A stretch of DNA of 64,000 nt, from the NCBI RefSeq assembly GCF_900103175.1, contig NZ_FNLF01000002.1, positions 1,240,001-1,304,000 on the forward strand. Reading direction: 5' to 3'. The notes under the pieces are model-generated. The model did not search any database. It worked only from the letters and a program-made list of their open reading frames with translations, and was not told the origin of the DNA. Source of the stretch: Tsukamurella pulmonis. Its GTDB lineage: Bacteria; Actinomycetota; Actinomycetes; Mycobacteriales; Mycobacteriaceae. This document shows, piece after piece, positions 1-64,000 of the stretch. The position numbers were made by a program, and so were the translations under genes. How positions within the stretch are numbered: the stretch's first letter is position 1; every line of letters starts with the position of its first letter.

Positions 1-2546
1 AGCTCACGACGGATGGCGGCGGCCACCTGCTTGTCGTCGTAGGCGCCGACGTAGGTGAGCACGGGGTGCCGCTCCTCGGGCGGGGTGAGGATGGTGGACA
101 TCTCGCGGATGCCCGCCATGCTCATCTCCAGTGTGCGGGGGATCGGGGTGGCGCTCATGGTGAGCACGTCGACGTTGGTGCGCAGCGCCTTGATGTGCTC
201 CTTGTGCTCGACGCCGAAGCGCTGCTCCTCGTCGACGATGACCAGCCCCAGGTCCTTCCACCGCACGCCCGTCTGCAGCAGCCGGTGGGTGCCGACGACG
301 ACGTCGACACTGCCGTCGGCGAGACCGTCGAGGACCTGGCGGGTCTCGAGCTTGTCGGTGAAGCGGGACAGGCCCTTGACGGTGACGGGGAAGCCCTGCA
401 TGCGCTCCTGGAAGGTCTTCAGGTGCTGTTGGGCGAGGAGCGTCGTGGGCACGAGGACGGCGACCTGCTTGCCGTCCTGCACGGCCTTGAAAGCCGCCCG
501 CACCGCGATCTCCGTCTTGCCGTAGCCCACGTCGCCGATCACGACGCGATCCATCGGGACCGGCTTCTCCATGTCGGCCTTCACGTCCCCGATGACCGTC
601 ATCTGGTCGATGGTCTCGGTGAAGGGGAAGGCGTCCTCCATCTCGCGTTGCCACGGCGAGTCCGGCGCGAAGGCGTGGCCGGGTGCGGCGTTGCGCGCCG
701 CGTAGAGCTGCACCAGCTCGCCGGCGATCTCGCGAACGGCCTTGCGGGCCTTGCGCTTGGTGTTCTGCCAGTCGCTGCCGCCCATCTTGGACAGCGCGGG
801 CATCTCGCCGCCCACGTACCGGGAGAGCTGGTCGAGGGACTCCATCGGCACGAAGAGCTTGTCGCCGGGCTGGCCGCGCTTGCCCGGCGCGTACTCGATC
901 ACCAGGTACTCGCGCCGCGCACCGGCGACGGTGCGCTCGATCATCTCCACGAACTTGCCGATGCCGTGCTCGTCGTGCACCACCAGGTCCCCGGCGGTCA
1001 GGGCCAGCGGGTCGACCTGGTTGCGGCGCTTGGCGGGCAGCCGCCGGCCGTCGCCGACACCGGCGACCCGGTTGCCCGTGAGGTCGGGCTCCGCGAGCAG
1101 CACGAGCTTCTCGGCCGCGATGGTCAGGCCGGTCTGCAGGCTGCCGCGGAGCACGCCGACGGTGCCCGGCTGCGGGGCGGCGCCCGCGTCGAGCTCGACG
1201 GCCGGGACCTCGGCGTCGCGCAGGCGCTCCATGATCCGGGCCCGGGTGCCCTGGCCCGCGACCACGATCACGCCGGTACCGCCGGATGCGGCGTGCGCGC
1301 GCAGGGTGGCGAACAGCTTCTCCGCCTCGGCCTCGGAACCCCGTGGGGCGGGGGCGTGTTCGGCGTGGACGATCAGCTGGTCGTCGCCGGTCTCGGGCCC
1401 GGCCGCGAGCGGGGAGACGGTCCACCACGGGCGGCCGCGGTCGGAGACGGAGGCGTGCACCTCGTCGAGCGGGCGGTAGGCGCTGGCGCCCAGGTCGATC
1501 CCCGTCGGATCGAGCGGCGCCGCGGAGCCCAGCGCGGCCGCGGTCCACGACGCCTCGAGGAACTCCTGGCCGGTACGGCCGAGATCGGCTGCGCGGGTGC
1601 GGATCTTCTCGGGATCGAGCAGCAGGGTGTGCGCATCCGCGGGGAGCACGTCGGTGAGCAACTGGAGATCGCCCGGGATGAGCGCGGGGATCAGCGCCTC
1701 CATGCCCTCCACCGGAATGCCCTGGGAGAGCTTCTCCAGCATCTCCGCGAGCGCGGCATCGGACTCGTGCTGGGACTTGAGCACCGCGGCGCGCTCGCGG
1801 ACCTCGGGGGTGAGCAGCAGCTCGCGGCAGGGGTAGACGTGCACCGTACCCACCTCGACCTCGGGCTGCGAGCGTTGGTCGGCCACGGAGAAGGCGCGCA
1901 GATCGGTGATCTCGTCGCCGAAGAACTCCACGCGCACAGGCAGATCCGTGGTGGTGGGGAAGACGTCGAGGATGCCGCCGCGCACGGCGAACTCACCGCG
2001 CTTGCCCACCATGTCGACCCGCGTGTAGGCGAGCTCCACGAGGGTCTCGATGAGCTCGTCGAAGTCGTGCTCGAGGCCCTCGCGCAGCGTGATCGACGGT
2101 GCGTCGCCCAGCCCGGGGGCCATCGGCTGCACCAGCGAGCGGACCGTCGCCACCACGGCGCGCAGCGGCGCGCCGTACTCGGCGTCGTCGGGGTGCGCGA
2201 GGCGGCGCAGTACCTGCAGGCGCCGTCCGACGGTGTCGGCACCGGGGGACAGACGCTCGTGCGGCAGGGTCTCCCAGCTCGGGAACTGGGCGACGGCGTC
2301 CTCCCCGAGCATCTCCTGCAGCTCGGAGGAGAGGTCGTCGGCCTCGCGACCCGTGGCCGTGACGACGAGGACGGGGGCGCGATCGGCGAGCGCCGAGACC
2401 AGGAAGGGCCGGGCACCGTCGACCGCGGTGACGGTGAGGTCGGGCCTGCCCGCGGCCCCCGCGAAGGCGGCGACGTCCGGATCGGCGGCGACGGCCCTGG
2501 TCAGTCCGGAAAGGGCCGGGGCGGGGAAGGCAACGACGTCAGGCAC
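1..2546 (-). CDS. mfd: Transcription-repair coupling factor Mfd (C-terminus cut by window edge)
   Basis: Mfd removes RNA polymerase stalled at DNA lesions and recruits UvrA. The frame opens at a GTG at 2546 and stays open to base 1, giving about 848 of roughly 1200 residues. The N-terminus reads [14 protein letters not shown] and is followed by the UvrB-like module ([31 protein letters not shown]). The translocase Walker A motif GDVGYGKTE lies near residue 668, the [15 protein letters not shown] box near residue 772, and the [14 protein letters not shown] motif follows. The window ends just after [15 protein letters not shown], so the last helicase lobe and the UvrA-binding domain are outside. 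It lies beside a TetR gene, as mfd does beside Rv1019 in M. tuberculosis. Identity is certain; the start is chosen from similarity to the mycobacterial N-terminus. Confidence 0.95.
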
Positions 2547-2599
2547 CGAACCAGTGTATTGGCGCGGTCCGACACGTGCCGACGGACCCGAGTGCCGCT

Positions 2600-3259
2600 T
2601 CAGCCGCCGGAGCCCGACGGTGCGTACCGCGCCAGGAAGGTGGTCACCGCCTCGTCGGCGACCGCGTTCGATTCCTCCTGCGTACAGCCCGCGCGACCAC
2701 CCGTGAGCGTGAGCCGGTTCAGCGGCGCGGCGAGGGTCAGCCAGGTGAATTGCTCGGCCGCGGCGGCGGGCCGGTCGATGCGCAGGAGGCCGCGGGCGGC
2801 GAGATGGGCGAGTGCGTCGGCGAGTAGGGACTGGTTGCGGTCCCAGCTGCGCCGCACGTAGTCCTCGGCGACATCGGGGAAGCGGTGCGCCTCCGCGGCC
2901 ACCAGCGTGCGCATGCGGAGGACCGGGCTGCTGAGGACGCCCGCCTGCAGGATGCCGGCGAGTGCGCGCAGTCCCTCCTCGGCGTCCTCGGTCGCCATCA
3001 GCGCGTCCAGGTGCGGGCGCATCGCGTCGCGGCCGCGGTCCACCCAGTCCCGGACGACCGCCGCGTACAGATCGTCCTTCGAGGGGTACTGCCGGTAGAG
3101 GGTCTGTTTGGAGATCCGCGCAGCAGCGGCGACGGCGTCCATCGTGGCGCCCGCGAACCCCCGGTCGAGGAACAGGTCCCGGGCGATGGCGAGCAGGTCG
3201 GCGCCGCCCCGGCCGCCGGGTCGGCCGCGGGGCCGCGGAGTCTCGGATGAGCTGTCCAT
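2600..3259 (-). CDS. TetR-family regulator (Rv1019-like)
   Basis: 219 residues, the usual TetR length. A basic, Gly/Arg-rich N-terminus ([15 protein letters not shown]) leads into the helix-turn-helix at about residues 25-70 ([35 protein letters not shown]); the C-terminal half is the variable ligand-binding and dimer domain. It is divergent from the small membrane gene at 3330, and the gap holds two matching 16-bp palindromes, so it probably represses both itself and that gene. Position next to mfd matches Rv1019 of M. tuberculosis. The ligand cannot be read from sequence. Confidence 0.88.
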
Positions 3260-3268
3260 GCCTGAAAT

Positions 3269-3315
3269 AGTACTGGACAGTACTCGTGCGACGTCGTAGA
3301 GTACTAGTTGGTACT
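3269..3315. promoter_or_regulatory. Paired TetR operators in a divergent promoter
   Basis: Two copies of one 16-bp palindrome: AGTACTGGACAGTACT at 3269-3284 (perfect arms) and AGTACTAGTTGGTACT at 3300-3315 (one arm mismatch). The shared form is AGTACT-N4-RGTACT, with centres 31 bp apart. They fill the gap between the start of the TetR gene at 3259 and the start of the membrane gene at 3330, and the second copy abuts that gene's ribosome site AAGGAGG. Assignment to the adjacent TetR protein is inference from position. Confidence 0.75.
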
Positions 3316-3329
3316 AAAAGGAGGACGCC

Positions 3330-3716
3330 ATGATCGTCGCAGGTATCGTCGTCGCCGCCCTCGCGGCATTCGTACTCAGCTCGGTCTACTACGTGCTGCT
3401 CTCTCCGGTGGAGCAGCGCGCGCTCGGCGACCGCGCGCTCGACCGGGGGAAGCCGGGGCCGGCGAAGATCGTCGCGGAACTGCTCCGCACGGCGATCGTC
3501 GCCGCCGGTTTCGCGTGGATCGTCGACCGGTCCGGGTTCCTGTCACTCCCCGGCGCCCTCGTGCCGGCCGTGGTGCTCTGGGTCGCGTTCCCGCTGGTAC
3601 TGCTGACCGGCTCGATCATCTGGGAGCGGGTGCCCTGGCAGACGGCCGCGATCCACGCGGGGGACTGGCTGCTCAAGCTGGTGCTGATCGCGATCGTGCT
3701 GGGCCTGCTCCACTGA
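3330..3716 (+). CDS. Small membrane protein, DUF1761-like
   Basis: 128 residues with about four hydrophobic segments, near residues 2-24, 48-65, 72-95 and 108-127. The opening [21 protein letters not shown] and the overall size resemble the DUF1761 family of membrane proteins, whose function is unknown. The start has a strong ribosome site (AAGGAGG) immediately after the second TetR operator, so expression is likely de-repressed by whatever ligand the divergent TetR protein senses. A transport or envelope role is only a guess. Confidence 0.75.
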
Positions 3717-3759
3717 GGGGTCGCACGCGGCGCGCGGTACGGCGGGACCGGCCAGTCGT

Positions 3760-4074
3760 TCACGCGACTTCGAGCGCGCGCAGTGCGGCTGTCGTCGCGC
3801 CTGCGACGATGATGACCAGCGGGAGCGGCGCGCGGCGCCAGGCGAGCACGCCCGCCGCAGCAACGCCGCAGACGCGGGCGAGACCCGCGAACCCACCGTC
3901 GGAGGTGATCGCGGCGGTCGCCGCGACCCCCGCGAGGAGCGTCAGCGCACTGGTGTCGATGGCTCGTCGGGTCGCGGCGCTCGGGGTGAACCGGTCGGCC
4001 AGCATCGGGCCGACGGCGCGGAAGACGAAGGTGAGTGCGGCGAGCGCCGCGCCGGCCCCGAGGAAAGCGGTCAC
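3760..4074 (-). CDS. azlD: AzlD branched-chain amino acid exporter subunit
   Basis: 104 residues, the normal AzlD size, with about four hydrophobic helices. AzlD is the small partner of AzlC; in the LIV-E family the pair exports branched-chain or related amino acids across the membrane. The proposed GTG start at 4074 overlaps the azlC stop as GTGA, which shows translational coupling; a GTG two codons upstream is an alternative. The sequence AALTFVFRAVGPMLADRF near the N-terminus fits the family. Confidence 0.85.
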   Translation of the reverse strand: MTAFLGAGAALAALTFVFRAVGPMLADRFTPSAATRRAIDTSALTLLAGVAATAAITSDGGFAGLARVCGVAAAGVLAWRRAPLPLVIIVAGATTAALRALEVA

Positions 4075-4748
4075 GGCCACCGCCCCATCGCGACGCGCAA
4101 CACGGGGAGCGCAAGGAGTGCGAGGACGGGGGCGAGGCCGGCCGGAGCCCACGGCGCGGCGGTCAGGGCCAGGACCGCGCCGAGAGCCAGGGGGCGGCGG
4201 GGCGCGGCCTCCCTGAGTGCGGGGATAATCAGAGCCAGGATCACTGCGGGGAACACGGCGTCGAGTCCCAGTGCGTCCGGATCCACGATCGACCCGAGCG
4301 CGGCACCTGCGGCCGCGCCCAACGGCCAGGCGAGTGCGATGCCGGCGCCCGCGTACGTCAGTCCTCGTCGGCCCGCCGCCACGTCGGGCTGCGCGAGCGC
4401 GAGTGCGACGGATTCGTCGTTGATGAGGTGGAAGCGTGCGATCCTCGCCGCACCGGTGCCCAGGTACGGCGCTGCGGCGAGTCCGTACGGCACGTGACGC
4501 ACGTTCACCAGCGCGCCGGCGGCGAACGCGAGTAGAGGTGATCCGCCGGCGGCGAGCAACCCGACGAAGAGCATCTCGGAGGACGCCGCGAGCACGGTGA
4601 CCCCGAGGAGTGGCGCGAACCACCAGGGCAGGCCCGCCGCCACTGTCTGGGCTCCGTACGCCAGGCCCACGCACAGCACGGCGAAGGACAGCAATGCCGC
4701 CGGCCGGACCAAGGGGTCCAGCTCCATTGTTCGCCGCACCGTACGCAT
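4071..4748 (-). CDS. azlC: AzlC branched-chain amino acid exporter, large subunit
   Basis: About 225 residues with several membrane helices. Family signature stretches visible are FAPLLGVTVLAASSEMLFVGLL and GALVNVRHVPYGLAAAPYLG, the AzlC region around the conserved N-x-RH motif. Translation probably begins at the ATG at 4748 (MRTVRRTMELD); the ATG at 4727 is an alternative, and neither has a clear ribosome site, so a leaderless start is possible. It is coupled to azlD and divergent from an XRE-cupin regulator, a common arrangement for AzlCD exporters. Confidence 0.85.
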   Translation of the reverse strand: MRTVRRTMELDPLVRPAALLSFAVLCVGLAYGAQTVAAGLPWWFAPLLGVTVLAASSEMLFVGLLAAGGSPLLAFAAGALVNVRHVPYGLAAAPYLGTGAARIARFHLINDESVALALAQPDVAAGRRGLTYAGAGIALAWPLGAAAGAALGSIVDPDALGLDAVFPAVILALIIPALREAAPRRPLALGAVLALTAAPWAPAGLAPVLALLALPVLRVAMGRWP

Positions 4749-4775
4749 GTCCAATAGGATGAACTCGTTGGAAGT

Positions 4776-4791
4776 GTTCGTCAAGTCGAAC
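4776..4791. promoter_or_regulatory. Possible operator between azlC and the XRE-cupin gene
   Basis: GTTCG-TCAAGT-CGAAC, a 5-bp perfect inverted repeat with a 6-base centre, lies in the 63-bp divergent gap. It is the clearest dyad there and would suit a dimeric XRE protein controlling both genes. Short arms make a chance match possible. Confidence 0.35.
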
Positions 4792-4811
4792 GATGGGAGT
4801 GTGAACCGAAC

Positions 4812-5363
4812 ATGTCGAGTGTGCCGATCATGGCGATCGCCGCGGGGATCCAACGTGAACGGGCCGCAGCGGGCTGGAGTATGGCTGAGCTGGCACGCCG
4901 GGCGGGCATCGCCAAATCGACGCTGTCCCAACTCGAGGCCGGTACGGGCAATCCCAGCGTCGAGACGCTGTGGGCGTTGGCGACTGCGCTCGGGGTGCCC
5001 TTCGCGCGGCTGCTCGGAGGCGGCGAGGTGGAGGTGACGGTGGTCCGGGCCGACGAAGGAGCGACGGTGCCGTCCGACTCCGCCGCGTACGCCGCGACGC
5101 TGCTCACCGCGTCACCGCCGGGAGTGCGTCGCGACGTCTACCGCATCGACGCCTCGCCGGGATCGCGGAGGGACTCGGCGGCGCACGTTCCCGGCACCGT
5201 CGAACACGTCCTGCTGTGCAGCGGCGAGGCCCTGGCCGGACCCGCGGACCGCCCGGTGACGCTCGCGCCGGGCGACTTCATCACCTACCCGGGCGACGCG
5301 CCCCACGTCTTCGAGGCCCTCGTCGCGGGAACCCGTGCGGTGCTCGTCAGCGAACAGCGCTGA
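4812..5363 (+). CDS. XRE-family regulator with C-terminal cupin domain
   Basis: 183 residues. An XRE helix-turn-helix occupies residues 8-65 (SMAELARRAGIAKSTLSQLEAGTGNPSVETLWALATALGVP), followed by a cupin sensor domain at about 75-180 with the barrel segments GTVEHVLLCSGEA and LAPGDFITYPGDAPHVFEAL. Such proteins sense small metabolites, often amino acids or polyamines. It is transcribed away from azlCD and most likely controls that exporter in response to its substrate. The start ATG at 4812 has GGGAG about 12 bases upstream. Confidence 0.88.
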   Translation: MSSVPIMAIAAGIQRERAAAGWSMAELARRAGIAKSTLSQLEAGTGNPSVETLWALATALGVPFARLLGGGEVEVTVVRADEGATVPSDSAAYAATLLTASPPGVRRDVYRIDASPGSRRDSAAHVPGTVEHVLLCSGEALAGPADRPVTLAPGDFITYPGDAPHVFEALVAGTRAVLVSEQR

Positions 5364-5376
5364 CCGGGCTGGGCGA

Positions 5377-6051
5377 CTAGGCGGGCTGGTCGCCCTCGCC
5401 CAGTTGACTGGGCTCGATCGCGACGGGGTTCTCCTTGAGGCCGATGAGGCCGTACCAGGAAAGATTGACGATGTGGGCGGCGACGGCCTCCTTGGGCGGC
5501 GTGCGCACCTCCAGCCACCATTGGGCCGTCATCGCGACCATTCCGACCAGCGCCTGCGCGTACAGCGGCGCGAGCTCGGGGTCGAGGTTCTTGCTCTGGA
5601 ACTCGCCCTCGAGGTGGTTCTCCACCTGGCTCACCAGATCGTTGAGCAGCGTCGAGTACCCGCCGGAGTGCTCGGCCGAGCTGTTGCGGGTGAGGATGCG
5701 GAAGCCGTCGGCGCGCTCCTCCACGTAGGTCAGCAGAGCCAGCGCGATCTGCTCGATCCGCGTCTTCGACCGGTCCTCGAGCATGGCGCGGGAGAAGACC
5801 TCGAGGACCATCTCCATCTCGCGGTCCACGACCACCGCGTAGAGACCCTCCTTGCCGCCGAAGTGCTCGTAGACCACGGGCTTGGAGACGCCCGCCTTCG
5901 CGGCGACCTCCTCGATGGTCGCCGCCTCGTAGCCGCGGTCGGCGAAGACGGAGCGCGCGGTGTTGACCAGCTGGTTGCGGCGCTCGGCGGCCGTCATCCG
6001 CTTGCGGACGGGCGCGCCCGCCTCCTTACGGGCCTTCGACGACGCCGTCAC
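5377..6051 (-). CDS. TetR-family regulator
   Basis: 224 residues with a basic N-terminal tail (KARKEAGAPVRKRMTAAERRNQL) and a TetR helix-turn-helix at about residues 38-80 (YEAATIEEVAAKAGVSKPVVYEHFGGKEGLYAVV). The C-terminal domain is helical and includes YAQALVGMVAMTAQWWLEVRTPPKE. Its ATG overlaps the stop of the small membrane gene upstream as ATGA, so the two are one transcript. Target and ligand are not evident; it may regulate its partner gene. Confidence 0.87.
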   Translation of the reverse strand: MTASSKARKEAGAPVRKRMTAAERRNQLVNTARSVFADRGYEAATIEEVAAKAGVSKPVVYEHFGGKEGLYAVVVDREMEMVLEVFSRAMLEDRSKTRIEQIALALLTYVEERADGFRILTRNSSAEHSGGYSTLLNDLVSQVENHLEGEFQSKNLDPELAPLYAQALVGMVAMTAQWWLEVRTPPKEAVAAHIVNLSWYGLIGLKENPVAIEPSQLGEGDQPA

Positions 6052-6365
6052 GGCGCGTCCGGCCGGCCGGAACCGGGTGCGGCGTCACCGTCGTCGTTCG
6101 GCGCGGCCTCCGCCTGCGCGGCTGCGACCTGGGCCCGGTAGGCCGCCTCGGCCTTGTCGTGCTGCGCCTTGATGAAGCGGCTCGCGAAGATCAGGCCGAC
6201 GAAGAACAGCAGCTCGAAGACGATCGCGGCCACGTACAGCACGCGGGCCGTCGTGGTGGTCGCATCGGTGAGCCGCCAGATCAGCACGCCGAGCACCAGC
6301 AGCAGCACTGCGCCCATCGACTTCAACTGCAGGCCGTTGCTGAACGGAAGCGGCTTGTCACTCAT
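6048..6365 (-). CDS. Small two-helix membrane protein
   Basis: 105 residues, not recognised by name. Two hydrophobic segments at about residues 17-31 (MGAVLLLVLGVLIW) and 42-62 (VLYVAAIVFELLFFVGLIFA) are followed by a charged Ala-rich helix (IKAQHDKAEAAYRAQVAAAQAEA) and a disordered Gly/Pro/Asp tail. The layout suggests the tail lies in the cytoplasm. It forms an operon with the TetR gene and follows nuoN by only 15 bases on the same strand, though upstream of it in transcription. Confidence 0.75.
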   Translation of the reverse strand: MSDKPLPFSNGLQLKSMGAVLLLVLGVLIWRLTDATTTTARVLYVAAIVFELLFFVGLIFASRFIKAQHDKAEAAYRAQVAAAQAEAAPNDDGDAAPGSGRPDAP

Positions 6366-6380
6366 GAGTGACGATTCTAC

Positions 6381-7898
6381 TTATCGGCCGCGGAACACCG
6401 TGAGATCGGCGAACAGGTCCAACAACGGCTGCGGGAACACGCCGAGCGCGAGCACCGCCGCGATCCCCAGGGCGATCGCGAATCCGGTGAGCGGGTCCAC
6501 ACGCGGCACGTCGGGAGCGAACTCGTGGGCGGGCGCGAAGTACATCGTCATCAGCACGCGGAGGTAGAACACCGCGGCGAGCGCACTGGCGAGCACGCCG
6601 ACGACGACGAGCCCTCCGCCGCCCTGCTGCGCCGCCGCGGCGAAGACGGCGAACTTCCCGGTGAATCCGCCGGTCAGCGGTATCCCGGCGAAGGACAGCA
6701 GGAACAGCGCCATCGCTCCCGCCAGCAGGGGACGCGAGCGGCCCAGCCCGGCCCACCGCTCCAGGTCGGACACCTCGACGGTGCCGCCGTCGGGCCTCGT
6801 CTCCCGCACGGCCGCCGCCACGGCGAACGCGCCGACCGTGCTCAGTCCGTAGACCGCCAGGTAGAAGCAGACCGCCCCGGTCCCGCGGACGGTCCCCGCG
6901 AAGACGCCGATCAACAGGAAGCCCGTGTGCGCGATCGCCGAGTACGCCAGCATCCGCTTCACGTCGTTCTGGGTGACCGCGATGACGGAGCCGACCAGCA
7001 CTGTGACCACCGCGACCGCGGCGATCACGGGCCGCCAGGGCACGTCGCGGAAGGCGACCAGGGTGAGGCGCACGAGCACGCCGAACGCCGCGATCTTCGT
7101 GGCCGCCGCCATGAACGCGGTGACCGGCGTCGGCGCGCCCTGGTAGACGTCGGGCACCCACGAGTGGAAGGGCACGGCGCCGACCTTGAACAACAGCCCC
7201 ACGCCGATCAGCGCGGCGCCGATCGTGCCGAGCACCGCGTCCTGGGGCGCGGCCGTGATCGACGTGGAGCCCGTCGCGGCGAACCGCAGCGCGATGCCGA
7301 ACAGCAGGATCGCCGAGCTGAACGCGCCCAGCAGGAAGTACTTCAGCGCCGCCTCGAGCGGGAGCAGCCCGCGCCGTTTGGCCAGCGCGCACAGCAGGTA
7401 CAGGGGCAGCGAGAAGACCTCGAGAGCGACGAACAGCGTCAGCCAGTCCTGCGCCGAGACGAAGGCCAGCATGCCGCCGAGCGCGAACAGCGTCAGCGGC
7501 ACCGCCTCCGTGTGCGTGAGCGAGTCGTAGCGCGCCACCATCAGTGCCAGCGCGGGCAGCGTGGAGATCAGCAGCAGGCCTTGCAGTGCGAGTGAGAGGC
7601 CGTCGTCGGCGACCGACCCGGCGAGGACGGCGCGCGGTCGGGAGCCGGTGTCGGCGAGCACCGCCACGGCGATCAGCGCGGCCACCACCGCGCCCCCGCC
7701 GATGACCGCGTGGGCCTTCGCCCGGATCCCGGCGGGCGCGAACGACTCCACGAGCACTCCCACGATCGCCGCGGCGAAGACGATGATGGCGGGCGCGATC
7801 TGCGAGTACTCGATGTGCGGCGCCGGGAGCGCAGCGAGCGGGCCGAGCGGTTGCGGCGCTGGGAGCGCGGCGAGAGGGCCGAGTGGTTGCGGGTTCAT
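6381..7898 (-). CDS. nuoN: NADH dehydrogenase I subunit N
   Basis: 505 residues, a polytopic antiporter-like subunit that pumps protons in the membrane arm of complex I. Conserved stretches include FKVGAVPFHSWVPDVYQGAPTPVTAFMAAATKIAAF and NDVKRMLAYSAIAHTGFLLIGV, which carry the key lysines of the half channels. It is the last gene of the nuo operon; its ATG overlaps the nuoM stop (ATGA). Odd: the N-terminus holds a tandem repeat of twelve residues, PQPLGPLAALPA, before the usual LPAPHIEYSQIAP start seen in relatives. Confidence 0.96.
   Translation of the reverse strand: MNPQPLGPLAALPAPQPLGPLAALPAPHIEYSQIAPAIIVFAAAIVGVLVESFAPAGIRAKAHAVIGGGAVVAALIAVAVLADTGSRPRAVLAGSVADDGLSLALQGLLLISTLPALALMVARYDSLTHTEAVPLTLFALGGMLAFVSAQDWLTLFVALEVFSLPLYLLCALAKRRGLLPLEAALKYFLLGAFSSAILLFGIALRFAATGSTSITAAPQDAVLGTIGAALIGVGLLFKVGAVPFHSWVPDVYQGAPTPVTAFMAAATKIAAFGVLVRLTLVAFRDVPWRPVIAAVAVVTVLVGSVIAVTQNDVKRMLAYSAIAHTGFLLIGVFAGTVRGTGAVCFYLAVYGLSTVGAFAVAAAVRETRPDGGTVEVSDLERWAGLGRSRPLLAGAMALFLLSFAGIPLTGGFTGKFAVFAAAAQQGGGGLVVVGVLASALAAVFYLRVLMTMYFAPAHEFAPDVPRVDPLTGFAIALGIAAVLALGVFPQPLLDLFADLTVFRGR
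7819..7890 (-). repeat. 36-bp tandem duplication in the nuoN 5' coding end
   Basis: Two adjacent 36-bp units, 7819-7854 and 7855-7890, differ at four positions and encode two copies of PQPLGPLAALPA. The period is a multiple of three, so the frame is kept. The duplicated segment contains the family's normal N-terminal LPAP, which suggests slippage duplication of the original leader rather than an added domain. Four differences mean the event is not very recent, or that the copies are drifting. Confidence 0.85.
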
Positions 7899-9367
7899 CG
7901 GGCGACCTCCGCGACCGTGGGCGAGACCGACGGATTGATCGCGTCCAGCGCGGGCCCGGGGAAGAAGCCCAGCACGAACAGGCCGACCACCAGCGGTACC
8001 AGTACGAGGAGCTCGTGCGGCCGCGCATCGTCGACGGTGCGTTCCACGGCCTCCGGCACCGGGCCGGTGAACATCCGCTGGTAGGTCCACAGCACGTACA
8101 TCGCCGAGAGCACCAGGGCGAGAACGGAGATCACCGCGGCGACGGCCCACCGCGGGTACGTGCCGACCACGACGAGCAGCTCGGAGACGAACGGGCCGAG
8201 GCCCGGGAGCGAGAGCGTCGCGAGCCCGGCGAGGAGGAAGATCGCGCCCAGCTTCGGCGCCCGTGACCAGGCGCCGCCGAAGTCGCCGATCCGGCGGCTC
8301 CCGCGCCGGGCCACCAGGACCCCGGCGACGAGGAACAGCGCGGCGGTGGCGACGCCGTGGTTGACCATGTAGAGCACCGATCCCGCCTGGGAGTCGCCGG
8401 TGCGGGCGAAGACGCCGAGGATGATGAAGCCGAAGTGGCTGATCGAGGTGTATGCGATGAGCGACATCACGTCGGACTGTCCGATCGCGAGGATCGCGCC
8501 GTAGACGATCCCGATCACGGCCAGCGCCGCGACCCACGGCGCGAACCGGGCCGCCGCGTCGGGGAACAGGGTCAGGCAGTAGCGGAGCATCGCGAAGGTG
8601 CCCACCTTGTCGACGATCGCCATCATCAGTACGGCCGTCGGGGGATTGGTCTGCACAGCAGCGCCCGGCAGCCACGTGTGCAGCGGCCACAGCGGCGCTT
8701 TCACCGCGAAGGCGAACAGGAAGCCCAGGAACATCAGGTCCTGCCCGATCCCGGGGCCGGGGCGGGCACCGTCGAGCAGGGCCCGTAGGTCGAACGTTCC
8801 GGCGGTGGCGTACACCCCGACCACCGCGGCCAGCATGACCAGGCCTCCGGCGAGGTTGTAGAGCAGGAACTTCAACGCCGCGTGCGTGCGGAGCCCGCGG
8901 TCGCTGCCGGTGCCGCCGAAGCCGGCCAGCAGGAAGTACAGGGGGATCAGCATGGCCTCGAAGACCAGGTAGAACAGCAGCACGTCGGTGGCGACGAAGC
9001 TGACGAGTACCATCGCCTCGACGGCCAGCGTGAGCGCGACGTACGTGCCGCCCCGCTCGGTGGACGCCTCCCGCCAGCCGGCGAGCAACAGGACCGGCAG
9101 CAGTGCGGCGGTGAGCAGCACCAGCACCAGCCCGGTGCCGTCCAGGCCGAGGCGGTATCCGGCCCCGAACGACGGTATCCAGGAGTGCGATTCGACGAAC
9201 TGGAAGCCGCCGGCGGGGTCGAAGGCCACCGCCAGCCCGATGCCGATCACGAGCGCCACGAGCGCGGCCGCGAGCCCGATCCAGCGTGCCGCGCGGGGCA
9301 GTGCGGCGGCGGCCACGGCGCCGATCGCGGGCGCCGCCCACAGCAGCGTCAGCCACGGCCCGGTCAT
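7895..9367 (-). CDS. nuoM: NADH dehydrogenase I subunit M
   Basis: 490 residues, antiporter-like proton-pumping subunit of complex I with about 14 helices. Diagnostic stretches are [42 protein letters not shown] and [25 protein letters not shown]. The ATG at 9367 overlaps the nuoL stop as ATGA and the gene's own stop overlaps the nuoN start in the same way. Length and motifs are normal for the family. Confidence 0.96.
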
Positions 9368-11241
9368 GAGAGCCACACGGCGGCGGCGCCGATGAGCACC
9401 GCCGTCCCGGCCAGCATCGTCAGCGCGTAACTGCGGGCGTACCCGGTCTGCGAGCGTCGCAGCAGGAGCGATCCGAGGTGCACGCCTGCGGGGATCGCGT
9501 CGACGGCACCGTCGATACCCGTCCGTTCGGCCACGAGCAGGGCGTTCGTGGCGGCCTGCCCGGGCCGCTGGAAGACGGCCTCGTTGAGGGCGTCCCCGTA
9601 GAGGTCGCGCCGTGCGGCGCGGGTCAGGGCGCTCACCGCCGACGGTGCCTCCACGGGCACGGTCCGCGTGACTCGGACCGCGACAGCCACGCCGACCGCG
9701 ACCGCGCCGAGCACGAGCAACGTGACCGCCCAGGCGGGAATCGCGTGGTGCGCTTCGGGCGCGGATCCGACAGCGGGAGCGAGGAAGTCCGCGAGCGTGC
9801 CGCCGATCACCAGGAGCGCGCCCGCCCCGATGCTGCCGAGGGCCAGCACCACCATGGGCGCCGTCATCACGCGCGGCGACTCGTGCGGATGCGTGCCCGC
9901 GCGCCAGCGGGGCCTGCCGAAGAAGGTCAGCACCATCACCCTCGTCATGTAGAAGCCGGTGATCCCCGCGCCGAGGATCGCCGCCCCGCCCAGGACGACA
10001 CCCCAGAATCCGCCGCGGCCCAGCGCGGCCTCGATGATCCCGTCCTTGGTGAAGAAGCCCGACAACGGCGGGACGCCGATGATGGCGAGGTAGCCGAGCC
10101 CGAAGGTGATCGCGGTGACCGGCATGAGCTTTCCGAGACCGCCGTAGCGGCGCATGTCGGTCTCGTCGTTCATCCCGTGCATGACCGAGCCGGCGCCGAG
10201 GAACAGCCCGGCTTTGAAACAGCCGTGTGCCAGCAGGTGCGCGATCGCCAGGGCGTAGCCGGCGGGGCCGAGCCCGGCGGCGAGCACCATGTAGCCGATC
10301 TGGCTCATGGTCGACGCGGCCAGGGCCTTCTTGATGTCGTCCTTCGCGCAGCCGATCACCGCGCCGAAGAGCAGCGTCACCGCGCCGACCGCGAGCACGA
10401 AACCCTGTGCCACGGGCGCTGCCTCGAAGACGGGGCCGGTGCGCACGATGAGGTAGACGCCCGCGGTGACCATCGTCGCGGCGTGGATGAGCGCGGAGAC
10501 GGGGGTGGGGCCCTCCATCGCGTCGCCGAGCCAGCTCTGCAGGGGCACCTGCGCGGACTTCGCGCACGCCGCCAGGAGCAGCAGGAGCCCGAGCCAGGTC
10601 AGCGTGCCTTCACCGGCCTCACCGGCGTGCGGCAGGAACTCGCCGAAGGTCGTGGTGCCGAAGGTCGTCAGGGTGACGGCCACCGCCAGCGCCAGGCCCA
10701 TGTCGCCGACGCGGTTGACGATGAAAGCCTTCCGGGCGGCGGTCGCCGCCGCCGGCTTGTGCTGCCAGAATCCGATGAGCAGGTAGGAGGCGAGACCGAC
10801 GCCCTCCCAGCCGAGGTAGAGCACGACCAGGTCGTCGGCGAGAACGAGCACCAGCATCGCGCCGAGGAACAGGTTGAGGTAGCCGAAGAACCGCCGCCGT
10901 CCGGGATCGTCCGCCATGTACCCGATCGAGTAGACGTGGATCAGCGTGCCCACGCCCGTGATCAGCAGGGCGAAGCACACCGACAGCTGATCGAGCCGCA
11001 GGGCCAGGTCCACCGAGAGGTCGCCGCCCGAGAACCAGTGGTAGAGCACGGTGCTCACGGAACGATCGGCGGTCTCGCGCCCCAGGAGCAGCACGAACGC
11101 GACGACCGCCACCACGAAGGAGAGAGCCGCGACCGCGGTCCCGAGCAGGTGCCCCCAGGTGTTGGTGCGGCGCCCGCCGAGCAGCAGGGCCGCCGCTCCG
11201 GCGAGGGGGATCAGCGGCAGTGCCGCGAGGAGTCCGGTCAC
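9364..11241 (-). CDS. nuoL: NADH dehydrogenase I subunit L
   Basis: 625 residues, the largest antiporter-like subunit, carrying the long lateral helix that braces the membrane arm. Visible signatures are [89 protein letters not shown] and [21 protein letters not shown]. It begins with an ATG three bases after the nuoK stop and overlaps nuoM by four bases. Confidence 0.97.
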
Positions 11242-11244
11242 GTC

Positions 11245-11544
11245 TCACCGCCTCAGCAGGTGCGGTTCGTCGACGGACACGGACCGCCGGACCCGGAAGA
11301 TGGCGATGATGATCGCGAGTCCGACCACCACCTCGGCGGCGGCCACGACCATCGTGAAGAAGGCGAGCACCTGCCCCTGCGGCACGGCGTGCATCCGGCC
11401 CGCGGTGACCAGCGCCAGGTTGGCGGCGTTGAGCATCAGCTCGACGCACATGAACACCACGATCGCGTTGCGGCGCAGCAGCACCCCGGCGGAGCCGATC
11501 GCGAACAGCAGCGCCGCGAGGTACAGGTACAGGTGCGGGTTCAC
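11245..11544 (-). CDS. nuoK: NADH dehydrogenase I subunit K
   Basis: 99 residues with three hydrophobic helices, the exact size expected. The conserved glutamates of NuoK are visible in [18 protein letters not shown] and [19 protein letters not shown]. The GTG start at 11544 overlaps the nuoJ stop (GTGA). NuoK belongs to the proton path near the quinone site. Confidence 0.96.
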
Positions 11545-12314
11545 GGCGAGACCTCCTCGTCGCGGAGTGCGTGCGGGAGCTCGTCGTCGAGCGAGGGCGC
11601 GCGATCGGGCAGCGCTCGCCGCTCGCCGGGCACGCGCGGGGTGAGCGTGTGGTTGACGGAGTCGAGGGCGGGCGAACCGTCGGGCAGGCGGGCCGGCAGG
11701 TCGACCGCGTTGCCGAGGGCGTAGACGCCGGGGTTGGGCAGCGGCGTGGCGCGCCGGCCCTCGCGGAACCGGCGGATCGACTGCTCGCGCTGGCTCAGCG
11801 CCGTCGCCAGCTTCTCGCGGTGCGCGAGGATCATCGCGCCCAGCGTGGCGGTGATGAGCAGCGCCGCCGTGAGCTCGAAGGACCAGACGTAGCGCACGAA
11901 GACGGTGTCCGCCAGGGCCTCCACGGAGTTCGGGGGATACGTGCCCGACGGTGCCGCCGGGCCCGGCAGGGAGGCGCGGGCCACGAGGCCGATGAGCAGC
12001 AGCCCGAACCCGAGTCCCGCCGCGGCGGCGGCGATCCGGTGCCCGCGCAGCGTCTCGACCAGGGAATCGGAGGAGTCGACGCCGACCAGCATGACCACGA
12101 ACAGGAACAGCATCATCACGGCACCGGTGTAGACCACCACCTGCACCACGCCGAGGAAGGTCGCGCCCTGCGCGATGTAGGCGACGGCGAGCAGGATCAT
12201 GGTGGCCGCCAGGCACAGCGCCGAGTAGACGGCCTTGGAGGCGAGCACGACGCCGAGCGCGAACAGCACCGCGGGCACGGCCACGATCCAGAACGCCCAC
12301 TCCTCCCCGGTCAC
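11541..12314 (-). CDS. nuoJ: NADH dehydrogenase I subunit J
   Basis: 257 residues. The N-terminal 180 residues form the usual five-helix NuoJ core ([33 protein letters not shown]); the rest is a hydrophilic actinobacterial extension rich in Arg, Pro and Asp. The GTG start at 12314 overlaps the nuoI stop. The subunit takes part in coupling quinone reduction to proton pumping. Confidence 0.95.
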
Positions 12315-12814
12315 GAGTCCACCTCGCCCCGGTAGTAGTCGGCGGCGGTGAGGCCCTCGCGCATCGCGTGCGGCGGAGGCACCTCGCCCTCGTGCAGCGG
12401 CGCGAGCAGATCGTCCTTGTCGTAGATCAGGGCGCCGCGGTCGCGGTCGGCCATCTCGTAGTCGTCGGTCATCGTCAGCGCGCGGGTCGGGCAGGCCTCC
12501 ACGCACAGGCCGCAGCCGATGCACCGCAGGTAGTTGATCTGGTACGTCCGGCCGTACCGCTCGCCGGGGGAGTAGCGCTCCTCCTCGGTGTTGTCGGCGC
12601 CCTCCACGTAGATGGCGTCCGCCGGGCAGCTCCACGCGCACAGCTCGCACCCGATGCACTTCTCGAGCCCGTCGGCGTACCGGTTGAGCTGGTGCCGACC
12701 GTGAAAGCGCCCGGCGACGGGCGAGGGCTGCTCGGGGTAGTTCTCAGTGACCGGCTTGCTGAACATGGTGCGCAGGGTCACGCCGAACCCGGCGAGGCCG
12801 AGGGGATCAGCCAT
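12311..12814 (-). CDS. nuoI: NADH dehydrogenase I subunit I (two 4Fe-4S clusters)
   Basis: 167 residues. Two ferredoxin motifs, [12 protein letters not shown] and [12 protein letters not shown], bind clusters N6a and N6b that carry electrons towards the quinone. The spacing between them (about 40 residues) is normal. The ATG at 12814 lies inside the end of nuoH, an 8-base overlap instead of the 4-base overlaps elsewhere in the operon. Confidence 0.97.
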
Positions 12815-14123
12815 GGGACGCCTCCTTCGCGTGGGCCTCGCTCGGCAGGGCTCGCCGGGCGGGCTCGGACGGGTACTGGCCCGGCAGGGGCGGCACCGGG
12901 AAGCCGCCGGCCATCGGGTCGAAGGGCAGGGAGAAGGTTTCCGGATCCGGCCCGGGGTCGGGTGCCTTCTGCCGACGGTGCCGCGCCACCAGGACGGCGA
13001 GTACGGCGAGTGTGAAGAGCAGCGAGACCACGGGGGCCAGCACCGTCGTCGCGTGCCCGGCGAGCGCCCAGGCCTGGACGGCCCCGGCCACGAGCACCCA
13101 CGCCAGCGCGGTCGGGATGAGTAGTTGCCAGCCGAACCGCATGAACTGGTCGTAGCGCAGGCGCGGCAGCGTGGTGCGCAGCCAGATGAAGGCGATCAGG
13201 AAGCACCACACCTTGCCGACGAACCACAGCACGGGCCACCACCCGGAATTCGCGCCGTCCCACAGGTTCAGCGGCCACGGAGCGTGCCAGCCGCCGAGGA
13301 ACAAGGTGGTCGCGAGCGCGGAGACGGTGGTCATGTTGACGTACTCCGCGAGCATGAACATGGCGAACTTCAGCGAGCTGTACTCGGTGTGGAAGCCGCC
13401 CACCAGCTCGCCCTCGGCCTCGGGCAGATCGAACGGGGCGCGGTTGGTCTCGCCGACCATGGAGACCACGTAGACGACGAACGACGGGAGCAGCAGGAAG
13501 ACGTACCAGGTGCCCTCCTGCCGGGCGACGATGCCGGAGGTGGCCATGGTGCCCGCGTACAGGAAGACGGCGGCGAAGCTCAGGCCCATCGCCACCTCGT
13601 AGCTGATCACCTGCGCTGTGCTGCGCAGGCCGCCGAGCAGTGGGTAGGTGGAACCGGAGGACCAGCCCGCGAGCACGATGCCGTACACGCCGATGCTGGT
13701 GATCGCGAGGATGTAGAGCACCGCCACCGGAAGGTCCGTGAGCTGCAGGGGCGTCCACGTCCCGAACACCGAGACCTGCGGTCCGAAGGGGATCACGGCG
13801 AAGGCCATGAAGGCGGGGATCGTCGCGATGATCGGCGCGAGCAGGTAGACGGGCTTGTCGACGCCCGCAGGCGTGATGCCCTCCTTGAGCGCGAGCTTGA
13901 TGCCGTCCGCGAGGGATTGCAGGATGCCGAAGGGGCCCAGCCGGTTCGGTCCGTACCGGTGCTGCATGCGGGCCATGACCTTGCGCTCGATGAGGATCGC
14001 GGCGAGGACCGTCAACACGAGGAACGCGAAGATCGCGACGGCTTTCGCCAGGACCAGCCACCACGGGTCGCGGCCGAAGGCGGAGAGGTCGACGGGGTCG
14101 TGGGGACCGAGGGCGGTGATCAT
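12807..14123 (-). CDS. nuoH: NADH dehydrogenase I subunit H
   Basis: 438 residues. NuoH contributes the quinone chamber and the proton path at the junction of the two arms. Motifs include [67 protein letters not shown] and [22 protein letters not shown]. The C-terminus carries a Pro/Gly-rich cytoplasmic extension (from about residue 385), common in actinobacteria. The ATG at 14123 overlaps the nuoG stop. Confidence 0.96.
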
Positions 14124-16462
14124 CGCGCCACCCCGATCCCGACCACGGCGCCCCAGCCGACGCCCAGCGTCTCGGCGACGGTGCTGCCGGGCGAGTTCCG
14201 CGGTACCCACACCACGTGATCGGGCATGTCCGTGATCTCGAGAGGCAGGGTGATGGTGCCGCGATCGGTGGACAGGGAGACGGCGCTGCCGTCCGCGGCG
14301 AGGATCCCCGTCGCCGTGGCCGCCGACATCCGCGCGACGGGCGGCCGCGCGGTGGCGGCGAGATCCGGTTCGCCGTCCTGCCCGCGACCGAGGTCGAGCA
14401 GCTGCCGCCAGGTCGCGAGGACGGCCTCGCCGTCGCCGGGAGCGGCGACGGTGCCGGTGCGCCCGGTGACGGTCCGCCGGGGCTGCCGGACCGAGCCGAG
14501 GGCGCGGAGGGAGGCGGCAGCACCCTCGGTGTCGGTGAAGCCGAGATCGGCGCGCATCGCCTGGGCGAGGACGGCGAGCACGCGGGCGTCGGCGAGCGCG
14601 CCGGGGGTGGGGAGCGCCGCGCCGAACGGGCGCTCGCGTCCCTCCCAGGTGCGGAAGGTGCCCGCGCGCTGGGCCACCGTGGCGACCGGGAGGACCACGT
14701 CGGCTCGCGCGGTGACCTCGGACTCCCGCTGCTCCAGACTGACGACGAAGGCGGCGTCGAGAGCCCGTCGTGCCGCCCGCGGATCGGGCAGGTCACCGAT
14801 GTCGACCGCTCCGCAGACCAGCGCGGGCAGCTCGCCCGCCGCCGCGGCGGCGAGGATCCCGGTGGTGTCGCGGCCGGGACCGTCGGGCAGCGTCACGCCC
14901 CAGTGCGCCTCGACGTCGATGCGGTGGGTGTGGTTGGTGGTGAGGCGGCCGCCGGGGAGCATGCCGGCGAGCGCGCCCGCCGCGACGGCGCCGGGCTCAC
15001 CCGCACGGCGCGGGATCCACGCCAACCGCGCTCCGCTGCTCGCGGCCAGGGCGGCGGCTGCGGCGAGCGCACCGGGGGCCTCGGCGAGCCGCTCGCCGAC
15101 GAGGATCACCGATCCAGGGGACGAGAGGCGCTCGGGGAGAGCGGGGTCCGCGAGGACGCCGGACTCGCCGCCGGGCACACAGGCGATCAGCTCGCCGCGC
15201 AGGCGGGACAGGCCTCGCGAGGCGAAGGGGGCGACGGAGAGCACCCGCGTGCGCCCGGCCCGCACGGCCTTGCGCAGCCGCAGGTGGACGATGGGTGATT
15301 CCTCCTCCGGCTCGAAGCCCGCGAGGAGCACGACGGGCGCGGTGTCGAGGTCGGCGTAGGTCAGCGCATCGATCGCGCCCGAGGCGAGGAACGTCGCCTC
15401 CTCCGTGCTGTGCGGGCGGATGCGGAAGTCGATGTCGTTGGTGTGCAGCGCGATACGTGCGAACGCGGAGTAGGCGTAGAGGTCCTCGACGGTGCCGCGT
15501 CCGCCGGCGAGCACGCCCGCCGCACGCCCCGTCAGGCCCCGCGCGGCGGCCGCGATGGCCTCGGGCCACGAGGCGGGGACGAGCACGCCGTCGGCGTCGC
15601 GGATCAGTGGGGTGCTCAACCGGTCCGGTTGCGTCGCATAGGTGAACGCCCAGCGGCCCTTGTCGCAGTTCCACTCCTCGTTGACCTCCGGGTCGTCGCC
15701 CGCGAGGCGGCGCAGCACCTCGCCGCGGCGGTGATCGATCCGCAGTGCACAGCCGCTGGCGCAGTGCTCGCACGCCGACGGCGTGGAGGTCAGGTCGAAG
15801 GGCCGGGCGCGGAACCGGTACGAGGTGTTCGTGAGCGCGCCGACGGGGCAGATCTGCACCGTGTTCCCGGAGAAGTACGAGTCGAGCGGCTGATCGCCTG
15901 CGACGCCCACCTGCTGCAGCGCGCCGCGATCCATGAGCTCGATGAAGTCGTCGCCGGCGATCTCGTCGGAGAAACGGGTGCACCGGGCGCAGAGCACGCA
16001 GCGCTCGCGGTCGAGCACGATCTCCGCCGAGAGCGGAATGGGTTTGGGGTAGGTGCGCTTGTCGGCGGACGGGAACCGGGATGTGGCCCGGCCGGCGGAC
16101 ATGGCCTGGTTCTGCAGCGGGCACTCGCCGCCCTTGTCGCACACCGGGCAGTCCAGCGGGTGGTTCACCAGCAGCAACTCCATCACGCTGCGCTGCGCGC
16201 CGGCGGCGGCCGCGGACGTGGCCTGGGTGCGCACGATCATGCCGTCGGTCACCGTCGTGGTGCAGGAGGCGAGGGGCTTGCGCTGCCCCTCCACCTCCAC
16301 GAGGCACTGCCGGCAGGCGCCGGCCGGGGCGAGCAGCGGGTGATCGCAGAACCGCGGGATCGCGATGCCGAGCTGCTCGGCGGCGCGGATCACGAGAGTG
16401 CCCGGCGGGACCTCGATCTCGACACCGTCGATGGTGGCCCTGATGTTCTCCGGCGTGGTCAT
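14120..16462 (-). CDS. nuoG: NADH dehydrogenase I subunit G
   Basis: 780 residues of the peripheral arm. The N-terminus is a 2Fe-2S ferredoxin domain ([15 protein letters not shown]), followed by the His/Cys cluster site and [13 protein letters not shown], then [10 protein letters not shown] and CEHCASGC for 4Fe-4S clusters including N7. The remainder is the molybdopterin-oxidoreductase-like fold without cofactor. It passes electrons from NuoF/E to NuoI. The ATG at 16462 overlaps the nuoF stop. Confidence 0.96.
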
Positions 16463-17799
16463 GCGGCACCTCCCGGTACCGGGGCCTCACGCATCGAGGC
16501 CGCGGGATCGAAGGGGCAGGCTCCCTCGGCGACGTGCCGCTCGTACTCCGCGCGGAAGTACTTCAGGGAGCTCTGGATCGGGCTCGCGGCGCCGTCGCCG
16601 AGCGCGCAGAAGGCCTTACCGAGCACGCCGTCCGCGACCTCCGCCAGCGTGTGAAGATCCTCCGCGCGGCCCTCGCCCTCCTCGAGCCGGCGCAGCAGTC
16701 GCACCAGCCAGTACGTGCCCTCGCGACACGGCGTGCACTTGCCGCACGACTCGTGCGCGTAGAACTCCAGCCAGCGCAGGACCGCCCGCACCACGCACAC
16801 GGTGTCGTCGAAGATCTGCAGGGCCTTGGTGCCCAGCATCGATCCCGCGCCGGCGACGCCCTCGTAATCGAGCGGCACGTCCAGGTGCTCCGCGGTGAGC
16901 AGCGGTGTCGACGATCCGCCGGGGGTCCAGAACTTCAGCTCGTGGCCGGGGCGGACGCCACCGGCGAGCTCGAGCATCTCGCGGAGCGTGACGCCGAGCG
17001 CCGCCTCGTACTGGCCGGGCCGCACCACGTGCCCGGAGACCGAGTACAGGGTGAAGCCGGGCGACTTCTCGCTGCCCATCGTGCGGAACCACTGCGCGCC
17101 GCGCGTGAGGATCGCGGGCACGCTCGCGATCGACTCGGCGTTGTTCACGCACGTCGGCGAGGCGTAGAGGCCGGCGACCGCGGGGAACGGCGGACGCAGC
17201 CGCGGCTGTCCGCGGCGGCCCTCCAGGGAGTCCAGCAGCGCGGTCTCCTCGCCGCAGATGTAGGCGCCGGCGCCGCCGTGGACCACGAGATCGAGGTGGA
17301 AGCCGTTCCGGCCGAGCGGTTTGCCGAGGTAGCCCGCCGCGTACGCCTCGGCGACGGCGGCGCGCAGCCGTCGCTGCACCCCCAGCACCTCGCCTCGGAC
17401 GTAGATGAAGGCCCGCTGCGCGCGGATCGCGTAGGAGGCGATGATGACGCCCTCGATGAGGGTGTGCGGCGTGGCGAACATGAGAGGCATGTCCTTGCAC
17501 GTGCCGGGCTCGGACTCGTCGGCGTTGACCACCAAGTAGTGCGGCTTGTCGGCACCGGGCTTCGGGTCCTCGCCCTCGCGCAGCTGCGGGATGAAGCTCC
17601 ACTTCAGGCCCGTCGGGAAGCCCGCCCCGCCGCGACCGCGCAGACCCGCGTCCTTGACGAGTTCGATCACCTCGTCGGGTGTCATGGCGAGCGCGCGGTC
17701 GAGTCCGGCGTAGCCACCGGCCGCGCGGTAGGAGTCGAGGGTCCAGGGCTCGGCATCGCCCCAGTGGGCGGAGAGCACGGGCGTCAGGTGTGCGGTCAC
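16459..17799 (-). CDS. nuoF: NADH dehydrogenase I subunit F (NADH- and FMN-binding)
   Basis: 446 residues. The NADH/FMN site motifs [15 protein letters not shown] and [14 protein letters not shown] are intact, and the N3 cluster motif [12 protein letters not shown] is present near residue 360. This subunit oxidises NADH and starts electron transfer. The GTG start at 17799 ([14 protein letters not shown]) overlaps the nuoE stop; its position agrees with relatives. Confidence 0.97.
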
Positions 17800-18518
17800 G
17801 ATTCCGCCTCCCGGGCGGCCTGGAGTCCGGCCAGCGTGGGCGCGCCACCCACGCCCGAGGCGGAGACGGCGCCGGGACGGTCGTCGTCGAATCCCGCCAG
17901 GAGCCGGGCGGTCTCGCGGAACGAGCACAGCGGTGCGCCGCGGGTGGGCGACGGGGGCCGCCCCTCGCGCAGCGCGTCCACCAGGGCGCGCGCACTCGCT
18001 ACCGTCTGATCGTCGAAGAACTCCCAGTTGACCATGACGACGGGGGCGTAGTCGCACGCCGCGTTGCACTCGATCCGTTCGACGGTGACCTTCCCGTCCG
18101 GCGTGGTTGCACCGGGTGCGATCCCGAGATGCTCGCACAGCGAGAAGAGGATCGCGTCGCCGCCGAGGACCGCGCACAACGTGGTGGTGCAGACGCCCAC
18201 GAGGTAGTCGCCGGTGGGGTTGCGCCGGTACATCGAGTAGAAGGTGGCGACGGCCACGACCTCCGCGGCGGTGAGGTCCAGGGCGGCGGCGCAGAACTCG
18301 ATGCCGGCGGGAGTGATGTAGCCGTCTTCGGACTGCACCAGGTGCAGTAGTGGCAGCAGCGCGGACCGCTTCTCGGGGTACCGGGCGATGAGGTGCTCCG
18401 CGTCGGCGGTGAGGCGCTCCGCGACCTCCGCGGGGTACTCGGTGGCGGCGCCGGGCCGGTAGAGCTGCACGGACTCCTGCGGCCGCGCGCCGAATTCGAG
18501 GAAGACGGGCTCGCTCAT
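17796..18518 (-). CDS. nuoE: NADH dehydrogenase I subunit E
   Basis: 240 residues with a thioredoxin-like fold binding cluster N1a. The four ligand cysteines appear as VGVCTTTLC and CNAACDYAP. An Ala/Gly-rich tail of about 50 residues follows the domain, as in mycobacterial NuoE. The ATG at 18518 overlaps the nuoD stop. It works as a pair with NuoF. Confidence 0.95.
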
Positions 18519-19804
18519 CGGTCCACCCCTCCCATCACCGGGTCGATGCTGGCGACGGCGGCGATCACGTCCGAGACCATGCCGCCCTCGCACATCGCCG
18601 CCACCGCCTGCAGATTCGTGAACGACGGGTCCCGGAAGTGCACCCGGTACGGCCGGGTCCCGCCGTCGCTGACCGCGTGCACCAGGAGCTCGCCCCGGGG
18701 CGCCTCGACGGAGACCGCGACCTGGCCCGGGGGGACCGCGAAGCCCTCGGTGACCAGCTTGAAGTGGTGGATCAGCGATTCCATCGACTCGCCCATGATC
18801 TCCGCGATGTGGGCGCGCGAATTGCCCAGGCCGTCCGGGCCGACCGCGAGGTCGGCCGGCCAGCCCAGCCGGGCGTCGTCGACCATCACCGGTCCGGGGG
18901 CGAGCTTGTCGAGGCACTGCTCGACGATGCGCAGCGACTCGCTCATCTCCCGGACGCGGATCAGGTACCGGCCGTAGCAGTCGCAGCCGTTGTCTGCGAT
19001 GACGTCGAACTCGTAGTCCTCGTAGCCGCAGTAGGGTTCGCTGCGCCGCAGGTCGTGTGGAAGGCCGGTGGAGCGCAGCACCGGGCCGGTGACACCGAGC
19101 GCCATGCACCCGGTGAGATCGAGGTAGCCGATGTTCTTGGTCCGGGCGATCCAGATCGGGTTCTCGGTGAGCATGGACGCCATCGAGGCCAGCTGTTTCG
19201 GCAGCGTCCGCAGCAGCTCGCGGATCTGCGGCACGGCTTCGTCGGGCAGGTCCGCGGCGACCCCGCCGGGGCGGATGTAGGCGTGGTTCATCCGCAGGCC
19301 GGTGATGGTCTCGAAGACGTCGAGGATCTGCTCGCGGATCTCGAATCCCTTGAGCATGGGGGAGACCGCGCCCAGTTCCATGCCGCCCGTGGCGAGGGCG
19401 ACGAGGTGGCTGGTGATCCGGTTGAGCTCCATCATCAGTACGCGGATCACCGTCGCGCGCTCGGGGATCTCCTGGGTGACGCCGAGCAGCTTCTCCACCG
19501 CGAGGCAGTACGCCGCCTCGTTGAACAGCGGTGCCAGGTAGTCCATCCGGGTGACGAAGGTGGTGCCCTGAGTCCAGTTGCGGAACTCAAGGTTCTTCTC
19601 GATGCCGGTGTGCAGGAAGCCGATCCCGCACCGCGCCTCGGTCACCGTCTCGCCGTCGAGCTCGAGGATCAGGCGCAGCACCCCGTGTGTCGACGGGTGC
19701 TGGGGGCCCATGTTCACCACGATCCGCTCCTGGCCGATCGCATCGGCGGCGATGGCGTCCCAGTCGGAGCCCATCGCGGTGAACTCGCTGTAGTCGGTGG
19801 TCAT
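18515..19804 (-). CDS. nuoD: NADH dehydrogenase I subunit D
   Basis: 429 residues of the 49-kDa type. The quinone-site signatures [14 protein letters not shown] and [11 protein letters not shown] and the C-terminal DPVMGGVDR are intact. NuoD and NuoB form the quinone-reducing cavity at the base of the peripheral arm. It is a separate gene from nuoC, not the fusion found in enterobacteria. The ATG at 19804 overlaps the nuoC stop. Confidence 0.97.
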
Positions 19805-20523
19805 GAGTACGACCTCCGGGTGTCGGGCGACGGGATCTCGGCGCCGTGGAACTCGACGCCGATGCCGCCGAGCGGGTAGTCCTTGCGCTGCGGGTGGCCC
19901 TCCCAGTCGTCCGGCATCTCGATCCGGGTGAGCGACGGGTGGCCGTCGAAGACGATGCCGAAGAAGTCGTAGGTCTCCCGCTCGTGCCAGTCGCTCGTCG
20001 GGTAGACCGGGAACAGCGACGGGATGTGCGGATCGGCGTCCGGGCAGGAGGTTTCGAGGCGCAGCCGGCGACCGTGGGTGATCGACTGCAGGTGGGTGAC
20101 CGCCCGCAGCTCGGAGCCCGCATCGTCCGGGAAGTGCACCCCCGAGGTGCCCAGGCACATCTCGAAGCGCAGCGCCGGGTCGTCGCGCAGCAGCCGCGCC
20201 ACGGCCACCACGTGCTCGCGCGGCACGCGCAGCGTCACCTCGCCGCGGTGGACCACGACGGCGTGCACCGCATCGTCGAACGCGGGAGCGCCGCCGGTCC
20301 CCGTCAGTGCATCGCACAGGCGCGCGAGCACCCCGTCGTAGCCCTCGGGCACGGGCTCCTCGCCGGGCCCGGGCATGACCACGGGGCGGGTGATCCGCCC
20401 GTAGCCGGAGGTGTCGCCGGTGCCGCCGCTGAACATGCCGGTCCGGGTGCGCACCACGTCGGGCTGCGGCGCAGCGGGTTCGACGGTGCCGCCGGGCTCG
20501 GGCAGGTCGGGGGAGTCCGTCAT
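19801..20523 (-). CDS. nuoC: NADH dehydrogenase I subunit C
   Basis: 240 residues of the 30-kDa type. The first 75 residues are a Pro/Gly-rich actinobacterial extension; the conserved domain ends with [45 protein letters not shown], the family signature. It is a structural subunit of the peripheral arm. The ATG at 20523 overlaps the nuoB stop. Confidence 0.96.
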
Positions 20524-21074
20524 CGCAGCAGGCCCTTGAACTCGATGGTGGGCCGGGAGGCCAGAGCGGCCTCCTCCGCCGCGCGGCGGGCGGCCTCGCG
20601 GTTGACGCCCATCGGCGTCTGGCCGACCTTCTCGTGCAGGGCGATCAGCGCGTTGAGCAGCATCTCCGGGCGGGGCGGGCAGCCCGGCAGATAGATGTCC
20701 ACCGGGACCACGTGATCGACGCCCTGCACCACGGCGTAGTTGTTGAACATGCCGCCAGAGCTGGCGCAGACACCCATGGCCAGTACCCATTTCGGCTCGG
20801 CCATCTGGTCGTACACCTGCCGCAGGACGGGCGCCATCTTCTGGCTGACGCGGCCCGCGACGATCATCAGGTCGGCCTGGCGCGGCGAGGCGCGGAAGGC
20901 CTCCATCCCGAAGCGGGCGATGTCGAACCGGGGGCCGGTGGTGGCCATCATCTCGATGGCGCAGCACGCCAGGCCGAAGGTGGCCGGCCACAGTGATCCC
21001 TTCCGGGCGTACCCCGCGACCACCTCGAGCGTGGAGAGCAGGAATCCGCCCGGGACCTTGTCCTCTACGCCCAC
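20520..21074 (-). CDS. nuoB: NADH dehydrogenase I subunit B (cluster N2)
   Basis: 184 residues. The adjacent cysteines in [11 protein letters not shown] plus later cysteines in MGVCASSGG and [10 protein letters not shown] ligate the terminal 4Fe-4S cluster N2. The start is a GTG at 21074 with an excellent ribosome site (AAAGGAGG). Unlike other junctions, 43 bases separate it from nuoA. Confidence 0.97.
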
Positions 21075-21117
21075 GGCCGCACCTCCTTTCGGGTGCAGGC
21101 CTCCGTGATCATCCCGT

Positions 21118-21480
21118 TCAGTCCCACGACAGGCCTCCCCGGCGCCACTCGTAGGCGTACGCGACGGTGACGTTCACCAGGAACAGCGCCATCACCAGCA
21201 GTCCGTAGGTGCCGAGTACGTCGAAGTGCACGGCCCAGGGGTAGAGGAAGACGATCTCGATGTCGAAGATGATGAACAGCATCGCGGTCAGATAGAACTT
21301 CACCGGGAAGCGTCCGCCGCCGGAGCCGGGCGTGGGCGAGGGATCGATGCCGCACTCGTAGGCCTCGAGCTTGGCGCGGTTGATCCGGCGTGGACCCACG
21401 AAGCGGGCGACCCCCACCGAGAACACGGCGAAGGCGGCCGCGATCGCCCCCAGTACGAGGATGGGCACGTACAGGTTCAC
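21118..21480 (-). CDS. nuoA: NADH dehydrogenase I subunit A
   Basis: 120 residues with three helices. The family sequence [47 protein letters not shown] is clear. It is the first gene of the 14-gene operon and starts with GTG at 21480, preceded by GGAGGGAG. A 140-base leader upstream contains a CRP-type palindrome. Confidence 0.96.
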
Positions 21481-21548
21481 GGCGATGCTCCCTCCGCGGT
21501 GTGTGCGAAATCCCAGCCAGCAGAACCGGTTAGGCTCCCCTGAGTGAG

Positions 21549-21568
21549 GTTGTGAGCTGCATCACAAC
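21549..21568. promoter_or_regulatory. CRP-type palindrome upstream of nuoA
   Basis: GTTGTGA-N6-TCACAAC is a perfect 7-bp inverted repeat containing the classical TGTGA-N6-TCACA core at 21551-21566. Mycobacterial CRP (Rv3676) is known to recognise this core. The box centre is about 78 bases upstream of the nuoA start codon. On the minus strand TATAGT at 21567-21572 could serve as a -10 element touching the box, in which case binding would repress; no good -35 is seen, so direction of control is open. Confidence 0.7.
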
Positions 21569-21620
21569 TATATGTCCTACGTCTGATCGGGGTGGGCTTT
21601 TGGGGCGAGCGTGTCTGATT

Positions 21621-22016
21621 TCAGAGCGTTGCGGTCGCGAGCAGCCGGCCGGCGGTCTCCGCGAGCTCGAACGGGTCGAGCGGGTGGCTGACCCAGGCGT
21701 CGGCCTGGGACCAGCGTGCCAACCAGCCGTCGGCGGTGCGGGCCGTGACGACCAGCAGCGGCGGGCACGGTTCGATCTCGTCGCGCACCTGCCGGGCCAG
21801 TCCCATCCCGCCCGCCGGGGCCGCCTCGCCGTCGAGGACCACGAGCGCGACGCCGCCCCCGTCGAGCCGGGCGAGGACCGCGGGCGCGGTCGCCGCCTCG
21901 AGGGTCGTGATGGGGGGTCTGTCCGGCGCGGGACGGGTGCCCAGGGCCGCGATGATCTCCGCGCGGTGCCGCGCGTTGGAGCTGTAGACGAGGACGAGCG
22001 GGGCTGCGCCGGTCAT
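21621..22016 (-). CDS. Receiver-like protein, Rv3143 type
   Basis: 131 residues resembling a response-regulator receiver domain without an output domain. LVLVYSSNARHRAEIIAALG begins the fold, VALVVLDGEAAPAGGMGLARQVRDE holds the central Asp (LDGE, the phospho-acceptor position), and VVTARTADGWLARWSQADAWVSHPLDPFELAE completes it. It closely resembles Rv3143 of M. tuberculosis, which likewise sits upstream of nuoA. The acidic pocket residues at the N-terminus are replaced (VYSSN), so ordinary phosphorylation is doubtful. A role connected with complex I expression or assembly is inferred from position only. Confidence 0.82.
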   Translation of the reverse strand: MTGAAPLVLVYSSNARHRAEIIAALGTRPAPDRPPITTLEAATAPAVLARLDGGGVALVVLDGEAAPAGGMGLARQVRDEIEPCPPLLVVTARTADGWLARWSQADAWVSHPLDPFELAETAGRLLATATL

Positions 22017-22044
22017 GGTCCCCACGATAGGGACGACGCCCGGG

Positions 22045-23028
22045 TTACGAAGCGGTTTGCGGGTAGTGCCGCGCGGCCACGTCGGGGTGCGCGCGCAACC
22101 TGCTCTTCCAGGCGTTCTCGCCGTAGGTGGCGAAGATCGGGTTGTCCGGGTCGACGGTGACGCCCGTGCGCAGCTCCGGCGGCAGGGGCAGGTGCGGCAT
22201 CCGGGCGGTGACGGCGGGATTGAAGAAGTACGGCACGGAGATCCGGTCCGCGCCCGTGCGGCGGTTGCGCACACGGTGTTCGGTGGCGCGCAGGTAGCCG
22301 TCCGCCCCGACCTCGAGCATCTCGCCGATGTTGACGATGAACGCGCCGCGCAGCGGTGGGACGTCCACCCAGCCGTCGGCGCCCGGGGGTCGCACCTGCA
22401 GGCCCTCCGATGCGGGGTCCACGAGCAACAGGGTCAGCACGCCCGAGTCCTTGTGCGCGCCCACGCCCTGTTCGGAGTCGGTGCCCGCGGGGTAGCGCAC
22501 GACCTTGATCAGGGTGGCCGGCTCCGTCGCGAAGGCCTCGTCGAAGACGTGCGGATCGGCGCCCAGGGACCGCGCCCAGGAGCGGAGCAGGGTCAGGGAG
22601 ATGCGCGAGAGGTCCGCGTCCCAGCGCTCCATGACCTCCCGCAGCTCCGGGAGCGACGCGGGCCACTGGTTCGGGCCGAGCAGGTTCAGGTAGTCGGGCG
22701 CGTCCGGGTCCTCGCCCGACGGTGGCGGGTCATCCCGCCCCAGATCGATCTGTTCGCGCCAGTCGACCGCGCCGCGGGTGAGCTCGCCGCCGAGCCGGGT
22801 GTAGCCGCGGAAGTGCGGCGAATTGCTCATGGCGATGCCGTCCTTCTCGGCCTGCGGCAGCGCGAAGAAGGCGCGGGCCACGGCGAGCACCTCGTCGATC
22901 CGCTCGGGCGGGAGCCCGTGGCCGGTCAGGTAGAAGAAGCCCACGTCGTGCGCTGCAGCGCGGACGGCACCGTCGAACCGCGCGGGTTCGGTGTCGAGGA
23001 GGCCGAGGTCGAGCACCGGGATGGGCAT
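22045..23028 (-). CDS. 2-oxoglutarate/Fe(II) oxygenase, isopenicillin N synthase-like
   Basis: 327 residues. The N-terminal DIOX_N segment (IPVLDLGLLDTEPARFDGAVRAAAHDVGFFYLTGHGLP) and the C-terminal catalytic barrel are present. Iron ligands read as GAHKDSGVLTLL (HxD) and ATEHRVRN (distal His), and the co-substrate Arg as DRISVPYFFNP (RxS). The family oxidises varied small molecules with 2-oxoglutarate and oxygen; the substrate is unknown. It is probably cytosolic and lies alone between nuo and eno. ATG at 23028 is chosen because the conserved MPIPVLDL opening begins there. Confidence 0.88.
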   Translation of the reverse strand: MPIPVLDLGLLDTEPARFDGAVRAAAHDVGFFYLTGHGLPPERIDEVLAVARAFFALPQAEKDGIAMSNSPHFRGYTRLGGELTRGAVDWREQIDLGRDDPPPSGEDPDAPDYLNLLGPNQWPASLPELREVMERWDADLSRISLTLLRSWARSLGADPHVFDEAFATEPATLIKVVRYPAGTDSEQGVGAHKDSGVLTLLLVDPASEGLQVRPPGADGWVDVPPLRGAFIVNIGEMLEVGADGYLRATEHRVRNRRTGADRISVPYFFNPAVTARMPHLPLPPELRTGVTVDPDNPIFATYGENAWKSRLRAHPDVAARHYPQTAS

Positions 23029-23062
23029 GACCGCAGGGTAGCGCCGAGGGGCGGCGGTATGA

Positions 23063-24463
<1,401 letters not shown>

Positions 24464-24502
24464 CCGCAGTAGTACATCGAGAGTCGAAGGAGCACAGCCG
24501 AA

Positions 24503-24922
24503 GTGAGCAGTAGGTCCCGCCTCGTGCGCAGCCCGTCGGGCGGTGGCGCCCGCGCGGAGGGTCGGAGCGCGGGGCGGACCGTCGTGCTGTTCCTCGTGCT
24601 GTGCGTCCTCGCCCTCACCCTCGCCGTGCCGGTGCGGACCTACATGTCCGAGCAGGCGCGCGAGGAGAAAGTGGCGGCCGAGCACGCCCAGTTGCTCGCC
24701 GACATCGCGCGGCTCGAGGACCAGAAGCGGCTGCAGGACGATCCGGAGTACATCAAGGCGGAGGCCCGGATCCGGCTGCAGTACGTGATGCCGGGGGAGA
24801 CGCCGTACCGGGTGCAGACGCCGGGGGCCCCGAAGCCCACGCCGGAGCAGATCGAGGCCGAGCAGGCCAAGCAGAACCCCTGGTACACCAATGTCTGGCG
24901 CACGATCGCGGTGCCGCACTGA
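24503..24922 (+). CDS. ftsB: FtsB/DivIC-family septum protein (Rv1024 type)
   Basis: 139 residues. A basic N-terminal tail is followed by one membrane helix (residues 25-45, RTVVLFLVLCVLALTLAVPVRTYM) and an extracytoplasmic coiled coil (QAREEKVAAEHAQLLADIARLEDQKRLQDDPEYIKAEARIRLQYVMPGE), the FtsB/DivIC layout. The family joins FtsL and FtsQ in the divisome. The Pro/Gln-rich end ends NPWYTNVWRTIAV. GTG start at 24503 with GAAGGAG upstream; the stop overlaps the next ATG as TGATG. Confidence 0.88.
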   Translation: MSSRSRLVRSPSGGGARAEGRSAGRTVVLFLVLCVLALTLAVPVRTYMSEQAREEKVAAEHAQLLADIARLEDQKRLQDDPEYIKAEARIRLQYVMPGETPYRVQTPGAPKPTPEQIEAEQAKQNPWYTNVWRTIAVPH

Positions 24923-25446
24923 TGAGTGACGCAGTCGACCAGGCGGACCTGGACCGTGTCGCCGCGCAGCTGGGGCGCGCCCCGCGCGGCGTCCTCGCCA
25001 TCGCGTACCGCACCCCCGACGGTGAACCCGCCGTGGTCAAGACCGCGCCGCGGTTGCCCGACGGGACGCCGTTCCCCACGCTCTACTACCTGACGGACCC
25101 GCGGCTCACCGCCGAGGCCAGCCGCCAGGAGAGCGCCGGCGTCATGCGGGAGATGGAGGCGCTGCTCGCCTCCGACGAATCGATCGCCGAGAACTACCGC
25201 GCGGCGCACCGGCACTACCTCGAATCCCGCAACGCCCTAGAGGATCTCGGGACCGACTTCACCGGCGGCGGCATGCCGGACCGCGTGAAGTGCCTGCACG
25301 TGCTCATCGCCTACGCCCTCGCCGAGGGGCCGGGCGTCGTCCGCCTGGGCGACGAGGCCGTCGCGCTCGCCGCCGCGGCCGGCTTGCGCGGCAGCGCGAT
25401 CCCCGCCGACTGGCCGGAGCCGCAGTTCCCCTGGGGTGGTGAGTGA
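24922..25446 (+). CDS. DUF501 protein (Rv1025 type)
   Basis: 174 residues. The DUF501 family is recognised from RAPRGVLAIAYRTPDGEPAVVKTAPRLPDGTPFPTLYYLTDPRL and GMPDRVKCLHVLIAYALAEGPGVVRLGDEAV. Function is unknown, but the gene is fixed between the ftsB-like gene and ppx across actinobacteria, here with overlaps at both ends (TGATG and GTGA), so it is translated with them. No membrane segment or signal peptide is visible. Confidence 0.88.
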   Translation: MSDAVDQADLDRVAAQLGRAPRGVLAIAYRTPDGEPAVVKTAPRLPDGTPFPTLYYLTDPRLTAEASRQESAGVMREMEALLASDESIAENYRAAHRHYLESRNALEDLGTDFTGGGMPDRVKCLHVLIAYALAEGPGVVRLGDEAVALAAAAGLRGSAIPADWPEPQFPWGGE

Positions 25447-26405
25447 GTCCCCTGGTCGTCGCGGCGATCGACTGCGGTACCAACAGCATCCGCCTGTACG
25501 TCGCCCGCGCCACCGAGGCGGGGCTGGTGGAGCTGCACCGCGAGATGCGGATCGTCCGGCTCGGCCAGGGGGTCGACGCGACCGGTGAGTTCGCCGCCGA
25601 GGCGCTCGAGCGGGTGCGAGTCGCCCTCGACGACTACGTCGCCACGGCGAGGGAACTCGGTGCCACCCGCGTGCGCATGGTCGCCACCTCCGCCGCCCGC
25701 GACGTCGCCAACCGCGACGTCTTCTTCGCCCTGACGGAGGCCGCGCTGGCCGCGATCACGCCCGGTGCCCGCGCCGAGGTGATCGCCGGAACCGAGGAGG
25801 CCGAGCTCTCCTACCTCGGCGCGACCGTCGGCCTCGCGGCGGCCGACCCGACCCTCGTCGTGGACCTCGGCGGTGGCTCCACCGAACTCGTCGTCGGCTC
25901 GGACGGCGCCGTCGCGCACGCCTTCTCGGCCGATATCGGCTGCGTCCGGATCACCGAGCGCGCGCTGCACTCCGACCCGCCGACCGCGGCCGAGATCGCG
26001 ACGGCGACCGGTCACATCGACGCCGCCCTCGACGAGGCGACCGGCGTCGTCCCGCTCGACGGGGTGCGGACCTGGATCGGCGTGGCCGGCACCTTCACCA
26101 CGCTCGCCGCGCTGGCGCACGGCCTCTCCGAGTACGACCCCGCCCTGATCCACGGCTCGCGGGTGCCGCTCGACGACCTGACCGCGCTGTGCCACCGGCT
26201 CCTCGGCATGACCTCCGCCGAGCGCCTCGCCCTGGGGCCCATGCATCCCGGCCGCGCCGACGTCATCGGCGGCGGCGCGCTGGTGGCGCTGCGGCTGGCC
26301 GCGCGCCTCGGCGCCGTCGGCGTGACCGAACTGGTGGTCTCCGAACACGACATCCTCGACGGTGTGGCCATGGGGCTCGCCGCCGTACCCGTCGCCGGGA
26401 ATTAA
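25443..26405 (+). CDS. ppx2: Exopolyphosphatase, Ppx/GppA family (Ppx2 type)
   Basis: 320 residues, the short actinobacterial form without the HD domain. The ASKHA ATP/phosphate loops are AAIDCGTNSIRLYV near the start, ATSAARDVANRD in the middle and LVVDLGGGSTELVVG near residue 140; the gatekeeping glutamate lies in AGTEEAELSYLG. Family members hydrolyse polyphosphate or pppGpp; the M. tuberculosis counterpart is Rv1026. The GTG start overlaps the DUF501 stop. Confidence 0.93.
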   Translation: MSPLVVAAIDCGTNSIRLYVARATEAGLVELHREMRIVRLGQGVDATGEFAAEALERVRVALDDYVATARELGATRVRMVATSAARDVANRDVFFALTEAALAAITPGARAEVIAGTEEAELSYLGATVGLAAADPTLVVDLGGGSTELVVGSDGAVAHAFSADIGCVRITERALHSDPPTAAEIATATGHIDAALDEATGVVPLDGVRTWIGVAGTFTTLAALAHGLSEYDPALIHGSRVPLDDLTALCHRLLGMTSAERLALGPMHPGRADVIGGGALVALRLAARLGAVGVTELVVSEHDILDGVAMGLAAVPVAGN

Positions 26406-26494
26406 CGCACTGTTGACGAATTGACAGCCTCTCGGCAGCGCGCGAAGAGGTTTCGTCGCCTAACGTTACGGGCGTACGGCGAAGGGAGTCGGAA

Positions 26495-26776
26495 ATGAAG
26501 AACGTTGCTGCAGAGGGCGTCATCGTGGTGCTGGACGGCACGGACGCGACCGCCCGGATGGTGAGTGACCTCGCGTGTTCCGGAACCCGCGTGACCGCGG
26601 TGGGATCGAACTTCCGCGACGTGGTCTCGGTTCTGTCGGGCGATGTCTACGCCCTGGTCGCGGATCTCACCGATCCGGAGCAGTGGGAGACGGCGGTACG
26701 TCGCGCGGAGGCGCGCCACGGCACCGTCGCCGAGGTGCTCGATCCGGCCGGCCTGCTGGCCGCCCGCGCCGCCTGA
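26495..26776 (+). CDS. Small Rossmann-like protein of unknown function
   Basis: 93 residues, not recognised. It reads as an isolated beta-alpha-beta unit: VIVVLDGTDATARMVSDLACSGTRVTAVGSNFRDVVSVL followed by VYALVADLTDPEQWETAVRRAEARHG, the last part resembling the second half of a short-chain dehydrogenase N-terminus (ADLTDPEQWETAV). There is no glycine-rich nucleotide loop and no catalytic Tyr-Lys, so it is not an enzyme of that class. It has its own ribosome site (GAAGGGAG) and ends at a strong terminator. Confidence 0.65.
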   Translation: MKNVAAEGVIVVLDGTDATARMVSDLACSGTRVTAVGSNFRDVVSVLSGDVYALVADLTDPEQWETAVRRAEARHGTVAEVLDPAGLLAARAA

Positions 26777-26779
26777 CAC

Positions 26780-26810
26780 CGGTGCGGCCGGGACCGGCCC
26801 GGCCGCACCG
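26780..26810. terminator. Bidirectional stem-loop terminator
   Basis: A perfect 13-bp GC-rich stem, beginning CGGTGCGGCCGGG, with a 5-base loop lies between the convergent stops of the 93-residue gene (26776) and the guanidinium exporter gene (26819). There is no U-tract, which is usual in high-GC actinobacteria. Confidence 0.75.
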
Positions 26811-26818
26811 ATGCGAGG

Positions 26819-27133
26819 TCAGTGCGCGAGCTTGAGCCCGACGACCCCGCCCACGATGGCGATGATGCAGACGATCTTGATCAGCGAGGTGGTCTCCTCG
26901 CCGGTCGCCATCGCGTAGACGACGGTCAGTGTGGCGCCGATGCCGACCCAGACCGCGTACGCGGTGCCCGTCGGCAGATCCCGCATGGCGTAGGCCAGCC
27001 CGGCCATGCTGGCGACCAGGGCGACGCCGAAGACGATCGACGGGGTGAGCTTGGAGAAGCCCTCGGACTTACCGAGTGCGGTGGCCCAGACGGCTTCGAG
27101 CACACCGGAGATGATCAGAACGATCCATGCCAT
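26819..27133 (-). CDS. gdx: SMR-family guanidinium exporter (Gdx/SugE)
   Basis: 104 residues with four membrane helices, the small multidrug resistance size. The essential membrane glutamate is Glu13 in GVLEAVWATALGKSEGF, and the GKSEGFSKLTPS loop, with MRDLPTGTAYAVWVGIGA, is characteristic of the SugE/Gdx branch that exports guanidinium in exchange for protons rather than the EmrE branch. The start ATG at 27133 has GAGGAGG eight bases upstream. A guanidine-III riboswitch in the leader supports the substrate assignment strongly. Confidence 0.92.
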   Translation of the reverse strand: MAWIVLIISGVLEAVWATALGKSEGFSKLTPSIVFGVALVASMAGLAYAMRDLPTGTAYAVWVGIGATLTVVYAMATGEETTSLIKIVCIIAIVGGVVGLKLAH

Positions 27134-27138
27134 GATGC

Positions 27139-27154
27139 GAACCTCCTCAGGTTC
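27139..27154 (-). promoter_or_regulatory. Hairpin covering the gdx ribosome site
   Basis: On the minus strand GAACCT-GAGG-AGGTTC forms a perfect 6-bp stem with a 4-base loop; the ribosome site GAGGAGG occupies the loop and 3' arm. It shares its first base with the end of the riboswitch, so the two folds compete or stack. This is the likely expression platform. Confidence 0.7.
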
Positions 27155-27196
27155 ACACCGTCTTTTCGCTCGCCGGGTACGGTGCGCCTCGTCCGG
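27154..27196 (-). ncRNA. Guanidine-III (ykkC-III) riboswitch
   Basis: Read on the minus strand, the leader contains CCGGACGAGG, then GCACCGTACCCGG, a short variable loop, and AAGACGGTG, in the order and spacing of the guanidine-III class as I know it from the Thermobifida example. CCGG pairs with CCGG and GCACCG with the later CGGTGT, giving the H-type pseudoknot. It ends 21 bases upstream of the gdx start and directly abuts a hairpin that covers the ribosome site, so ligand binding probably frees translation. Confidence 0.88.
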
Positions 27197-27285
27197 ATGT
27201 CTTTCGCGACGCACCCGAGATTACCGGACCCCGTGCGAGGGGCAAGGCCTGGTGACGCATCTGACCCGCGCACTACTGTGGGCGC

Positions 27286-27867
27286 ATGACGCGCGAACTG
27301 GTGTACACGGGCTTCATCACGCTCGACGGCGTGGCCGACTCGCCCGGCGGGACCGTCGAGGGCCATCGCAGCGGCGGCTGGGTCGCGCGGCACGACTTCC
27401 TCCCGGAGGCCTTCTCGCTCAAGGGCGAGGAACTGGGGGAGACCACCGCGCTGCTGTTCGGCCGGCGCAGCTACGAGGCGTTCGGCGCGGTGTGGCCGCA
27501 GTCCGAGGACCATGCGGCCTACCACGACCTGCCGAAGTACATCGCGTCCAGCACGATCGGCGAGGGCGACCTCGTCGAGGGCTGGGGCGACACCACGATC
27601 CTGCGGTCCACGCAGGACGTCGCCGCGCTGAAACAGACCGACGGCGGCTCGATCTTCATCCACGGCAGTGCGGAGCTCGCCCGCAACCTCGCCGACGCCG
27701 GACTGATCGACCGGTACAACCTCCTCGTCTTCCCGTACCTTCTCGGCGCGGGCAAGAGCATCTTCGGGCGCGCGGATCGCGAGGCCACCGCGCTGCGCCT
27801 GCGCGAATCGCAGGCCTACCCCAACGGCGTGCTCAAGGTGATCTACGACGTGATGCACGAACACTGA
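27286..27867 (+). CDS. RibD C-terminal/dihydrofolate reductase-like protein
   Basis: 193 residues of the RibD_C (YyaP/DHFR-like) family. The fold begins LVYTGFITLDGVADSPGG, continues with LLFGRRSYEAFGAVWP and ends with GGSIFIHGSAELARNLADAGLIDRYNLLVFPYLLGAGKSIFG, all family hallmarks of the NADPH-binding reductase fold. Substrate unknown; members are stand-alone reductases in the cytosol. The leader region to its left is shared with the divergent gdx riboswitch. Confidence 0.88.
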   Translation: MTRELVYTGFITLDGVADSPGGTVEGHRSGGWVARHDFLPEAFSLKGEELGETTALLFGRRSYEAFGAVWPQSEDHAAYHDLPKYIASSTIGEGDLVEGWGDTTILRSTQDVAALKQTDGGSIFIHGSAELARNLADAGLIDRYNLLVFPYLLGAGKSIFGRADREATALRLRESQAYPNGVLKVIYDVMHEH

Positions 27868-27927
27868 TGAGCCCAGCCCCCGTTGCGGGAACTTGCGCCT
27901 CACGCCAGCGTCCGTAACGTCGGGGAC

Positions 27928-28905
27928 ATGTCCGATCTAGCTCTTCCCTTCAGTGTGTCGGGGCAGCAGTGGCTGATCCACAAACCGTTGGAGATCGGCC
28001 TGTACGTCGTCCTGGCGGTGGTCCTGCGCTACGTGCTGCACCGCGCGATCGACCGGCTCGTCCGCGGCAACCGGCGCGACGACGCCTCTCCGCCACGGCG
28101 ATTCGGGCTCGGCAGGCTGAGCAGTCGGTTCAGCGGCACCCGGCTGTCGACGGTGCGTCGACGCACTGTCGACGATCCCGCGAAGATGCAGCGCGACCGC
28201 GAGGCCCGGGCCCGACGGGCGCAGCGGGCCGAGACGATCGGCTCGGTGCTCAAGTCCGCGGTCTCGTTCCTGGTGCTGATCTGGGTGGTCATCCAGTCGC
28301 TGGCCATCCTCGGCGTGAACGTCGCGCCGCTGATCGCCTCCGCCGGCGTCGTGGGCGTGGCCCTGGGCTTCGGCGCGCAGAACCTGGTGCGCGACTTCAT
28401 CTCCGGCATCTTCATGCTGATCGAGGACCAGTACGGCGTCGGCGACGTCGTCGACCTCGGCGAGGTGACCGGCACCGTCGAGACGGTGGGTATGCGGATC
28501 ACGACGGTGCGCGACGTGCAGGGCACGCTCTGGTACGTCCGCAACGGGGAGATCATGCGGGTCGCCAACTTCAGTCAGGACTACGCGGTGGCGTTCCTGC
28601 AACTGCCCATCTCGTACTCCGCCGACGTCGACCTCGCCTGCCGCGTCGCCCTCGAGGCGGCCCTGGAGGCGGTGGGTGAGGAGCCGCTCTCCGACGACGT
28701 GCTCGGCTCCCCGGACATGCTGGGCGTCGACGGTGCCACCGCCGACCGGGTCAGCATCCGCCTGACGGTGCGGGTGCGTGCGAACCGGCAATGGGCCGTC
28801 GAGCGCGAGCTGCGCCGCAGGATCCTGCGCGCCTTCGACGAGCACGACATCGCCCCGCCGTACCGCAGTGGACTGCCGGTGGCGGCCGTCGCGGCGGCGG
28901 AGTAG
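27928..28905 (+). CDS. MscS-family mechanosensitive channel
   Basis: About 325 residues. One N-terminal helix (residues 15-40) is followed by a basic loop, a helix at about 105-125 and the pore helix (PLIASAGVVGVALGFGAQNLVRDFISGIFMLIEDQYGVGDVV), the MscS signature. The beta domain (GEVTGTVETVGMRITTVRDVQGTLWYVRNGEIMRVANFS) and C-terminal alpha/beta domain follow. It releases solutes under hypo-osmotic shock. The ATG at 27928 is preferred to an in-frame TTG at 27883, which lies in a likely promoter region. Confidence 0.92.
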   Translation: MSDLALPFSVSGQQWLIHKPLEIGLYVVLAVVLRYVLHRAIDRLVRGNRRDDASPPRRFGLGRLSSRFSGTRLSTVRRRTVDDPAKMQRDREARARRAQRAETIGSVLKSAVSFLVLIWVVIQSLAILGVNVAPLIASAGVVGVALGFGAQNLVRDFISGIFMLIEDQYGVGDVVDLGEVTGTVETVGMRITTVRDVQGTLWYVRNGEIMRVANFSQDYAVAFLQLPISYSADVDLACRVALEAALEAVGEEPLSDDVLGSPDMLGVDGATADRVSIRLTVRVRANRQWAVERELRRRILRAFDEHDIAPPYRSGLPVAAVAAAE

Positions 28906-28912
28906 CCGCGGG

Positions 28913-29287
28913 TCACACGGGCCGGATCGCGCGGTGCTCCGCGCACTGCCAGCAGTCGTAGGCGGTCTCCGCGTCCGGGACGTCGTTCGCGGCGCCGCAC
29001 CGAGGGCAGGTGAATCGCCGCCTGCCCTCGGCGACCGGTCGCACGTCGTTCGACCCGGCCGGGACCGGCCGTCCGCGGAACTCGCGCGGGGCGATCAGCG
29101 CGAAGCCGGGACCGAGCGGGCCGAGGAAGAAGAACGTCACGAAGAAGAACGCTGCGATACTGCGGCCGCGGTGTTCGGCGATCATCGCCGCGACCGTCGC
29201 GCTGATGAACCACACGGCGACGAGCACGACCAGCGTCGTGGTGGTCAGTGTCGCGAAAGCGGCGTCGACGTCGTCGGTGACTTCCAT
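28913..29287 (-). CDS. Membrane protein with C-terminal zinc ribbon
   Basis: 124 residues, not recognised by name. Two hydrophobic helices (about residues 17-36 and 44-62, the latter with IAAFFFVTFFFLGPLGPGFALI) precede a cytoplasmic tail ending in a four-cysteine ribbon: FTCPRCGAANDVPDAETAYDCWQC. Such tails bind zinc and often act in protein contacts. It is convergent with the MscS gene (7 bases apart) and divergent from the next RibD-like gene. Confidence 0.75.
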   Translation of the reverse strand: MEVTDDVDAAFATLTTTTLVVLVAVWFISATVAAMIAEHRGRSIAAFFFVTFFFLGPLGPGFALIAPREFRGRPVPAGSNDVRPVAEGRRRFTCPRCGAANDVPDAETAYDCWQCAEHRAIRPV

Positions 29288-29403
29288 GTCTCCTCCTCCA
29301 GGCCCTCTGTCGAGGAATCTTCGCGCGCAGTCCTCCCGTCCGGACGGAAACGGTGGACAATGCAGGTGATCGAGAAGTCGACGACGAGGTGGGTGAAGCG
29401 CCG

Positions 29404-29970
29404 ATGCGCAGCGTGACCTATTCCCTGAGCACGTCGGCGGACGGATACATCACCAGCCCGGACGGTTCCCTGGACTGGGGCGCCCCCGACAAGGAGGTGT
29501 TCCGGTTCGCGACCGACGAGGTGCGCGGGCTCGCGGTGCACCTGATGGGGCGGCGGCTCTACGAGACGATGCTCTACTGGGAGGACGCGGAGGAGACGCA
29601 GCCGCTCGACGATGATGAGCGCGTCTTCGCCCGGGTGTGGAACGCGCTGCCGAAGGTGGTCTTCTCCACGACGCTCACCGAGGTCCGAGGAGCGAACACC
29701 CGGCTCGCGGCCGGCGGTCTCGGTGACGAGATCGCCCGGCTGCGTGCCGAACCGGGGGAGGGGAACATCGGTGTCGGCGGTGCCGGGCTGGCCGCCGAGG
29801 CCGCTCGGATCGGGGCACTCGACGAGTACCGCGTGCGGGTGTATCCGGTCCTACTCGGCGGCGGGATCCCCTACTTCCCGCAGCACGGCGTGACCACCGC
29901 GCTCGAGCGAATCGGTGGTCGGTCCTTCGAGTGCGGCGTGGACTTCGTTCACTACCGCGTCCTGCACTGA
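29404..29970 (+). CDS. RibD C-terminal/dihydrofolate reductase-like protein
   Basis: 188 residues, a second member of the family found at 27286 but from a different branch. It shows VTYSLSTSADGYITSPDGSLDW at the start, VHLMGRRLYETMLYWE, VVFSTTLTEVRGANTRLA, NIGVGGAGLAAEAARIGALDEYRVRVYPVLLGGGIPYFP and the terminal FECGVDFVHYRV. The reductase substrate is unknown. ATG at 29404 is chosen because the conserved beta strand starts there; an upstream GTG-type start would add 17 non-conserved residues. Confidence 0.88.
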   Translation: MRSVTYSLSTSADGYITSPDGSLDWGAPDKEVFRFATDEVRGLAVHLMGRRLYETMLYWEDAEETQPLDDDERVFARVWNALPKVVFSTTLTEVRGANTRLAAGGLGDEIARLRAEPGEGNIGVGGAGLAAEAARIGALDEYRVRVYPVLLGGGIPYFPQHGVTTALERIGGRSFECGVDFVHYRVLH

Positions 29971-30020
29971 TCTCAGCGATCTTCCGCCGACGAAGCTGGC
30001 GTCGAGAGCCGGGCGCGGGG

Positions 30021-30422
30021 TCAGACGGCGATGAGGAGCAGCCAAGCGAAACAGATCAGAAGGGCGAAGCCGGACAGGATCATCCCCGCGATCGCTGCGC
30101 CCTTCGGCGGTCTGGTCATGCCGATTCCGGAGAGCAGCAGACCGATGGGCGCCAGGAGCCAGGCGATCAATCAGATCACGGGGATGAACGAGAAGAGCAA
30201 CGCGGTGAAGCCGATGACCAGACCTGCCACACCGGCGGAGTTGCTGGGGGCGGCCACCTGGGTCACCACGATCTGGTGGGGAGTGAAGCCGTATTGGATC
30301 GGCGTCGGGTATCCCCGTGGAGGTTGTCCGGGGGCGTAGTAGGGCGGGGGCGCGTAGGGGCCGGATTCGAGCGGAGAACGCTGGGTGTGCGGTGATCCTG
30401 GGTGTTGGTCGGGGTTGGTCAT
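30021..30422 (-). pseudogene. DUF4190-like membrane protein interrupted by an in-frame TGA
   Basis: The ATG at 30422 (MTNPDQHPGSPHTQRS, GGAG ribosome site) opens a Pro/Tyr-rich tail and a first membrane helix (GVAGLVIGFTALLFSFIPVI), then meets TGA at 30171-30173. The same frame continues with LIAWLLAPIGLLLSGIGMTRPP and GAAIAGMILSGFALLICFAWLLLIAV to a stop at 30021. Together these give the usual DUF4190 layout of disordered N-terminus plus helices, with no frameshift. So one nonsense change has truncated the protein, or the base is a sequencing error. The truncated 83-residue product could still insert in the membrane. Confidence 0.75.
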
Positions 30423-30595
30423 CGGTGCTCCGGTCATGATCAAAGCGTGTGAACAGAGCGTCGAGTGGGCGACGCTGAGCCGACTGGGGGTGGGTGAAGG
30501 CGCTTCGGTCGCGCAATCCTATGCGGACGAACGGGTTTGATTGCTCGGTTTCGCAACACCTCGGTCGCGCGCGGAGGTGGGCGCTCTGCGATCGG

Positions 30596-30669
30596 TGCCC
30601 CCAGTCGGGCTCGAACCGACACTGCGCGGATTTTAAGTCCGCTGCCTCTGCCAATTGGGCTATGGGGGC
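30596..30669 (-). tRNA. tRNA with anticodon UAA (Leu by anticodon), short variable loop
   Basis: 74 bases, CCA not encoded. Acceptor arms GCCCCCA and TGGGGGC pair fully, with discriminator A. The anticodon arm is GCGGA-CTTAAAA-TCCGC, placing UAA at 34-36. The T arm is GTCGG-TTCGAGC-CCGAC. The variable loop is only five bases (GCAGT), whereas bacterial tRNA-Leu normally has a long variable arm. The anticodon would read the rare Leu codon UUA. Real leucine identity is therefore uncertain. Confidence 0.85.
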
Positions 30670-30706
30670 GCGTGGGGAAGCGTAGCGTGCGGCGCACCGT
30701 CGAACC

Positions 30707-30754
30707 TGTCAACATGCGTTGACACCCCGACCGTGTCAACGTAGATTGACAGGT
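30707..30754 (+). promoter_or_regulatory. Leaderless promoter with two 18-bp operators
   Basis: TTGACA at 30719-30724, a 17-base spacer and TAGATT at 30742-30747 form a near-ideal promoter whose start would fall at the GTG start codon at 30755, giving a leaderless message. Two copies of an 18-bp palindrome, TGTCAAC-N4-RTTGACA, cover it: 30707-30724 (includes the -35) and 30734-30751 (includes the -10). Binding at either would block polymerase, so the encoded HTH protein is probably a self-repressor. Confidence 0.75.
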
Positions 30755-30961
30755 GTGAGCTCACCACCCACTCTCGTCGGATCGGCGGCATCGGAGGACC
30801 CTGCGGAGGGGCTCCGCGCCGTCGTCGCACTGCGGAAGCTGGCCGATCAACTCGAGGCGGTCCAGGTGTCCAACGCTCGGAATCTCGGCTGGTCCTGGCA
30901 GGACATCGCGGAACACCTCGCGGTCAGTCGCCAAGCGGTGCACAAGAAGTACGGCAAGTAA
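30755..30961 (+). CDS. Small HTH DNA-binding protein, ClpC2 N-terminal-like
   Basis: 68 residues. A helix (LRAVVALRKLADQLEAVQVSNARNLG) precedes a compact helix-turn-helix, WSWQDIAEHLAVSRQAVHKKYGK. This segment resembles the N-terminal DNA-binding part of mycobacterial ClpC2 (Rv2667), where a similar SWSDIG...VTKQAAQKRF motif lies just before a Clp N-domain. Here the two parts are separate genes 18 bases apart. The GTG at 30755 coincides with the predicted transcription start. It probably represses its own promoter through the paired palindromes. Confidence 0.8.
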   Translation: MSSPPTLVGSAASEDPAEGLRAVVALRKLADQLEAVQVSNARNLGWSWQDIAEHLAVSRQAVHKKYGK

Positions 30962-30979
30962 GCCGGGAACAGGACTGCT

Positions 30980-31519
30980 GTGTTCGAACGGTTCACCAAG
31001 AGCGCCCGCGTCGCGGTCGTGCTCGCCCAGGAGGAGGCGCGCGACAGCGGCGCCGACAAGATCACCCCCACCCACCTGCTGCTCGGCGTGCTCGGCACCG
31101 TCGACGGTCCGCTGCAGCACGAGTTGGGCGACGTCGGCCTGACGCCCGATGCGGTGCGTGCCTCCGCGGCCGGCCGCGTGCTCACCGACAAGGACGCCGA
31201 GGCGCTGCGCGGCATCGGCATCGATGTGGGCGCCGTCGCGGACGCCGTGCAGCGCCGCTTCGGCGCCGACATCCTGCGACCGATCCGCAAGCGCTTCCGC
31301 GCGGGTCACATCCCGTTCGATCCCGCGTCGAAGAAGACGCTGCAGCTCGCGGTGCGAGAGGCCGCCAACCGCAAGGACCGCAGCATCGAGAGCGCGCACA
31401 TGCTGCTCGGCGTGCTCCGCAGCGATGACGCCGACTCGCTGACGGCGGTGGAGTCGGTCGTGCCCCGCGACGAGCTGCGGCGGCGGCTGTACGCGCTGCT
31501 CGATCGACCCGCGGCGTAA
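30980..31519 (+). CDS. Stand-alone Clp N-terminal domain protein (ClpC2-like)
   Basis: 179 residues consisting of two Clp_N repeats and no ATPase module: FERFTKSARVAVVLAQEEARDSGADKITPTHLLLGVLG, then FDPASKKTLQLAVREAANRKDRSIESAHMLLGVL. In full ClpC this domain binds adaptors, phospho-arginine and antibiotics such as cyclomarin. Mycobacterial ClpC2, with the same domain after an HTH segment, is reported to act as a decoy that protects ClpC1. The GTG start at 30980 has AGGAC upstream and the gene shares the leaderless promoter of the HTH gene. Confidence 0.85.
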   Translation: MFERFTKSARVAVVLAQEEARDSGADKITPTHLLLGVLGTVDGPLQHELGDVGLTPDAVRASAAGRVLTDKDAEALRGIGIDVGAVADAVQRRFGADILRPIRKRFRAGHIPFDPASKKTLQLAVREAANRKDRSIESAHMLLGVLRSDDADSLTAVESVVPRDELRRRLYALLDRPAA

Positions 31520-31644
31520 GCCACCTGCGTTCGCGGCGAGAACTGGTTAAGCTGTTCGTAAAGAACGTCGCAGAATCGGGAACGCAATCGCGGACCCGAG
31601 CGTTGAACAGTACGTAGGTGCACGACCAGGGAAAGGACCCCACA

Positions 31645-32568
31645 GTGCGCGAGAGCAGCAACCCGATCTTCCGCGGGCTGACCAAGGAGACCCGTCAGCA
31701 GACGCCCGCGGGCTATCAGCAGCAGGGTTACCCCCAGCAGGGCTACGGTCAGCAGCAGGGATACCCGCAGGGCATGAACCTCGGGATGGGTGCCGCGGGC
31801 GCCGCCCAGGGCATGCAGTTCCAGCAGTACCAGCAGCCGCCGCAGGCTCCGTACCAGCAGGGTGCGGCCTCCGGCACCATGACCATCGACGACGTGGTCA
31901 CCAAGACCGGCGCCACCCTCGCCACGCTCATCGCCTTCGCGGTGGCGGCGTACGCGCTCGTCGCCGGTGGCATCGTCTCCGCGATGCCGCTCCTCCTCGT
32001 CGGCGGCATCGGCGGCTTCGTGCTGGTGATGATCGCCAGCTTCGGCCGCAAGCAGGACAACCCGGCCATCGTGCTGTCGTACGCGGCGCTCGAGGGTCTG
32101 TTCGTCGGCTCGATCTCGTTCGTCTTCGCGAACTACATGGTCAGCGGTGTCAGTGCCGGCGCCCTCATCGGCCAGGCGGTGCTCGCCTCGATCGGCGTGT
32201 TCATCGGCATGCTCGTGGTCTACAAGACCGGCGCCATCCGCGTGACCCCGCGCTTCACCCGCATGCTCTTCGCGGCCATGATCGGCGTGCTGGTCCTGGC
32301 TCTGGGCAACCTGGTGATCGCCCTGGTCACCGGTGGCGACTCGAACCCGCTGCGCGGCGGCGGCACCCTCGCGATCATCTTCTCGCTGGTGTGCATCGCG
32401 ATCGCGGCGTTCAGCTTCCTGCTGGACTTCGACCAGGCGGATCAGCTGATCCGCGCCGGCGCACCGTCGAAGGCGGCGTGGGGCGTGGCCCTGGGCCTGA
32501 CCGTCACCCTGGTGTGGCTGTACGTCGAGATCCTGCGCTTGCTGAGCTACTTCTACAGCAACGACTAG
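31645..32568 (+). CDS. YccA/Bax inhibitor-1 family membrane protein
   Basis: 307 residues. The first 80 are disordered and rich in Gln, Tyr, Gly and Pro (GYQQQGYPQQGYGQQQGYPQ), then a Bax-inhibitor-1-like domain with seven helices (TMTIDDVVTKTGATLATLIAFAVAAYALV through SKAAWGVALGLTVTLVWLYVEILRLLSYF). In E. coli YccA modulates the FtsH protease; other members leak calcium. The GTG at 31645 with GAAAGGA upstream is preferred to a start nine codons earlier. A strong terminator follows. Confidence 0.88.
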   Translation: MRESSNPIFRGLTKETRQQTPAGYQQQGYPQQGYGQQQGYPQGMNLGMGAAGAAQGMQFQQYQQPPQAPYQQGAASGTMTIDDVVTKTGATLATLIAFAVAAYALVAGGIVSAMPLLLVGGIGGFVLVMIASFGRKQDNPAIVLSYAALEGLFVGSISFVFANYMVSGVSAGALIGQAVLASIGVFIGMLVVYKTGAIRVTPRFTRMLFAAMIGVLVLALGNLVIALVTGGDSNPLRGGGTLAIIFSLVCIAIAAFSFLLDFDQADQLIRAGAPSKAAWGVALGLTVTLVWLYVEILRLLSYFYSND

Positions 32569-32580
32569 TAGTACCTCGTC

Positions 32581-32615
32581 CGAACGCCCCGCAGCCCATG
32601 GCTGCGGGGCGTTCG
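32581..32615. terminator. Bidirectional stem-loop terminator
   Basis: A perfect 16-bp stem (5' arm CGAACGCCCCGCAGCC) with a 3-base loop lies between the convergent stops at 32568 and 32632. It has no long U-tract. Confidence 0.88.
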
Positions 32616-32631
32616 TCGTCTGCGACCCGAG

Positions 32632-33936
32632 TCAGGAGAAGGCGAGGCGGACCGCACCGTCGAACCCGGCGGTCCCGGGTGCGGGGTCCTGCGCCGTGAC
32701 CACCGCGTCGTCGCGTGCGGCGGCATCGTCGATCACGTACTCCAGGCCGCTCGCGGAGGCGCGCTCCGACGCCTGGAGGAGCGTCAGTCCGGCGAAGTCG
32801 GGCACGGTCCGCTCGGACGGCGCGGGCGCGGTCACCGCCGGCCGGTCCACCGCCGCGTCGGCCGATCGGGTCCGTTCGCTCGCGGTGACGACCGCAGCAC
32901 CGAGCCCGGCGACGCATGCGAGTCCCACGGCGATCACCGCGAGCCTGCGCAGGGTGCGCCGGCGCCCGCCGCGTCGGGACGACGGTGCCGCGGCCCCCTG
33001 CGGAGCGGGGCCCGAGGGAGCGTCGCCGCCCGGACGCCGGAGCGTGGGAACCCGCGGGCCGGGCACGTGTGGGATCGGCGGGCGCGGCACACGCGTGACC
33101 GCCTCGCTCAGGGCCGCCGCGAACGCGCCGGCCGTCGGGTAGCGAGCGGCGGGCGCGGGGCTCAGGCCCCGGCGCAGGACCGCCGCCACCTGCGGCGGAA
33201 CCGGGGCGCCGCGCACCGTCGGCGGAGGGAAGTGCCCCGCGAGCTGCGCGGCGAGCACGTCCGACCGTTCACCCCGGAACGGTGGCATCCCGGTGAGCAG
33301 TGTCGTGGCGGTCGCGGCGAGGCTGTAGAGATCCGAGCGGTGGTCGCACCCCTCGCCGGTGAGCACCTCGGGCGCCGCGTAGCCCACCGTTCCCAGGGCG
33401 ATGCCCGCCGCGGTGATCCCGGCCGGCCGGTCCAGCGCCTTGGCGATCCCGAAGTCCGCGACCTTGACCCGCCGGACCGTGCGATCGGCGGTCACCAGGA
33501 TGTTGTCCGGCTTGATGTCGCGATGCACGACGCGGTGCTCGGCCCACGCGTAGTCCAGGGCGGAGGCGACGGCGCGGATCACGGTCACGACGTCGCACGC
33601 CGGCATCGGGCCGCGGCGGGCGAGATCACCGGCGGTGCTGCCGTCGACGTACTCCATCGCGATCCACGGGCGGCCGCCGACGCGACCCCGGTCGTGGATC
33701 GCGACGATGTTGGGGTGGGCCAGCCGGGCCAGCAGTCCGGCCTCCTGACCGAACCGGGCCAGCGCGTCCGAGCCCGACGGGGCCGCGCCGGCCCGCAGCA
33801 ACTTCACCGCGTCGACGCGGGGCAGGCGGGGATGACGGACGAGGAAGACCTCGCCCATCCCGCCCGACCCCAGGCGACGGACCACGGTGTACTCGCCGAT
33901 CCGGTGCAGGCGATGGGTCGGTGTCTCGGTGCGCAC
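32632..33936 (-). CDS. Ser/Thr protein kinase with one PASTA domain
   Basis: 434 residues. The kinase domain (about 14-270) is complete: LGSGGMGEVFLV loop, Lys in VDAVKLL, VVHRDIKPDNILV catalytic loop, VADFGIAKAL and the GTVGYAAPEVLTGE activation end. A Pro-rich juxtamembrane stretch, one helix (RLAVIAVGLACVAGLGAAVV) and a single extracellular PASTA repeat (VPDFAGLTLLQASERASASGLEYVI) follow. It resembles PknB-type receptors for muropeptides or lipid II but has one PASTA repeat instead of four. It lies alone, convergent with the YccA gene. Confidence 0.93.
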   Translation of the reverse strand: MRTETPTHRLHRIGEYTVVRRLGSGGMGEVFLVRHPRLPRVDAVKLLRAGAAPSGSDALARFGQEAGLLARLAHPNIVAIHDRGRVGGRPWIAMEYVDGSTAGDLARRGPMPACDVVTVIRAVASALDYAWAEHRVVHRDIKPDNILVTADRTVRRVKVADFGIAKALDRPAGITAAGIALGTVGYAAPEVLTGEGCDHRSDLYSLAATATTLLTGMPPFRGERSDVLAAQLAGHFPPPTVRGAPVPPQVAAVLRRGLSPAPAARYPTAGAFAAALSEAVTRVPRPPIPHVPGPRVPTLRRPGGDAPSGPAPQGAAAPSSRRGGRRRTLRRLAVIAVGLACVAGLGAAVVTASERTRSADAAVDRPAVTAPAPSERTVPDFAGLTLLQASERASASGLEYVIDDAAARDDAVVTAQDPAPGTAGFDGAVRLAFS

Positions 33937-34006
33937 CCGACCGATGCTGCGGCGCTGCGGTCGCGGCGGCGTCGTCGCCGTGTCGCAGCCGCGTCGCGAT
34001 CCGGCG

Positions 34007-34924
34007 TCAGTCCCGGCGCAGGGCGCGGGCGAGGCGCACCGTCAGGCGGTTGGCGTCCGCGGCCTCGGAGACCTCCGGCGGGGAGGGGAGCGGCCCGTGC
34101 CATTCCCCGAGCGTCGCGAGCACCTCGGGGAGCAGCAGGCGGGCCGCGAGCTCGTAGCCCGCATCCGACGGATGGAAGTTGTCCGGCGAGAACATCCGGT
34201 CGGGTGCCTCGAGGAACTCGGGCGTCAGGGTGTCGGCGAAGGGCACGGGATGCCCGCCGGCGGCGAGCACGTGGGCGCGCTGCCGCGCCGCGAGCTGGAG
34301 CCCGTAGCGGCGGATCACCGAGCGCAGCGGCTGCGGGATCGCCTGCACCACGCCGATGTCCGGGCACGTGCCCACGACGACCTCCGCGCCCGCACCGCGC
34401 AGCTGCGCCACCGCCGCGCCGAGCCGCCGGGCCGAGGGCTCGATCGCGTTGAGCGCCGTCACGTCGTTCGCGCCGACGATGATCACCGCCACGTCCGGGA
34501 TCTGCTTGGCGATGAACGCCGCCTCGATCTGGGCGGCCAGCCCCTTGGACGTCGCGCCGACGATCGCCTTCACCGCGAGCCGCACCGTGCGCCCCGTCTC
34601 CGCCACCACGCCGCGCGCGAGCAGCACGCCGGGCGTGTGCTCGGCATCGTCGACCCCGAGGCCCGCCGCCGTGGAGTCCCCGAAGACCATCAGGCTCACG
34701 TCCGCCGGGTGCGCCGGCCCGGGCCGTTCGACGACGGTGGTGCCGGGGGAGTAGATCCCGTCCTTCGACGGTGCCTTGTCGGTGCGGTGGGGGATGACGG
34801 TGCGCGCCGTGCGCGCCTGCTTGGTCAGCAGCGCGTAGGCGCCCCAGGTGGCTCCGGCGCCGCTGACGGCGGCGGCCGAGGTGTACAGCGCGTCACGGGC
34901 GAGCCGGTTTCGGGAGTACCCCAT
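34007..34924 (-). CDS. SGNH/GDSL hydrolase (Rv1075c type)
   Basis: 305 residues. An N-terminal membrane or signal helix (YTSAAAVSGAGATWGAYALL) precedes a GDSL domain: block I VFGDSTAAGLGV, block III VIIVGANDVTAL and the C-terminal catalytic pair in MFSPDNFHPSDAGYELAA (DxxH). The enzyme is probably a secreted or membrane-bound esterase. Its M. tuberculosis counterpart Rv1075c also sits next to cbs, in the same divergent arrangement. Confidence 0.9.
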   Translation of the reverse strand: MGYSRNRLARDALYTSAAAVSGAGATWGAYALLTKQARTARTVIPHRTDKAPSKDGIYSPGTTVVERPGPAHPADVSLMVFGDSTAAGLGVDDAEHTPGVLLARGVVAETGRTVRLAVKAIVGATSKGLAAQIEAAFIAKQIPDVAVIIVGANDVTALNAIEPSARRLGAAVAQLRGAGAEVVVGTCPDIGVVQAIPQPLRSVIRRYGLQLAARQRAHVLAAGGHPVPFADTLTPEFLEAPDRMFSPDNFHPSDAGYELAARLLLPEVLATLGEWHGPLPSPPEVSEAADANRLTVRLARALRRD

Positions 34925-34993
34925 ACCTCCAATCTAGACGGGCAGGCCCGGACCGGCCGAGAGGCGTACCGAGCGCTCTGGGACGATGGAGGC

Positions 34994-36376
34994 ATGCGTA
35001 TCGCAGGACACGTCAGCGAGTTGATCGGCGACACCCCACTGGTGCGACTCAACTCCGTGGTGAAGCCCGGATCCGGCCTGGTCGCGGCCAAGATCGAGTA
35101 CCTCAACCCCGGCGGGTCCAGCAAGGACCGGATCGCGGTGAAGATGATCGACGCCGCGGAGGAGTCGGGCGAGCTCAAGCCCGGCGGCACCATCGTCGAG
35201 CCCACGTCGGGCAACACCGGCGTCGGCCTCGCGATCGTCGCGCAGCAGCGCGGCTACAAGTGCGTCTTCGTCTGCCCGGACAAGGTCAGCGAGGACAAGC
35301 GCAACGTACTCAAGGCCTACGGCGCCGAGGTCGTCGTGTGCCCGACCGCCGTCGCGCCCGAGCACCCGGACTCCTACTACAACGTCTCCGACCGGCTCAC
35401 CCGGGAGATCCCCGGCGCCTGGAAGCCGAACCAGTACTCCAACCCCAACGGCCCCGCCTCGCACTACGAGACCACCGGCCCCGAGATCTGGCGCGACACC
35501 GAGGGCACGGTCACGCACTTCGTGGCAGGCGTCGGCACCGGCGGCACCATCACCGGCACCGGCCGCTACCTCAAGGAGGTCTCCGGCGGGAAGGTCAAGG
35601 TGATCGGCGCCGATCCCGAGGGCTCCGTCTACTCCGGCGGCACCGGCCGCCCGTACCTCGTCGAGGGCGTGGGCGAGGACTTCTGGCCCACCGCCTACGA
35701 CCCCGACATCCCCGACGAGATCATCGCCGTCTCCGACGCCGATTCCTTCGAGATGACCCGCCGCCTGGCCCGCGAGGAGGGCCTGCTCGTCGGCGGCTCC
35801 TGCGGCATGGCCGTCGTCGCCGCGCTGCGCGTCGCCGAGCGCGACCCCGACGCCGTCGTCGTCGTGCTGCTGCCCGACGGTGGCCGCGGCTACCTGTCGA
35901 AGATCTTCAACGACAAGTGGATGAGCAGCTACGGCTTCCTGCGCGCCCCGCTGGATCCGAAGGAGCAGGAGGCCCTCGTCGGCGACATCCTGCGCGGCAA
36001 GAAGGGCGAGCTGCCCGATCTGGTGCACACGCACCCGTCGGAGACGATCCGCGACGCCATCGAGATCCTCGCCGAGTACAACGTCTCGCAGATGCCGGTG
36101 GTGGGCGCTGAGCCGCCGATCATGGCCGGAGAGGTGGCCGGCGCGGTGACCGAGCGCGAGCTGCTCTCGGCCGTGTTCGAGGGGCGCGCCGAGCTGGCCG
36201 ACCCCGTCAGCAAGCACATGGGCCCCGCGTTCCCGCTCATCGGCGCGGGCGAGCCGCTCTCGGCCGCCAACGCCGCGCTCCGCGAGTCGGACGCCCTCAT
36301 GGTGATCGACGACGGCAAGCCCGTCGGCGTCATCACCCGGCACGACGTGCTGAACTTCCTCTCCCACGGCAAGTAG
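34994..36376 (+). CDS. cbs: Cystathionine beta-synthase
   Basis: 460 residues. The PLP domain carries the lysine in NPGGSSKDRIAVKM, the phosphate loop GTGGTITGTGR and EPTSGNTGVGLAI; two CBS domains follow from about residue 335 (SETIRDAIEILAEYNVSQMPVV and SAANAALRESDALMVIDDGKPVGVITRHDVL). It joins homocysteine and serine to cystathionine, the first step of reverse transsulfuration. It forms an operon with metB 13 bases downstream, as in M. tuberculosis (Rv1077-Rv1079). Confidence 0.96.
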   Translation: MRIAGHVSELIGDTPLVRLNSVVKPGSGLVAAKIEYLNPGGSSKDRIAVKMIDAAEESGELKPGGTIVEPTSGNTGVGLAIVAQQRGYKCVFVCPDKVSEDKRNVLKAYGAEVVVCPTAVAPEHPDSYYNVSDRLTREIPGAWKPNQYSNPNGPASHYETTGPEIWRDTEGTVTHFVAGVGTGGTITGTGRYLKEVSGGKVKVIGADPEGSVYSGGTGRPYLVEGVGEDFWPTAYDPDIPDEIIAVSDADSFEMTRRLAREEGLLVGGSCGMAVVAALRVAERDPDAVVVVLLPDGGRGYLSKIFNDKWMSSYGFLRAPLDPKEQEALVGDILRGKKGELPDLVHTHPSETIRDAIEILAEYNVSQMPVVGAEPPIMAGEVAGAVTERELLSAVFEGRAELADPVSKHMGPAFPLIGAGEPLSAANAALRESDALMVIDDGKPVGVITRHDVLNFLSHGK

Positions 36377-36389
36377 AAGGGTAGAAACC

Positions 36390-37562
36390 ATGAGCGAGCA
36401 GAAGAGCGCGATCGACAAGCATGCGGCGCAGGGTTTCTCGACCCGCGCGATCCACGCCGGCTACGAGCCCGATCCGCTGACCGGTGCCGTCAACGTGCCG
36501 ATCTACGCCAGCTCGACCTTCGCCCAGGACGGCGTCGGCGGCATGCGCGGCGGCTTCGAGTACGCCCGCACCGGCAACCCCACCCGCCGCGCGTACGAGG
36601 CGAACCTCGCCGCGATCGAGGAGGGCACGTTCGGCCGCGGCTTCGCCTCGGGCATGGCCGCCACCGACACCCTGCTGCGCGCCACCCTGCGCCCGGGCGA
36701 TCACCTGATCATCCCCGACGACGCCTACGGCGGCACCTTCCGTCTCATCGACAAGGTGTTCTCGCAGTGGGGGATCGAGCACACCCCGGCGCCGGTCACC
36801 GATGTCGACGCGGTGCGCGCGGCGCTCCGCCCGAACACCAAGCTGGTGTGGATCGAGACACCGACCAATCCGCTGCTCAACATCGGCGACATCGAGGCGC
36901 TGGCCGCCGTCGCGCACGAGGGCGGCGCGAAGCTGGTGGTGGACAACACCTTCGCCAGCCCCTACCTGCAGACGCCGCTCGCGCTCGGCGCCGACGTGGT
37001 GCTGCACTCGGTGACCAAGTACCTGGGCGGGCACAGCGACACCGTCGGCGGCGCGCTGGTGACGAACGACGAGCAGCTCGACTCCGATTTCGCCTTCCTG
37101 CAGAACGGTGCGGGCGCGGTGCCCGGACCGTTCGACGTCTACCTCGCGCTGCGCGGCATCAAGACGCTCGGCGTGCGCATGGACCGGCATTGCGACAACG
37201 CGGAGCAGATCGTCGAGTTCCTCTCCGGCCGTCCCGAGGTGTCGACGGTGCTCTACCCGGGCCTGGAGAGCCACCCGAACCACGCCGTCGCGGCGAAGCA
37301 GATGAAGCGTTTCGGCGGCATGATCTCCGTGCGGCTGGCCGGCGGTCGTGAAGCGGCGCAGCGGTTCTGCGCGCGGACCGAGATCTTCACCCTGGCCGAG
37401 TCGCTCGGCGGCATCGAGTCGCTCATCGAGCACCCCGCCGCGATGACCCACGCCTCCACCGCCGGCTCGCAGCTCGAGGTCCCCGAGGATCTGGTGCGCC
37501 TGTCCGTCGGCATCGAGGACATCGGCGACCTCATCGCCGATCTGGAGAACGCGTTCAGCTGA
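36390..37562 (+). CDS. metB: Cystathionine gamma-synthase/lyase (MetB family)
   Basis: 390 residues, a PLP enzyme of the Cys/Met metabolism family. The cofactor lysine lies in HSVTKYLGGHSDTVGGALV; other signatures are YARTGNPTRRAYEANLAAIEEG, FASGMAATDTLL and the C-terminal LAESLGGIESLIEHPAAMTHAS. Next to cbs it can complete the conversion between homocysteine and cysteine; lyase and synthase activities are not separable from sequence. The end overlaps the convergent 37555 gene by eight bases. Confidence 0.94.
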   Translation: MSEQKSAIDKHAAQGFSTRAIHAGYEPDPLTGAVNVPIYASSTFAQDGVGGMRGGFEYARTGNPTRRAYEANLAAIEEGTFGRGFASGMAATDTLLRATLRPGDHLIIPDDAYGGTFRLIDKVFSQWGIEHTPAPVTDVDAVRAALRPNTKLVWIETPTNPLLNIGDIEALAAVAHEGGAKLVVDNTFASPYLQTPLALGADVVLHSVTKYLGGHSDTVGGALVTNDEQLDSDFAFLQNGAGAVPGPFDVYLALRGIKTLGVRMDRHCDNAEQIVEFLSGRPEVSTVLYPGLESHPNHAVAAKQMKRFGGMISVRLAGGREAAQRFCARTEIFTLAESLGGIESLIEHPAAMTHASTAGSQLEVPEDLVRLSVGIEDIGDLIADLENAFS

Positions 37563-38001
37563 CGCCGCAGTAGCGCCACGCCCCGGACTCGTAGCGGAAC
37601 GCCAGCGACGACACCATCTGCGCGGTGGCGGGGGTCGGGGAGGAACTGACGACGACCGTCGCGTCGTCGCCGTCGATCCGGACGGAACCCGCGTAGCGCG
37701 GACCCGGCGGGAACCACTTCTCGCCGGGCTCCGCGTCCCGCAGCCGGTTGCACTGCGATCCCGTGAGTTCCCAGCCCTTGTCGACGGCGAGGCCGTACAT
37801 CTCCACCCGCTCGCGGACCGTCGCGGCGTCGCGCCGATCGACGGGGATCGGATCGGACAGGGCGTGCGCGAGCATCACGAACAGCCCGATCACCACGGCG
37901 AGGGTCACCGTCACGACGATCAGCACCGCCGTCACGACGGTCAGGACGACGACGGCGACGGGGTGACGACGGTGCCACGGGGCGAGATGGTTCGGCTGCA
38001 C
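37555..38001 (-). CDS. Membrane-anchored protein of unknown function
   Basis: 148 residues. After a short basic N-terminus, one long helix (PVAVVVLTVVTAVLIVVTVTLAVVIGLFVML, residues 14-45) anchors an extracytoplasmic domain of about 100 residues with two cysteines (GSQCNRL and the terminal WRYCGVS) that could form a disulphide. The domain, with VRERVEMYGLAVDKGWELTGSQC and DDATVVVSSSPTPATAQMVSSLAFRYESGAWRYC, recalls secreted Mce-associated or lumazine-binding-like folds, but I do not recognise a family. It is convergent with metB. Confidence 0.68.
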   Translation of the reverse strand: MQPNHLAPWHRRHPVAVVVLTVVTAVLIVVTVTLAVVIGLFVMLAHALSDPIPVDRRDAATVRERVEMYGLAVDKGWELTGSQCNRLRDAEPGEKWFPPGPRYAGSVRIDGDDATVVVSSSPTPATAQMVSSLAFRYESGAWRYCGVS

Positions 38002-38188
38002 GCCCCGATGATCCGGCGGCGCTCTTGGCCCGCTCTTGCCCGCGCCTTACGGCGGCCCGCCCCCGATCCGCTCGGCCGTGCTGCGTAACGACTCGGTCAC
38101 CTTCTGAACCTTCGACTTCCCCTTGAGAGTTCGTGGGGCTAAAGTGGCTCTTGTTGTAGAACGAGACACAAGTGGCTGGAGTGAGTTC

Positions 38189-39250
38189 TTGAGGCCGAAG
38201 CAGAGCCGGAAGGTCCGCAACTGGGCGGTGGCGGGGAGTGCCCTCGTGATCGCCGGTGCCGTCGCGGTCGGATGCGGTGTGACCGGCGGAGACACGAATC
38301 GTCTCGGCTCGAGCCTCACCTTCGACCCGGTGCCGTCGGCACCGTCGGGGGCCTCCACCGCGCCGAGTGCCGGGGTCAACCCCGGCGCGCTGCCCTCCGG
38401 GCAGACCACCGCCCCGCCGGCGCCCCAGGCGCCGGCCACGATGACCGTCGTCGTCCCGCCGCCCAACGTGCCCGCCAAGCCGCAACCGGCCGCCGGGCCC
38501 ACCGGGCCGGCCGTGCCGCCCGCCCCCGCCACCGCGGCGGGCGGGGAGGCGGGGAACGGCGGCGCCCCGAACGACGGCGCACCGTCGGGTCAGGGCGGCG
38601 CGAGCCCCGCGCCCGCCTCGCCGGCGGCGGCGCCGGTGAGCAAGCCGGTCCTCCTCGCGGACGGCAGCGTGGACTGCGCCAAGAGCAAGTGCGTCGCGCT
38701 CACGTTCTCCGGCGGTCCCGGCCCCGTGACCCGGCAGTTCCTGCAGATCCTCGACAGTCACGGTGCGAAGGGCACGTTCTTCGTGACCGGCGCGCAGGTG
38801 AGCCTGAACCCCGACATCATGACGGCGATCGCCGGCACCGGCAACGAGGTCGCCAACGGCACCTGGACCCAGCCGGACATGACGACGCTGTCCGAGAGCG
38901 ACGCCACCGCGCAGCTGCAGCAGACCAACGACGCGATCCGCACCTCGGTGGGCAGCGCTCCGACGCTGTTCCGCCCGATGGGTGGGCACACCTCCCCGTC
39001 GGTGGTGGCGGCCGGCCAGCGCCTGGGGCTCTCGCAGGTCCTGTGGGACCTGGACTCGATGGACTACAACTACCAGGGCGATCCGGACGGGTTGACCCAG
39101 GTGCTGCTCAAGGCCAAGCCCGGGCAGATCGTGATGCTGCACGACACCTTCGTCTCCTCGGCGACGGCCCTCGACCGCACCATGTCGCAGCTCGCGGACC
39201 AGGGGTACGCGTTCGTCACCGTCAGTCAGTTGCAGCGCACGCGCGGATGA
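38189..39250 (+). CDS. NodB-fold deacetylase homologue lacking catalytic residues
   Basis: About 353 residues. A membrane or lipid anchor at the N-terminus (WAVAGSALVIAGAVAVGCG, a weak lipobox) and a long Pro/Ala linker lead to a NodB domain from about residue 155. The fold is clear (CVALTFSGGPGPVTRQFLQILDSHGAKGTFFVTG), but motif 1, normally TFDDGP, is TFSGGP, and motif 2, normally SHTWxHP, is NGTWTQP, so the metal-binding Asp and both His are lost. The late HD (IVMLHDTF) remains. It resembles Rv1096 but is probably a non-enzymatic carbohydrate-binding protein. The TTG start at 38189 has GGAG seven bases upstream. Confidence 0.82.
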   Translation: MRPKQSRKVRNWAVAGSALVIAGAVAVGCGVTGGDTNRLGSSLTFDPVPSAPSGASTAPSAGVNPGALPSGQTTAPPAPQAPATMTVVVPPPNVPAKPQPAAGPTGPAVPPAPATAAGGEAGNGGAPNDGAPSGQGGASPAPASPAAAPVSKPVLLADGSVDCAKSKCVALTFSGGPGPVTRQFLQILDSHGAKGTFFVTGAQVSLNPDIMTAIAGTGNEVANGTWTQPDMTTLSESDATAQLQQTNDAIRTSVGSAPTLFRPMGGHTSPSVVAAGQRLGLSQVLWDLDSMDYNYQGDPDGLTQVLLKAKPGQIVMLHDTFVSSATALDRTMSQLADQGYAFVTVSQLQRTRG

Positions 39251-39260
39251 CGGCATGCGA

Positions 39261-39295
39261 GAAGCGGCCCGTCCCCTCGGGGGACGGGCCGCTTC
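39261..39295. terminator. Bidirectional stem-loop terminator
   Basis: A perfect 16-bp stem (5' arm GAAGCGGCCCGTCCCC) with the loop TCG lies between the convergent stops at 39250 and 39314. Confidence 0.88.
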
Positions 39296-39313
39296 CCGAT
39301 GTCGCGGTGGAGC

Positions 39314-39808
39314 CTAGGAGTGGTAGGGCTCCGCGCTGACCAGGGTGACCTTGACGACGGCACCGCTGGGGATGGTGTACTCGCGCGTCTCGCCGACCTT
39401 GGCGTCGATGAGCGCGGCACCGAGCGGCGAGCTCGGCGAGTAGACCTCGAGGCCGCCGTCCTGCGCGCCCTCCTCGCGGGTGGCGATGAGGAAGGTCTCG
39501 GTGTCCTTCTCGTCGCCGTCGTAGTACACCTTCACGACCGAGCCCGGGAGCGCGACACCCGACTGGGTGGGGGCCTCACCGACCTTGGCGTTGTTGAGGA
39601 GCTCCTGCAGCTGGCGAATGCGCGCCTCCTGCTGGCCCTGCTCCTCACGTGCGGCGTGGTAGCCGCCGTTCTCCTTGAGATCGCCCTCTTCGCGACGCTC
39701 GTTGATCTCGGCGGCGATGACGGGGCGGTTGGCGATCAGGGCGTCCAACTCGTTCTTGAGGCGCTCGTGGGACTCGGGGGTCAACCACGTCACCTGAGTG
39801 TCCGTCAT
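39314..39808 (-). CDS. greA: Transcription elongation factor GreA
   Basis: 164 residues, identical in length to M. tuberculosis GreA. The N-terminal coiled coil contains the acidic tip [24 protein letters not shown], with the Asp-Glu pair that lets RNA polymerase cleave backtracked transcripts. The C-terminal FKBP-like domain ends [21 protein letters not shown]. The ATG at 39808 lies behind a leader of about 125 bases containing two stable hairpins. Confidence 0.97.
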
Positions 39809-39841
39809 TTCGTTCGTCCTTCGTCGTAGTCGGCAGGGTCC

Positions 39842-39950
39842 GCTGTGGGATTGCCATCCCACAGCCGACCGGCCCCGGAACGGCGCCCGGGGCCCGTAAA
39901 TGCAGCAATACACGGCTCCAAGCGGAACCGTGTATCCGCTGATTCTAGCA
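39842..39950 (-). promoter_or_regulatory. greA promoter and structured leader
   Basis: On the minus strand TGCTAGAAT (39942-39950) is an extended -10 element, placing transcription near 39935. The first transcribed bases form ATACACGG paired with CCGTGTAT (39908-39935, 12-base loop). A second perfect 10-bp hairpin, GCTGTGGGAT with loop TGCC on the plus strand, spans 39842-39865. No -35 match is evident. Whether the hairpins regulate greA or stabilise its message cannot be told. Confidence 0.5.
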
Positions 39951-39975
39951 TGGGAAACGGAACGGGGTATCCGGT

Positions 39976-40734
39976 TCAGGCGGCCAGCAGTGCCTGCTGG
40001 TACGTGGGCTCGCGCCGCTTGAGGAAGCCGCACAGTGCGTAGCTCAGCGGCATGATCACGATCTCGACCAGCGTCTTCCATACGAACCCGAGGATCAGGT
40101 AGTTGAGGAACTGGCCCGGCGTGGTGAATCCGAGCGCGGGCGCAGCGATCGAGCAGAAGACGAGGGTGTCGAAGAACTCGCCGACGACCGTCGAACCGAG
40201 AAGACGCGACCAGAGGTGTTTTTCGCCGGTCCAGGCCTTCATCCGCACCAGCACCCACGAGTTCATGAACTCGCCCACGAGGTAGCCGGCGAGCCCGGCG
40301 ACGAGGAAGCGGGGGACGACCCCGGCGACGGTCTTGAAGGCCTCGTCGTTCGGCCAGCCCGGCGCGGGCGGCAGCAGCGTGGTGATCCAGAAGCACAGCG
40401 CCGCGAGCGCGAGGATGGCGAAGCCGGTGAGGATCACCCGGCGCATGGCCTTGAAGCCGTAGACCTCGGAGATCACGTCGCCGAGGACGTAGGCGAGGGG
40501 GAAGAGGTAGAAGGCGCCGTCGGTGGCGATGCCGTCGACCTGCAGGCCGAGGAACTCGAAGTGCAGCGACGGGGCGAACAACACGGCCTTGGTGCCGGTG
40601 ATGTTGCTGATGATCATCACGCCGACGAACAGGCCGACGAGCATCGGGAAGTAGTAGCTGGAGACGGTGGCGAACGCCGGCTGCGCGCGGACGCGGGCCG
40701 GCCGCCCAGACTTGGGGGAGTTGTCAGTGCTCAC
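39976..40734 (-). CDS. YhhQ-family queuosine precursor transporter
   Basis: 252 residues with six or seven helices. Family hallmarks are [14 protein letters not shown], the polar [26 protein letters not shown] segment, [17 protein letters not shown] and [13 protein letters not shown]. YhhQ proteins import 7-cyano-7-deazaguanine or related queuine precursors for tRNA modification. The GTG start overlaps the stop of the DUF4307 gene (GTGA). No other queuosine gene is in the window. Confidence 0.9.
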
Positions 40735-41159
40735 GCACGGTCAAGATACGCGGGCACGTTCGTGCCGCAACCGAAGACGTCGCCGACGGCGGGCGGTTCG
40801 GTGGTGCGAACCTCGCTGCTGAGCACCACGACGGTGTCCGGCGACGGGGGCACGTAGAACTCGCGTCGGCCGATCTCGTCGCCCGCCTTGTTCTTGGCGT
40901 AGACGATGCAGCTGACCGCCTGCTGCGGGTCGGTCCGCGTGACCGTGACCTGCACCTCGACGGCGGAATCGGAGAGCAGCTGGTACCCGGCCGTCTCGCC
41001 CTTGACGGGCTGCCGGGAGAACTTCTGATAGCCCAGCCATGCGAGGCCGACGCCGAGGACCACGACGACCACCAGCCCGATGGCGCCGACGCGACGGGCG
41101 ACCGCGGGATCGCGCTCGTCGGGGTAGCGATCGGAGGGGCGGACGCGCTCGGTCGACAT
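40731..41159 (-). CDS. DUF4307 membrane protein (Rv1081c type)
   Basis: 142 residues. A charged N-terminus ([17 protein letters not shown]) leads to one helix ([24 protein letters not shown]) and an extracytoplasmic beta-rich domain ([49 protein letters not shown]), the DUF4307 pattern. Function is unknown. It stands divergent from mca, exactly as Rv1081c stands to Rv1082. Start chosen at MSTERV, 62 bases before mca on the other strand. Confidence 0.85.
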
Positions 41160-41220
41160 GGGTCCATGGAAGCACACCCGGCGCGGCGCGCCGTCGGCCG
41201 ATCGTGGAACACTGGGGGTC

Positions 41221-42087
41221 ATGACCGGATACCGCCTCCTCGCCGTTCACGCGCACCCGGACGACGAGTCGAGCAAGGGCGCCGCCACGATGGCGCGGTA
41301 CGCGGCCGAGGGGAACGACGTGCTGGTCGCGACGTTCACGGGTGGCGAACGGGGTGACATCCTCAACCCCGCGATGGACGTCGCGGGCGTCAAGGACCGG
41401 CTGCCCGAGGTGCGCCGCGAGGAGATGGCCAAGGCTGCCGCCATCCTCGGCGTCGAGCACCGCTGGCTCGGCTACGTCGACTCGGGGCTGCCCGAGGGCG
41501 ATCCGCTGCCGCCGCTGCCCGAGGGCTGCTTCGCGCTCGAGCCCGTCGAGGGGCCGACCGAGACGCTGGTGAAGCTGATCCGCGAGTTCCGCCCGCACGT
41601 GATGATCACGTACGACGAGAACGGTGGCTACCCGCACCCGGACCACATCCAGACCCACGTGGTGTCGATGGCCGCGTACGAGGCGGCCGCCGACCCCGAG
41701 CAGTTCCCTGACGCCGGTGAGCCCTGGCAGATCTCGAAGGTCTACTACAGCCACGGCTTCCTGCGCGGCAAGTTCCAGGCGTTCGCCGACGAGTTCGAGA
41801 AGAACGGCCTCGAGAACCCCTACACCGACTGGCTCGCGCGGTGGAAGGACGAGAAGAACGACATGATGGCCCGCGTGACCACGCAGGTCGAGTGCGGCGA
41901 GTACTTCCCCGTGCGCGATGACGCGCTGCGCGCGCACGCCACCCAGATCGACCCCAACGGGCCGTTCTTCGTGGTGCCGATGGAGTGGCAGCAGCGCCTG
42001 TGGCCGACCGAGGAGTACGAGTTGGCGAAGACCACTGTGAGCAGCAGGATGCCCGAGAAGGACCTGTTCAGCGGGATCGAGAAGTGA
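41221..42087 (+). CDS. mca: Mycothiol S-conjugate amidase
   Basis: 288 residues, the same length as M. tuberculosis Mca. The LmbE-type zinc site is complete: [22 protein letters not shown], then [13 protein letters not shown] with the third ligand. Mca cuts mycothiol-toxin conjugates to release mercapturic acids, so the cell makes mycothiol. The sequence [14 protein letters not shown] distinguishes it from MshB together with its context. The stop overlaps the next ATG (TGATG). Confidence 0.96.
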
Positions 42088-42410
42088 TGGGACCGCTACT
42101 GCAGCTGGCTGGTGACGTCGCGATCCTCGCGGCGGACCCGCAGAAGCCCAAGGGCCCGGAGTTCGGCAAGTCGGGCCCGCTCGGCCTGGCCGTGATCGTC
42201 GCGCTGCTGGCGGTCACGTTCCTGCTCATCCGCTCGATGAACAAGCACGTCAAGAACCTGCCCGAGTCCTTCGACGACGAGGCGCCGGGCGAGGGCGACG
42301 AGGCCGGTGGCACCGAACACGGCGCCATCGAGCATGACGTCTCGCTCACCAAGGGCGATGGCGCACCGTCGGGCGGCGCCGACGGTGCCGGGGGCGATAC
42401 GCCCCGCTAG
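42087..42410 (+). CDS. Small membrane protein, Rv1083 type
   Basis: 107 residues. One helix (SGPLGLAVIVALLAVTFLLIRSM, about residues 29-51) is followed by a basic NKHVKNLPESFD stretch and an acidic, Gly-rich disordered tail. It is translationally coupled to mca, as Rv1083 is in M. tuberculosis, so a link to mycothiol conjugate handling is plausible but unproven. Confidence 0.82.
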   Translation: MGPLLQLAGDVAILAADPQKPKGPEFGKSGPLGLAVIVALLAVTFLLIRSMNKHVKNLPESFDDEAPGEGDEAGGTEHGAIEHDVSLTKGDGAPSGGADGAGGDTPR

Positions 42411-42476
42411 TCGTTCACAGCGACCTCCCAGCCCGACCGGCCGGTCCACCCAGTTCCGCCCGCGAGGGTGGGCTGC

Positions 42477-44396
42477 GTGACTGAGACGACTGCACGGCGC
42501 TGCGCCGTGACCGCGCTGCTCGCCGCCACGGCGCTGCTCTACTGCTGGAACCTGTCGATCAACGGGTACGGCAACGACTTCTACGCCGCCGCGGCCCAGG
42601 CAGGCGGGGCGAATTGGAAGGCCTGGCTGTTCGGCTCGCTCGACGCGGGCAACGTGATCACCGTCGACAAGCCGCCCGCGGCGCTGTGGGTGACCGGACT
42701 GTCCGTCCGCCTCTTCGGGCTCTCCTCCTGGTCGGTCCTGCTGCCGCAGGCGCTGATAGGCGTCGGCACCGTCGGGCTGGTGTACCTGACCGTGCGCCGG
42801 CTCCTGGGCACGCTGGAGGATCGGATCGCGACGGGTGGTGCCCTGCTGGCCGGCGCCGTCTGCGCGCTGACTCCGGCGGCCGTGCTGATCTTCCGGTTCA
42901 ACAACCCCGACGCTCTGCTGGTGCTGCTCATGACCGCGGCCGCCTACTGCACCGTCCGCGCGTGCCAGGCGGCGTCGTGGCGGTGGCTCGTCGCCTGCGG
43001 CGCGCTGCTCGGCTTCGCCTTCCTCACCAAGATGCTGCAGGGCCTCCTGGTGCTGCCGGGGTTCGGCCTCGCGTACCTGCTGTTCGCGCGGACGTCCTGG
43101 CTGCAGCGGGCGCGGGATCTCGCGCTGGGTGTCGTGGCCGTGGTGGTCTCGGCCGGTTGGTACGTGCTGCTGACGGTGCTCTGGCCCGCGTCCTCGCGCC
43201 CGTACATCGGCGGGTCGAAGGACGGCACGTTCATGGACCTCGTGCTCGGCTACAACGGCCTGGCGCGGATCGTCGGGAACAGCGGCGGCGATTCCGGCTT
43301 CGGCGGCGGCGGTGGGCCGGGCGGCGACGCCGCCACGGGCACCTCGTTCGGCGGCACCCCGAGCCTCGCCCGCCTGTTCAGCAACGAGTTCGGCAACGAG
43401 ATCTCCTGGCTGCTGCCCGCGGCGCTGCTGGTCCTGGTGATCGGGCTGGTGCTGGTGGCGCGCCGCCGCCTGGAGCGGGACCTCGCGCTGGGGCTGACGG
43501 TGTTCGGCACCTGGCTCGTGGTGACCGGGGTGGTCTTCTCGTACATGAGCGGCACGGTGCACCCGTACTACACCGTGGCGCTCGCGCCGGCGATCGCGGT
43601 GCTGGTGGGCGGCGGTGCGGCCGTCGCCTGGAGCCGCAGGTCGACGGTGCCCGGCACGCTCGCGCTGGTCAGCCTCGTGCTCGCTGCCGGCGGGTGGGGC
43701 ATCGTCCGCGCCTGGCGGGCGGGATACGCGTGGCCGGTGCTGGGGATCGTCGTGGGCGTGCTGACGGTGGCGGCGATCGTCGCGCTGCTCGTCACCCGTC
43801 GGGGCGCGGGGCGGGCCGTGGCCGCCGCGTTGGTGCTCGCGCTGCTCGCCGGCGGCGTCGCGACGGCGGCGTTCTCGTTCTCCACCGCCGGCACCGCGCA
43901 CACCGGCGGCGTGCCCACGGCGGTGCGGACCGCGAAGTCCGGTGACATGTTCGGCGGTCCGGGCGGCGGGCGCGCGGGGGAGGCACCGTCGGACCGCGGG
44001 GCGACGGCGGGGCTCCCGGCGGGCGTCGAGCTGCCCGACGGTGCGCGCGACGGGGGCGGCGGGCCGGGCGGCCAGGCCGCGAATGCCGAGCTGGTCGCGT
44101 TGCTCAAGGGCACGACGACGCAGTGGGCGGCCGCCGTCAACGGTGCGCAGAGTCAGGGCTCGCTGCAACTGAACTCGGGCCGGCCCGTGATCGCGATCGG
44201 CGGGTTCAGTGGATCCGACCCCGCGCCCACGCTCGCGCAGTTCCAGCAGTGGGTGAAGGACGGGAGGATCTCGTACTACGTCGCCTCCGGCGGCTTCCGC
44301 CCCGGCGCCGGCACATCCGAGATCCAGAGCTGGGTGGAGAAGAACTTCACCGCGACGAAGGTCGGGAGCGCGACGGTCTACGAGCTGGTGACCTAG
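42477..44396 (+). CDS. GT39-type membrane glycosyltransferase (YkcB/ArnT-like)
   Basis: About 639 residues with at least ten helices. The N-terminal part is the PMT_2/ArnT fold: YGNDFYAAAAQAGGANWKAWLFGSLDAGNVITVDKPPAALW carries the acidic catalytic residues, and FRFNNPDALLVLLMTAAAYC and LGFAFLTKMLQG follow. Such enzymes transfer sugars from polyprenyl phosphate outside the membrane. A Gly-rich loop (GFGGGGGPGGDAATGTSFGG) lies mid-protein and a soluble C-terminal domain ends with a YkcA-like VIAIGGFSGSDPAPTLAQFQQWV segment. GTG at 42477 is preferred to one at 42468 by ribosome-site spacing. Confidence 0.88.
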   Translation: MTETTARRCAVTALLAATALLYCWNLSINGYGNDFYAAAAQAGGANWKAWLFGSLDAGNVITVDKPPAALWVTGLSVRLFGLSSWSVLLPQALIGVGTVGLVYLTVRRLLGTLEDRIATGGALLAGAVCALTPAAVLIFRFNNPDALLVLLMTAAAYCTVRACQAASWRWLVACGALLGFAFLTKMLQGLLVLPGFGLAYLLFARTSWLQRARDLALGVVAVVVSAGWYVLLTVLWPASSRPYIGGSKDGTFMDLVLGYNGLARIVGNSGGDSGFGGGGGPGGDAATGTSFGGTPSLARLFSNEFGNEISWLLPAALLVLVIGLVLVARRRLERDLALGLTVFGTWLVVTGVVFSYMSGTVHPYYTVALAPAIAVLVGGGAAVAWSRRSTVPGTLALVSLVLAAGGWGIVRAWRAGYAWPVLGIVVGVLTVAAIVALLVTRRGAGRAVAAALVLALLAGGVATAAFSFSTAGTAHTGGVPTAVRTAKSGDMFGGPGGGRAGEAPSDRGATAGLPAGVELPDGARDGGGGPGGQAANAELVALLKGTTTQWAAAVNGAQSQGSLQLNSGRPVIAIGGFSGSDPAPTLAQFQQWVKDGRISYYVASGGFRPGAGTSEIQSWVEKNFTATKVGSATVYELVT

Positions 44397-44421
44397 GCTC
44401 GGCTCCGAGCGTCTGTGACGG

Positions 44422-44913
44422 TCAGGCCCCGTCGTCGCGGACGTCCTTGCCCTGCTCGGCGAACGCCGTGAAGTCCTCCATGTGCTGCAACTGCTGCTTG
44501 CGGAAGGCGCCGGGCAGCAGGAGTGTCATCAGCCGCAGCAGCGGATTGCGGAAGCGGTACTCGTTCTCGCTCTGCCACAGTGTGGCCCCGGGGCCCGCGG
44601 CCGTCAGTCGTTCCCGCGCGGCGCTCCACATCCCCGCGCCCTCGATCTCCCGCTCGAACCGGACCACGGTGCCGGCCCGAATCACGCTGAGGTCCGCCGG
44701 CTCCCGGAGCGTGATCGTCTCCGTCATCTCCATCGTGTGCTTCCCCGAGCGCAGGACGACCCGCGAGATCGTGCCGACCTCGCCGTGCGCCCCGCTCACC
44801 GGCTCGTGGACGACCATGCCCCGCAGCCACATCGGCAGGTTCGCGGGATCGGAGAGCAGCCGCGCCACCCGCTCGAGCGGCACCCCGATCTCGATCGACG
44901 TCGTGCACTTCAT
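44422..44913 (-). CDS. SRPBCC (START-like) domain protein
   Basis: 163 residues of the polyketide cyclase/SRPBCC fold: [34 protein letters not shown] at the start, a beta sheet ([22 protein letters not shown]) and a long C-terminal helix ([31 protein letters not shown]). The family binds hydrophobic ligands in a deep pocket; no ligand can be assigned. It is convergent with the glycosyltransferase gene and divergent from the DUF255 gene. Confidence 0.85.
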
Positions 44914-44979
44914 GCCTCGGACGGTACCGGTGCTCGTCGTGCTCGCGCCCATGTCCGCGGACTGAGGCAGGATGGGGAC

Positions 44980-46950
<1,971 letters not shown>

Positions 46951-46956
46951 CTGTGC

Positions 46957-46975
46957 TATGTTCGGCTCGTGGGTA
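46957..46975 (+). promoter_or_regulatory. Promoter of the aroG leader transcript
   Basis: TGCTATGTT (46954-46962) is an extended -10 element directly after the DUF255 stop. Transcription would begin near 46969, the G of an in-frame GTG two codons before the leader ATG, so the leader peptide may be translated from a leaderless message. No -35 match is seen. Confidence 0.5.
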
Positions 46976-47043
46976 TGAACGCGTATTGGCACTTTACCGA
47001 GGCTCCGGGTGGAGCCGGCGGTGAAGCGCGCATGCGCGGATAA
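46975..47043 (+). CDS. Aromatic leader peptide of the aroG attenuator
   Basis: 22 codons from ATG, or 24 from the in-frame GTG at 46969. The peptide opens MNAYWHF, placing Tyr, Trp, His and Phe in consecutive codons at 46984-46995, then continues with Gly/Ala-rich filler and stops at TAA. Stalling at these codons when aromatic amino acids are short would set the fold of the following RNA. The position, 100 bases before a DAHP synthase gene, fits classical peptide attenuation. Confidence 0.82.
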   Translation: MNAYWHFTEAPGGAGGEARMRG

Positions 47044-47097
47044 ACCCGACCGTACGAACCCGGAGCCGAAGGCAGCGAGATCACTCGCTGCCTTTTT
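47001..47097 (+). promoter_or_regulatory. Attenuator with intrinsic terminator upstream of aroG
   Basis: The terminator is GGCAGCGAG-ATCA-CTCGCTGCC followed by TTTTT (47071-47097), a 9-bp stem that AA/TT pairing extends, and the only U-tract terminator seen in the window. Upstream, GGCTCCGGG (47001-47009) can pair either with GGAGCC at 47011-47016 or with CCCGGAGCC at 47059-47067, next to the terminator. These exclusive pairings supply the alternative folds expected of an attenuator; which one is antiterminating is inferred, not proven. Confidence 0.78.
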
Positions 47098-47143
47098 CTA
47101 TGGCGCCGGAACGGATCTGGTGCCGTCACCAGAAAGGTTTTCC

Positions 47144-48202
47144 ATGACCATCGAGCTCGATACACCGGCGTCGACATCGAACCGTCGGGTCTCGGCGTTC
47201 CACGCGATCCCCTCGCCCGTGCAGCTGCGCGACGAGCTGCCGCTCGCACCCCGTCTGGCCGCCCAGGTCGAGGCCGACCGCGCCGCGGTCGCCGACGTCA
47301 TCGCCGGCCGCGACCAGCGGCTCCTCGTCGTGGTGGGCCCCTGCTCCGTGCACGACCCCGAGGCCGCCCTCGACTACGCCCGCCGGCTCAAGCCGATCGC
47401 GGACGAGCTGGCGGACGAGCTGCTCATCGTGATGCGCGTGTACTTCGAGAAGCCGCGCACCACCGTCGGGTGGAAGGGCCTCATCAACGACCCCGGCATG
47501 GACGAGAGCTACGACGTGCCCCGCGGCCTGCGCACCGCGCGGCAGCTGCTCCTCGACATCCTGGAGATCGGCCTGCCCGTGGGCTGCGAGTTCCTCGAGC
47601 CGACGAGCCCGCAGTACATCGCGGACACCGTCGCCTGGGGCGCGATCGGCGCCCGCACCACCGAGTCGCAGGTGCACCGTCAGCTCGCGTCCGGGCTGTC
47701 GATGCCGATCGGGTTCAAGAACGCCACCGACGGCAACGTCTCCGTCGCGATCGACGGGGTGCAGGCCGCCGCGGCCCGGCACGTCTTCTTCGGCACGGAT
47801 GACGACGGCGCCGCCGCCGTGGTCGAGACCGTCGGCAACGACAACTGTCACATCATCCTGCGCGGTGGGCGCGGCGGCCCGAATTTCGACGCCGACTCCG
47901 TCGCCGCCGCCGTGGGCGCGCTGGACAAGGCGGGACTGGCCCCTTCGGTGATGGTGGACTGCTCGCACGCCAATTCGGGCAAGGATCACGTCCGCCAGGC
48001 CGAGGTCGCGCGGGAGATCGCGGCCCGGCTGGGCGCGGGGGAGAAGGGCGTCTCCGGCGTGATGCTGGAGTCCTTCCTGGTCGCCGGCGCGCAACAGCCC
48101 GGCCCCGGCCCGCTGGTCTACGGCCAGTCCGTCACCGACAAGTGCATGGCCTTCGACACCACCGACTCGGTGCTGCACGATCTGGCGGCCGCCCTCCGCT
48201 GA
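47144..48202 (+). CDS. aroG: 3-deoxy-7-phosphoheptulonate synthase, type I
   Basis: 352 residues of the AroF/G/H class. Signatures are LLVVVGPCSVHDPEAALDYARRL, VMRVYFEKPRTTVGWKGLINDPG, GARTTESQVHRQLASGLSMPIGFKN, VMVDCSHANSGKD and the C-terminal GVMLESFLVAGAQ. It condenses phosphoenolpyruvate and erythrose 4-phosphate, the first step to Phe, Tyr and Trp. The ATG at 47144 has GAAAGG upstream. Mycobacteria typically rely on a type II enzyme, so this type I gene may be an additional isozyme under leader-peptide control. Confidence 0.94.
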   Translation: MTIELDTPASTSNRRVSAFHAIPSPVQLRDELPLAPRLAAQVEADRAAVADVIAGRDQRLLVVVGPCSVHDPEAALDYARRLKPIADELADELLIVMRVYFEKPRTTVGWKGLINDPGMDESYDVPRGLRTARQLLLDILEIGLPVGCEFLEPTSPQYIADTVAWGAIGARTTESQVHRQLASGLSMPIGFKNATDGNVSVAIDGVQAAAARHVFFGTDDDGAAAVVETVGNDNCHIILRGGRGGPNFDADSVAAAVGALDKAGLAPSVMVDCSHANSGKDHVRQAEVAREIAARLGAGEKGVSGVMLESFLVAGAQQPGPGPLVYGQSVTDKCMAFDTTDSVLHDLAAALR

Positions 48203-48293
48203 ACCGCGTCGCGAAATTCGGGTTCTGCGGCTGTCCGCGCTGGATTTCTACCGCGGACCGCCGGAATCCCGGAGTTTCGGAACGGGGAGTAGG

Positions 48294-48836
48294 TTGATCG
48301 CCGTGGCGATCGCACCGGATGTCAAGGACTGGACCTGGGTCATCGAGCGGGCCTGCCCGGCCTGCGGATTCGACCCGTCGACGGTCCGCCGCGAGGACGT
48401 CGCCGACCGCATCGCGCGGTCGGCCGCCGGCTGGGACGCGGCGCTGGCGAGGCCCGATGCGCGCATCAGGCCCGATGAGCAGACCTGGTCGGTGCTCGAA
48501 TACGGCTGCCACGTGCGCGACGTGCACCGCATCATGCGCGAGCGCCTGGGCCTGATGCTGGCGCAGGACGGCGCGGCCTTCGCGAACTGGGACCAGGACG
48601 TGACCGCCGTCGAGGACGCGTACAACGAACAGGACCCGGGTACCGTCGCCGCCGAGCTGGACCGCGAGGCTGCGGCCTTCGCGGACGCGTACCGCACAGT
48701 CGGGGACGGCGACTGGGCGCGGACGGGCCTGCGCTCGAACGGCTCCGCGTTCACGATCGGGTCGTTCGCCGTCTACGCCCTGCACGACCTGGAACATCAC
48801 CGCACCGACGTGGGAATGGAGAACACGCATGGCTGA
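48294..48836 (+). CDS. DinB-like four-helix protein
   Basis: 180 residues of the DinB/mycothiol-dependent maleylpyruvate isomerase-like superfamily. The metal-ligand histidines are recognisable in LEYGCHVRDVHRIMRERL and YALHDLEHHRTDV, spaced as usual. The N-terminal CPACGFDP is typical of an actinobacterial subgroup. Proteins of this fold often use mycothiol, which fits an mca-bearing genome. The TTG at 48294 with GGGGAG upstream is preferred; a GTG three codons later is possible. The end overlaps the next gene by eight bases. Confidence 0.83.
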   Translation: MIAVAIAPDVKDWTWVIERACPACGFDPSTVRREDVADRIARSAAGWDAALARPDARIRPDEQTWSVLEYGCHVRDVHRIMRERLGLMLAQDGAAFANWDQDVTAVEDAYNEQDPGTVAAELDREAAAFADAYRTVGDGDWARTGLRSNGSAFTIGSFAVYALHDLEHHRTDVGMENTHG

Positions 48837-49581
48837 AGTCGCCGTCGTCACCGGAGCGAGCAGCGGGATCGGCGCCGCCACCGCGCGCCACCTCGTGCGC
48901 GCGGGGTTCGACGTGGTGATCGGTGCCCGCCGGGTCGAGCGGCTCGAAGAGCTCAAGGCCGACCTCGAGGCCCAGCACCCCGAGCGGATCGTCACGGCTC
49001 TGCCGCTCGACGTCTCGGACGTGGACTCGGTGAAGGCCTTCACCGACGCCATCGAGAAGGTCGACGTGCTGGTCAACAACGCCGGTGGCGCGCTCGGCGT
49101 GGACCGCATCGAGACCGCGGACGAGGCCGACTGGTCCCGCATGTACGACATCAACGTGCTCTCGATCCTGCGCATGGTGCAGGCGCTGCTGCCCAAGCTG
49201 CGCGCCTCGCCGGCCGCGAGCGTCGTGACCATCGGCTCCGTCGCGTCCATCGAGGCCTACGAGACCGGCGCCGGCTACAACGCCGCCAAGTTCGGCGCCC
49301 GCGCGGTGACCCGCGTCCTGCGCATCGAGCTCAAGGGCGAGCCGATCCGCGTCATCGAGATCGACCCCGGCCTGGTGGAGACCGAGTTCTCCGTGGTGCG
49401 GCTCGGCGGCGATCAGGAGGCGGCCGACAAGATCTACGAGGGCGTCGACAACCTCACCGCCGACGACATCGCCGAGGCCGTGACCTGGACCGTCACCCGC
49501 CCGCCGCACGTCAACATCGACACGATGCAGATCATGCCGCGCGATCAGGTCGCGGCGCGCAACGTGCACCGGCGCACGTAA
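48829..49581 (+). CDS. Short-chain dehydrogenase/reductase
   Basis: 250 residues, classical SDR. The nucleotide motif VTGASSGIGAATARHLV, the basic IGARRVERLEEL that suggests NADP preference, VLVNNAGGALG and the catalytic Ser-Tyr-Lys in TIGSVASIEAYETGAGYNAAKFGARA are intact. DPGLVETEF resembles the YdfG/serine dehydrogenase branch that oxidises short hydroxy acids. It is translationally coupled to the DinB-like gene. Confidence 0.92.
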   Translation: MAEVAVVTGASSGIGAATARHLVRAGFDVVIGARRVERLEELKADLEAQHPERIVTALPLDVSDVDSVKAFTDAIEKVDVLVNNAGGALGVDRIETADEADWSRMYDINVLSILRMVQALLPKLRASPAASVVTIGSVASIEAYETGAGYNAAKFGARAVTRVLRIELKGEPIRVIEIDPGLVETEFSVVRLGGDQEAADKIYEGVDNLTADDIAEAVTWTVTRPPHVNIDTMQIMPRDQVAARNVHRRT

Positions 49582-49671
49582 CGATCAGCGCGATTCGAAC
49601 GGTTCCGATGCGGACCGCCGCCTGACAGAGTTTCCTGTTCGTGTGCCCACTGGGGCGCCGGAGAGGAATTC

Positions 49672-50532
49672 ATGGCCGGAGAGCCCCCGCTTCTGAGGGT
49701 GAAGAACGCCGTCATCGAACCGCTGCCGCTGACAGTCAGGTCGTGGCTCGTCCGCATCATCGCGCTGCTCGTGTTCGTCGGCGTGTGGTGGGTGGTGAGC
49801 GGGCTGCGCCTGATCGACGAGACCTTCCTCCCGACCCCGAAGGCGGTCTGGGACGCCGCCGTCCGCGCGAGCACCTGGCACCAGGTGGCGCCCGGTGTGC
49901 CGCGCGAGGTGCTCGGTGAGCAGAACTACTTCCTCTGGGAGCACCTCGTCGCCAGCCTGCAGCGGATCTTCGCGGGCGTCGGAGCGGCGATCATCGTCGG
50001 TCCGCTCCTCGGCTTCGCGATGGGCACCTCGAAGACTGTCAACACCATCATCGAGCCGTACCTGAACTTCCTGCGCGCGCTGCCGCCGCTGGGCTACATC
50101 GGCCTGCTCATCGTGTGGTTCGGCATCGGCGACACGTCGAAGATCTGGCTGCTCTTCCTCGCGGCCTTCCCCGCCATCGCGATCTCCACGGTGAACGGCG
50201 TGCAGGGCGTCAGCCAGGATCAGATCAACGCCGCGCGGGCGCTCGGCGCGAACCGGTTGCAGACCATCCGCGGCGTCATCGTCCCGGCCACGCTGCCCGA
50301 GGTCATCAACGGCATCCGCATCGCCGTCGGGTTCGCCTGGACCACCGTGGTCGCGGCGGAGCTCAACAACGGCATCCCTGGCATCGGCGGCCTCGCCTAC
50401 CTCGCCGGCCAGCAGCTCAACACCCCGTTGACCATCGCCTGCATCATCGTCATCGGTGTCACGGCGCTGCTGCTCGACTCGCTCATCAAGTGGATCGGCC
50501 TGCTGGCCGTCCCGTGGAAGGGGAAGGCATGA
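49672..50532 (+). CDS. ABC transporter permease, taurine/sulfonate type
   Basis: 286 residues with six helices. The EAA loop reads INAARALGANRLQTIRGVIVPATLPEVINGIRIAVGFAW. The extracytoplasmic loop and the overall form match TauC/SsuC permeases. It is the first gene of a permease-binding protein-ATPase operon, with the ribosome site GGAGAGGA before the ATG at 49672. Nearest functional guess is taurine or alkanesulfonate uptake. Confidence 0.9.
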   Translation: MAGEPPLLRVKNAVIEPLPLTVRSWLVRIIALLVFVGVWWVVSGLRLIDETFLPTPKAVWDAAVRASTWHQVAPGVPREVLGEQNYFLWEHLVASLQRIFAGVGAAIIVGPLLGFAMGTSKTVNTIIEPYLNFLRALPPLGYIGLLIVWFGIGDTSKIWLLFLAAFPAIAISTVNGVQGVSQDQINAARALGANRLQTIRGVIVPATLPEVINGIRIAVGFAWTTVVAAELNNGIPGIGGLAYLAGQQLNTPLTIACIIVIGVTALLLDSLIKWIGLLAVPWKGKA

Positions 50533-51587
50533 ACTGCCTGAAGCGCCTCGCGCGCACGGCGCTGGTGGTCGGCACCGTCGGCCTCACCCTGACCGGCTGC
50601 CTCGTCGAATCCGGCCGGCCCGAGCAGTCCCGCTCCATCGGCGGGGCGACGGCGTGCCCGGTCGAACCGGACCCGACGGTGACGGGGACCGTGCGGATCG
50701 GCTGGCAGGAGATCCCGAACGGGGACCTGATCGTCAAGGACACGGGGCTGCTCAAGACCTGCCTGCCGAACGTGAACGTCGTGTGGAGCAAGTTCGCCTC
50801 CGGCGGCGACGTGATCCAGGCGTTCGGCGCCAACAGCCTCGACGTGGGCCTGCTCGGCAGCGCTCCCGCCGCGAAGGCGCTCAGCGCACCGCTGAACATC
50901 GACATGAAGGTCATCTGGATCCAGGATCGGATCGGCGCCGCCGAATCGCTGGTCGCGAAGGACCCGGCGATCAGGACCGTCGCCGACCTCAAGGGCAAGC
51001 GGATCGCCGTGCCCTTCGCCTCGACCGCGCACTACAGCCTGCTCACCGCCCTGGACAAGGCCGGCGTCACCGACGCGCGGGTCATCAACCTGGCCCCGGA
51101 CGCCATCCGCGGCGCGTGGGGCGGCGGGCAGATCGACGCCACCTACATCTGGGAGCCCACGCTGAGCCAGCTGGGAGGAACCGTCCTGACGGACAGTGCG
51201 AAGGTCGCCGAGCAGGGTGCCCCCACCTACGACCTCGAGGGCGCCCGCGGCGACTTCGTGAAGAACAACCCGGCCTTCCTCAAGGCCTGGACCGCGGCAC
51301 AGGGCTGGGCGGCGAACCTGCTGAACACCGACCCGAACAAGGCCGCCGAGCACATCGCCGGCCAGCTCGGCGTGCCACTGGACCAGGTGCTCACGCAGGT
51401 CAAGGGCTACGCCTACTTCGACGCGAAGACCCAGGGCGGCGCCGACCACCTCGGCGGCCAGCTCGGCGCCGACCTCCGCCGGACCGCAGAGTTCCTGCTC
51501 CAGCAGGGGCAGGTCCAGGGCGTCGCGCCGGCGCAGCACTACACCGACGGCGTCTACGCCACAGCCGCACAGGGGGTATCGAAGTGA
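50529..51587 (+). CDS. ABC transporter substrate-binding lipoprotein (TauA-like)
   Basis: 352 residues. A lipoprotein signal ends in the lipobox LTGC (cysteine at about residue 24). The mature part resembles TauA: VRIGWQEIPNGDLIVKDTGLLKTCLPNVNVVWSKFASGGDVIQAFGANSLDVGLLGSAPAAKAL, then LKGKRIAVPFASTAHYSLLTALDKAGV and IWEPTLSQLGG. The SGGDVIQAFGANSLDVGLLG segment is typical of taurine-type binding proteins. ATG overlaps the permease stop (ATGA). Confidence 0.9.
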   Translation: MNCLKRLARTALVVGTVGLTLTGCLVESGRPEQSRSIGGATACPVEPDPTVTGTVRIGWQEIPNGDLIVKDTGLLKTCLPNVNVVWSKFASGGDVIQAFGANSLDVGLLGSAPAAKALSAPLNIDMKVIWIQDRIGAAESLVAKDPAIRTVADLKGKRIAVPFASTAHYSLLTALDKAGVTDARVINLAPDAIRGAWGGGQIDATYIWEPTLSQLGGTVLTDSAKVAEQGAPTYDLEGARGDFVKNNPAFLKAWTAAQGWAANLLNTDPNKAAEHIAGQLGVPLDQVLTQVKGYAYFDAKTQGGADHLGGQLGADLRRTAEFLLQQGQVQGVAPAQHYTDGVYATAAQGVSK

Positions 51588-52369
51588 CGGGGACCGAACG
51601 CGTCGAGCTGACCGGGCTCGGCAAGACCTACGACACCGCGAGCGGACAGACCGTCGCGCTGCAACCGACCGACCTCACCATCGAGCCCGGCGAGTTCGTC
51701 TCCATCGTCGGGCCCTCGGGCTGCGGCAAGACGACGCTGCTGCGGCTCATCGCCGGCTTCGAGGAACCCACGGAGGGCGTCGTCGAGGTCGGCGGCGCGC
51801 GGGTCACGGCACCGTCGGCCGACCGCGGCGTGGTCTTCCAGGCCCCCACCCTGTACCCGTGGCTGACGGTGCGCGGCAACGTCGAGTTCGGCCCCAAGGT
51901 GAGCGGCGTGGGCAAGGCCGAGCGCCGGGGGCAGGCGCAGAAGCTGCTCGACCTCGTGGGGCTCGGCGACTTCGGCGACAAGCGGCCCTACGAGCTCTCG
52001 GGCGGCATGCAGCAGCGCGCGCAGATCGCCCGCGTCCTGGTCAACGACCCGGCGATCGTGCTCATGGACGAGCCCTACGGCGCGCTCGACGCACTCACCC
52101 GCGAGCGCCTGCAGGTGGACCTGCTCACGATCTGGCGCGAGGCGGGCAAGACCATCGTCTTCATCACCCACTCGGTGGAGGAGGCGGTGTTCCTCAGCAC
52201 CCGAGTCCTGGTGATGAGCGCCCGCCCGGGCCGCGTGGTGATCGACCGGAAGGTGGAGCTGCCGGGCGACGGTCCGGACACGGTGCGCGATCCGTCGGTG
52301 ACCGCTTCGCCCGAGTTCCAAGCCCTGCGTTCGGAGCTCGCCGCCGCGATCTACGCGGCCCACGGCTGA
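51584..52369 (+). CDS. ABC transporter ATPase, taurine/sulfonate type
   Basis: 261 residues. Walker A GPSGCGKTT, Q-loop VVFQAPTLYPWLTV, signature LSGGMQQRAQIARVL, Walker B VLMDEPYGALDALTRE and the H-loop in VFITHSVEEAV are complete. The GTG at 51584 overlaps the binding-protein stop as GTGA. With the two preceding genes it makes a full importer. Confidence 0.94.
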   Translation: MTGTERVELTGLGKTYDTASGQTVALQPTDLTIEPGEFVSIVGPSGCGKTTLLRLIAGFEEPTEGVVEVGGARVTAPSADRGVVFQAPTLYPWLTVRGNVEFGPKVSGVGKAERRGQAQKLLDLVGLGDFGDKRPYELSGGMQQRAQIARVLVNDPAIVLMDEPYGALDALTRERLQVDLLTIWREAGKTIVFITHSVEEAVFLSTRVLVMSARPGRVVIDRKVELPGDGPDTVRDPSVTASPEFQALRSELAAAIYAAHG

Positions 52370-52411
52370 ACCTCAGCGGGAGCACAGGTCACCCGGCGTA
52401 GTCTGGCAGCC

Positions 52412-53242
52412 GTGGTGAGTGCCCCCAAACTGCCCGTATCGCTGCCGACCGGGCCGGCCCGCAAGCTGTTCGCCCCGGCCTACGCGCTCTACGAGCGACG
52501 GCTGGTCAGTGAGCTCACCGCCTCGTACCGCGACGGCGCGCAACGGCCGCGGCACGTCGCGGTGCTCTGCGACGGCAACCGGCGCTGGGCCCGCGCCGCC
52601 GGGTTCAGCGACGTGAGCCACGGCTACCGCATGGGGGCCAAGAAGATCGCCGAGATGCTCGAGTGGTGCGACGAGGCCGGGATCGAGCTCGCCACCATCT
52701 ACCTGCTCTCGACCGAGAACCTGCGCCGCGATCCCGACGAGCTCGCAGCCCTGCTCGAGATCATCACCGACGTGGTCGAGGAGATCTCCGGCCCGGACAA
52801 GAACTGGTCGGTCAAGATCGTCGGCGCGATGGACCTGCTGCCGCCCGACGCCGCCCGCCGGCTCACCGCGGCGGCCGAGGGCACCGAGGGCCGCACCGGT
52901 ACCCACGTCAACGTGGCCGTCGGGTACGGCGGGCGCAAGGAGATCGTCGACGCCGTGCAGTCGCTGCTGCGCGCGCGCATCGCCGAGGGGATGACGGCGG
53001 AGGAGCTCGTCGACGCGGTCACCGTCGAGGGGATCGACCAGCACCTCTACACCAAGGGGCAGCCCGATCCCGACCTCGTCATCCGCACGTCGGGTGAGCA
53101 GCGGCTCTCCGGCTTCCTGCTCTGGCAGAGCGCGTACAGCGAGATCTGGTTCACCGAGGCCTACTGGCCCGAGTTCCGCCGCGTCGACTTCCTGCGCGCG
53201 CTGCGCGACTACGCCGCCCGGCACCGTCGCTTCGGCGCGTAG
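52412..53242 (+). CDS. Short-chain cis-prenyl diphosphate synthase (Rv1086 type)
   Basis: 276 residues of the UppS family. The catalytic motif CDGNRRWARAAG is intact, as are IYLLSTENLRRDPDEL, NVAVGYGGRKEIVDAV and DPDLVIRTSGEQRLSGFLLWQSAYSEIWFTEAYWPEFR. It is nearly colinear with Rv1086, known to make Z,E-farnesyl diphosphate, the primer for decaprenyl phosphate used in cell wall synthesis. The N-terminal 45 residues before the domain are normal for this branch. GTG start at 52412. Confidence 0.93.
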   Translation: MVSAPKLPVSLPTGPARKLFAPAYALYERRLVSELTASYRDGAQRPRHVAVLCDGNRRWARAAGFSDVSHGYRMGAKKIAEMLEWCDEAGIELATIYLLSTENLRRDPDELAALLEIITDVVEEISGPDKNWSVKIVGAMDLLPPDAARRLTAAAEGTEGRTGTHVNVAVGYGGRKEIVDAVQSLLRARIAEGMTAEELVDAVTVEGIDQHLYTKGQPDPDLVIRTSGEQRLSGFLLWQSAYSEIWFTEAYWPEFRRVDFLRALRDYAARHRRFGA

Positions 53243-53375
53243 CGCCCGGCTGCCCCATCCGCCCTGCGCCGACCGACCGCGTGAGCGGCGCCGGCGACGT
53301 TCCTATCACTGAAGCCTGGTGACGCGCGCCACAGCCTGATACGATTTCGTCAATAGTCGTAACAGGGAGGTTCGA

Positions 53376-54371
53376 ATGACGGAACTCGCAGAGCGTGCAT
53401 CGACGGCGGCGCCGGAACGCTACGGGCCCGCATCGCGGTTCATCGACCCGTTGGGGCTCGGCGCCACCGCGGCCGGGCAATGGGCGTTCCTGCCCATCAA
53501 CGGCGCCGCGTTCGTGATGCAGCTGATGCATCCCGTGATCGGCGACATCGTCGGGGAGTTCAGCGTGGCGTACACCGACCCGGTGGGGCGGGCGATCCGG
53601 TCGATGGACTCCGTGCAGCGCTGGTACTTCGGCGAGGATGCGGCGATCGAGGAGGGCTATCGGCTGCGCGCCCAGCACCAGCCGCTCCAGATGCGCAACG
53701 CGGAGGGCAGGCACATCAGTGCCCTGGACCCGGAGGCCTACGCCTGGGTGATCGGCACGGGTGTTCTGACCGGGCTCGACTCGCTGCCGCGTTCGCTGGG
53801 CCGGCGCCTCACCGCGGCGGAGGTCGACGAGCTGTTCGCGGAGTCGAAGAAGATCGCCGATATCGTCCAGGTGCCCGACGGGCGGATCCCGTGGGAGCCC
53901 GCCGCGTTCGAGCGGTACATCGACGGCATGCTGCCGAAGCTGATCGCGCACCCCGGCGCGGTGCGCTTCCTCGAGGACTTCGCGCACGGCAATCCGCCGC
54001 TGCCGCCCGAGGCGGGCCCCTTCCTGCGCGCCGTCGAGCCGCTGCTCAGGCCCGCGGGGATGACGGTCAACCGGGCCGTCTACCTGCTCACCGTCGGGGT
54101 GCTGCGGCCCGAGGTCCGCGAGATCCTCGGCGTGGGATGGAGCCGTCGCGAGGAGCTGGGCTACCGCGCGGCGACCGCCGCGATCCGGCAGGCGTACAAG
54201 GTGATCCCGGAGCGCGTGGGCTACACGCCGCTCGCGTACCACTCCCGCGCCCGGGCCCGCGCGCTGCGCGCCATGCAGCGTCGCGACCTGCCCGATTTCA
54301 CGGCCTTCCGGCGCGAGCGCACGCCCGCCCAGCTCGCGCAGGCGCCCGCCGCGCGCTGCCCGTTCGGCTGA
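53376..54371 (+). CDS. DUF2236 (MpaB-like oxygenase) protein
   Basis: 331 residues of the DUF2236/MpaB family, related to latex-clearing protein Lcp. GQWAFLPINGAAFVMQLMHPVIGDIVGEFS, the region holding the proposed haem-coordinating residues, and YTDPVGRAIRSM are family hallmarks. MpaB-type enzymes are haem oxygenases acting on hydrophobic substrates; activity here is unknown. The ATG has GGGAGG upstream, and an imperfect TACGA-N12-TCGTA dyad lies at 53340-53361, possibly for the TetR gene downstream. Confidence 0.85.
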   Translation: MTELAERASTAAPERYGPASRFIDPLGLGATAAGQWAFLPINGAAFVMQLMHPVIGDIVGEFSVAYTDPVGRAIRSMDSVQRWYFGEDAAIEEGYRLRAQHQPLQMRNAEGRHISALDPEAYAWVIGTGVLTGLDSLPRSLGRRLTAAEVDELFAESKKIADIVQVPDGRIPWEPAAFERYIDGMLPKLIAHPGAVRFLEDFAHGNPPLPPEAGPFLRAVEPLLRPAGMTVNRAVYLLTVGVLRPEVREILGVGWSRREELGYRAATAAIRQAYKVIPERVGYTPLAYHSRARARALRAMQRRDLPDFTAFRRERTPAQLAQAPAARCPFG

Positions 54372-54387
54372 GCCGGGGCGACCGGAG

Positions 54388-54996
54388 TCACTGCACCAGG
54401 GGGACGAGGGCCGTGCGCGCGTAGGCGCGCGCGGCCTCGTCGTCGTCCAGGTCGAACGGGGCGGGGGAGACGACGAAGCAGGCCGTGGTGAGCCGGACGA
54501 GAGCGTCGGCGCGGACGTCGGCCGCATCGCCCGGCATCGTCCCCGCCTCCTGCTCCCGCACGATCATGCCGCGGATGAATCCGATGCCGTGCCGCACCGT
54601 GTCGAGGCGCTCGTCGGCGAACAACTCCGCCCGCTCCCGCGGGTCGGACGGCAGCAGCCCGCGGCCCGCACGACAGCACAGCACGAAGACCTCCTGGATC
54701 CGCGTGGGGATGTCGGGCGTCGTCGCGACCACCTCGGCCGTCTGCGCGAACAACCGGCCCAGGCTCCACGCCAGTGCGGCCGCCAGGATGTCGTCCTTGG
54801 AACCGAGCCTGCGGAACAGGGTCATCCGGCTCGATCCCGCCTCCGCGGCGATCTTGTCCACCGTCACGTGCCGGGTGCCCTCCCGGCTGAGCACCCGCAG
54901 CGCCGCCCGGTAGACGTGCGCGTCGGCGTCGCCGACGTCCGCGCGGGCGCCCGCCTGCAGCAGCAGGTCGGGCAGCGAGGCTCCGGGGCGGGTCAT
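54388..54996 (-). CDS. TetR-family regulator
   Basis: 202 residues. The helix-turn-helix spans about 25-70 (VYRAALRVLSREGTRHVTVDKIAAEAGSSRMTLFRRLGSKDDILAAAL). The C-terminal half is a typical helical ligand domain. It is convergent with the DUF2236 gene, which it may regulate. The start is the ATG at 54996. Confidence 0.88.
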   Translation of the reverse strand: MTRPGASLPDLLLQAGARADVGDADAHVYRAALRVLSREGTRHVTVDKIAAEAGSSRMTLFRRLGSKDDILAAALAWSLGRLFAQTAEVVATTPDIPTRIQEVFVLCCRAGRGLLPSDPRERAELFADERLDTVRHGIGFIRGMIVREQEAGTMPGDAADVRADALVRLTTACFVVSPAPFDLDDDEAARAYARTALVPLVQ

Positions 54997-55037
54997 GACA
55001 GTCGATCGTAGGCGGGGCGCGCGGCGGGCGGGGCCGC

Positions 55038-55961
55038 TCAGAGCTTGCGCAGGCGCACGCGGTTGATCGAGTGGTCGGAGTCCTTGCGCAGCACCAGGGT
55101 CGCGCGCGGGCGCGTGGGCAGGATGTTCTGCACCAGGTTGGGGCGGTTGATGCCCGCCCAGATACCCTCGGCGCGATCGCGCGCCTCGACGTCGGAGAGC
55201 CCGGCGTAGTGGTGGAAGTGCGACGCCGGGTCCGCGAACGAGGTGGTCCGCATCGACAGGAACCGGTCGACGTACCAGCGCTCGATGTCCTCGATCCGCG
55301 CGTCCACGTACACCGAGAAGTCGAACAGGTCCGAGACCATGAGCCGCGGTCCCGTCTGCAGCACGTTCAGGCCCTCGACGATGAGGATGTCGGGCCGGCG
55401 GACGTGGATGGACTCGTCCGGGACGATGTCGTAGAGCTGGTGCGAGTACATCGGGGCGGTCGCGTCCTCCGCGCCCGATTTCACGGCGGTGACGAACCGC
55501 AGCAGGGCGCGGCGGTCGTACGACTCCGGGAAGCCCTTGCGGTGCATGATCCCCCGCCGCTCCAGCTCCGCCGTCGGGTAGAGGAAGCCGTCGGTGGTCA
55601 CCAGGTCCACCCGCGGGTGCGAGTCCCACCGGGCGAGCAGCGCCTGCAGCACGCGGGCCGTCGTCGACTTGCCGACCGCGACCGAGCCCGCCACGCCGAT
55701 CACGAACGGGACCTGTGCGTCGTGCCGCTGCTCGCCGAGGAAGGTCGCGGTCGCGGCGTAGAGGCGCTGGCGCGCGGCGACCTGCAGGTGGATCAGGCGG
55801 GAGACGGGCAGGTAGACCTCGGCGACCTCGGCCAGGTCGATCTGCTCGCCCAGGCCGCGCAGGTCGGAGAGATCCTCCTCGGTCAGCGACAGGGGAGTGG
55901 ACTGCCGGAGCTCGCGCCACTGCGTGCGGTCGAGCTCGATGTACGGGCTCGGTTCGCTCAC
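55038..55961 (-). CDS. coaA: Pantothenate kinase, type I
   Basis: 307 residues. The P-loop is [51 protein letters not shown] and the substrate region [36 protein letters not shown] complete the CoaA signature. It phosphorylates pantothenate, the committed step of CoA synthesis, and is normally feedback-inhibited by CoA. GTG start at 55961 ([15 protein letters not shown]). It is divergent from the peptidase gene, as in the coaA-glyA neighbourhood of M. tuberculosis. Confidence 0.96.
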
Positions 55962-56006
55962 CGGACTGCGCTCCCCGCGTCGGACATGGGTTCTAGTCTG
56001 GCACGC

Positions 56007-57218
56007 ATGGAGGAACTGAGCGTCACCGACCGTTACCTGCGGCTGGGCCTGCGGTTCGACCGCATCGAAACCGGTTTCGTGGACGCGTACTTCGGCGATC
56101 CGGCGCACCGTCGCGCGGTGGAGGCCGAGGACGCGCCCGAACCCGCCCGCCTGGCGGCCGAGGCGCGGGCCCTGCTGCGCGATCTGGAGGCGGAGACCTC
56201 CCTGAGCCCGCAGCGGCGCGAGTTCCTGATCGGGCACGTCGCCGCGCTCGAGTGCTCGGCCCGGAAGTTCGACGGTGCGCCGATCGGCTTCGTCGACGAG
56301 GTGAAGGCCTACTTCGACGTCGACATCGCGCTGGGGGACACCGCCGATTACGAGGCGGCGCACGCCCGGCTCGACGAGCTGCTCCCGGGCTCCGGCCCGC
56401 TGCAGCCGCGCATGCAGGCGCAGCGGGAGCGGTTCGCGGTCCCGGCCGAGCGGGTGCCCGAGGTGGTCGACGCGCTGGCCGGTGCGCTGCGCGACGTCGT
56501 GCGCGAGCGCTACCCGCTGCCGGAGGCGGAGACGGTGGCCTTCGAGATCGAGCACGACAAGCCCTGGTCGGGGTTCAACTACTACCTCGGCGACTACCGC
56601 TCCCGGGTCGCGGTCAACGGCGACCTGCCGCAGTACCTGTCGTCGCTGCCGCACCTCATCGCGCACGAGGCCTACCCCGGCCACCACACCGAGCACTGCC
56701 GCAAGGAGCAGCTGCTCGTCGCGGGGGAGAACCAGCCGGAGCAGACCATCTTCCTGGTGAACACGCCGCAGTGCCTCATGGCGGAGGGCCTGGCGGACCA
56801 TGCGCTGCGCGCCGCGATCGGCCCCGGTTGGGGCGCGTGGGCGCGGGAGATCTACGCCGACCTCGGCCTGAGCTTCGACGGGGAACTGGCCGAGGCGATC
56901 GCGGAGGCCTCGTCGGGCCTGCTGCACGTGCGGCAGGACGCGGCACTGCTGCTGCACGACCGGCACGCGAGCGAGGACGAGGTGGCCGGCTACCTGCAGC
57001 GCTGGGCGCTCATGGCGGAGCGCAGTGCTCGGCAGTCGCTGCGCTTCGTCGGCTCGCCGCTGTGGCGGGCCTACATCTCCACCTACGTCGAGGGCTACGC
57101 CCTGCTCGGCGAATGGCTCGACCGGGCGGAGTCCGGGCCCGCCAGGCTGGACCGCTTCGGCAGGCTGCTCGACGAGCCCCTCACCCCGTCTGCGCTGCGG
57201 CGCGAGCTCGCGGCTTAG
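56007..57218 (+). CDS. DUF885-like zinc metallopeptidase
   Basis: 403 residues. The zinc motif [20 protein letters not shown] (HEAxPGHH) matches the DUF885 family of metallopeptidases. The C-terminal part [19 protein letters not shown] carries a further conserved glutamate. At about 400 residues it is shorter than usual DUF885 proteins (550-600), with the N-terminal region reduced. No signal peptide, so probably cytosolic. It starts 46 bases from coaA on the opposite strand. Confidence 0.82.
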
Positions 57219-57227
57219 GATGAGCAC

Positions 57228-58526
57228 ATGAGCGAAAACAGCGTGAACTCCGCGTCCCTCGCCGAACTCGATCCCGAGGTCGCCGCCGCCATGAACGGCG
57301 AGCTCGCGCGGCAGCGCGACACGCTGGAGATGATCGCCTCGGAGAACTTCGTGCCGCGCGCCGTGCTGCAGGCGCAGGGTTCCGTGCTCACCAACAAGTA
57401 CGCCGAGGGCTACCCCGGCCGCCGCTACTACGGCGGCTGCGAGTACGTCGACGTGGTCGAGGACCTGGCTCGCAACCGCGCCAAGGAGCTCTTCGGCGCC
57501 GAGTTCGCCAACGTCCAGCCGCACGCCGGCGCGCAGGCCAACGCAGCCGTGCTGCAGGCGCTCATGGAGCCGGGCGAAACCCTGATGGGCCTCGACCTCG
57601 CGCACGGCGGCCACCTCACGCACGGCATGCGCCTGAACTTCTCCGGCAAGCTCTACGAGAACGTCTTCTACGGCGTGTCCAAGGAGGACCACCGCGTCGA
57701 CATGGACGAGGTGCGCAAGATCGCCCTCGACTCCAAGCCGAAGGTGATCGTCGCCGGCTGGTCCGCCTACCCGCGCCACCTCGACTTCGCGGCCTTCCGC
57801 TCCATCGCCGACGAGGTGGGCGCCCACCTCTGGGTCGACATGGCGCACTTCGCCGGCCTCGTCGCCGCCGGCCTGCACCCGAGCCCCGTCCCGCACGCCG
57901 ACGTGGTCAGCTCGACGGTGCACAAGACCCTCGGCGGCCCCCGCTCCGGCATCATCCTGGCGAAGCAGGAGTGGGCCAAGAAGCTCAACTCCGCGGTCTT
58001 CCCCGGCCAGCAGGGCGGCCCGCTCATGCACGTCATCGCCGCCAAGGCCGTCGCGCTCAAGGTCGCGGGCACGGAGGAGTTCCGCGCGAAGCAGCAGCGC
58101 ACGCTCGACGGTGCCAAGATCCTCGCCGAGCGCCTGAACGGCAAGGACGTGGCCGACGCCGGCGTCACCGTCCTCACCGGCGGCACCGACGTGCACCTCG
58201 TGCTCGTCGACCTGCGCAACAGCGACCTCGACGGCCAGCAGGCCGAGGACCTCCTCCACGAGGTCGGCATCACCGTCAACCGCAACGCCGTGCCCTTCGA
58301 CCCGCGTCCGCCGATGGTCACCTCGGGCCTGCGGATCGGCACCGCCGCCCTGGCCAGCCGCGGCTTCGGCGAGAAGGAGTTCACCGAGGTCGCCGACATC
58401 ATCGGCACCGCGTTGGCGCAGGGCAAGGCCGCCGACACGGCCGCGCTGCGCGCCCGCGTGTCGGCGCTGGCGCTCGAGGTCCCGCTGTACGAGGGCCTCG
58501 AGGACTGGGGTCTCCTCTCTCGCTGA
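57228..58526 (+). CDS. glyA: Serine hydroxymethyltransferase
   Basis: 432 residues. [43 protein letters not shown], the folate loop, the PLP lysine in [22 protein letters not shown] and [24 protein letters not shown] are all intact. The enzyme converts serine and tetrahydrofolate to glycine and methylene-tetrahydrofolate. It starts 9 bases after the peptidase stop, so the two are probably cotranscribed. It precedes desA2 as in M. tuberculosis. Confidence 0.98.
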
Positions 58527-58576
58527 ACCCCGGTTCCGGGTTCTCCGCGACACGGTGACCCGCCCCCACCTGGGAT

Positions 58577-58613
58577 TTGAGTGCCGGGTGGGAGCTGCCT
58601 TACAGTGTCCGGG
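58577..58613 (+). promoter_or_regulatory. Leaderless promoter of desA2
   Basis: TTGAGT (58577-58582), an 18-base spacer and TACAGT (58601-58606) place transcription at about 58613, the GTG start codon. No ribosome site precedes the GTG, in agreement with leaderless translation. Confidence 0.6.
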
Positions 58614-59440
58614 TGACTTCCAGCGTTTCCGACGACCTGACCCTCGCCATCGACAAGGCGCTCCCGGACATCCGGGCCGCGTACGTCGAGGCGGGTGACG
58701 CGTGGCAGCCGCACGACTACGTTCCGTGGGACGACGGCCGCAACTACGCCTTCCTCGGCGGCGAGGACTTCGTGCCCTCCGACGTCAAGGTCGATGCGGT
58801 GGTCAGCAACGGGCTCATCCTGGGCCTGCTCACCAAGGACCACCTGCCGTCCTTCCACCGCCTGTTGGCGCAGCACCACCTCATCGAGTCGGACTGGGGC
58901 AAGTTCGTCGGCCACTGGACCGCCGAGGAGAACCGCCACGGCATCGCCCTGCGCGACCACGTCGTCGTGAGCCGCACGTGCGATGTCGAGCAGCTCGAGA
59001 TGTGGCGCCTCGAGGCGGTGACCCGCGGTTACCGCCAGTACGAGGGCACCCGCGAGGAGATCCAGATCGCCGAGCAGATCGCCATGGTGATCGTGCACGA
59101 GGCGCTCTCCGCCGACTACTTCGACCGCCTCGCGGACTACGCCGAGAAGGCCGAGGGCACGCCCGCCGGCCTGGTCACCACGCTGCGCAAGGTCGCCGCC
59201 GACGACCGCGTGCAGCAGCAGTACTGGACCGAGCTGCTCGACGTCGCGCTGGACGTCAACGAGGGCCACACCAAGGACGCGCTGCTCGGCCAGGCGCGCG
59301 CCGTCTCGCCCATCGGCGCCGAGACCGCCGACGGCCTGGACGAGGCGCGCCGCATCGTCACCGAGGCCGGGATCAGCTCGCCCGAGCGGGACCGTGAGAT
59401 CCTGAACGGCCTTCTCGCGAAGTGGGACCTCGCGCTCTGA
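58613..59440 (+). CDS. desA2: Acyl-ACP desaturase family protein DesA2
   Basis: 275 residues, the same length as M. tuberculosis DesA2. The first diiron motif reads [13 protein letters not shown] (EExxH); [20 protein letters not shown] and [19 protein letters not shown] are recognisable. The second EExxH-type motif of plant desaturases is not evident, as in mycobacterial DesA2, so activity may be altered. Family members introduce double bonds during mycolic acid synthesis. It lies between glyA and phoH2, matching Rv1093-Rv1095. Confidence 0.92.
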
Positions 59441-59472
59441 GAACGGGCATCCAGCCGTAACGAACTGTTCAC

Positions 59473-59510
59473 GAACGCGCCGCGCAGCCTCCGGGCAGCG
59501 CGGCGCGTTC
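59473..59510 (+). terminator. Stem-loop terminator after desA2
   Basis: GAACGCGCCGCGC (59473-59485) pairs perfectly with GCGCGGCGCGTTC (59498-59510) around a 12-base loop, 32 bases after the desA2 stop. Confidence 0.8.
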
Positions 59511-59569
59511 GGCGTTAGTTTGGCGGTGACGGATTGCGGGGAAGCAGTTCGTCCCGGGAGGTTCCAACC

Positions 59570-59626
59570 GTGACTTCACTCATCGTCGCGAGAGGGCCGG
59601 CCCCGGTCCTCGTCGTCGGAGCGTAG
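59570..59626 (+). CDS. Short upstream ORF in the phoH2 leader
   Basis: 18 codons from a GTG at 59570 with a very good ribosome site (GGGAGG, 8 bases upstream), ending TAG. The peptide reads VTSLIVARGPAPVLVVGA, rich in Val, Leu and Ala. It ends 78 bases before phoH2. In mycobacteria phoH2 is preceded by a small antitoxin-like gene (phoAT); this ORF is much shorter and shows no clear relation. It may be a regulatory peptide. Confidence 0.5.
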   Translation: MTSLIVARGPAPVLVVGA

Positions 59627-59704
59627 ACCGCGCACCGAGGCGTTTGGACCGGCCGGCCGCAGCTACACGCTTGCGTGGGCGCCGCGCAGGCTAGGAGCGT
59701 CACC

Positions 59705-61012
59705 GTGTCTTTCCGTGAGACCCCCCGCACGTACGTGCTCGACACCTCCGTCCTGCTGTCCGATCCCTGGGCCATCACCCGCTTCGCCGAGCACGACGTC
59801 GTGCTCCCGCTCGTGGTGATCAGCGAACTCGAGGGCAAGCGCCACCACGCCGAGCTCGGCTGGTTCGCCCGCGAGTCGTTGCGCATGCTCGACGACATGC
59901 GACTCGAGCACGGTCGCCTCGACCAGCCGATCCCCACCCCCGGCGGGGGCACGGTGCAGGTGGAGCTCAACCACGTCGACCCGTCCGTGCTGCCGGTCGG
60001 GTTCCGCACCGAGACCAACGACTCCCGCATCCTGGCGTGCGCGCTCAACCTGCGTGCCGAGGGCCGTGACGTGGTCCTGGTGTCCAAGGACATACCACTG
60101 CGGGTGAAGGCCGGTGCGGTCGGGCTCCCCGCCGACGAGTACCGCGCGCAGGACGTGGTGACCTCCGGCTGGACCGGCATGGAGGAGCTGGAGGTGGCGC
60201 CGCAGAACATCGACGCCCTCTTCGCCGACGGTGTCGTGGACCTGGACGCCGCACGGGAGCTGCCGTGCAACACCGGCGTTCGGCTCCTCGGCGGCACGTC
60301 GAGCGCGCTCGGGCGGGTCACGGCGGACAAGCAGGTGCAGCTGGTGCGCGGCGACCGGGAGGCCTTCGGGCTGCACGGCCGCAGCGCCGAGCAGCGCGTC
60401 GCCCTCGATCTGCTGCTCGACGAGTCGGTGGGCATCGTCTCCCTCGGCGGCAAGGCGGGCACCGGCAAGTCGGCGCTGGCGCTGTGCGCGGGCCTCGAGG
60501 CGGTGCTGGAGAAGCGCACGCAGCGCAAGGTCGTGGTGTTCCGACCGCTGTACGCGGTCGGCGGCCAGGACCTCGGCTACCTGCCCGGCTCGGAGAACGA
60601 GAAGATGGGCCCCTGGGCCCAGGCCGTGTACGACACCCTGGACGGCCTCGCCTCGCCCGAGGTGATGGACGAGGTCTCCTCGCGCGGCATGCTGGAGGTG
60701 TTGCCGCTCACGCACATCCGCGGTCGGTCGTTGCACGATTCCTTCGTCATCGTCGATGAGGCGCAGTCCCTCGAGCGCAACGTCCTGCTCACCGTGCTCT
60801 CGCGGCTCGGTTCGGGCTCGCGGGTGGTTCTCACCCATGACGTGGCCCAGCGCGACAACCTGCGTGTCGGCCGGCACGACGGCGTGGCCGCCGTGATCGA
60901 AAAGCTCAAGGGGCACCCGCTGTTCGCGCACATCACGCTGACCCGCTCCGAGCGTTCGCCGATCGCCGCGCTGGTCACCGAGATGCTCGAGGAGTTCGCC
61001 CCGGGCGCCTAG
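59705..61012 (+). CDS. phoH2: PIN-PhoH2 RNA helicase/ribonuclease
   Basis: 435 residues. The N-terminal PIN domain has its acidic residues in [24 protein letters not shown] and [12 protein letters not shown]. The C-terminal PhoH ATPase has Walker [35 protein letters not shown] and Walker [14 protein letters not shown]. Mycobacterial PhoH2 unwinds and cuts RNA in a sequence-specific way. The GTG at 59705 has AGGAG seven bases upstream. A leader of over 100 bases with a short ORF precedes it. Confidence 0.95.
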
Positions 61013-61022
61013 GTCTCGTAGG

Positions 61023-61060
61023 TTCGACGGTGCCGGGCCGCCCGGTCCGGCACCGTCGAA
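61023..61060. terminator. Stem-loop terminator built from the CGACGGTGC repeat pair
   Basis: TTCGACGGTGCCGG (61023-61036) pairs perfectly with CCGGCACCGTCGAA (61047-61060) around a 10-base loop, just after the phoH2 stop. The two arms contain opposite copies of the dispersed 9-mer of this window. Confidence 0.85.
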
Positions 61061-61075
61061 ACCGGGAGAGGGGAC

Positions 61076-61570
61076 ATGGCGCACCTCCGTCAGACCAGGA
61101 CCGATGACCACGCCGCGCTGGTGCGGTGCGTGCAGCGATGGTGGGGCGATTCGCGCACACCCGAGGAGTCCCGCGAGCTCTCGCTGCTGCTGCCGCGCCT
61201 GTTCGTGCAGCACTTCGCCGGCACCGGTCTCGTGCTCGAGGACGAGACCGGGGTGCGGGCCTTCCTCGTCGGGTTCGATTCGGCGGACCGGCCGGATGAG
61301 GCGTACATCCACTTCGTCGGGGTGGACCCGCAGCTGCGCGGCCACGGTGCCGCGCGCCGCCTGTACGAGGCGTTCTTCGCCCGGGCGGCGGCCGCGGGCC
61401 GCACCACCGTTCGGGCCGTCACCTCGCCGCAGAACCGGGGATCGATCGCCTTCCACCAGGCCATGGGCTTCGAGGCCGAGCCGGGGGACCGCGTCGTCGA
61501 CGGCGCGCCGGTGCACACCGACTACGACGGTCCGGGGCAGGACCGCGTGGCGTTCCGGCGCGCGCTCTGA
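61076..61570 (+). CDS. GNAT-family acetyltransferase
   Basis: 164 residues. The acetyl-CoA motif is YIHFVGVDPQLRGHGAARRLYEAFFARA (Q/RxxGxG/A), followed by VRAVTSPQNRGSIAFHQAMGFEAEPGD. The N-terminal QTRTDDHAALVRCVQRWWGDSRTPEESRELSLLLPRLFVQHFAGTGLV suits the small-molecule acetyltransferase branch. Substrate unknown. GGGAGAGGGG supplies the ribosome site before the ATG at 61076. Confidence 0.9.
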   Translation: MAHLRQTRTDDHAALVRCVQRWWGDSRTPEESRELSLLLPRLFVQHFAGTGLVLEDETGVRAFLVGFDSADRPDEAYIHFVGVDPQLRGHGAARRLYEAFFARAAAAGRTTVRAVTSPQNRGSIAFHQAMGFEAEPGDRVVDGAPVHTDYDGPGQDRVAFRRAL

Positions 61571-61594
61571 GCCCGCGCCGCCGAGCGCGTTGCC

Positions 61595-61640
61595 ATACCT
61601 AGATCCACAAGGTATATCTGTACCTAGTGGTTCTAGGTAT
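61595..61640. promoter_or_regulatory. Paired PadR operators
   Basis: Two 21-bp copies of RTACCT-N9-AGGTAT at 61595-61615 and 61620-61640, centres 25 bp apart. The second also has the tighter dyad TACCTAG-TGGTT-CTAGGTA. They end next to the ribosome site (GGAGGA) of the PadR gene, so the protein probably represses its own operon. Confidence 0.78.
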
Positions 61641-61649
61641 GGAGGACAC

Positions 61650-62000
61650 GTGCACATCGACAAGGATCTGGTCGCCGCCTCGGCGACCCCGCTGGTGCTG
61701 AGCATCCTCAGCCGCGGCGACAGCTACGGCTACGCCATCCTCACCCGCGTCCGGGAGCTCTCGGGCGGGCGGCTGGAGTGGTCCGACGGCATGCTCTATC
61801 CGCTGCTGCACCGGCTCGAGCGGCTCGGCCAGGTCGAGTCCCGTTGGGAGAGAGCCGAGACCGGTCGCCGCCGCAAGCACTACGCCATCACGCCGGCCGG
61901 GCGGGAGGCGCTCGCGGACCGTCGGGACCAGTGGCGGGTCGTCAGTGCCGCCCTGGACGGCCTCTGGTCCGACGGTGCGCCGCAGGCGGGCCTCGCATGA
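61650..62000 (+). CDS. PadR-family transcriptional regulator
   Basis: 116 residues. The winged helix is clear: ATPLVLSILSRGDSYGYAILTRVRELSGGRLEWSDGMLYPLLHRLERLGQVESRW, then GRRRKHYAITPAGREALADRRDQW. The short form usually pairs with a membrane protein, as here. GTG start at 61650 behind GGAGGA. Its paired palindromes overlap the promoter region; the inducer is unknown. Confidence 0.92.
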   Translation: MHIDKDLVAASATPLVLSILSRGDSYGYAILTRVRELSGGRLEWSDGMLYPLLHRLERLGQVESRWERAETGRRRKHYAITPAGREALADRRDQWRVVSAALDGLWSDGAPQAGLA

Positions 62001-63325
62001 CGGGCCCCGTCGATGCGCAGGTCCGGCAGTGGCGCGGCTACCTGGAGGGCCGGCGCCGCCTGCGGATCGAGGAGGTCGACGAACTCGAATCCCATCTGCG
62101 CGATCAGATCTCGGACCTCGAGGCCCGCGGACTCGACGGCGACGAGTCCTTCCTCGTCGCGGTCAAGCGGATGGGCGCGGCCGACGCGGTGGCCCACGAG
62201 TTCGCCCGCGAGCACTCGGATCGGCTGTGGAAGCAACTGGTGCTCGGCAGCGCGGACGAGGAGACCGGCCGGCGGAGCGAACTGCCGGTGGTGCTCGCGC
62301 TGGGCGCGGGCGCCGGCCTGGCCCTCCTCGCGGTGCTGCACCTGCTCGGCGACACCGCCCCGCGCTTCGTGGGCTTCGCGGTCGCGCCGTTCCTGGTGGC
62401 CTACTTCGCCTGGAAGCGCACGATGCCGGTGCGCGGCGCGGCCGCCGTACTGGGCGGCTTCGCCGTCGTGGCCGCGCTGCTCGCCGCATACCGGTTCGAC
62501 GCGGGTGGCGCCACCGAGATCCTGGCCGTCGCGGCGACCCCGGTGGTGCTGTGGTTCGGGGTGGGCGTCGCCTACATGGGCGGCGCCTGGCGCTCGGCGC
62601 CGCGGCGCATGGACTTCGTGCGGTTCACCGGCGAGTTCGCCATCTACTTCCTGCTCATCGCGCTCGGCGGCGGCGCCATCACGGCACTGACGATCGGCGC
62701 GCTGAGCACGGTCGGGCTCGATGCGGAGGTGCCGGTCACCGAGTGGGCGCTGCCGGTCTGCGTCGGCGGCGCGGTGCTGGTGGCGGCGTGGCTCGTGGAG
62801 GCCAAGCAGGAGGTGATCGAGAACATCGCGCCCGTCCTGACACGGATCTTCACCCCGATTACGCTGGTCATGCTCCTCGTGGTGCTGGGTGCTTTCGCCT
62901 CGCGGCCGGGTCTCGTCGGCGCCGACCGCGACCTGCTGGTGCTCATGACGGTGGTGCTCGTCCTCGTCGTCGGGCTGCTGCTGTACGCGGTGTCGGCCCG
63001 CGATCCGCGCCGACGCCCGGACGTCTTCGATCGGCTGCAGGTGGCGCTCGTGGCCGCGGCCATCGCGGTCGACCTCGTGGTGCTGGTCGCGATGATCACG
63101 CGGACCGCCGAGTTCGGCACGTCGCCGAACAAGGCCGCAGTGCTGGGCCTGAACCTCGTCCTGCTGGTGATCCTGCTCGGCGCCGCGTACCTCGGTCTCG
63201 GCTTCGTCCGGGGCCGCCGGGACTTCGCCGCGATCGAGCGCTGGCAGACCGGCACGCTGCCCGCCTACGCGGCGTGGGCCGCGATCGTGGCGCTGGCCTT
63301 CCCGCCGCTCTTCGGGTTCCGCTGA
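61997..63325 (+). CDS. PadR-partner membrane protein with permease-prefix domain
   Basis: 442 residues. The cytoplasmic N-terminus (VRQWRGYLEGRRRLRIEEVDELESHLRDQISDLEARGLDGDESFLVAVKRMG) is a permease-prefix-like domain; about ten helices follow from residue 95 on. Such proteins are coded with PadR regulators in many actinobacteria and have no assigned activity. The ATG overlaps the padR stop (ATGA). A loop rich in Arg/Pro (SARDPRRRPDVFDR) divides the helices. Confidence 0.82.
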   Translation: MTGPVDAQVRQWRGYLEGRRRLRIEEVDELESHLRDQISDLEARGLDGDESFLVAVKRMGAADAVAHEFAREHSDRLWKQLVLGSADEETGRRSELPVVLALGAGAGLALLAVLHLLGDTAPRFVGFAVAPFLVAYFAWKRTMPVRGAAAVLGGFAVVAALLAAYRFDAGGATEILAVAATPVVLWFGVGVAYMGGAWRSAPRRMDFVRFTGEFAIYFLLIALGGGAITALTIGALSTVGLDAEVPVTEWALPVCVGGAVLVAAWLVEAKQEVIENIAPVLTRIFTPITLVMLLVVLGAFASRPGLVGADRDLLVLMTVVLVLVVGLLLYAVSARDPRRRPDVFDRLQVALVAAAIAVDLVVLVAMITRTAEFGTSPNKAAVLGLNLVLLVILLGAAYLGLGFVRGRRDFAAIERWQTGTLPAYAAWAAIVALAFPPLFGFR

Positions 63326-63357
63326 GTTCCACTGACCGGTCTAGCGGACCCGCTCCC

Positions 63358-63415
63358 GACTTCACAGCGTCAGCCCACCCACCTGCGGAATCTTCTGGGC
63401 CAACGCTGTGAAGTC
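63358..63415. repeat. Long inverted repeat between genes
   Basis: GACTTCACAGCGT (63358-63370) and ACGCTGTGAAGTC (63403-63415) are perfect 13-bp arms around 32 bases, inside which GCCCA (63373-63377) and TGGGC (63396-63400) can pair further. It follows the membrane gene by 33 bases and could be a terminator, but its arms are less GC-rich than other terminators here. Confidence 0.65.
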
Positions 63416-63460
63416 ATGGAGTGGGGTTCCGACGGTGCCGCGGGCGGGAATGCTGAGGGC

Positions 63461-63901
63461 ATGACGATCCCCGTGCTCCTCGGTGCCTCCGCACTGCTCA
63501 ATGCGATCCTGGCCGGTTTCTACTTCGCGTACGCGACGGTGATCGCCGGGCAGCGCACCGCCGACGGGGGCGAGGCGATGGTCCGGATGAACGCGGCGGT
63601 CGAGCGGCCTCCGTTCATCGCGCTGTTCCTGGTCGCGCCCACGGCGGCGGCGCTCTCCTCCGTCTGGATCCTGGTGGCCGACGGTGCCCGTGCCGCCGGG
63701 ATCGTCGCGGCGATCGCCGCGGTCTGCGCCGTCGCCGCCTGTGTCTCGACGATGGCGGTGAACGTGCCGCTCAACCAGCGGCTCGCGGCGGGTGCCGTCG
63801 GCTGGCCGGAGTACGCCCGCACCTGGGGCACCTGGAACCTCGCGCGCACGTGGCTGTGCGCGCTCGCCGCCGTGGGGCTGGGCCTGGCGGCCCTGGCGTG
63901 A
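63461..63901 (+). CDS. DUF1772 membrane protein
   Basis: 146 residues with four hydrophobic helices. GASALLNAILAGFYFAYATVIAGQ at the start, MVRMNAAVERPPFIALFLVAPTAAALSS in the middle and the NVPLNQRLA motif with ARTWGTWNLARTWLCALAAVGLGL at the end identify DUF1772. Function unknown (the family is related to anthrone oxygenase-like membrane proteins). ATG at 63461 has GAGGG upstream. Confidence 0.87.
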   Translation: MTIPVLLGASALLNAILAGFYFAYATVIAGQRTADGGEAMVRMNAAVERPPFIALFLVAPTAAALSSVWILVADGARAAGIVAAIAAVCAVAACVSTMAVNVPLNQRLAAGAVGWPEYARTWGTWNLARTWLCALAAVGLGLAALA

Positions 63902-63929
63902 CGGGCACCGTCGGGCGTGGTTCCCGCAG

Positions 63930-63948
63930 GTAGGGCAGCCTAACCCGG
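63930..63948. promoter_or_regulatory. Weak IdeR/DtxR-like box
   Basis: GTAGGGCAGCCTAACCCGG matches about 12 of 19 positions of the IdeR consensus TTAGGTTAGGCTAACCTAA, with the right half (GCCTAACC) good and the left half weak. It lies 33 bases upstream of the next GTG start at 63981. Confidence 0.3.
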
Positions 63949-63980
63949 GCGGCGGATCCGTCGGGGAATACCCTCGATAC

Positions 63981-64000
63981 GTGACTTCGAACAGCCCCGA
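63981..64000 (+). CDS. Start of a further gene, cut by window edge
   Basis: A GTG at 63981 opens MTSNSP and runs off the window. No ribosome site precedes it, so a leaderless start is possible. Six codons do not allow identification. Confidence 0.4.

Follow-up and report, generated by a model that had tools for sequence, protein, structure and literature searches.

A 9-mer abundant throughout the genus Tsukamurella and its likeness to DNA uptake sequences

The closest described counterparts of the 9-mer reported here, CGACGGTGC of Tsukamurella, a genus of soil bacteria and opportunists, are the DNA uptake sequences of two other families. The DUS of the Neisseriaceae are short, non-palindromic motifs that occur about once per 1-2 kb, on both strands and in both coding and non-coding DNA; they form intergenic inverted pairs, and in a side branch the preferred sequence may change. 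All of these features have parallels in Tsukamurella, the last of them possibly in one divergent congener (G008). The USS of the Pasteurellaceae (Hin-USS and Apl-USS) resemble CGACGGTGC in having a 9-base core that is held in coding sequence despite codon preference, and most Tsukamurella genomes carry CGACGGTGC at a density similar to that of DUS and USS genomes. However, the sequences are unrelated in both cases, Tsukamurella is a high-GC Gram-positive, and the AT-rich flanking parts of USS are not seen around CGACGGTGC. For USS and for the Tsukamurella motif alike the receptor is putative and, whereas the Neisseriaceae use a type IVa pilus with ComP, the pilus genes of Tsukamurella are of the Tad/Flp kind, with a presumed role in the present case. 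In this last respect the nearest system is that of Micrococcus luteus, another actinobacterium, which likewise has comEA/comEC and in which transformation is reported to require tad genes (PMC4322843); M. luteus has two tad clusters, compared with the one TadA that we found in the genome under study, and the term ‘uptake sequence’ is absent from that paper.

In the window, by which we mean the whole 64,000-nucleotide (64-kb) stretch of Tsukamurella pulmonis DNA that was analysed, CGACGGTGC is the commonest 9-mer, with exact matches at 57 sites (32 on the forward strand and 25 on the reverse), the first at 926 and the last at 63905-63913. A sequence-only reading of the same stretch had given at least 52 copies (31 and 21 in the two orientations) as a minimum, which the exact count bears out, and had placed those at 30694, 61025, 61050 and 63905 between genes, in agreement with our gene calls. 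It had also remarked on a near absence of copies from 15.5-28 kb; the low count is real (three sites, compared with 11 expected), but a scan with 12.5-kb windows gave P = 0.07 and the gap is not significant. The copies are as follows.

926..934 (+), CGACGGTGC copy
1157..1165 (+), CGACGGTGC copy
2094..2102 (+), CGACGGTGC copy
2413..2421 (-), CGACGGTGC copy
2615..2623 (+), CGACGGTGC copy
5062..5070 (+), CGACGGTGC copy
5194..5202 (-), CGACGGTGC copy
6776..6784 (+), CGACGGTGC copy
8032..8040 (+), CGACGGTGC copy
8766..8774 (-), CGACGGTGC copy
9506..9514 (-), CGACGGTGC copy
9640..9648 (+), CGACGGTGC copy
11946..11954 (+), CGACGGTGC copy
12973..12981 (+), CGACGGTGC copy
13040..13048 (-), CGACGGTGC copy
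14176..14184 (+), CGACGGTGC copy
14446..14454 (+), CGACGGTGC copy
15487..15495 (+), CGACGGTGC copy
20481..20489 (+), CGACGGTGC copy
22967..22975 (-), CGACGGTGC copy
26721..26729 (-), CGACGGTGC copy
28148..28156 (+), CGACGGTGC copy
28472..28480 (-), CGACGGTGC copy, intragenic, inverted pair with 28502
28502..28510 (+), CGACGGTGC copy, intragenic, inverted pair with 28472
28728..28736 (+), CGACGGTGC copy
30694..30702 (-), CGACGGTGC copy, intergenic, directly upstream of tRNA-Leu (30594-30669, minus)
31095..31103 (-), CGACGGTGC copy
32461..32469 (-), CGACGGTGC copy
32654..32662 (-), CGACGGTGC copy
32980..32988 (+), CGACGGTGC copy
33213..33221 (-), CGACGGTGC copy
34766..34774 (+), CGACGGTGC copy, intact in 11 of 12 aligned congeners
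37243..37251 (+), CGACGGTGC copy, intact in 12 of 13 aligned congeners
37967..37975 (+), CGACGGTGC copy, intact in none of four aligned congeners
38339..38347 (-), CGACGGTGC copy
38579..38587 (-), CGACGGTGC copy
42363..42371 (-), CGACGGTGC copy, intragenic, inverted pair with 42380
42380..42388 (+), CGACGGTGC copy, intragenic, inverted pair with 42363
42766..42774 (-), CGACGGTGC copy
43642..43650 (+), CGACGGTGC copy
43983..43991 (-), CGACGGTGC copy, intragenic, inverted pair with 44036
44036..44044 (+), CGACGGTGC copy, intragenic, inverted pair with 43983
45489..45497 (+), CGACGGTGC copy, intact in 14 of 14 aligned congeners
46492..46500 (-), CGACGGTGC copy
50572..50580 (-), CGACGGTGC copy
51809..51817 (-), CGACGGTGC copy
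53221..53229 (-), CGACGGTGC copy
56105..56113 (-), CGACGGTGC copy
56270..56278 (+), CGACGGTGC copy
57913..57921 (+), CGACGGTGC copy
58106..58114 (+), CGACGGTGC copy
61025..61033 (+), CGACGGTGC copy, left arm of the intergenic hairpin
61050..61058 (-), CGACGGTGC copy, right arm of the intergenic hairpin
61021..61063 (+), intergenic hairpin from two inverted CGACGGTGC copies, directly past the stop of gene 59735-61012
61970..61978 (+), CGACGGTGC copy
63430..63438 (+), CGACGGTGC copy
63679..63687 (+), CGACGGTGC copy
63905..63913 (-), CGACGGTGC copy, intergenic, directly past the stop of gene 63416-63901

The enrichment extends across the rest of the genome, which has 2,855 copies (1,410 and 1,445 by strand), compared with 37 + 34 for the reversed control word. 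Null models were applied to a sample of 1.264 Mb, or 26% of the genome (61 stretches: the window, 20 kb of contig C1 and 59 from contig C2), which contains 760 copies, 677 in genes, 81 between genes and two straddling a gene end, the latter being excluded from frame counts. Codon-preserving shuffling of the coding sequence gave 108-111 expected copies against the 677 observed (mean 111, SD 9, maximum 128 in 20 shuffles); under this null CGACGGTGC ranked top of all 9-mers, and most of the other top-ranked 9-mers overlap it. Between genes, the 81 copies compare with 8-14 expected, a six- to tenfold excess. The 28-fold excess originally quoted was real as an excess, but its size was gauged against base composition, a null that is not stringent enough: Markov models of order 0, 1 and 3 predicted 38, 75 and 160 of the 760 copies. 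Unmasked models of order 6 and 7, the orders proposed as a check, predicted 598 and 714, an outcome that the sequence-only reading had specified as refuting its claim. Such models incorporate sub-words of the motif itself; the order-7 result was set aside because the model contains the motif’s own 8-mers, and with motif copies masked, models of orders 1-6 predicted 73-204. An artefact of composition was rejected on the strength of the codon-preserving shuffles, the Markov models with masked copies and the excess between genes, and the over-representation of the 9-mer is confirmed. A literature search for CGACGGTGC as letters returned, among the matches listed, only unrelated subjects as judged by title.

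Copies in the sample occupy all six combinations of frame and orientation, although very unequally (5 to 230 each); for the window, copies had been noted in every reading frame. The claim that protein sequence alone does not explain them also held, both from the codon shuffles and from the rare codons. GGT use reaches 59% only when the motif is completed on both sides and is 14-15% with one side; across congeners, GGT is retained in 48 of 55 cases inside CGACGGTGC vs 188 of 818 elsewhere, and GCA in 62 of 76 vs 39 of 235, rates that are four to five times those elsewhere, cells with a changed amino acid being omitted (GGT, 5 and 62; GCA, 7 and 37). Conservation of individual sites was scored at the 32 of 57 window sites with an aligned congener, using 14 congeners (G007 left out), skipping HSPs of <300 bases and counting gapped sites as lost.

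All 16 Tsukamurella genomes have CGACGGTGC, with 827-4,002 copies each, at densities of 0.42-0.82 per kb in 14 of them and 0.17 and 0.27 per kb in the low-density congeners G007 and G008, calculated as counts over rounded genome sizes. Judged by eye, no density exceeds about 0.22 per kb among the 285 non-Tsukamurella genomes of the family sample or in the class sample outside Tsukamurella, so that the comparison with related genera called for in the sequence-only reading found high density in Tsukamurella only: the abundance of CGACGGTGC is a trait of a single genus. The codon-shuffle ratio is 6.1 for T. pulmonis, 8.0 for a congener block and 5.1 for the named T. tyrosinosolvens, compared with 0.8-2.4 in 11 groups from other genera; this comparison skipped G007 (too little sequence), and loci L031, L035, L037, L074, L081, L082, L098, L101, L106, L107, L108, L110 and the single loci L268-L270 belong to no group. 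With its excess over the codon null, its presence in coding and non-coding DNA and on both strands, its genus-wide range and its retained rare codons, the reading of CGACGGTGC as a genome-wide signal sequence at the DNA level is supported.

G008 is the most distant of the 14 congeners compared, being 78.5% identical over the aligned block. The leading words in 220 kb of this genome are CCGACGGTG, with 45 copies vs 9.9 expected, and CGACGGTGC, with 42 vs 12.4. A separate motif dialect in G008 is suggestive only.

The two strands are near-balanced, with 369 forward and 391 reverse copies in the sample and a forward share of 48-53% across the 16 Tsukamurella genomes, and the sample shows no replication polarity (382 leading, 369 lagging, P = 0.66; C1 stretch excluded). 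Spacing in the sample is random rather than even (CV 1.018 vs 1.017 simulated), and intergenic densities of 0.45 (tandem), 0.50 (convergent) and 0.38 (divergent) per kb indicate no clear preference. There is a weak extension of the motif to Y-CGACGGTGC-S, and nothing strong is shared outside positions -1, +1 and +2; none of the 50 flanking positions exceeds 0.19 bits. Of six close intergenic pairs, a small number, five have the hairpin orientation, none the opposite one and one is direct; RNA folds of the five gave z ≤ -3.7 in four and z -1.1 in one. For the hairpin in the window, the fold of 61008-61070 has a predicted energy of -44 kcal/mol (z -6.9), a stability that none of 200 shuffles reached, and both arms are intact in G004 and G005, the sole congeners aligned there. 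The folding suggests that intergenic inverted pairs form terminator-like hairpins, and inverted repeats have been reported as terminators for DUS and USS (PMC12616744).

CGACGGTGC is sparser in islands, in two phages and in the mobile DNA of a plasmid than in the host, recently acquired DNA being represented by a few selected islands and by low-GC bins. Densities are 0.08 per kb in bins of <66% GC, 0.14 per kb in the insert within tadA and 0.15 per kb in a mer/ars/transposon island, compared with 0.87 per kb in the DNA adjoining that island. In a named mobilizable Tsukamurella plasmid, the siderophore-synthesis part has 34 copies in 34 kb, whereas the larger remainder has 10 in 66 kb. Phage TPA2 has 10 copies in 40 kb (0.25 per kb), a mild excess that is below the host; in the gene test, which used 24 genes of TPA2 and 15 of TIN2, the former gave five copies vs 1.5 expected.

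Among the analogues that had been named for the motif, uptake sequences fit best; Chi, KOPS and HIP1 fit worse, as does an explanation by repeats. On balance we think it probable that CGACGGTGC is a self-recognition tag of Tsukamurella acting like the uptake sequences of the Neisseriaceae and Pasteurellaceae, a use that we infer from this likeness. Extracellular motif-bearing DNA would be bound by a receptor on the cell surface, for which a minor Tad/Flp pilin (TadE or an Rv3654c-like TadE/G protein) or ComEA is the likeliest candidate, and the pilus would deliver the DNA to ComEA and ComEC, which would pass one strand into the cell for recombination by RecA. Because motif-bearing fragments would be preferentially taken up, copies born by mutation would spread through biased recombination, ending at one copy per 1-2 kb of chromosome, mostly at low-cost places.

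Genes that could serve such a route are present, with comEA adjoining comEC and tad genes together with a flp-like pilin; a literature search on DNA uptake or transformation by any Tsukamurella found none. ComEC was found in all 25 genomes that were searched, and most of the relatives that lack the motif have TadA/TadB/TadC; these proteins therefore do not explain the specificity. Pfam TadE was called in only three of the 16 Tsukamurella genomes because the protein is divergent, and TadB/TadC (PF00482) and TadA (PF00437) therefore served as markers of the locus. TadB/TadC were not found in two of the 16, G007 and G008, the two poorest in copies, whose pilus genes appear to be absent or degraded; for G007 this is weak evidence because the assembly is in 890 contigs, and the coincidence of tad loss with few copies may reflect one event or an early branch, since G008 is so distant and G007 lies outside the identity comparison. 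tadA is uninterrupted in nine of the 16 genomes and split in five, by 16-43 kb, the inserts sharing a trio of recombinase-set genes (66-100% identical), which also lie beside tadB in the named T. tyrosinosolvens record. As tadA is split in the window’s own genome, this T. pulmonis may now be unable to make the pilus; density in congeners with split tadA is normal (0.55-0.62 per kb). Competence genes are known to be broken by mobile elements (PMC4774983), and the recombinase-bearing element in tadA of several congeners resembles those in comM, comYC, comK and comFA, although the target here, the Tad pilus ATPase, is not met in the available part of that literature.

An unlikely alternative, if the most credible one, is an intracellular DNA-processing signal, either Chi-like (RecBCD/AdnAB) or a site bound by a nucleoid or segregation protein (KOPS/matS/AIMS type), selected for chromosomal spread. 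Chi-type motifs are likewise frequent and species-specific, and the genome-wide occurrence of CGACGGTGC, its retained rare codons and its scarcity in foreign-looking DNA would suit such a role. However, Chi and KOPS of E. coli have a polarity relative to replication, and the orientation bias that this analogy predicts is absent from the leading and lagging counts and from the near-balanced strands of the 16 genomes. In addition, Chi is not known to exceed codon expectation by as much as the about sixfold seen here, and it is not expected to form hairpin pairs between genes.

Distinctly less probable is a mark of the HIP1 kind, linked either to a DNA methyltransferase or to biased mutation or repair by which the word is generated and preserved; the high density, limitation to one genus and random spacing of CGACGGTGC accord with it, as does the frequency of HIP1 in cyanobacteria (PMC4390886). 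A pure mutational process should also have affected the resident islands, which are poorer in CGACGGTGC, and a nine-base context seems long for mutational bias. HIP1 is, moreover, palindromic and CGACGGTGC is not, which counts against the earlier analogy with HIP1.

Somewhat less probable still, in our view, is that the signal serves the passage of chromosomes between cells by conjugation and not the uptake of free DNA; the route would be distributive conjugal transfer or, as in Streptomyces, an FtsK-like translocase. Conspecific DNA would be favoured here too, biased transfer would spread the word and mycobacteria, close relatives, have conjugal chromosome transfer, but most of the sole named mobilizable plasmid examined is poor in CGACGGTGC, and orientation bias is lacking. 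It is very improbable that the word is a by-product of codon or codon-pair usage in a GC-rich genome; the unmasked order-7 prediction and the up to 2.4-fold ratios of several other groups point that way, against which stand the codon-shuffle and intergenic excesses, the dependence of GGT use on both sides of the motif and related genera without the excess. Descent of the copies from a dispersed repeat or a family of small transposons (MITEs), suggested by their number and by the inverted pairs, is scarcely credible and was rejected, there being no homology outside the 9-mer core and 677 of the 760 copies lying wholly within called genes.

The preferred reading, an uptake sequence, can be taken further: with a little less than even confidence, we propose that Tsukamurella has an independently evolved third system of sequence-specific uptake, the first in a Gram-positive or high-GC lineage, in which specificity lies with a pilus of the Tad/Flp and not of the type IVa kind and to which mobile elements answer by settling in tadA. 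DNA uptake by Tsukamurella is then predicted to depend on CGACGGTGC. If true, a mycolic-acid actinobacterium would add a third case, unrelated to the other two, and imply that such tags evolve repeatedly; it would provide an independent clade in which to test their long-disputed origin (biased-uptake drive vs selection for self DNA) and would point to natural transformation in the order to which Mycobacterium belongs.

In the window, where the sequence-only reading had counted at least 52 copies of the 9-mer CGACGGTGC, an enumeration of all 9-mers found 57 (32 forward and 25 reverse) and showed it to be the most frequent of them. The window occupies C2:1240001-1304000 of a genome of 4.78 Mb in two contigs, and the enrichment extends over the rest of it: 2,855 copies in all, 1,410 forward and 1,445 reverse, against 71 for a control in which the letters of CGACGGTGC are read backwards.

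In order to compare the count with chance, a sample of 1.264 Mb was used (the window and 60 stretches of 20 kb from the same genome, none containing N), in which CGACGGTGC occurs 760 times. Markov models of orders 1-6, with the copies masked, predicted 73 to 204 occurrences, whereas unmasked models of order 6 and order 7 predicted 598 and 714. The unmasked predictions are high because such models consist of the motif's own parts; nevertheless, judged by that test alone, CGACGGTGC does not stand out, which is the most serious statistical objection to the motif. The fair null for a mostly coding genome is a synonymous-codon shuffle, which keeps both proteins and codon usage, and 20 such shuffles gave 111 expected copies (sd 9, maximum 128), whereas the called genes contain 677. 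A simple program made for the analysis, working from codon usage, supplied the gene calls: 1,204 genes, covering 86% of the sample. When all 9-mers were ranked in this way, CGACGGTGC headed the list (677 against 108, z 54); the majority of the other leading 9-mers overlap it. Between called genes there were 81 copies, compared with 8-14 expected, and it is the commonest intergenic 9-mer of the sample. The earlier expectation that neither higher-order Markov models nor codon-preserving shuffles would predict a similar count thus held for the codon shuffle and the masked models, but not for the unmasked models of orders 6 and 7.

The core of the motif is nine bases. Its flanks stand out only at −1 (T or C), +1 (C or G) and, weakly, +2, with no position carrying more than 0.19 bits. 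Each core base matters, because the commonest one-letter variant, CGACGGCGC, reaches only 343 occurrences although the GC bias favours it. Copies within genes fall into the following frames:

Asp-Gly-Ala: 230
Reverse x-Thr-Val-x: 221
Ala-Pro-Ser: 118
Forward Thr-Val: 83
Two remaining frames together: 25

The Gly codon between C-GAC and GC is GGT in 59% of 389 cases, compared with 14% (of 1,383) and 15% (of 73) where only one side of the motif is present and 9% (of 495) where neither is.

The proposed test for strand skew relative to replication showed none: with the arms set by GC skew, 382 copies lie on the leading and 369 on the lagging strand (P = 0.66). The spacing of copies is random (CV 1.018, simulated 1.017, sd 0.038). 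Six intergenic pairs lie no more than 60 bp apart: five are oriented as hairpins, the opposite arrangement does not occur, and one pair is direct; four of the five hairpin pairs fold far more stably than shuffles, the other having a z of −1.1. The window pair at 61025/61050, directly 3' of a stop codon, folds at −44 kcal/mol (z −6.9). Two Rfam matches were also seen in the window:

27152-27215, minus strand: guanidine-III riboswitch (54.4 bits), directly 5' of a small called gene, 26819-27133, which we guess to be a putative guanidinium exporter
58928-58995, minus strand: ASdes match (40.9, cut-off 40), antisense inside called gene 58613-59440 and perhaps merely conserved coding sequence

The 12 bins of 4 kb that fall below 66% GC contain 4 copies in all (0.08 per kb), and the other bins 0.39 to 0.76 per kb. 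A segment of T. tyrosinosolvens has 20 copies in 22.9 kb, and the adjoining 27 kb transposon/arsenic/mercury island has 4. On the plasmid pTpau01 (NC_014159), the siderophore-synthesis (NRPS) part carries 34 copies in 34 kb and the remainder 10 in 66 kb; the plasmid is a mosaic whose NRPS part is motif-rich like a chromosome. Of two Tsukamurella phages, one has 3 copies in 40 kb and the other 10; in the genes chosen from them, 2 and 5 copies compare with expectations of 0.9 and 1.5, a mild excess for one phage.

The comparison with related genera proposed earlier sets the genus apart. All 16 of its genomes carry 827 to 4,002 copies, at 0.42-0.82 per kb in 14, 0.27 in G008 and 0.17 in G007, whereas, read by eye, no density exceeds about 0.22 per kb in the 285 other family members, or about 0.18 per kb among the genomes outside the genus in a class sample of 394. 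Eighty named actinobacterial loci of other genera (1.52 Mb) contain 115 copies (0.08 per kb), where dinucleotide composition would give 72. Ratios of observed to codon-shuffled counts were 8.0 for a congener block, 6.1 for pTpau01, 5.1 for T. tyrosinosolvens and 3.6 for G008; they were 0.8 to 2.4 in 11 groups of other genera, and the twofold excess in some relatives is therefore ordinary background. In G008 the most enriched word is CCGACGGTG, slightly above CGACGGTGC, possibly as a dialect or as a remnant in decay.

T. tyrosinosolvens supplied the best-matching named record for each of three queries, which places the genus as Tsukamurella: identity was 89.4% over 32% of a 24 kb query from the window, 83.5% over 35% of 20 kb from C1 and 85.6% over 85% of the comEA/comEC region. 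The matching records are labelled plasmids, but two of them, NZ_LR134456 and NZ_LR134460 (PLSDB, T. tyrosinosolvens NCTC13231), have rpsF, ssb and dnaB, or rpsT and comEC, among their genes and resemble pieces of a chromosome. An Acidobacteriaceae MAG contig (CAJCHX010000710.1) is probably actinobacterial contamination, because its serine hydroxymethyltransferase is 90% identical to the window's.

Conservation was followed in the aligned part of the window against 14 congeners, where 32 of the 57 sites aligned in at least one. Of 245 site-by-genome cells, 155 (63%) had the motif site intact, compared with 34% for other 9-mers with seven G+C. With changed-residue cells left out, the rare codon GGT was retained within the motif in 48 of 55 cells and outside it in 188 of 818; the corresponding figures for GCA were 62 of 76 and 39 of 235. 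The cells have common ancestry and do not count as independent. Some sites are lost in most congeners (37967, for example, is intact in none of four), yet those congeners are motif-dense, and density therefore looks more constant than position.

These observations call for a process that works on DNA irrespective of strand, frame and place, is limited to a single genus, leaves newcomers alone and maintains existing copies. Biased uptake with subsequent recombination would account for all of this; an intracellular signal would do so less well. Several findings speak for uptake: copies show no polarity, some lie in hairpin pairs, uptake genes are present, tad genes are lost where copies are few, and mobile elements have settled in tadA repeatedly. 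On balance we lean towards CGACGGTGC being an uptake sequence. PMC12616744 names Neisseriaceae and Pasteurellaceae as the sole families known to discriminate in this way, and according to PMC10526031 such uptake sequences have not been reported for mycobacterial species. In the literature searched, which omits most subscription papers, we found no report on natural transformation, competence or DNA uptake in Tsukamurella, nothing relevant by title on an over-represented motif in the genus and, among the matches listed, no title on an uptake sequence in Actinobacteria/Actinomycetota.

With regard to the uptake genes, comEA adjoins comEC and is so annotated in T. tyrosinosolvens; ComEC was found in all 25 genomes searched, inside and outside the genus, and so has no discriminating value. 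About 11 kb from comEC, the stretch C2:3240001-3260000 has 61.6% GC and 2 motif copies in 20 kb. Transformation of M. luteus is Tad-dependent, according to PMC4322843 and the review PMC6370729. Two arrangements of the tad locus are:

Congener G013: uninterrupted locus, with ParA-like, TadA, TadB, TadC, 56-residue DUF4244 pilin, TadE-like and TadE/G-like genes
Window's genome (G000), C2:596779-632372 (L251, L281, L282): mobile element splitting tadA near its 3' end

TadA adjoins TadB and is in one piece in nine of the 16 genomes. In five (G000, G004, G005, G009 and G011), tadA is split near its 3' end: 16 to 43 kb separate the two genes, the TadA profile match stops early, at position 261 or 262, and the tadB side opens with the last 57-92 residues of TadA. 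Within 9 kb all five have the same three genes, for two tyrosine recombinases and one DUF6262 protein, whose identity to the G000 set is 66-100%; trios of this sort belong to the Tn554 kind. T. tyrosinosolvens (NZ_LR134469) has the same gene order beside tadB, with metal-resistance genes behind. TfoX/Sxy is a competence regulator in Haemophilus; one annotated gene of this family and two look-alikes lie as follows:

T. tyrosinosolvens, L298:1309-1638: annotated, next to the tad locus
G000, L282:12894-13223: similar-looking by eye
G013, L285:13827-14156: similar-looking by eye

TadB and TadC were found in 14 of the 16 genomes, G007 and G008 being without a match; no TadA was found in G007, that of G008 has an internal stop, and these are the two genomes with fewest copies. 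This loss, and the elements settling in tadA, are only suggestive as support for uptake, because a single early lineage may account for both G007 and G008, the G007 assembly is in many pieces, and Tad pili serve other functions as well. Disruption of competence genes by mobile elements is known from several lineages (PMC4774983), and tadA is a possible anti-competence insertion hotspot. With its tadA split, the window's genome may at present be incapable of transformation, but its motif density is normal, which, together with recombinases that are 100% identical in three genomes and T. tyrosinosolvens, fits a recent insertion.
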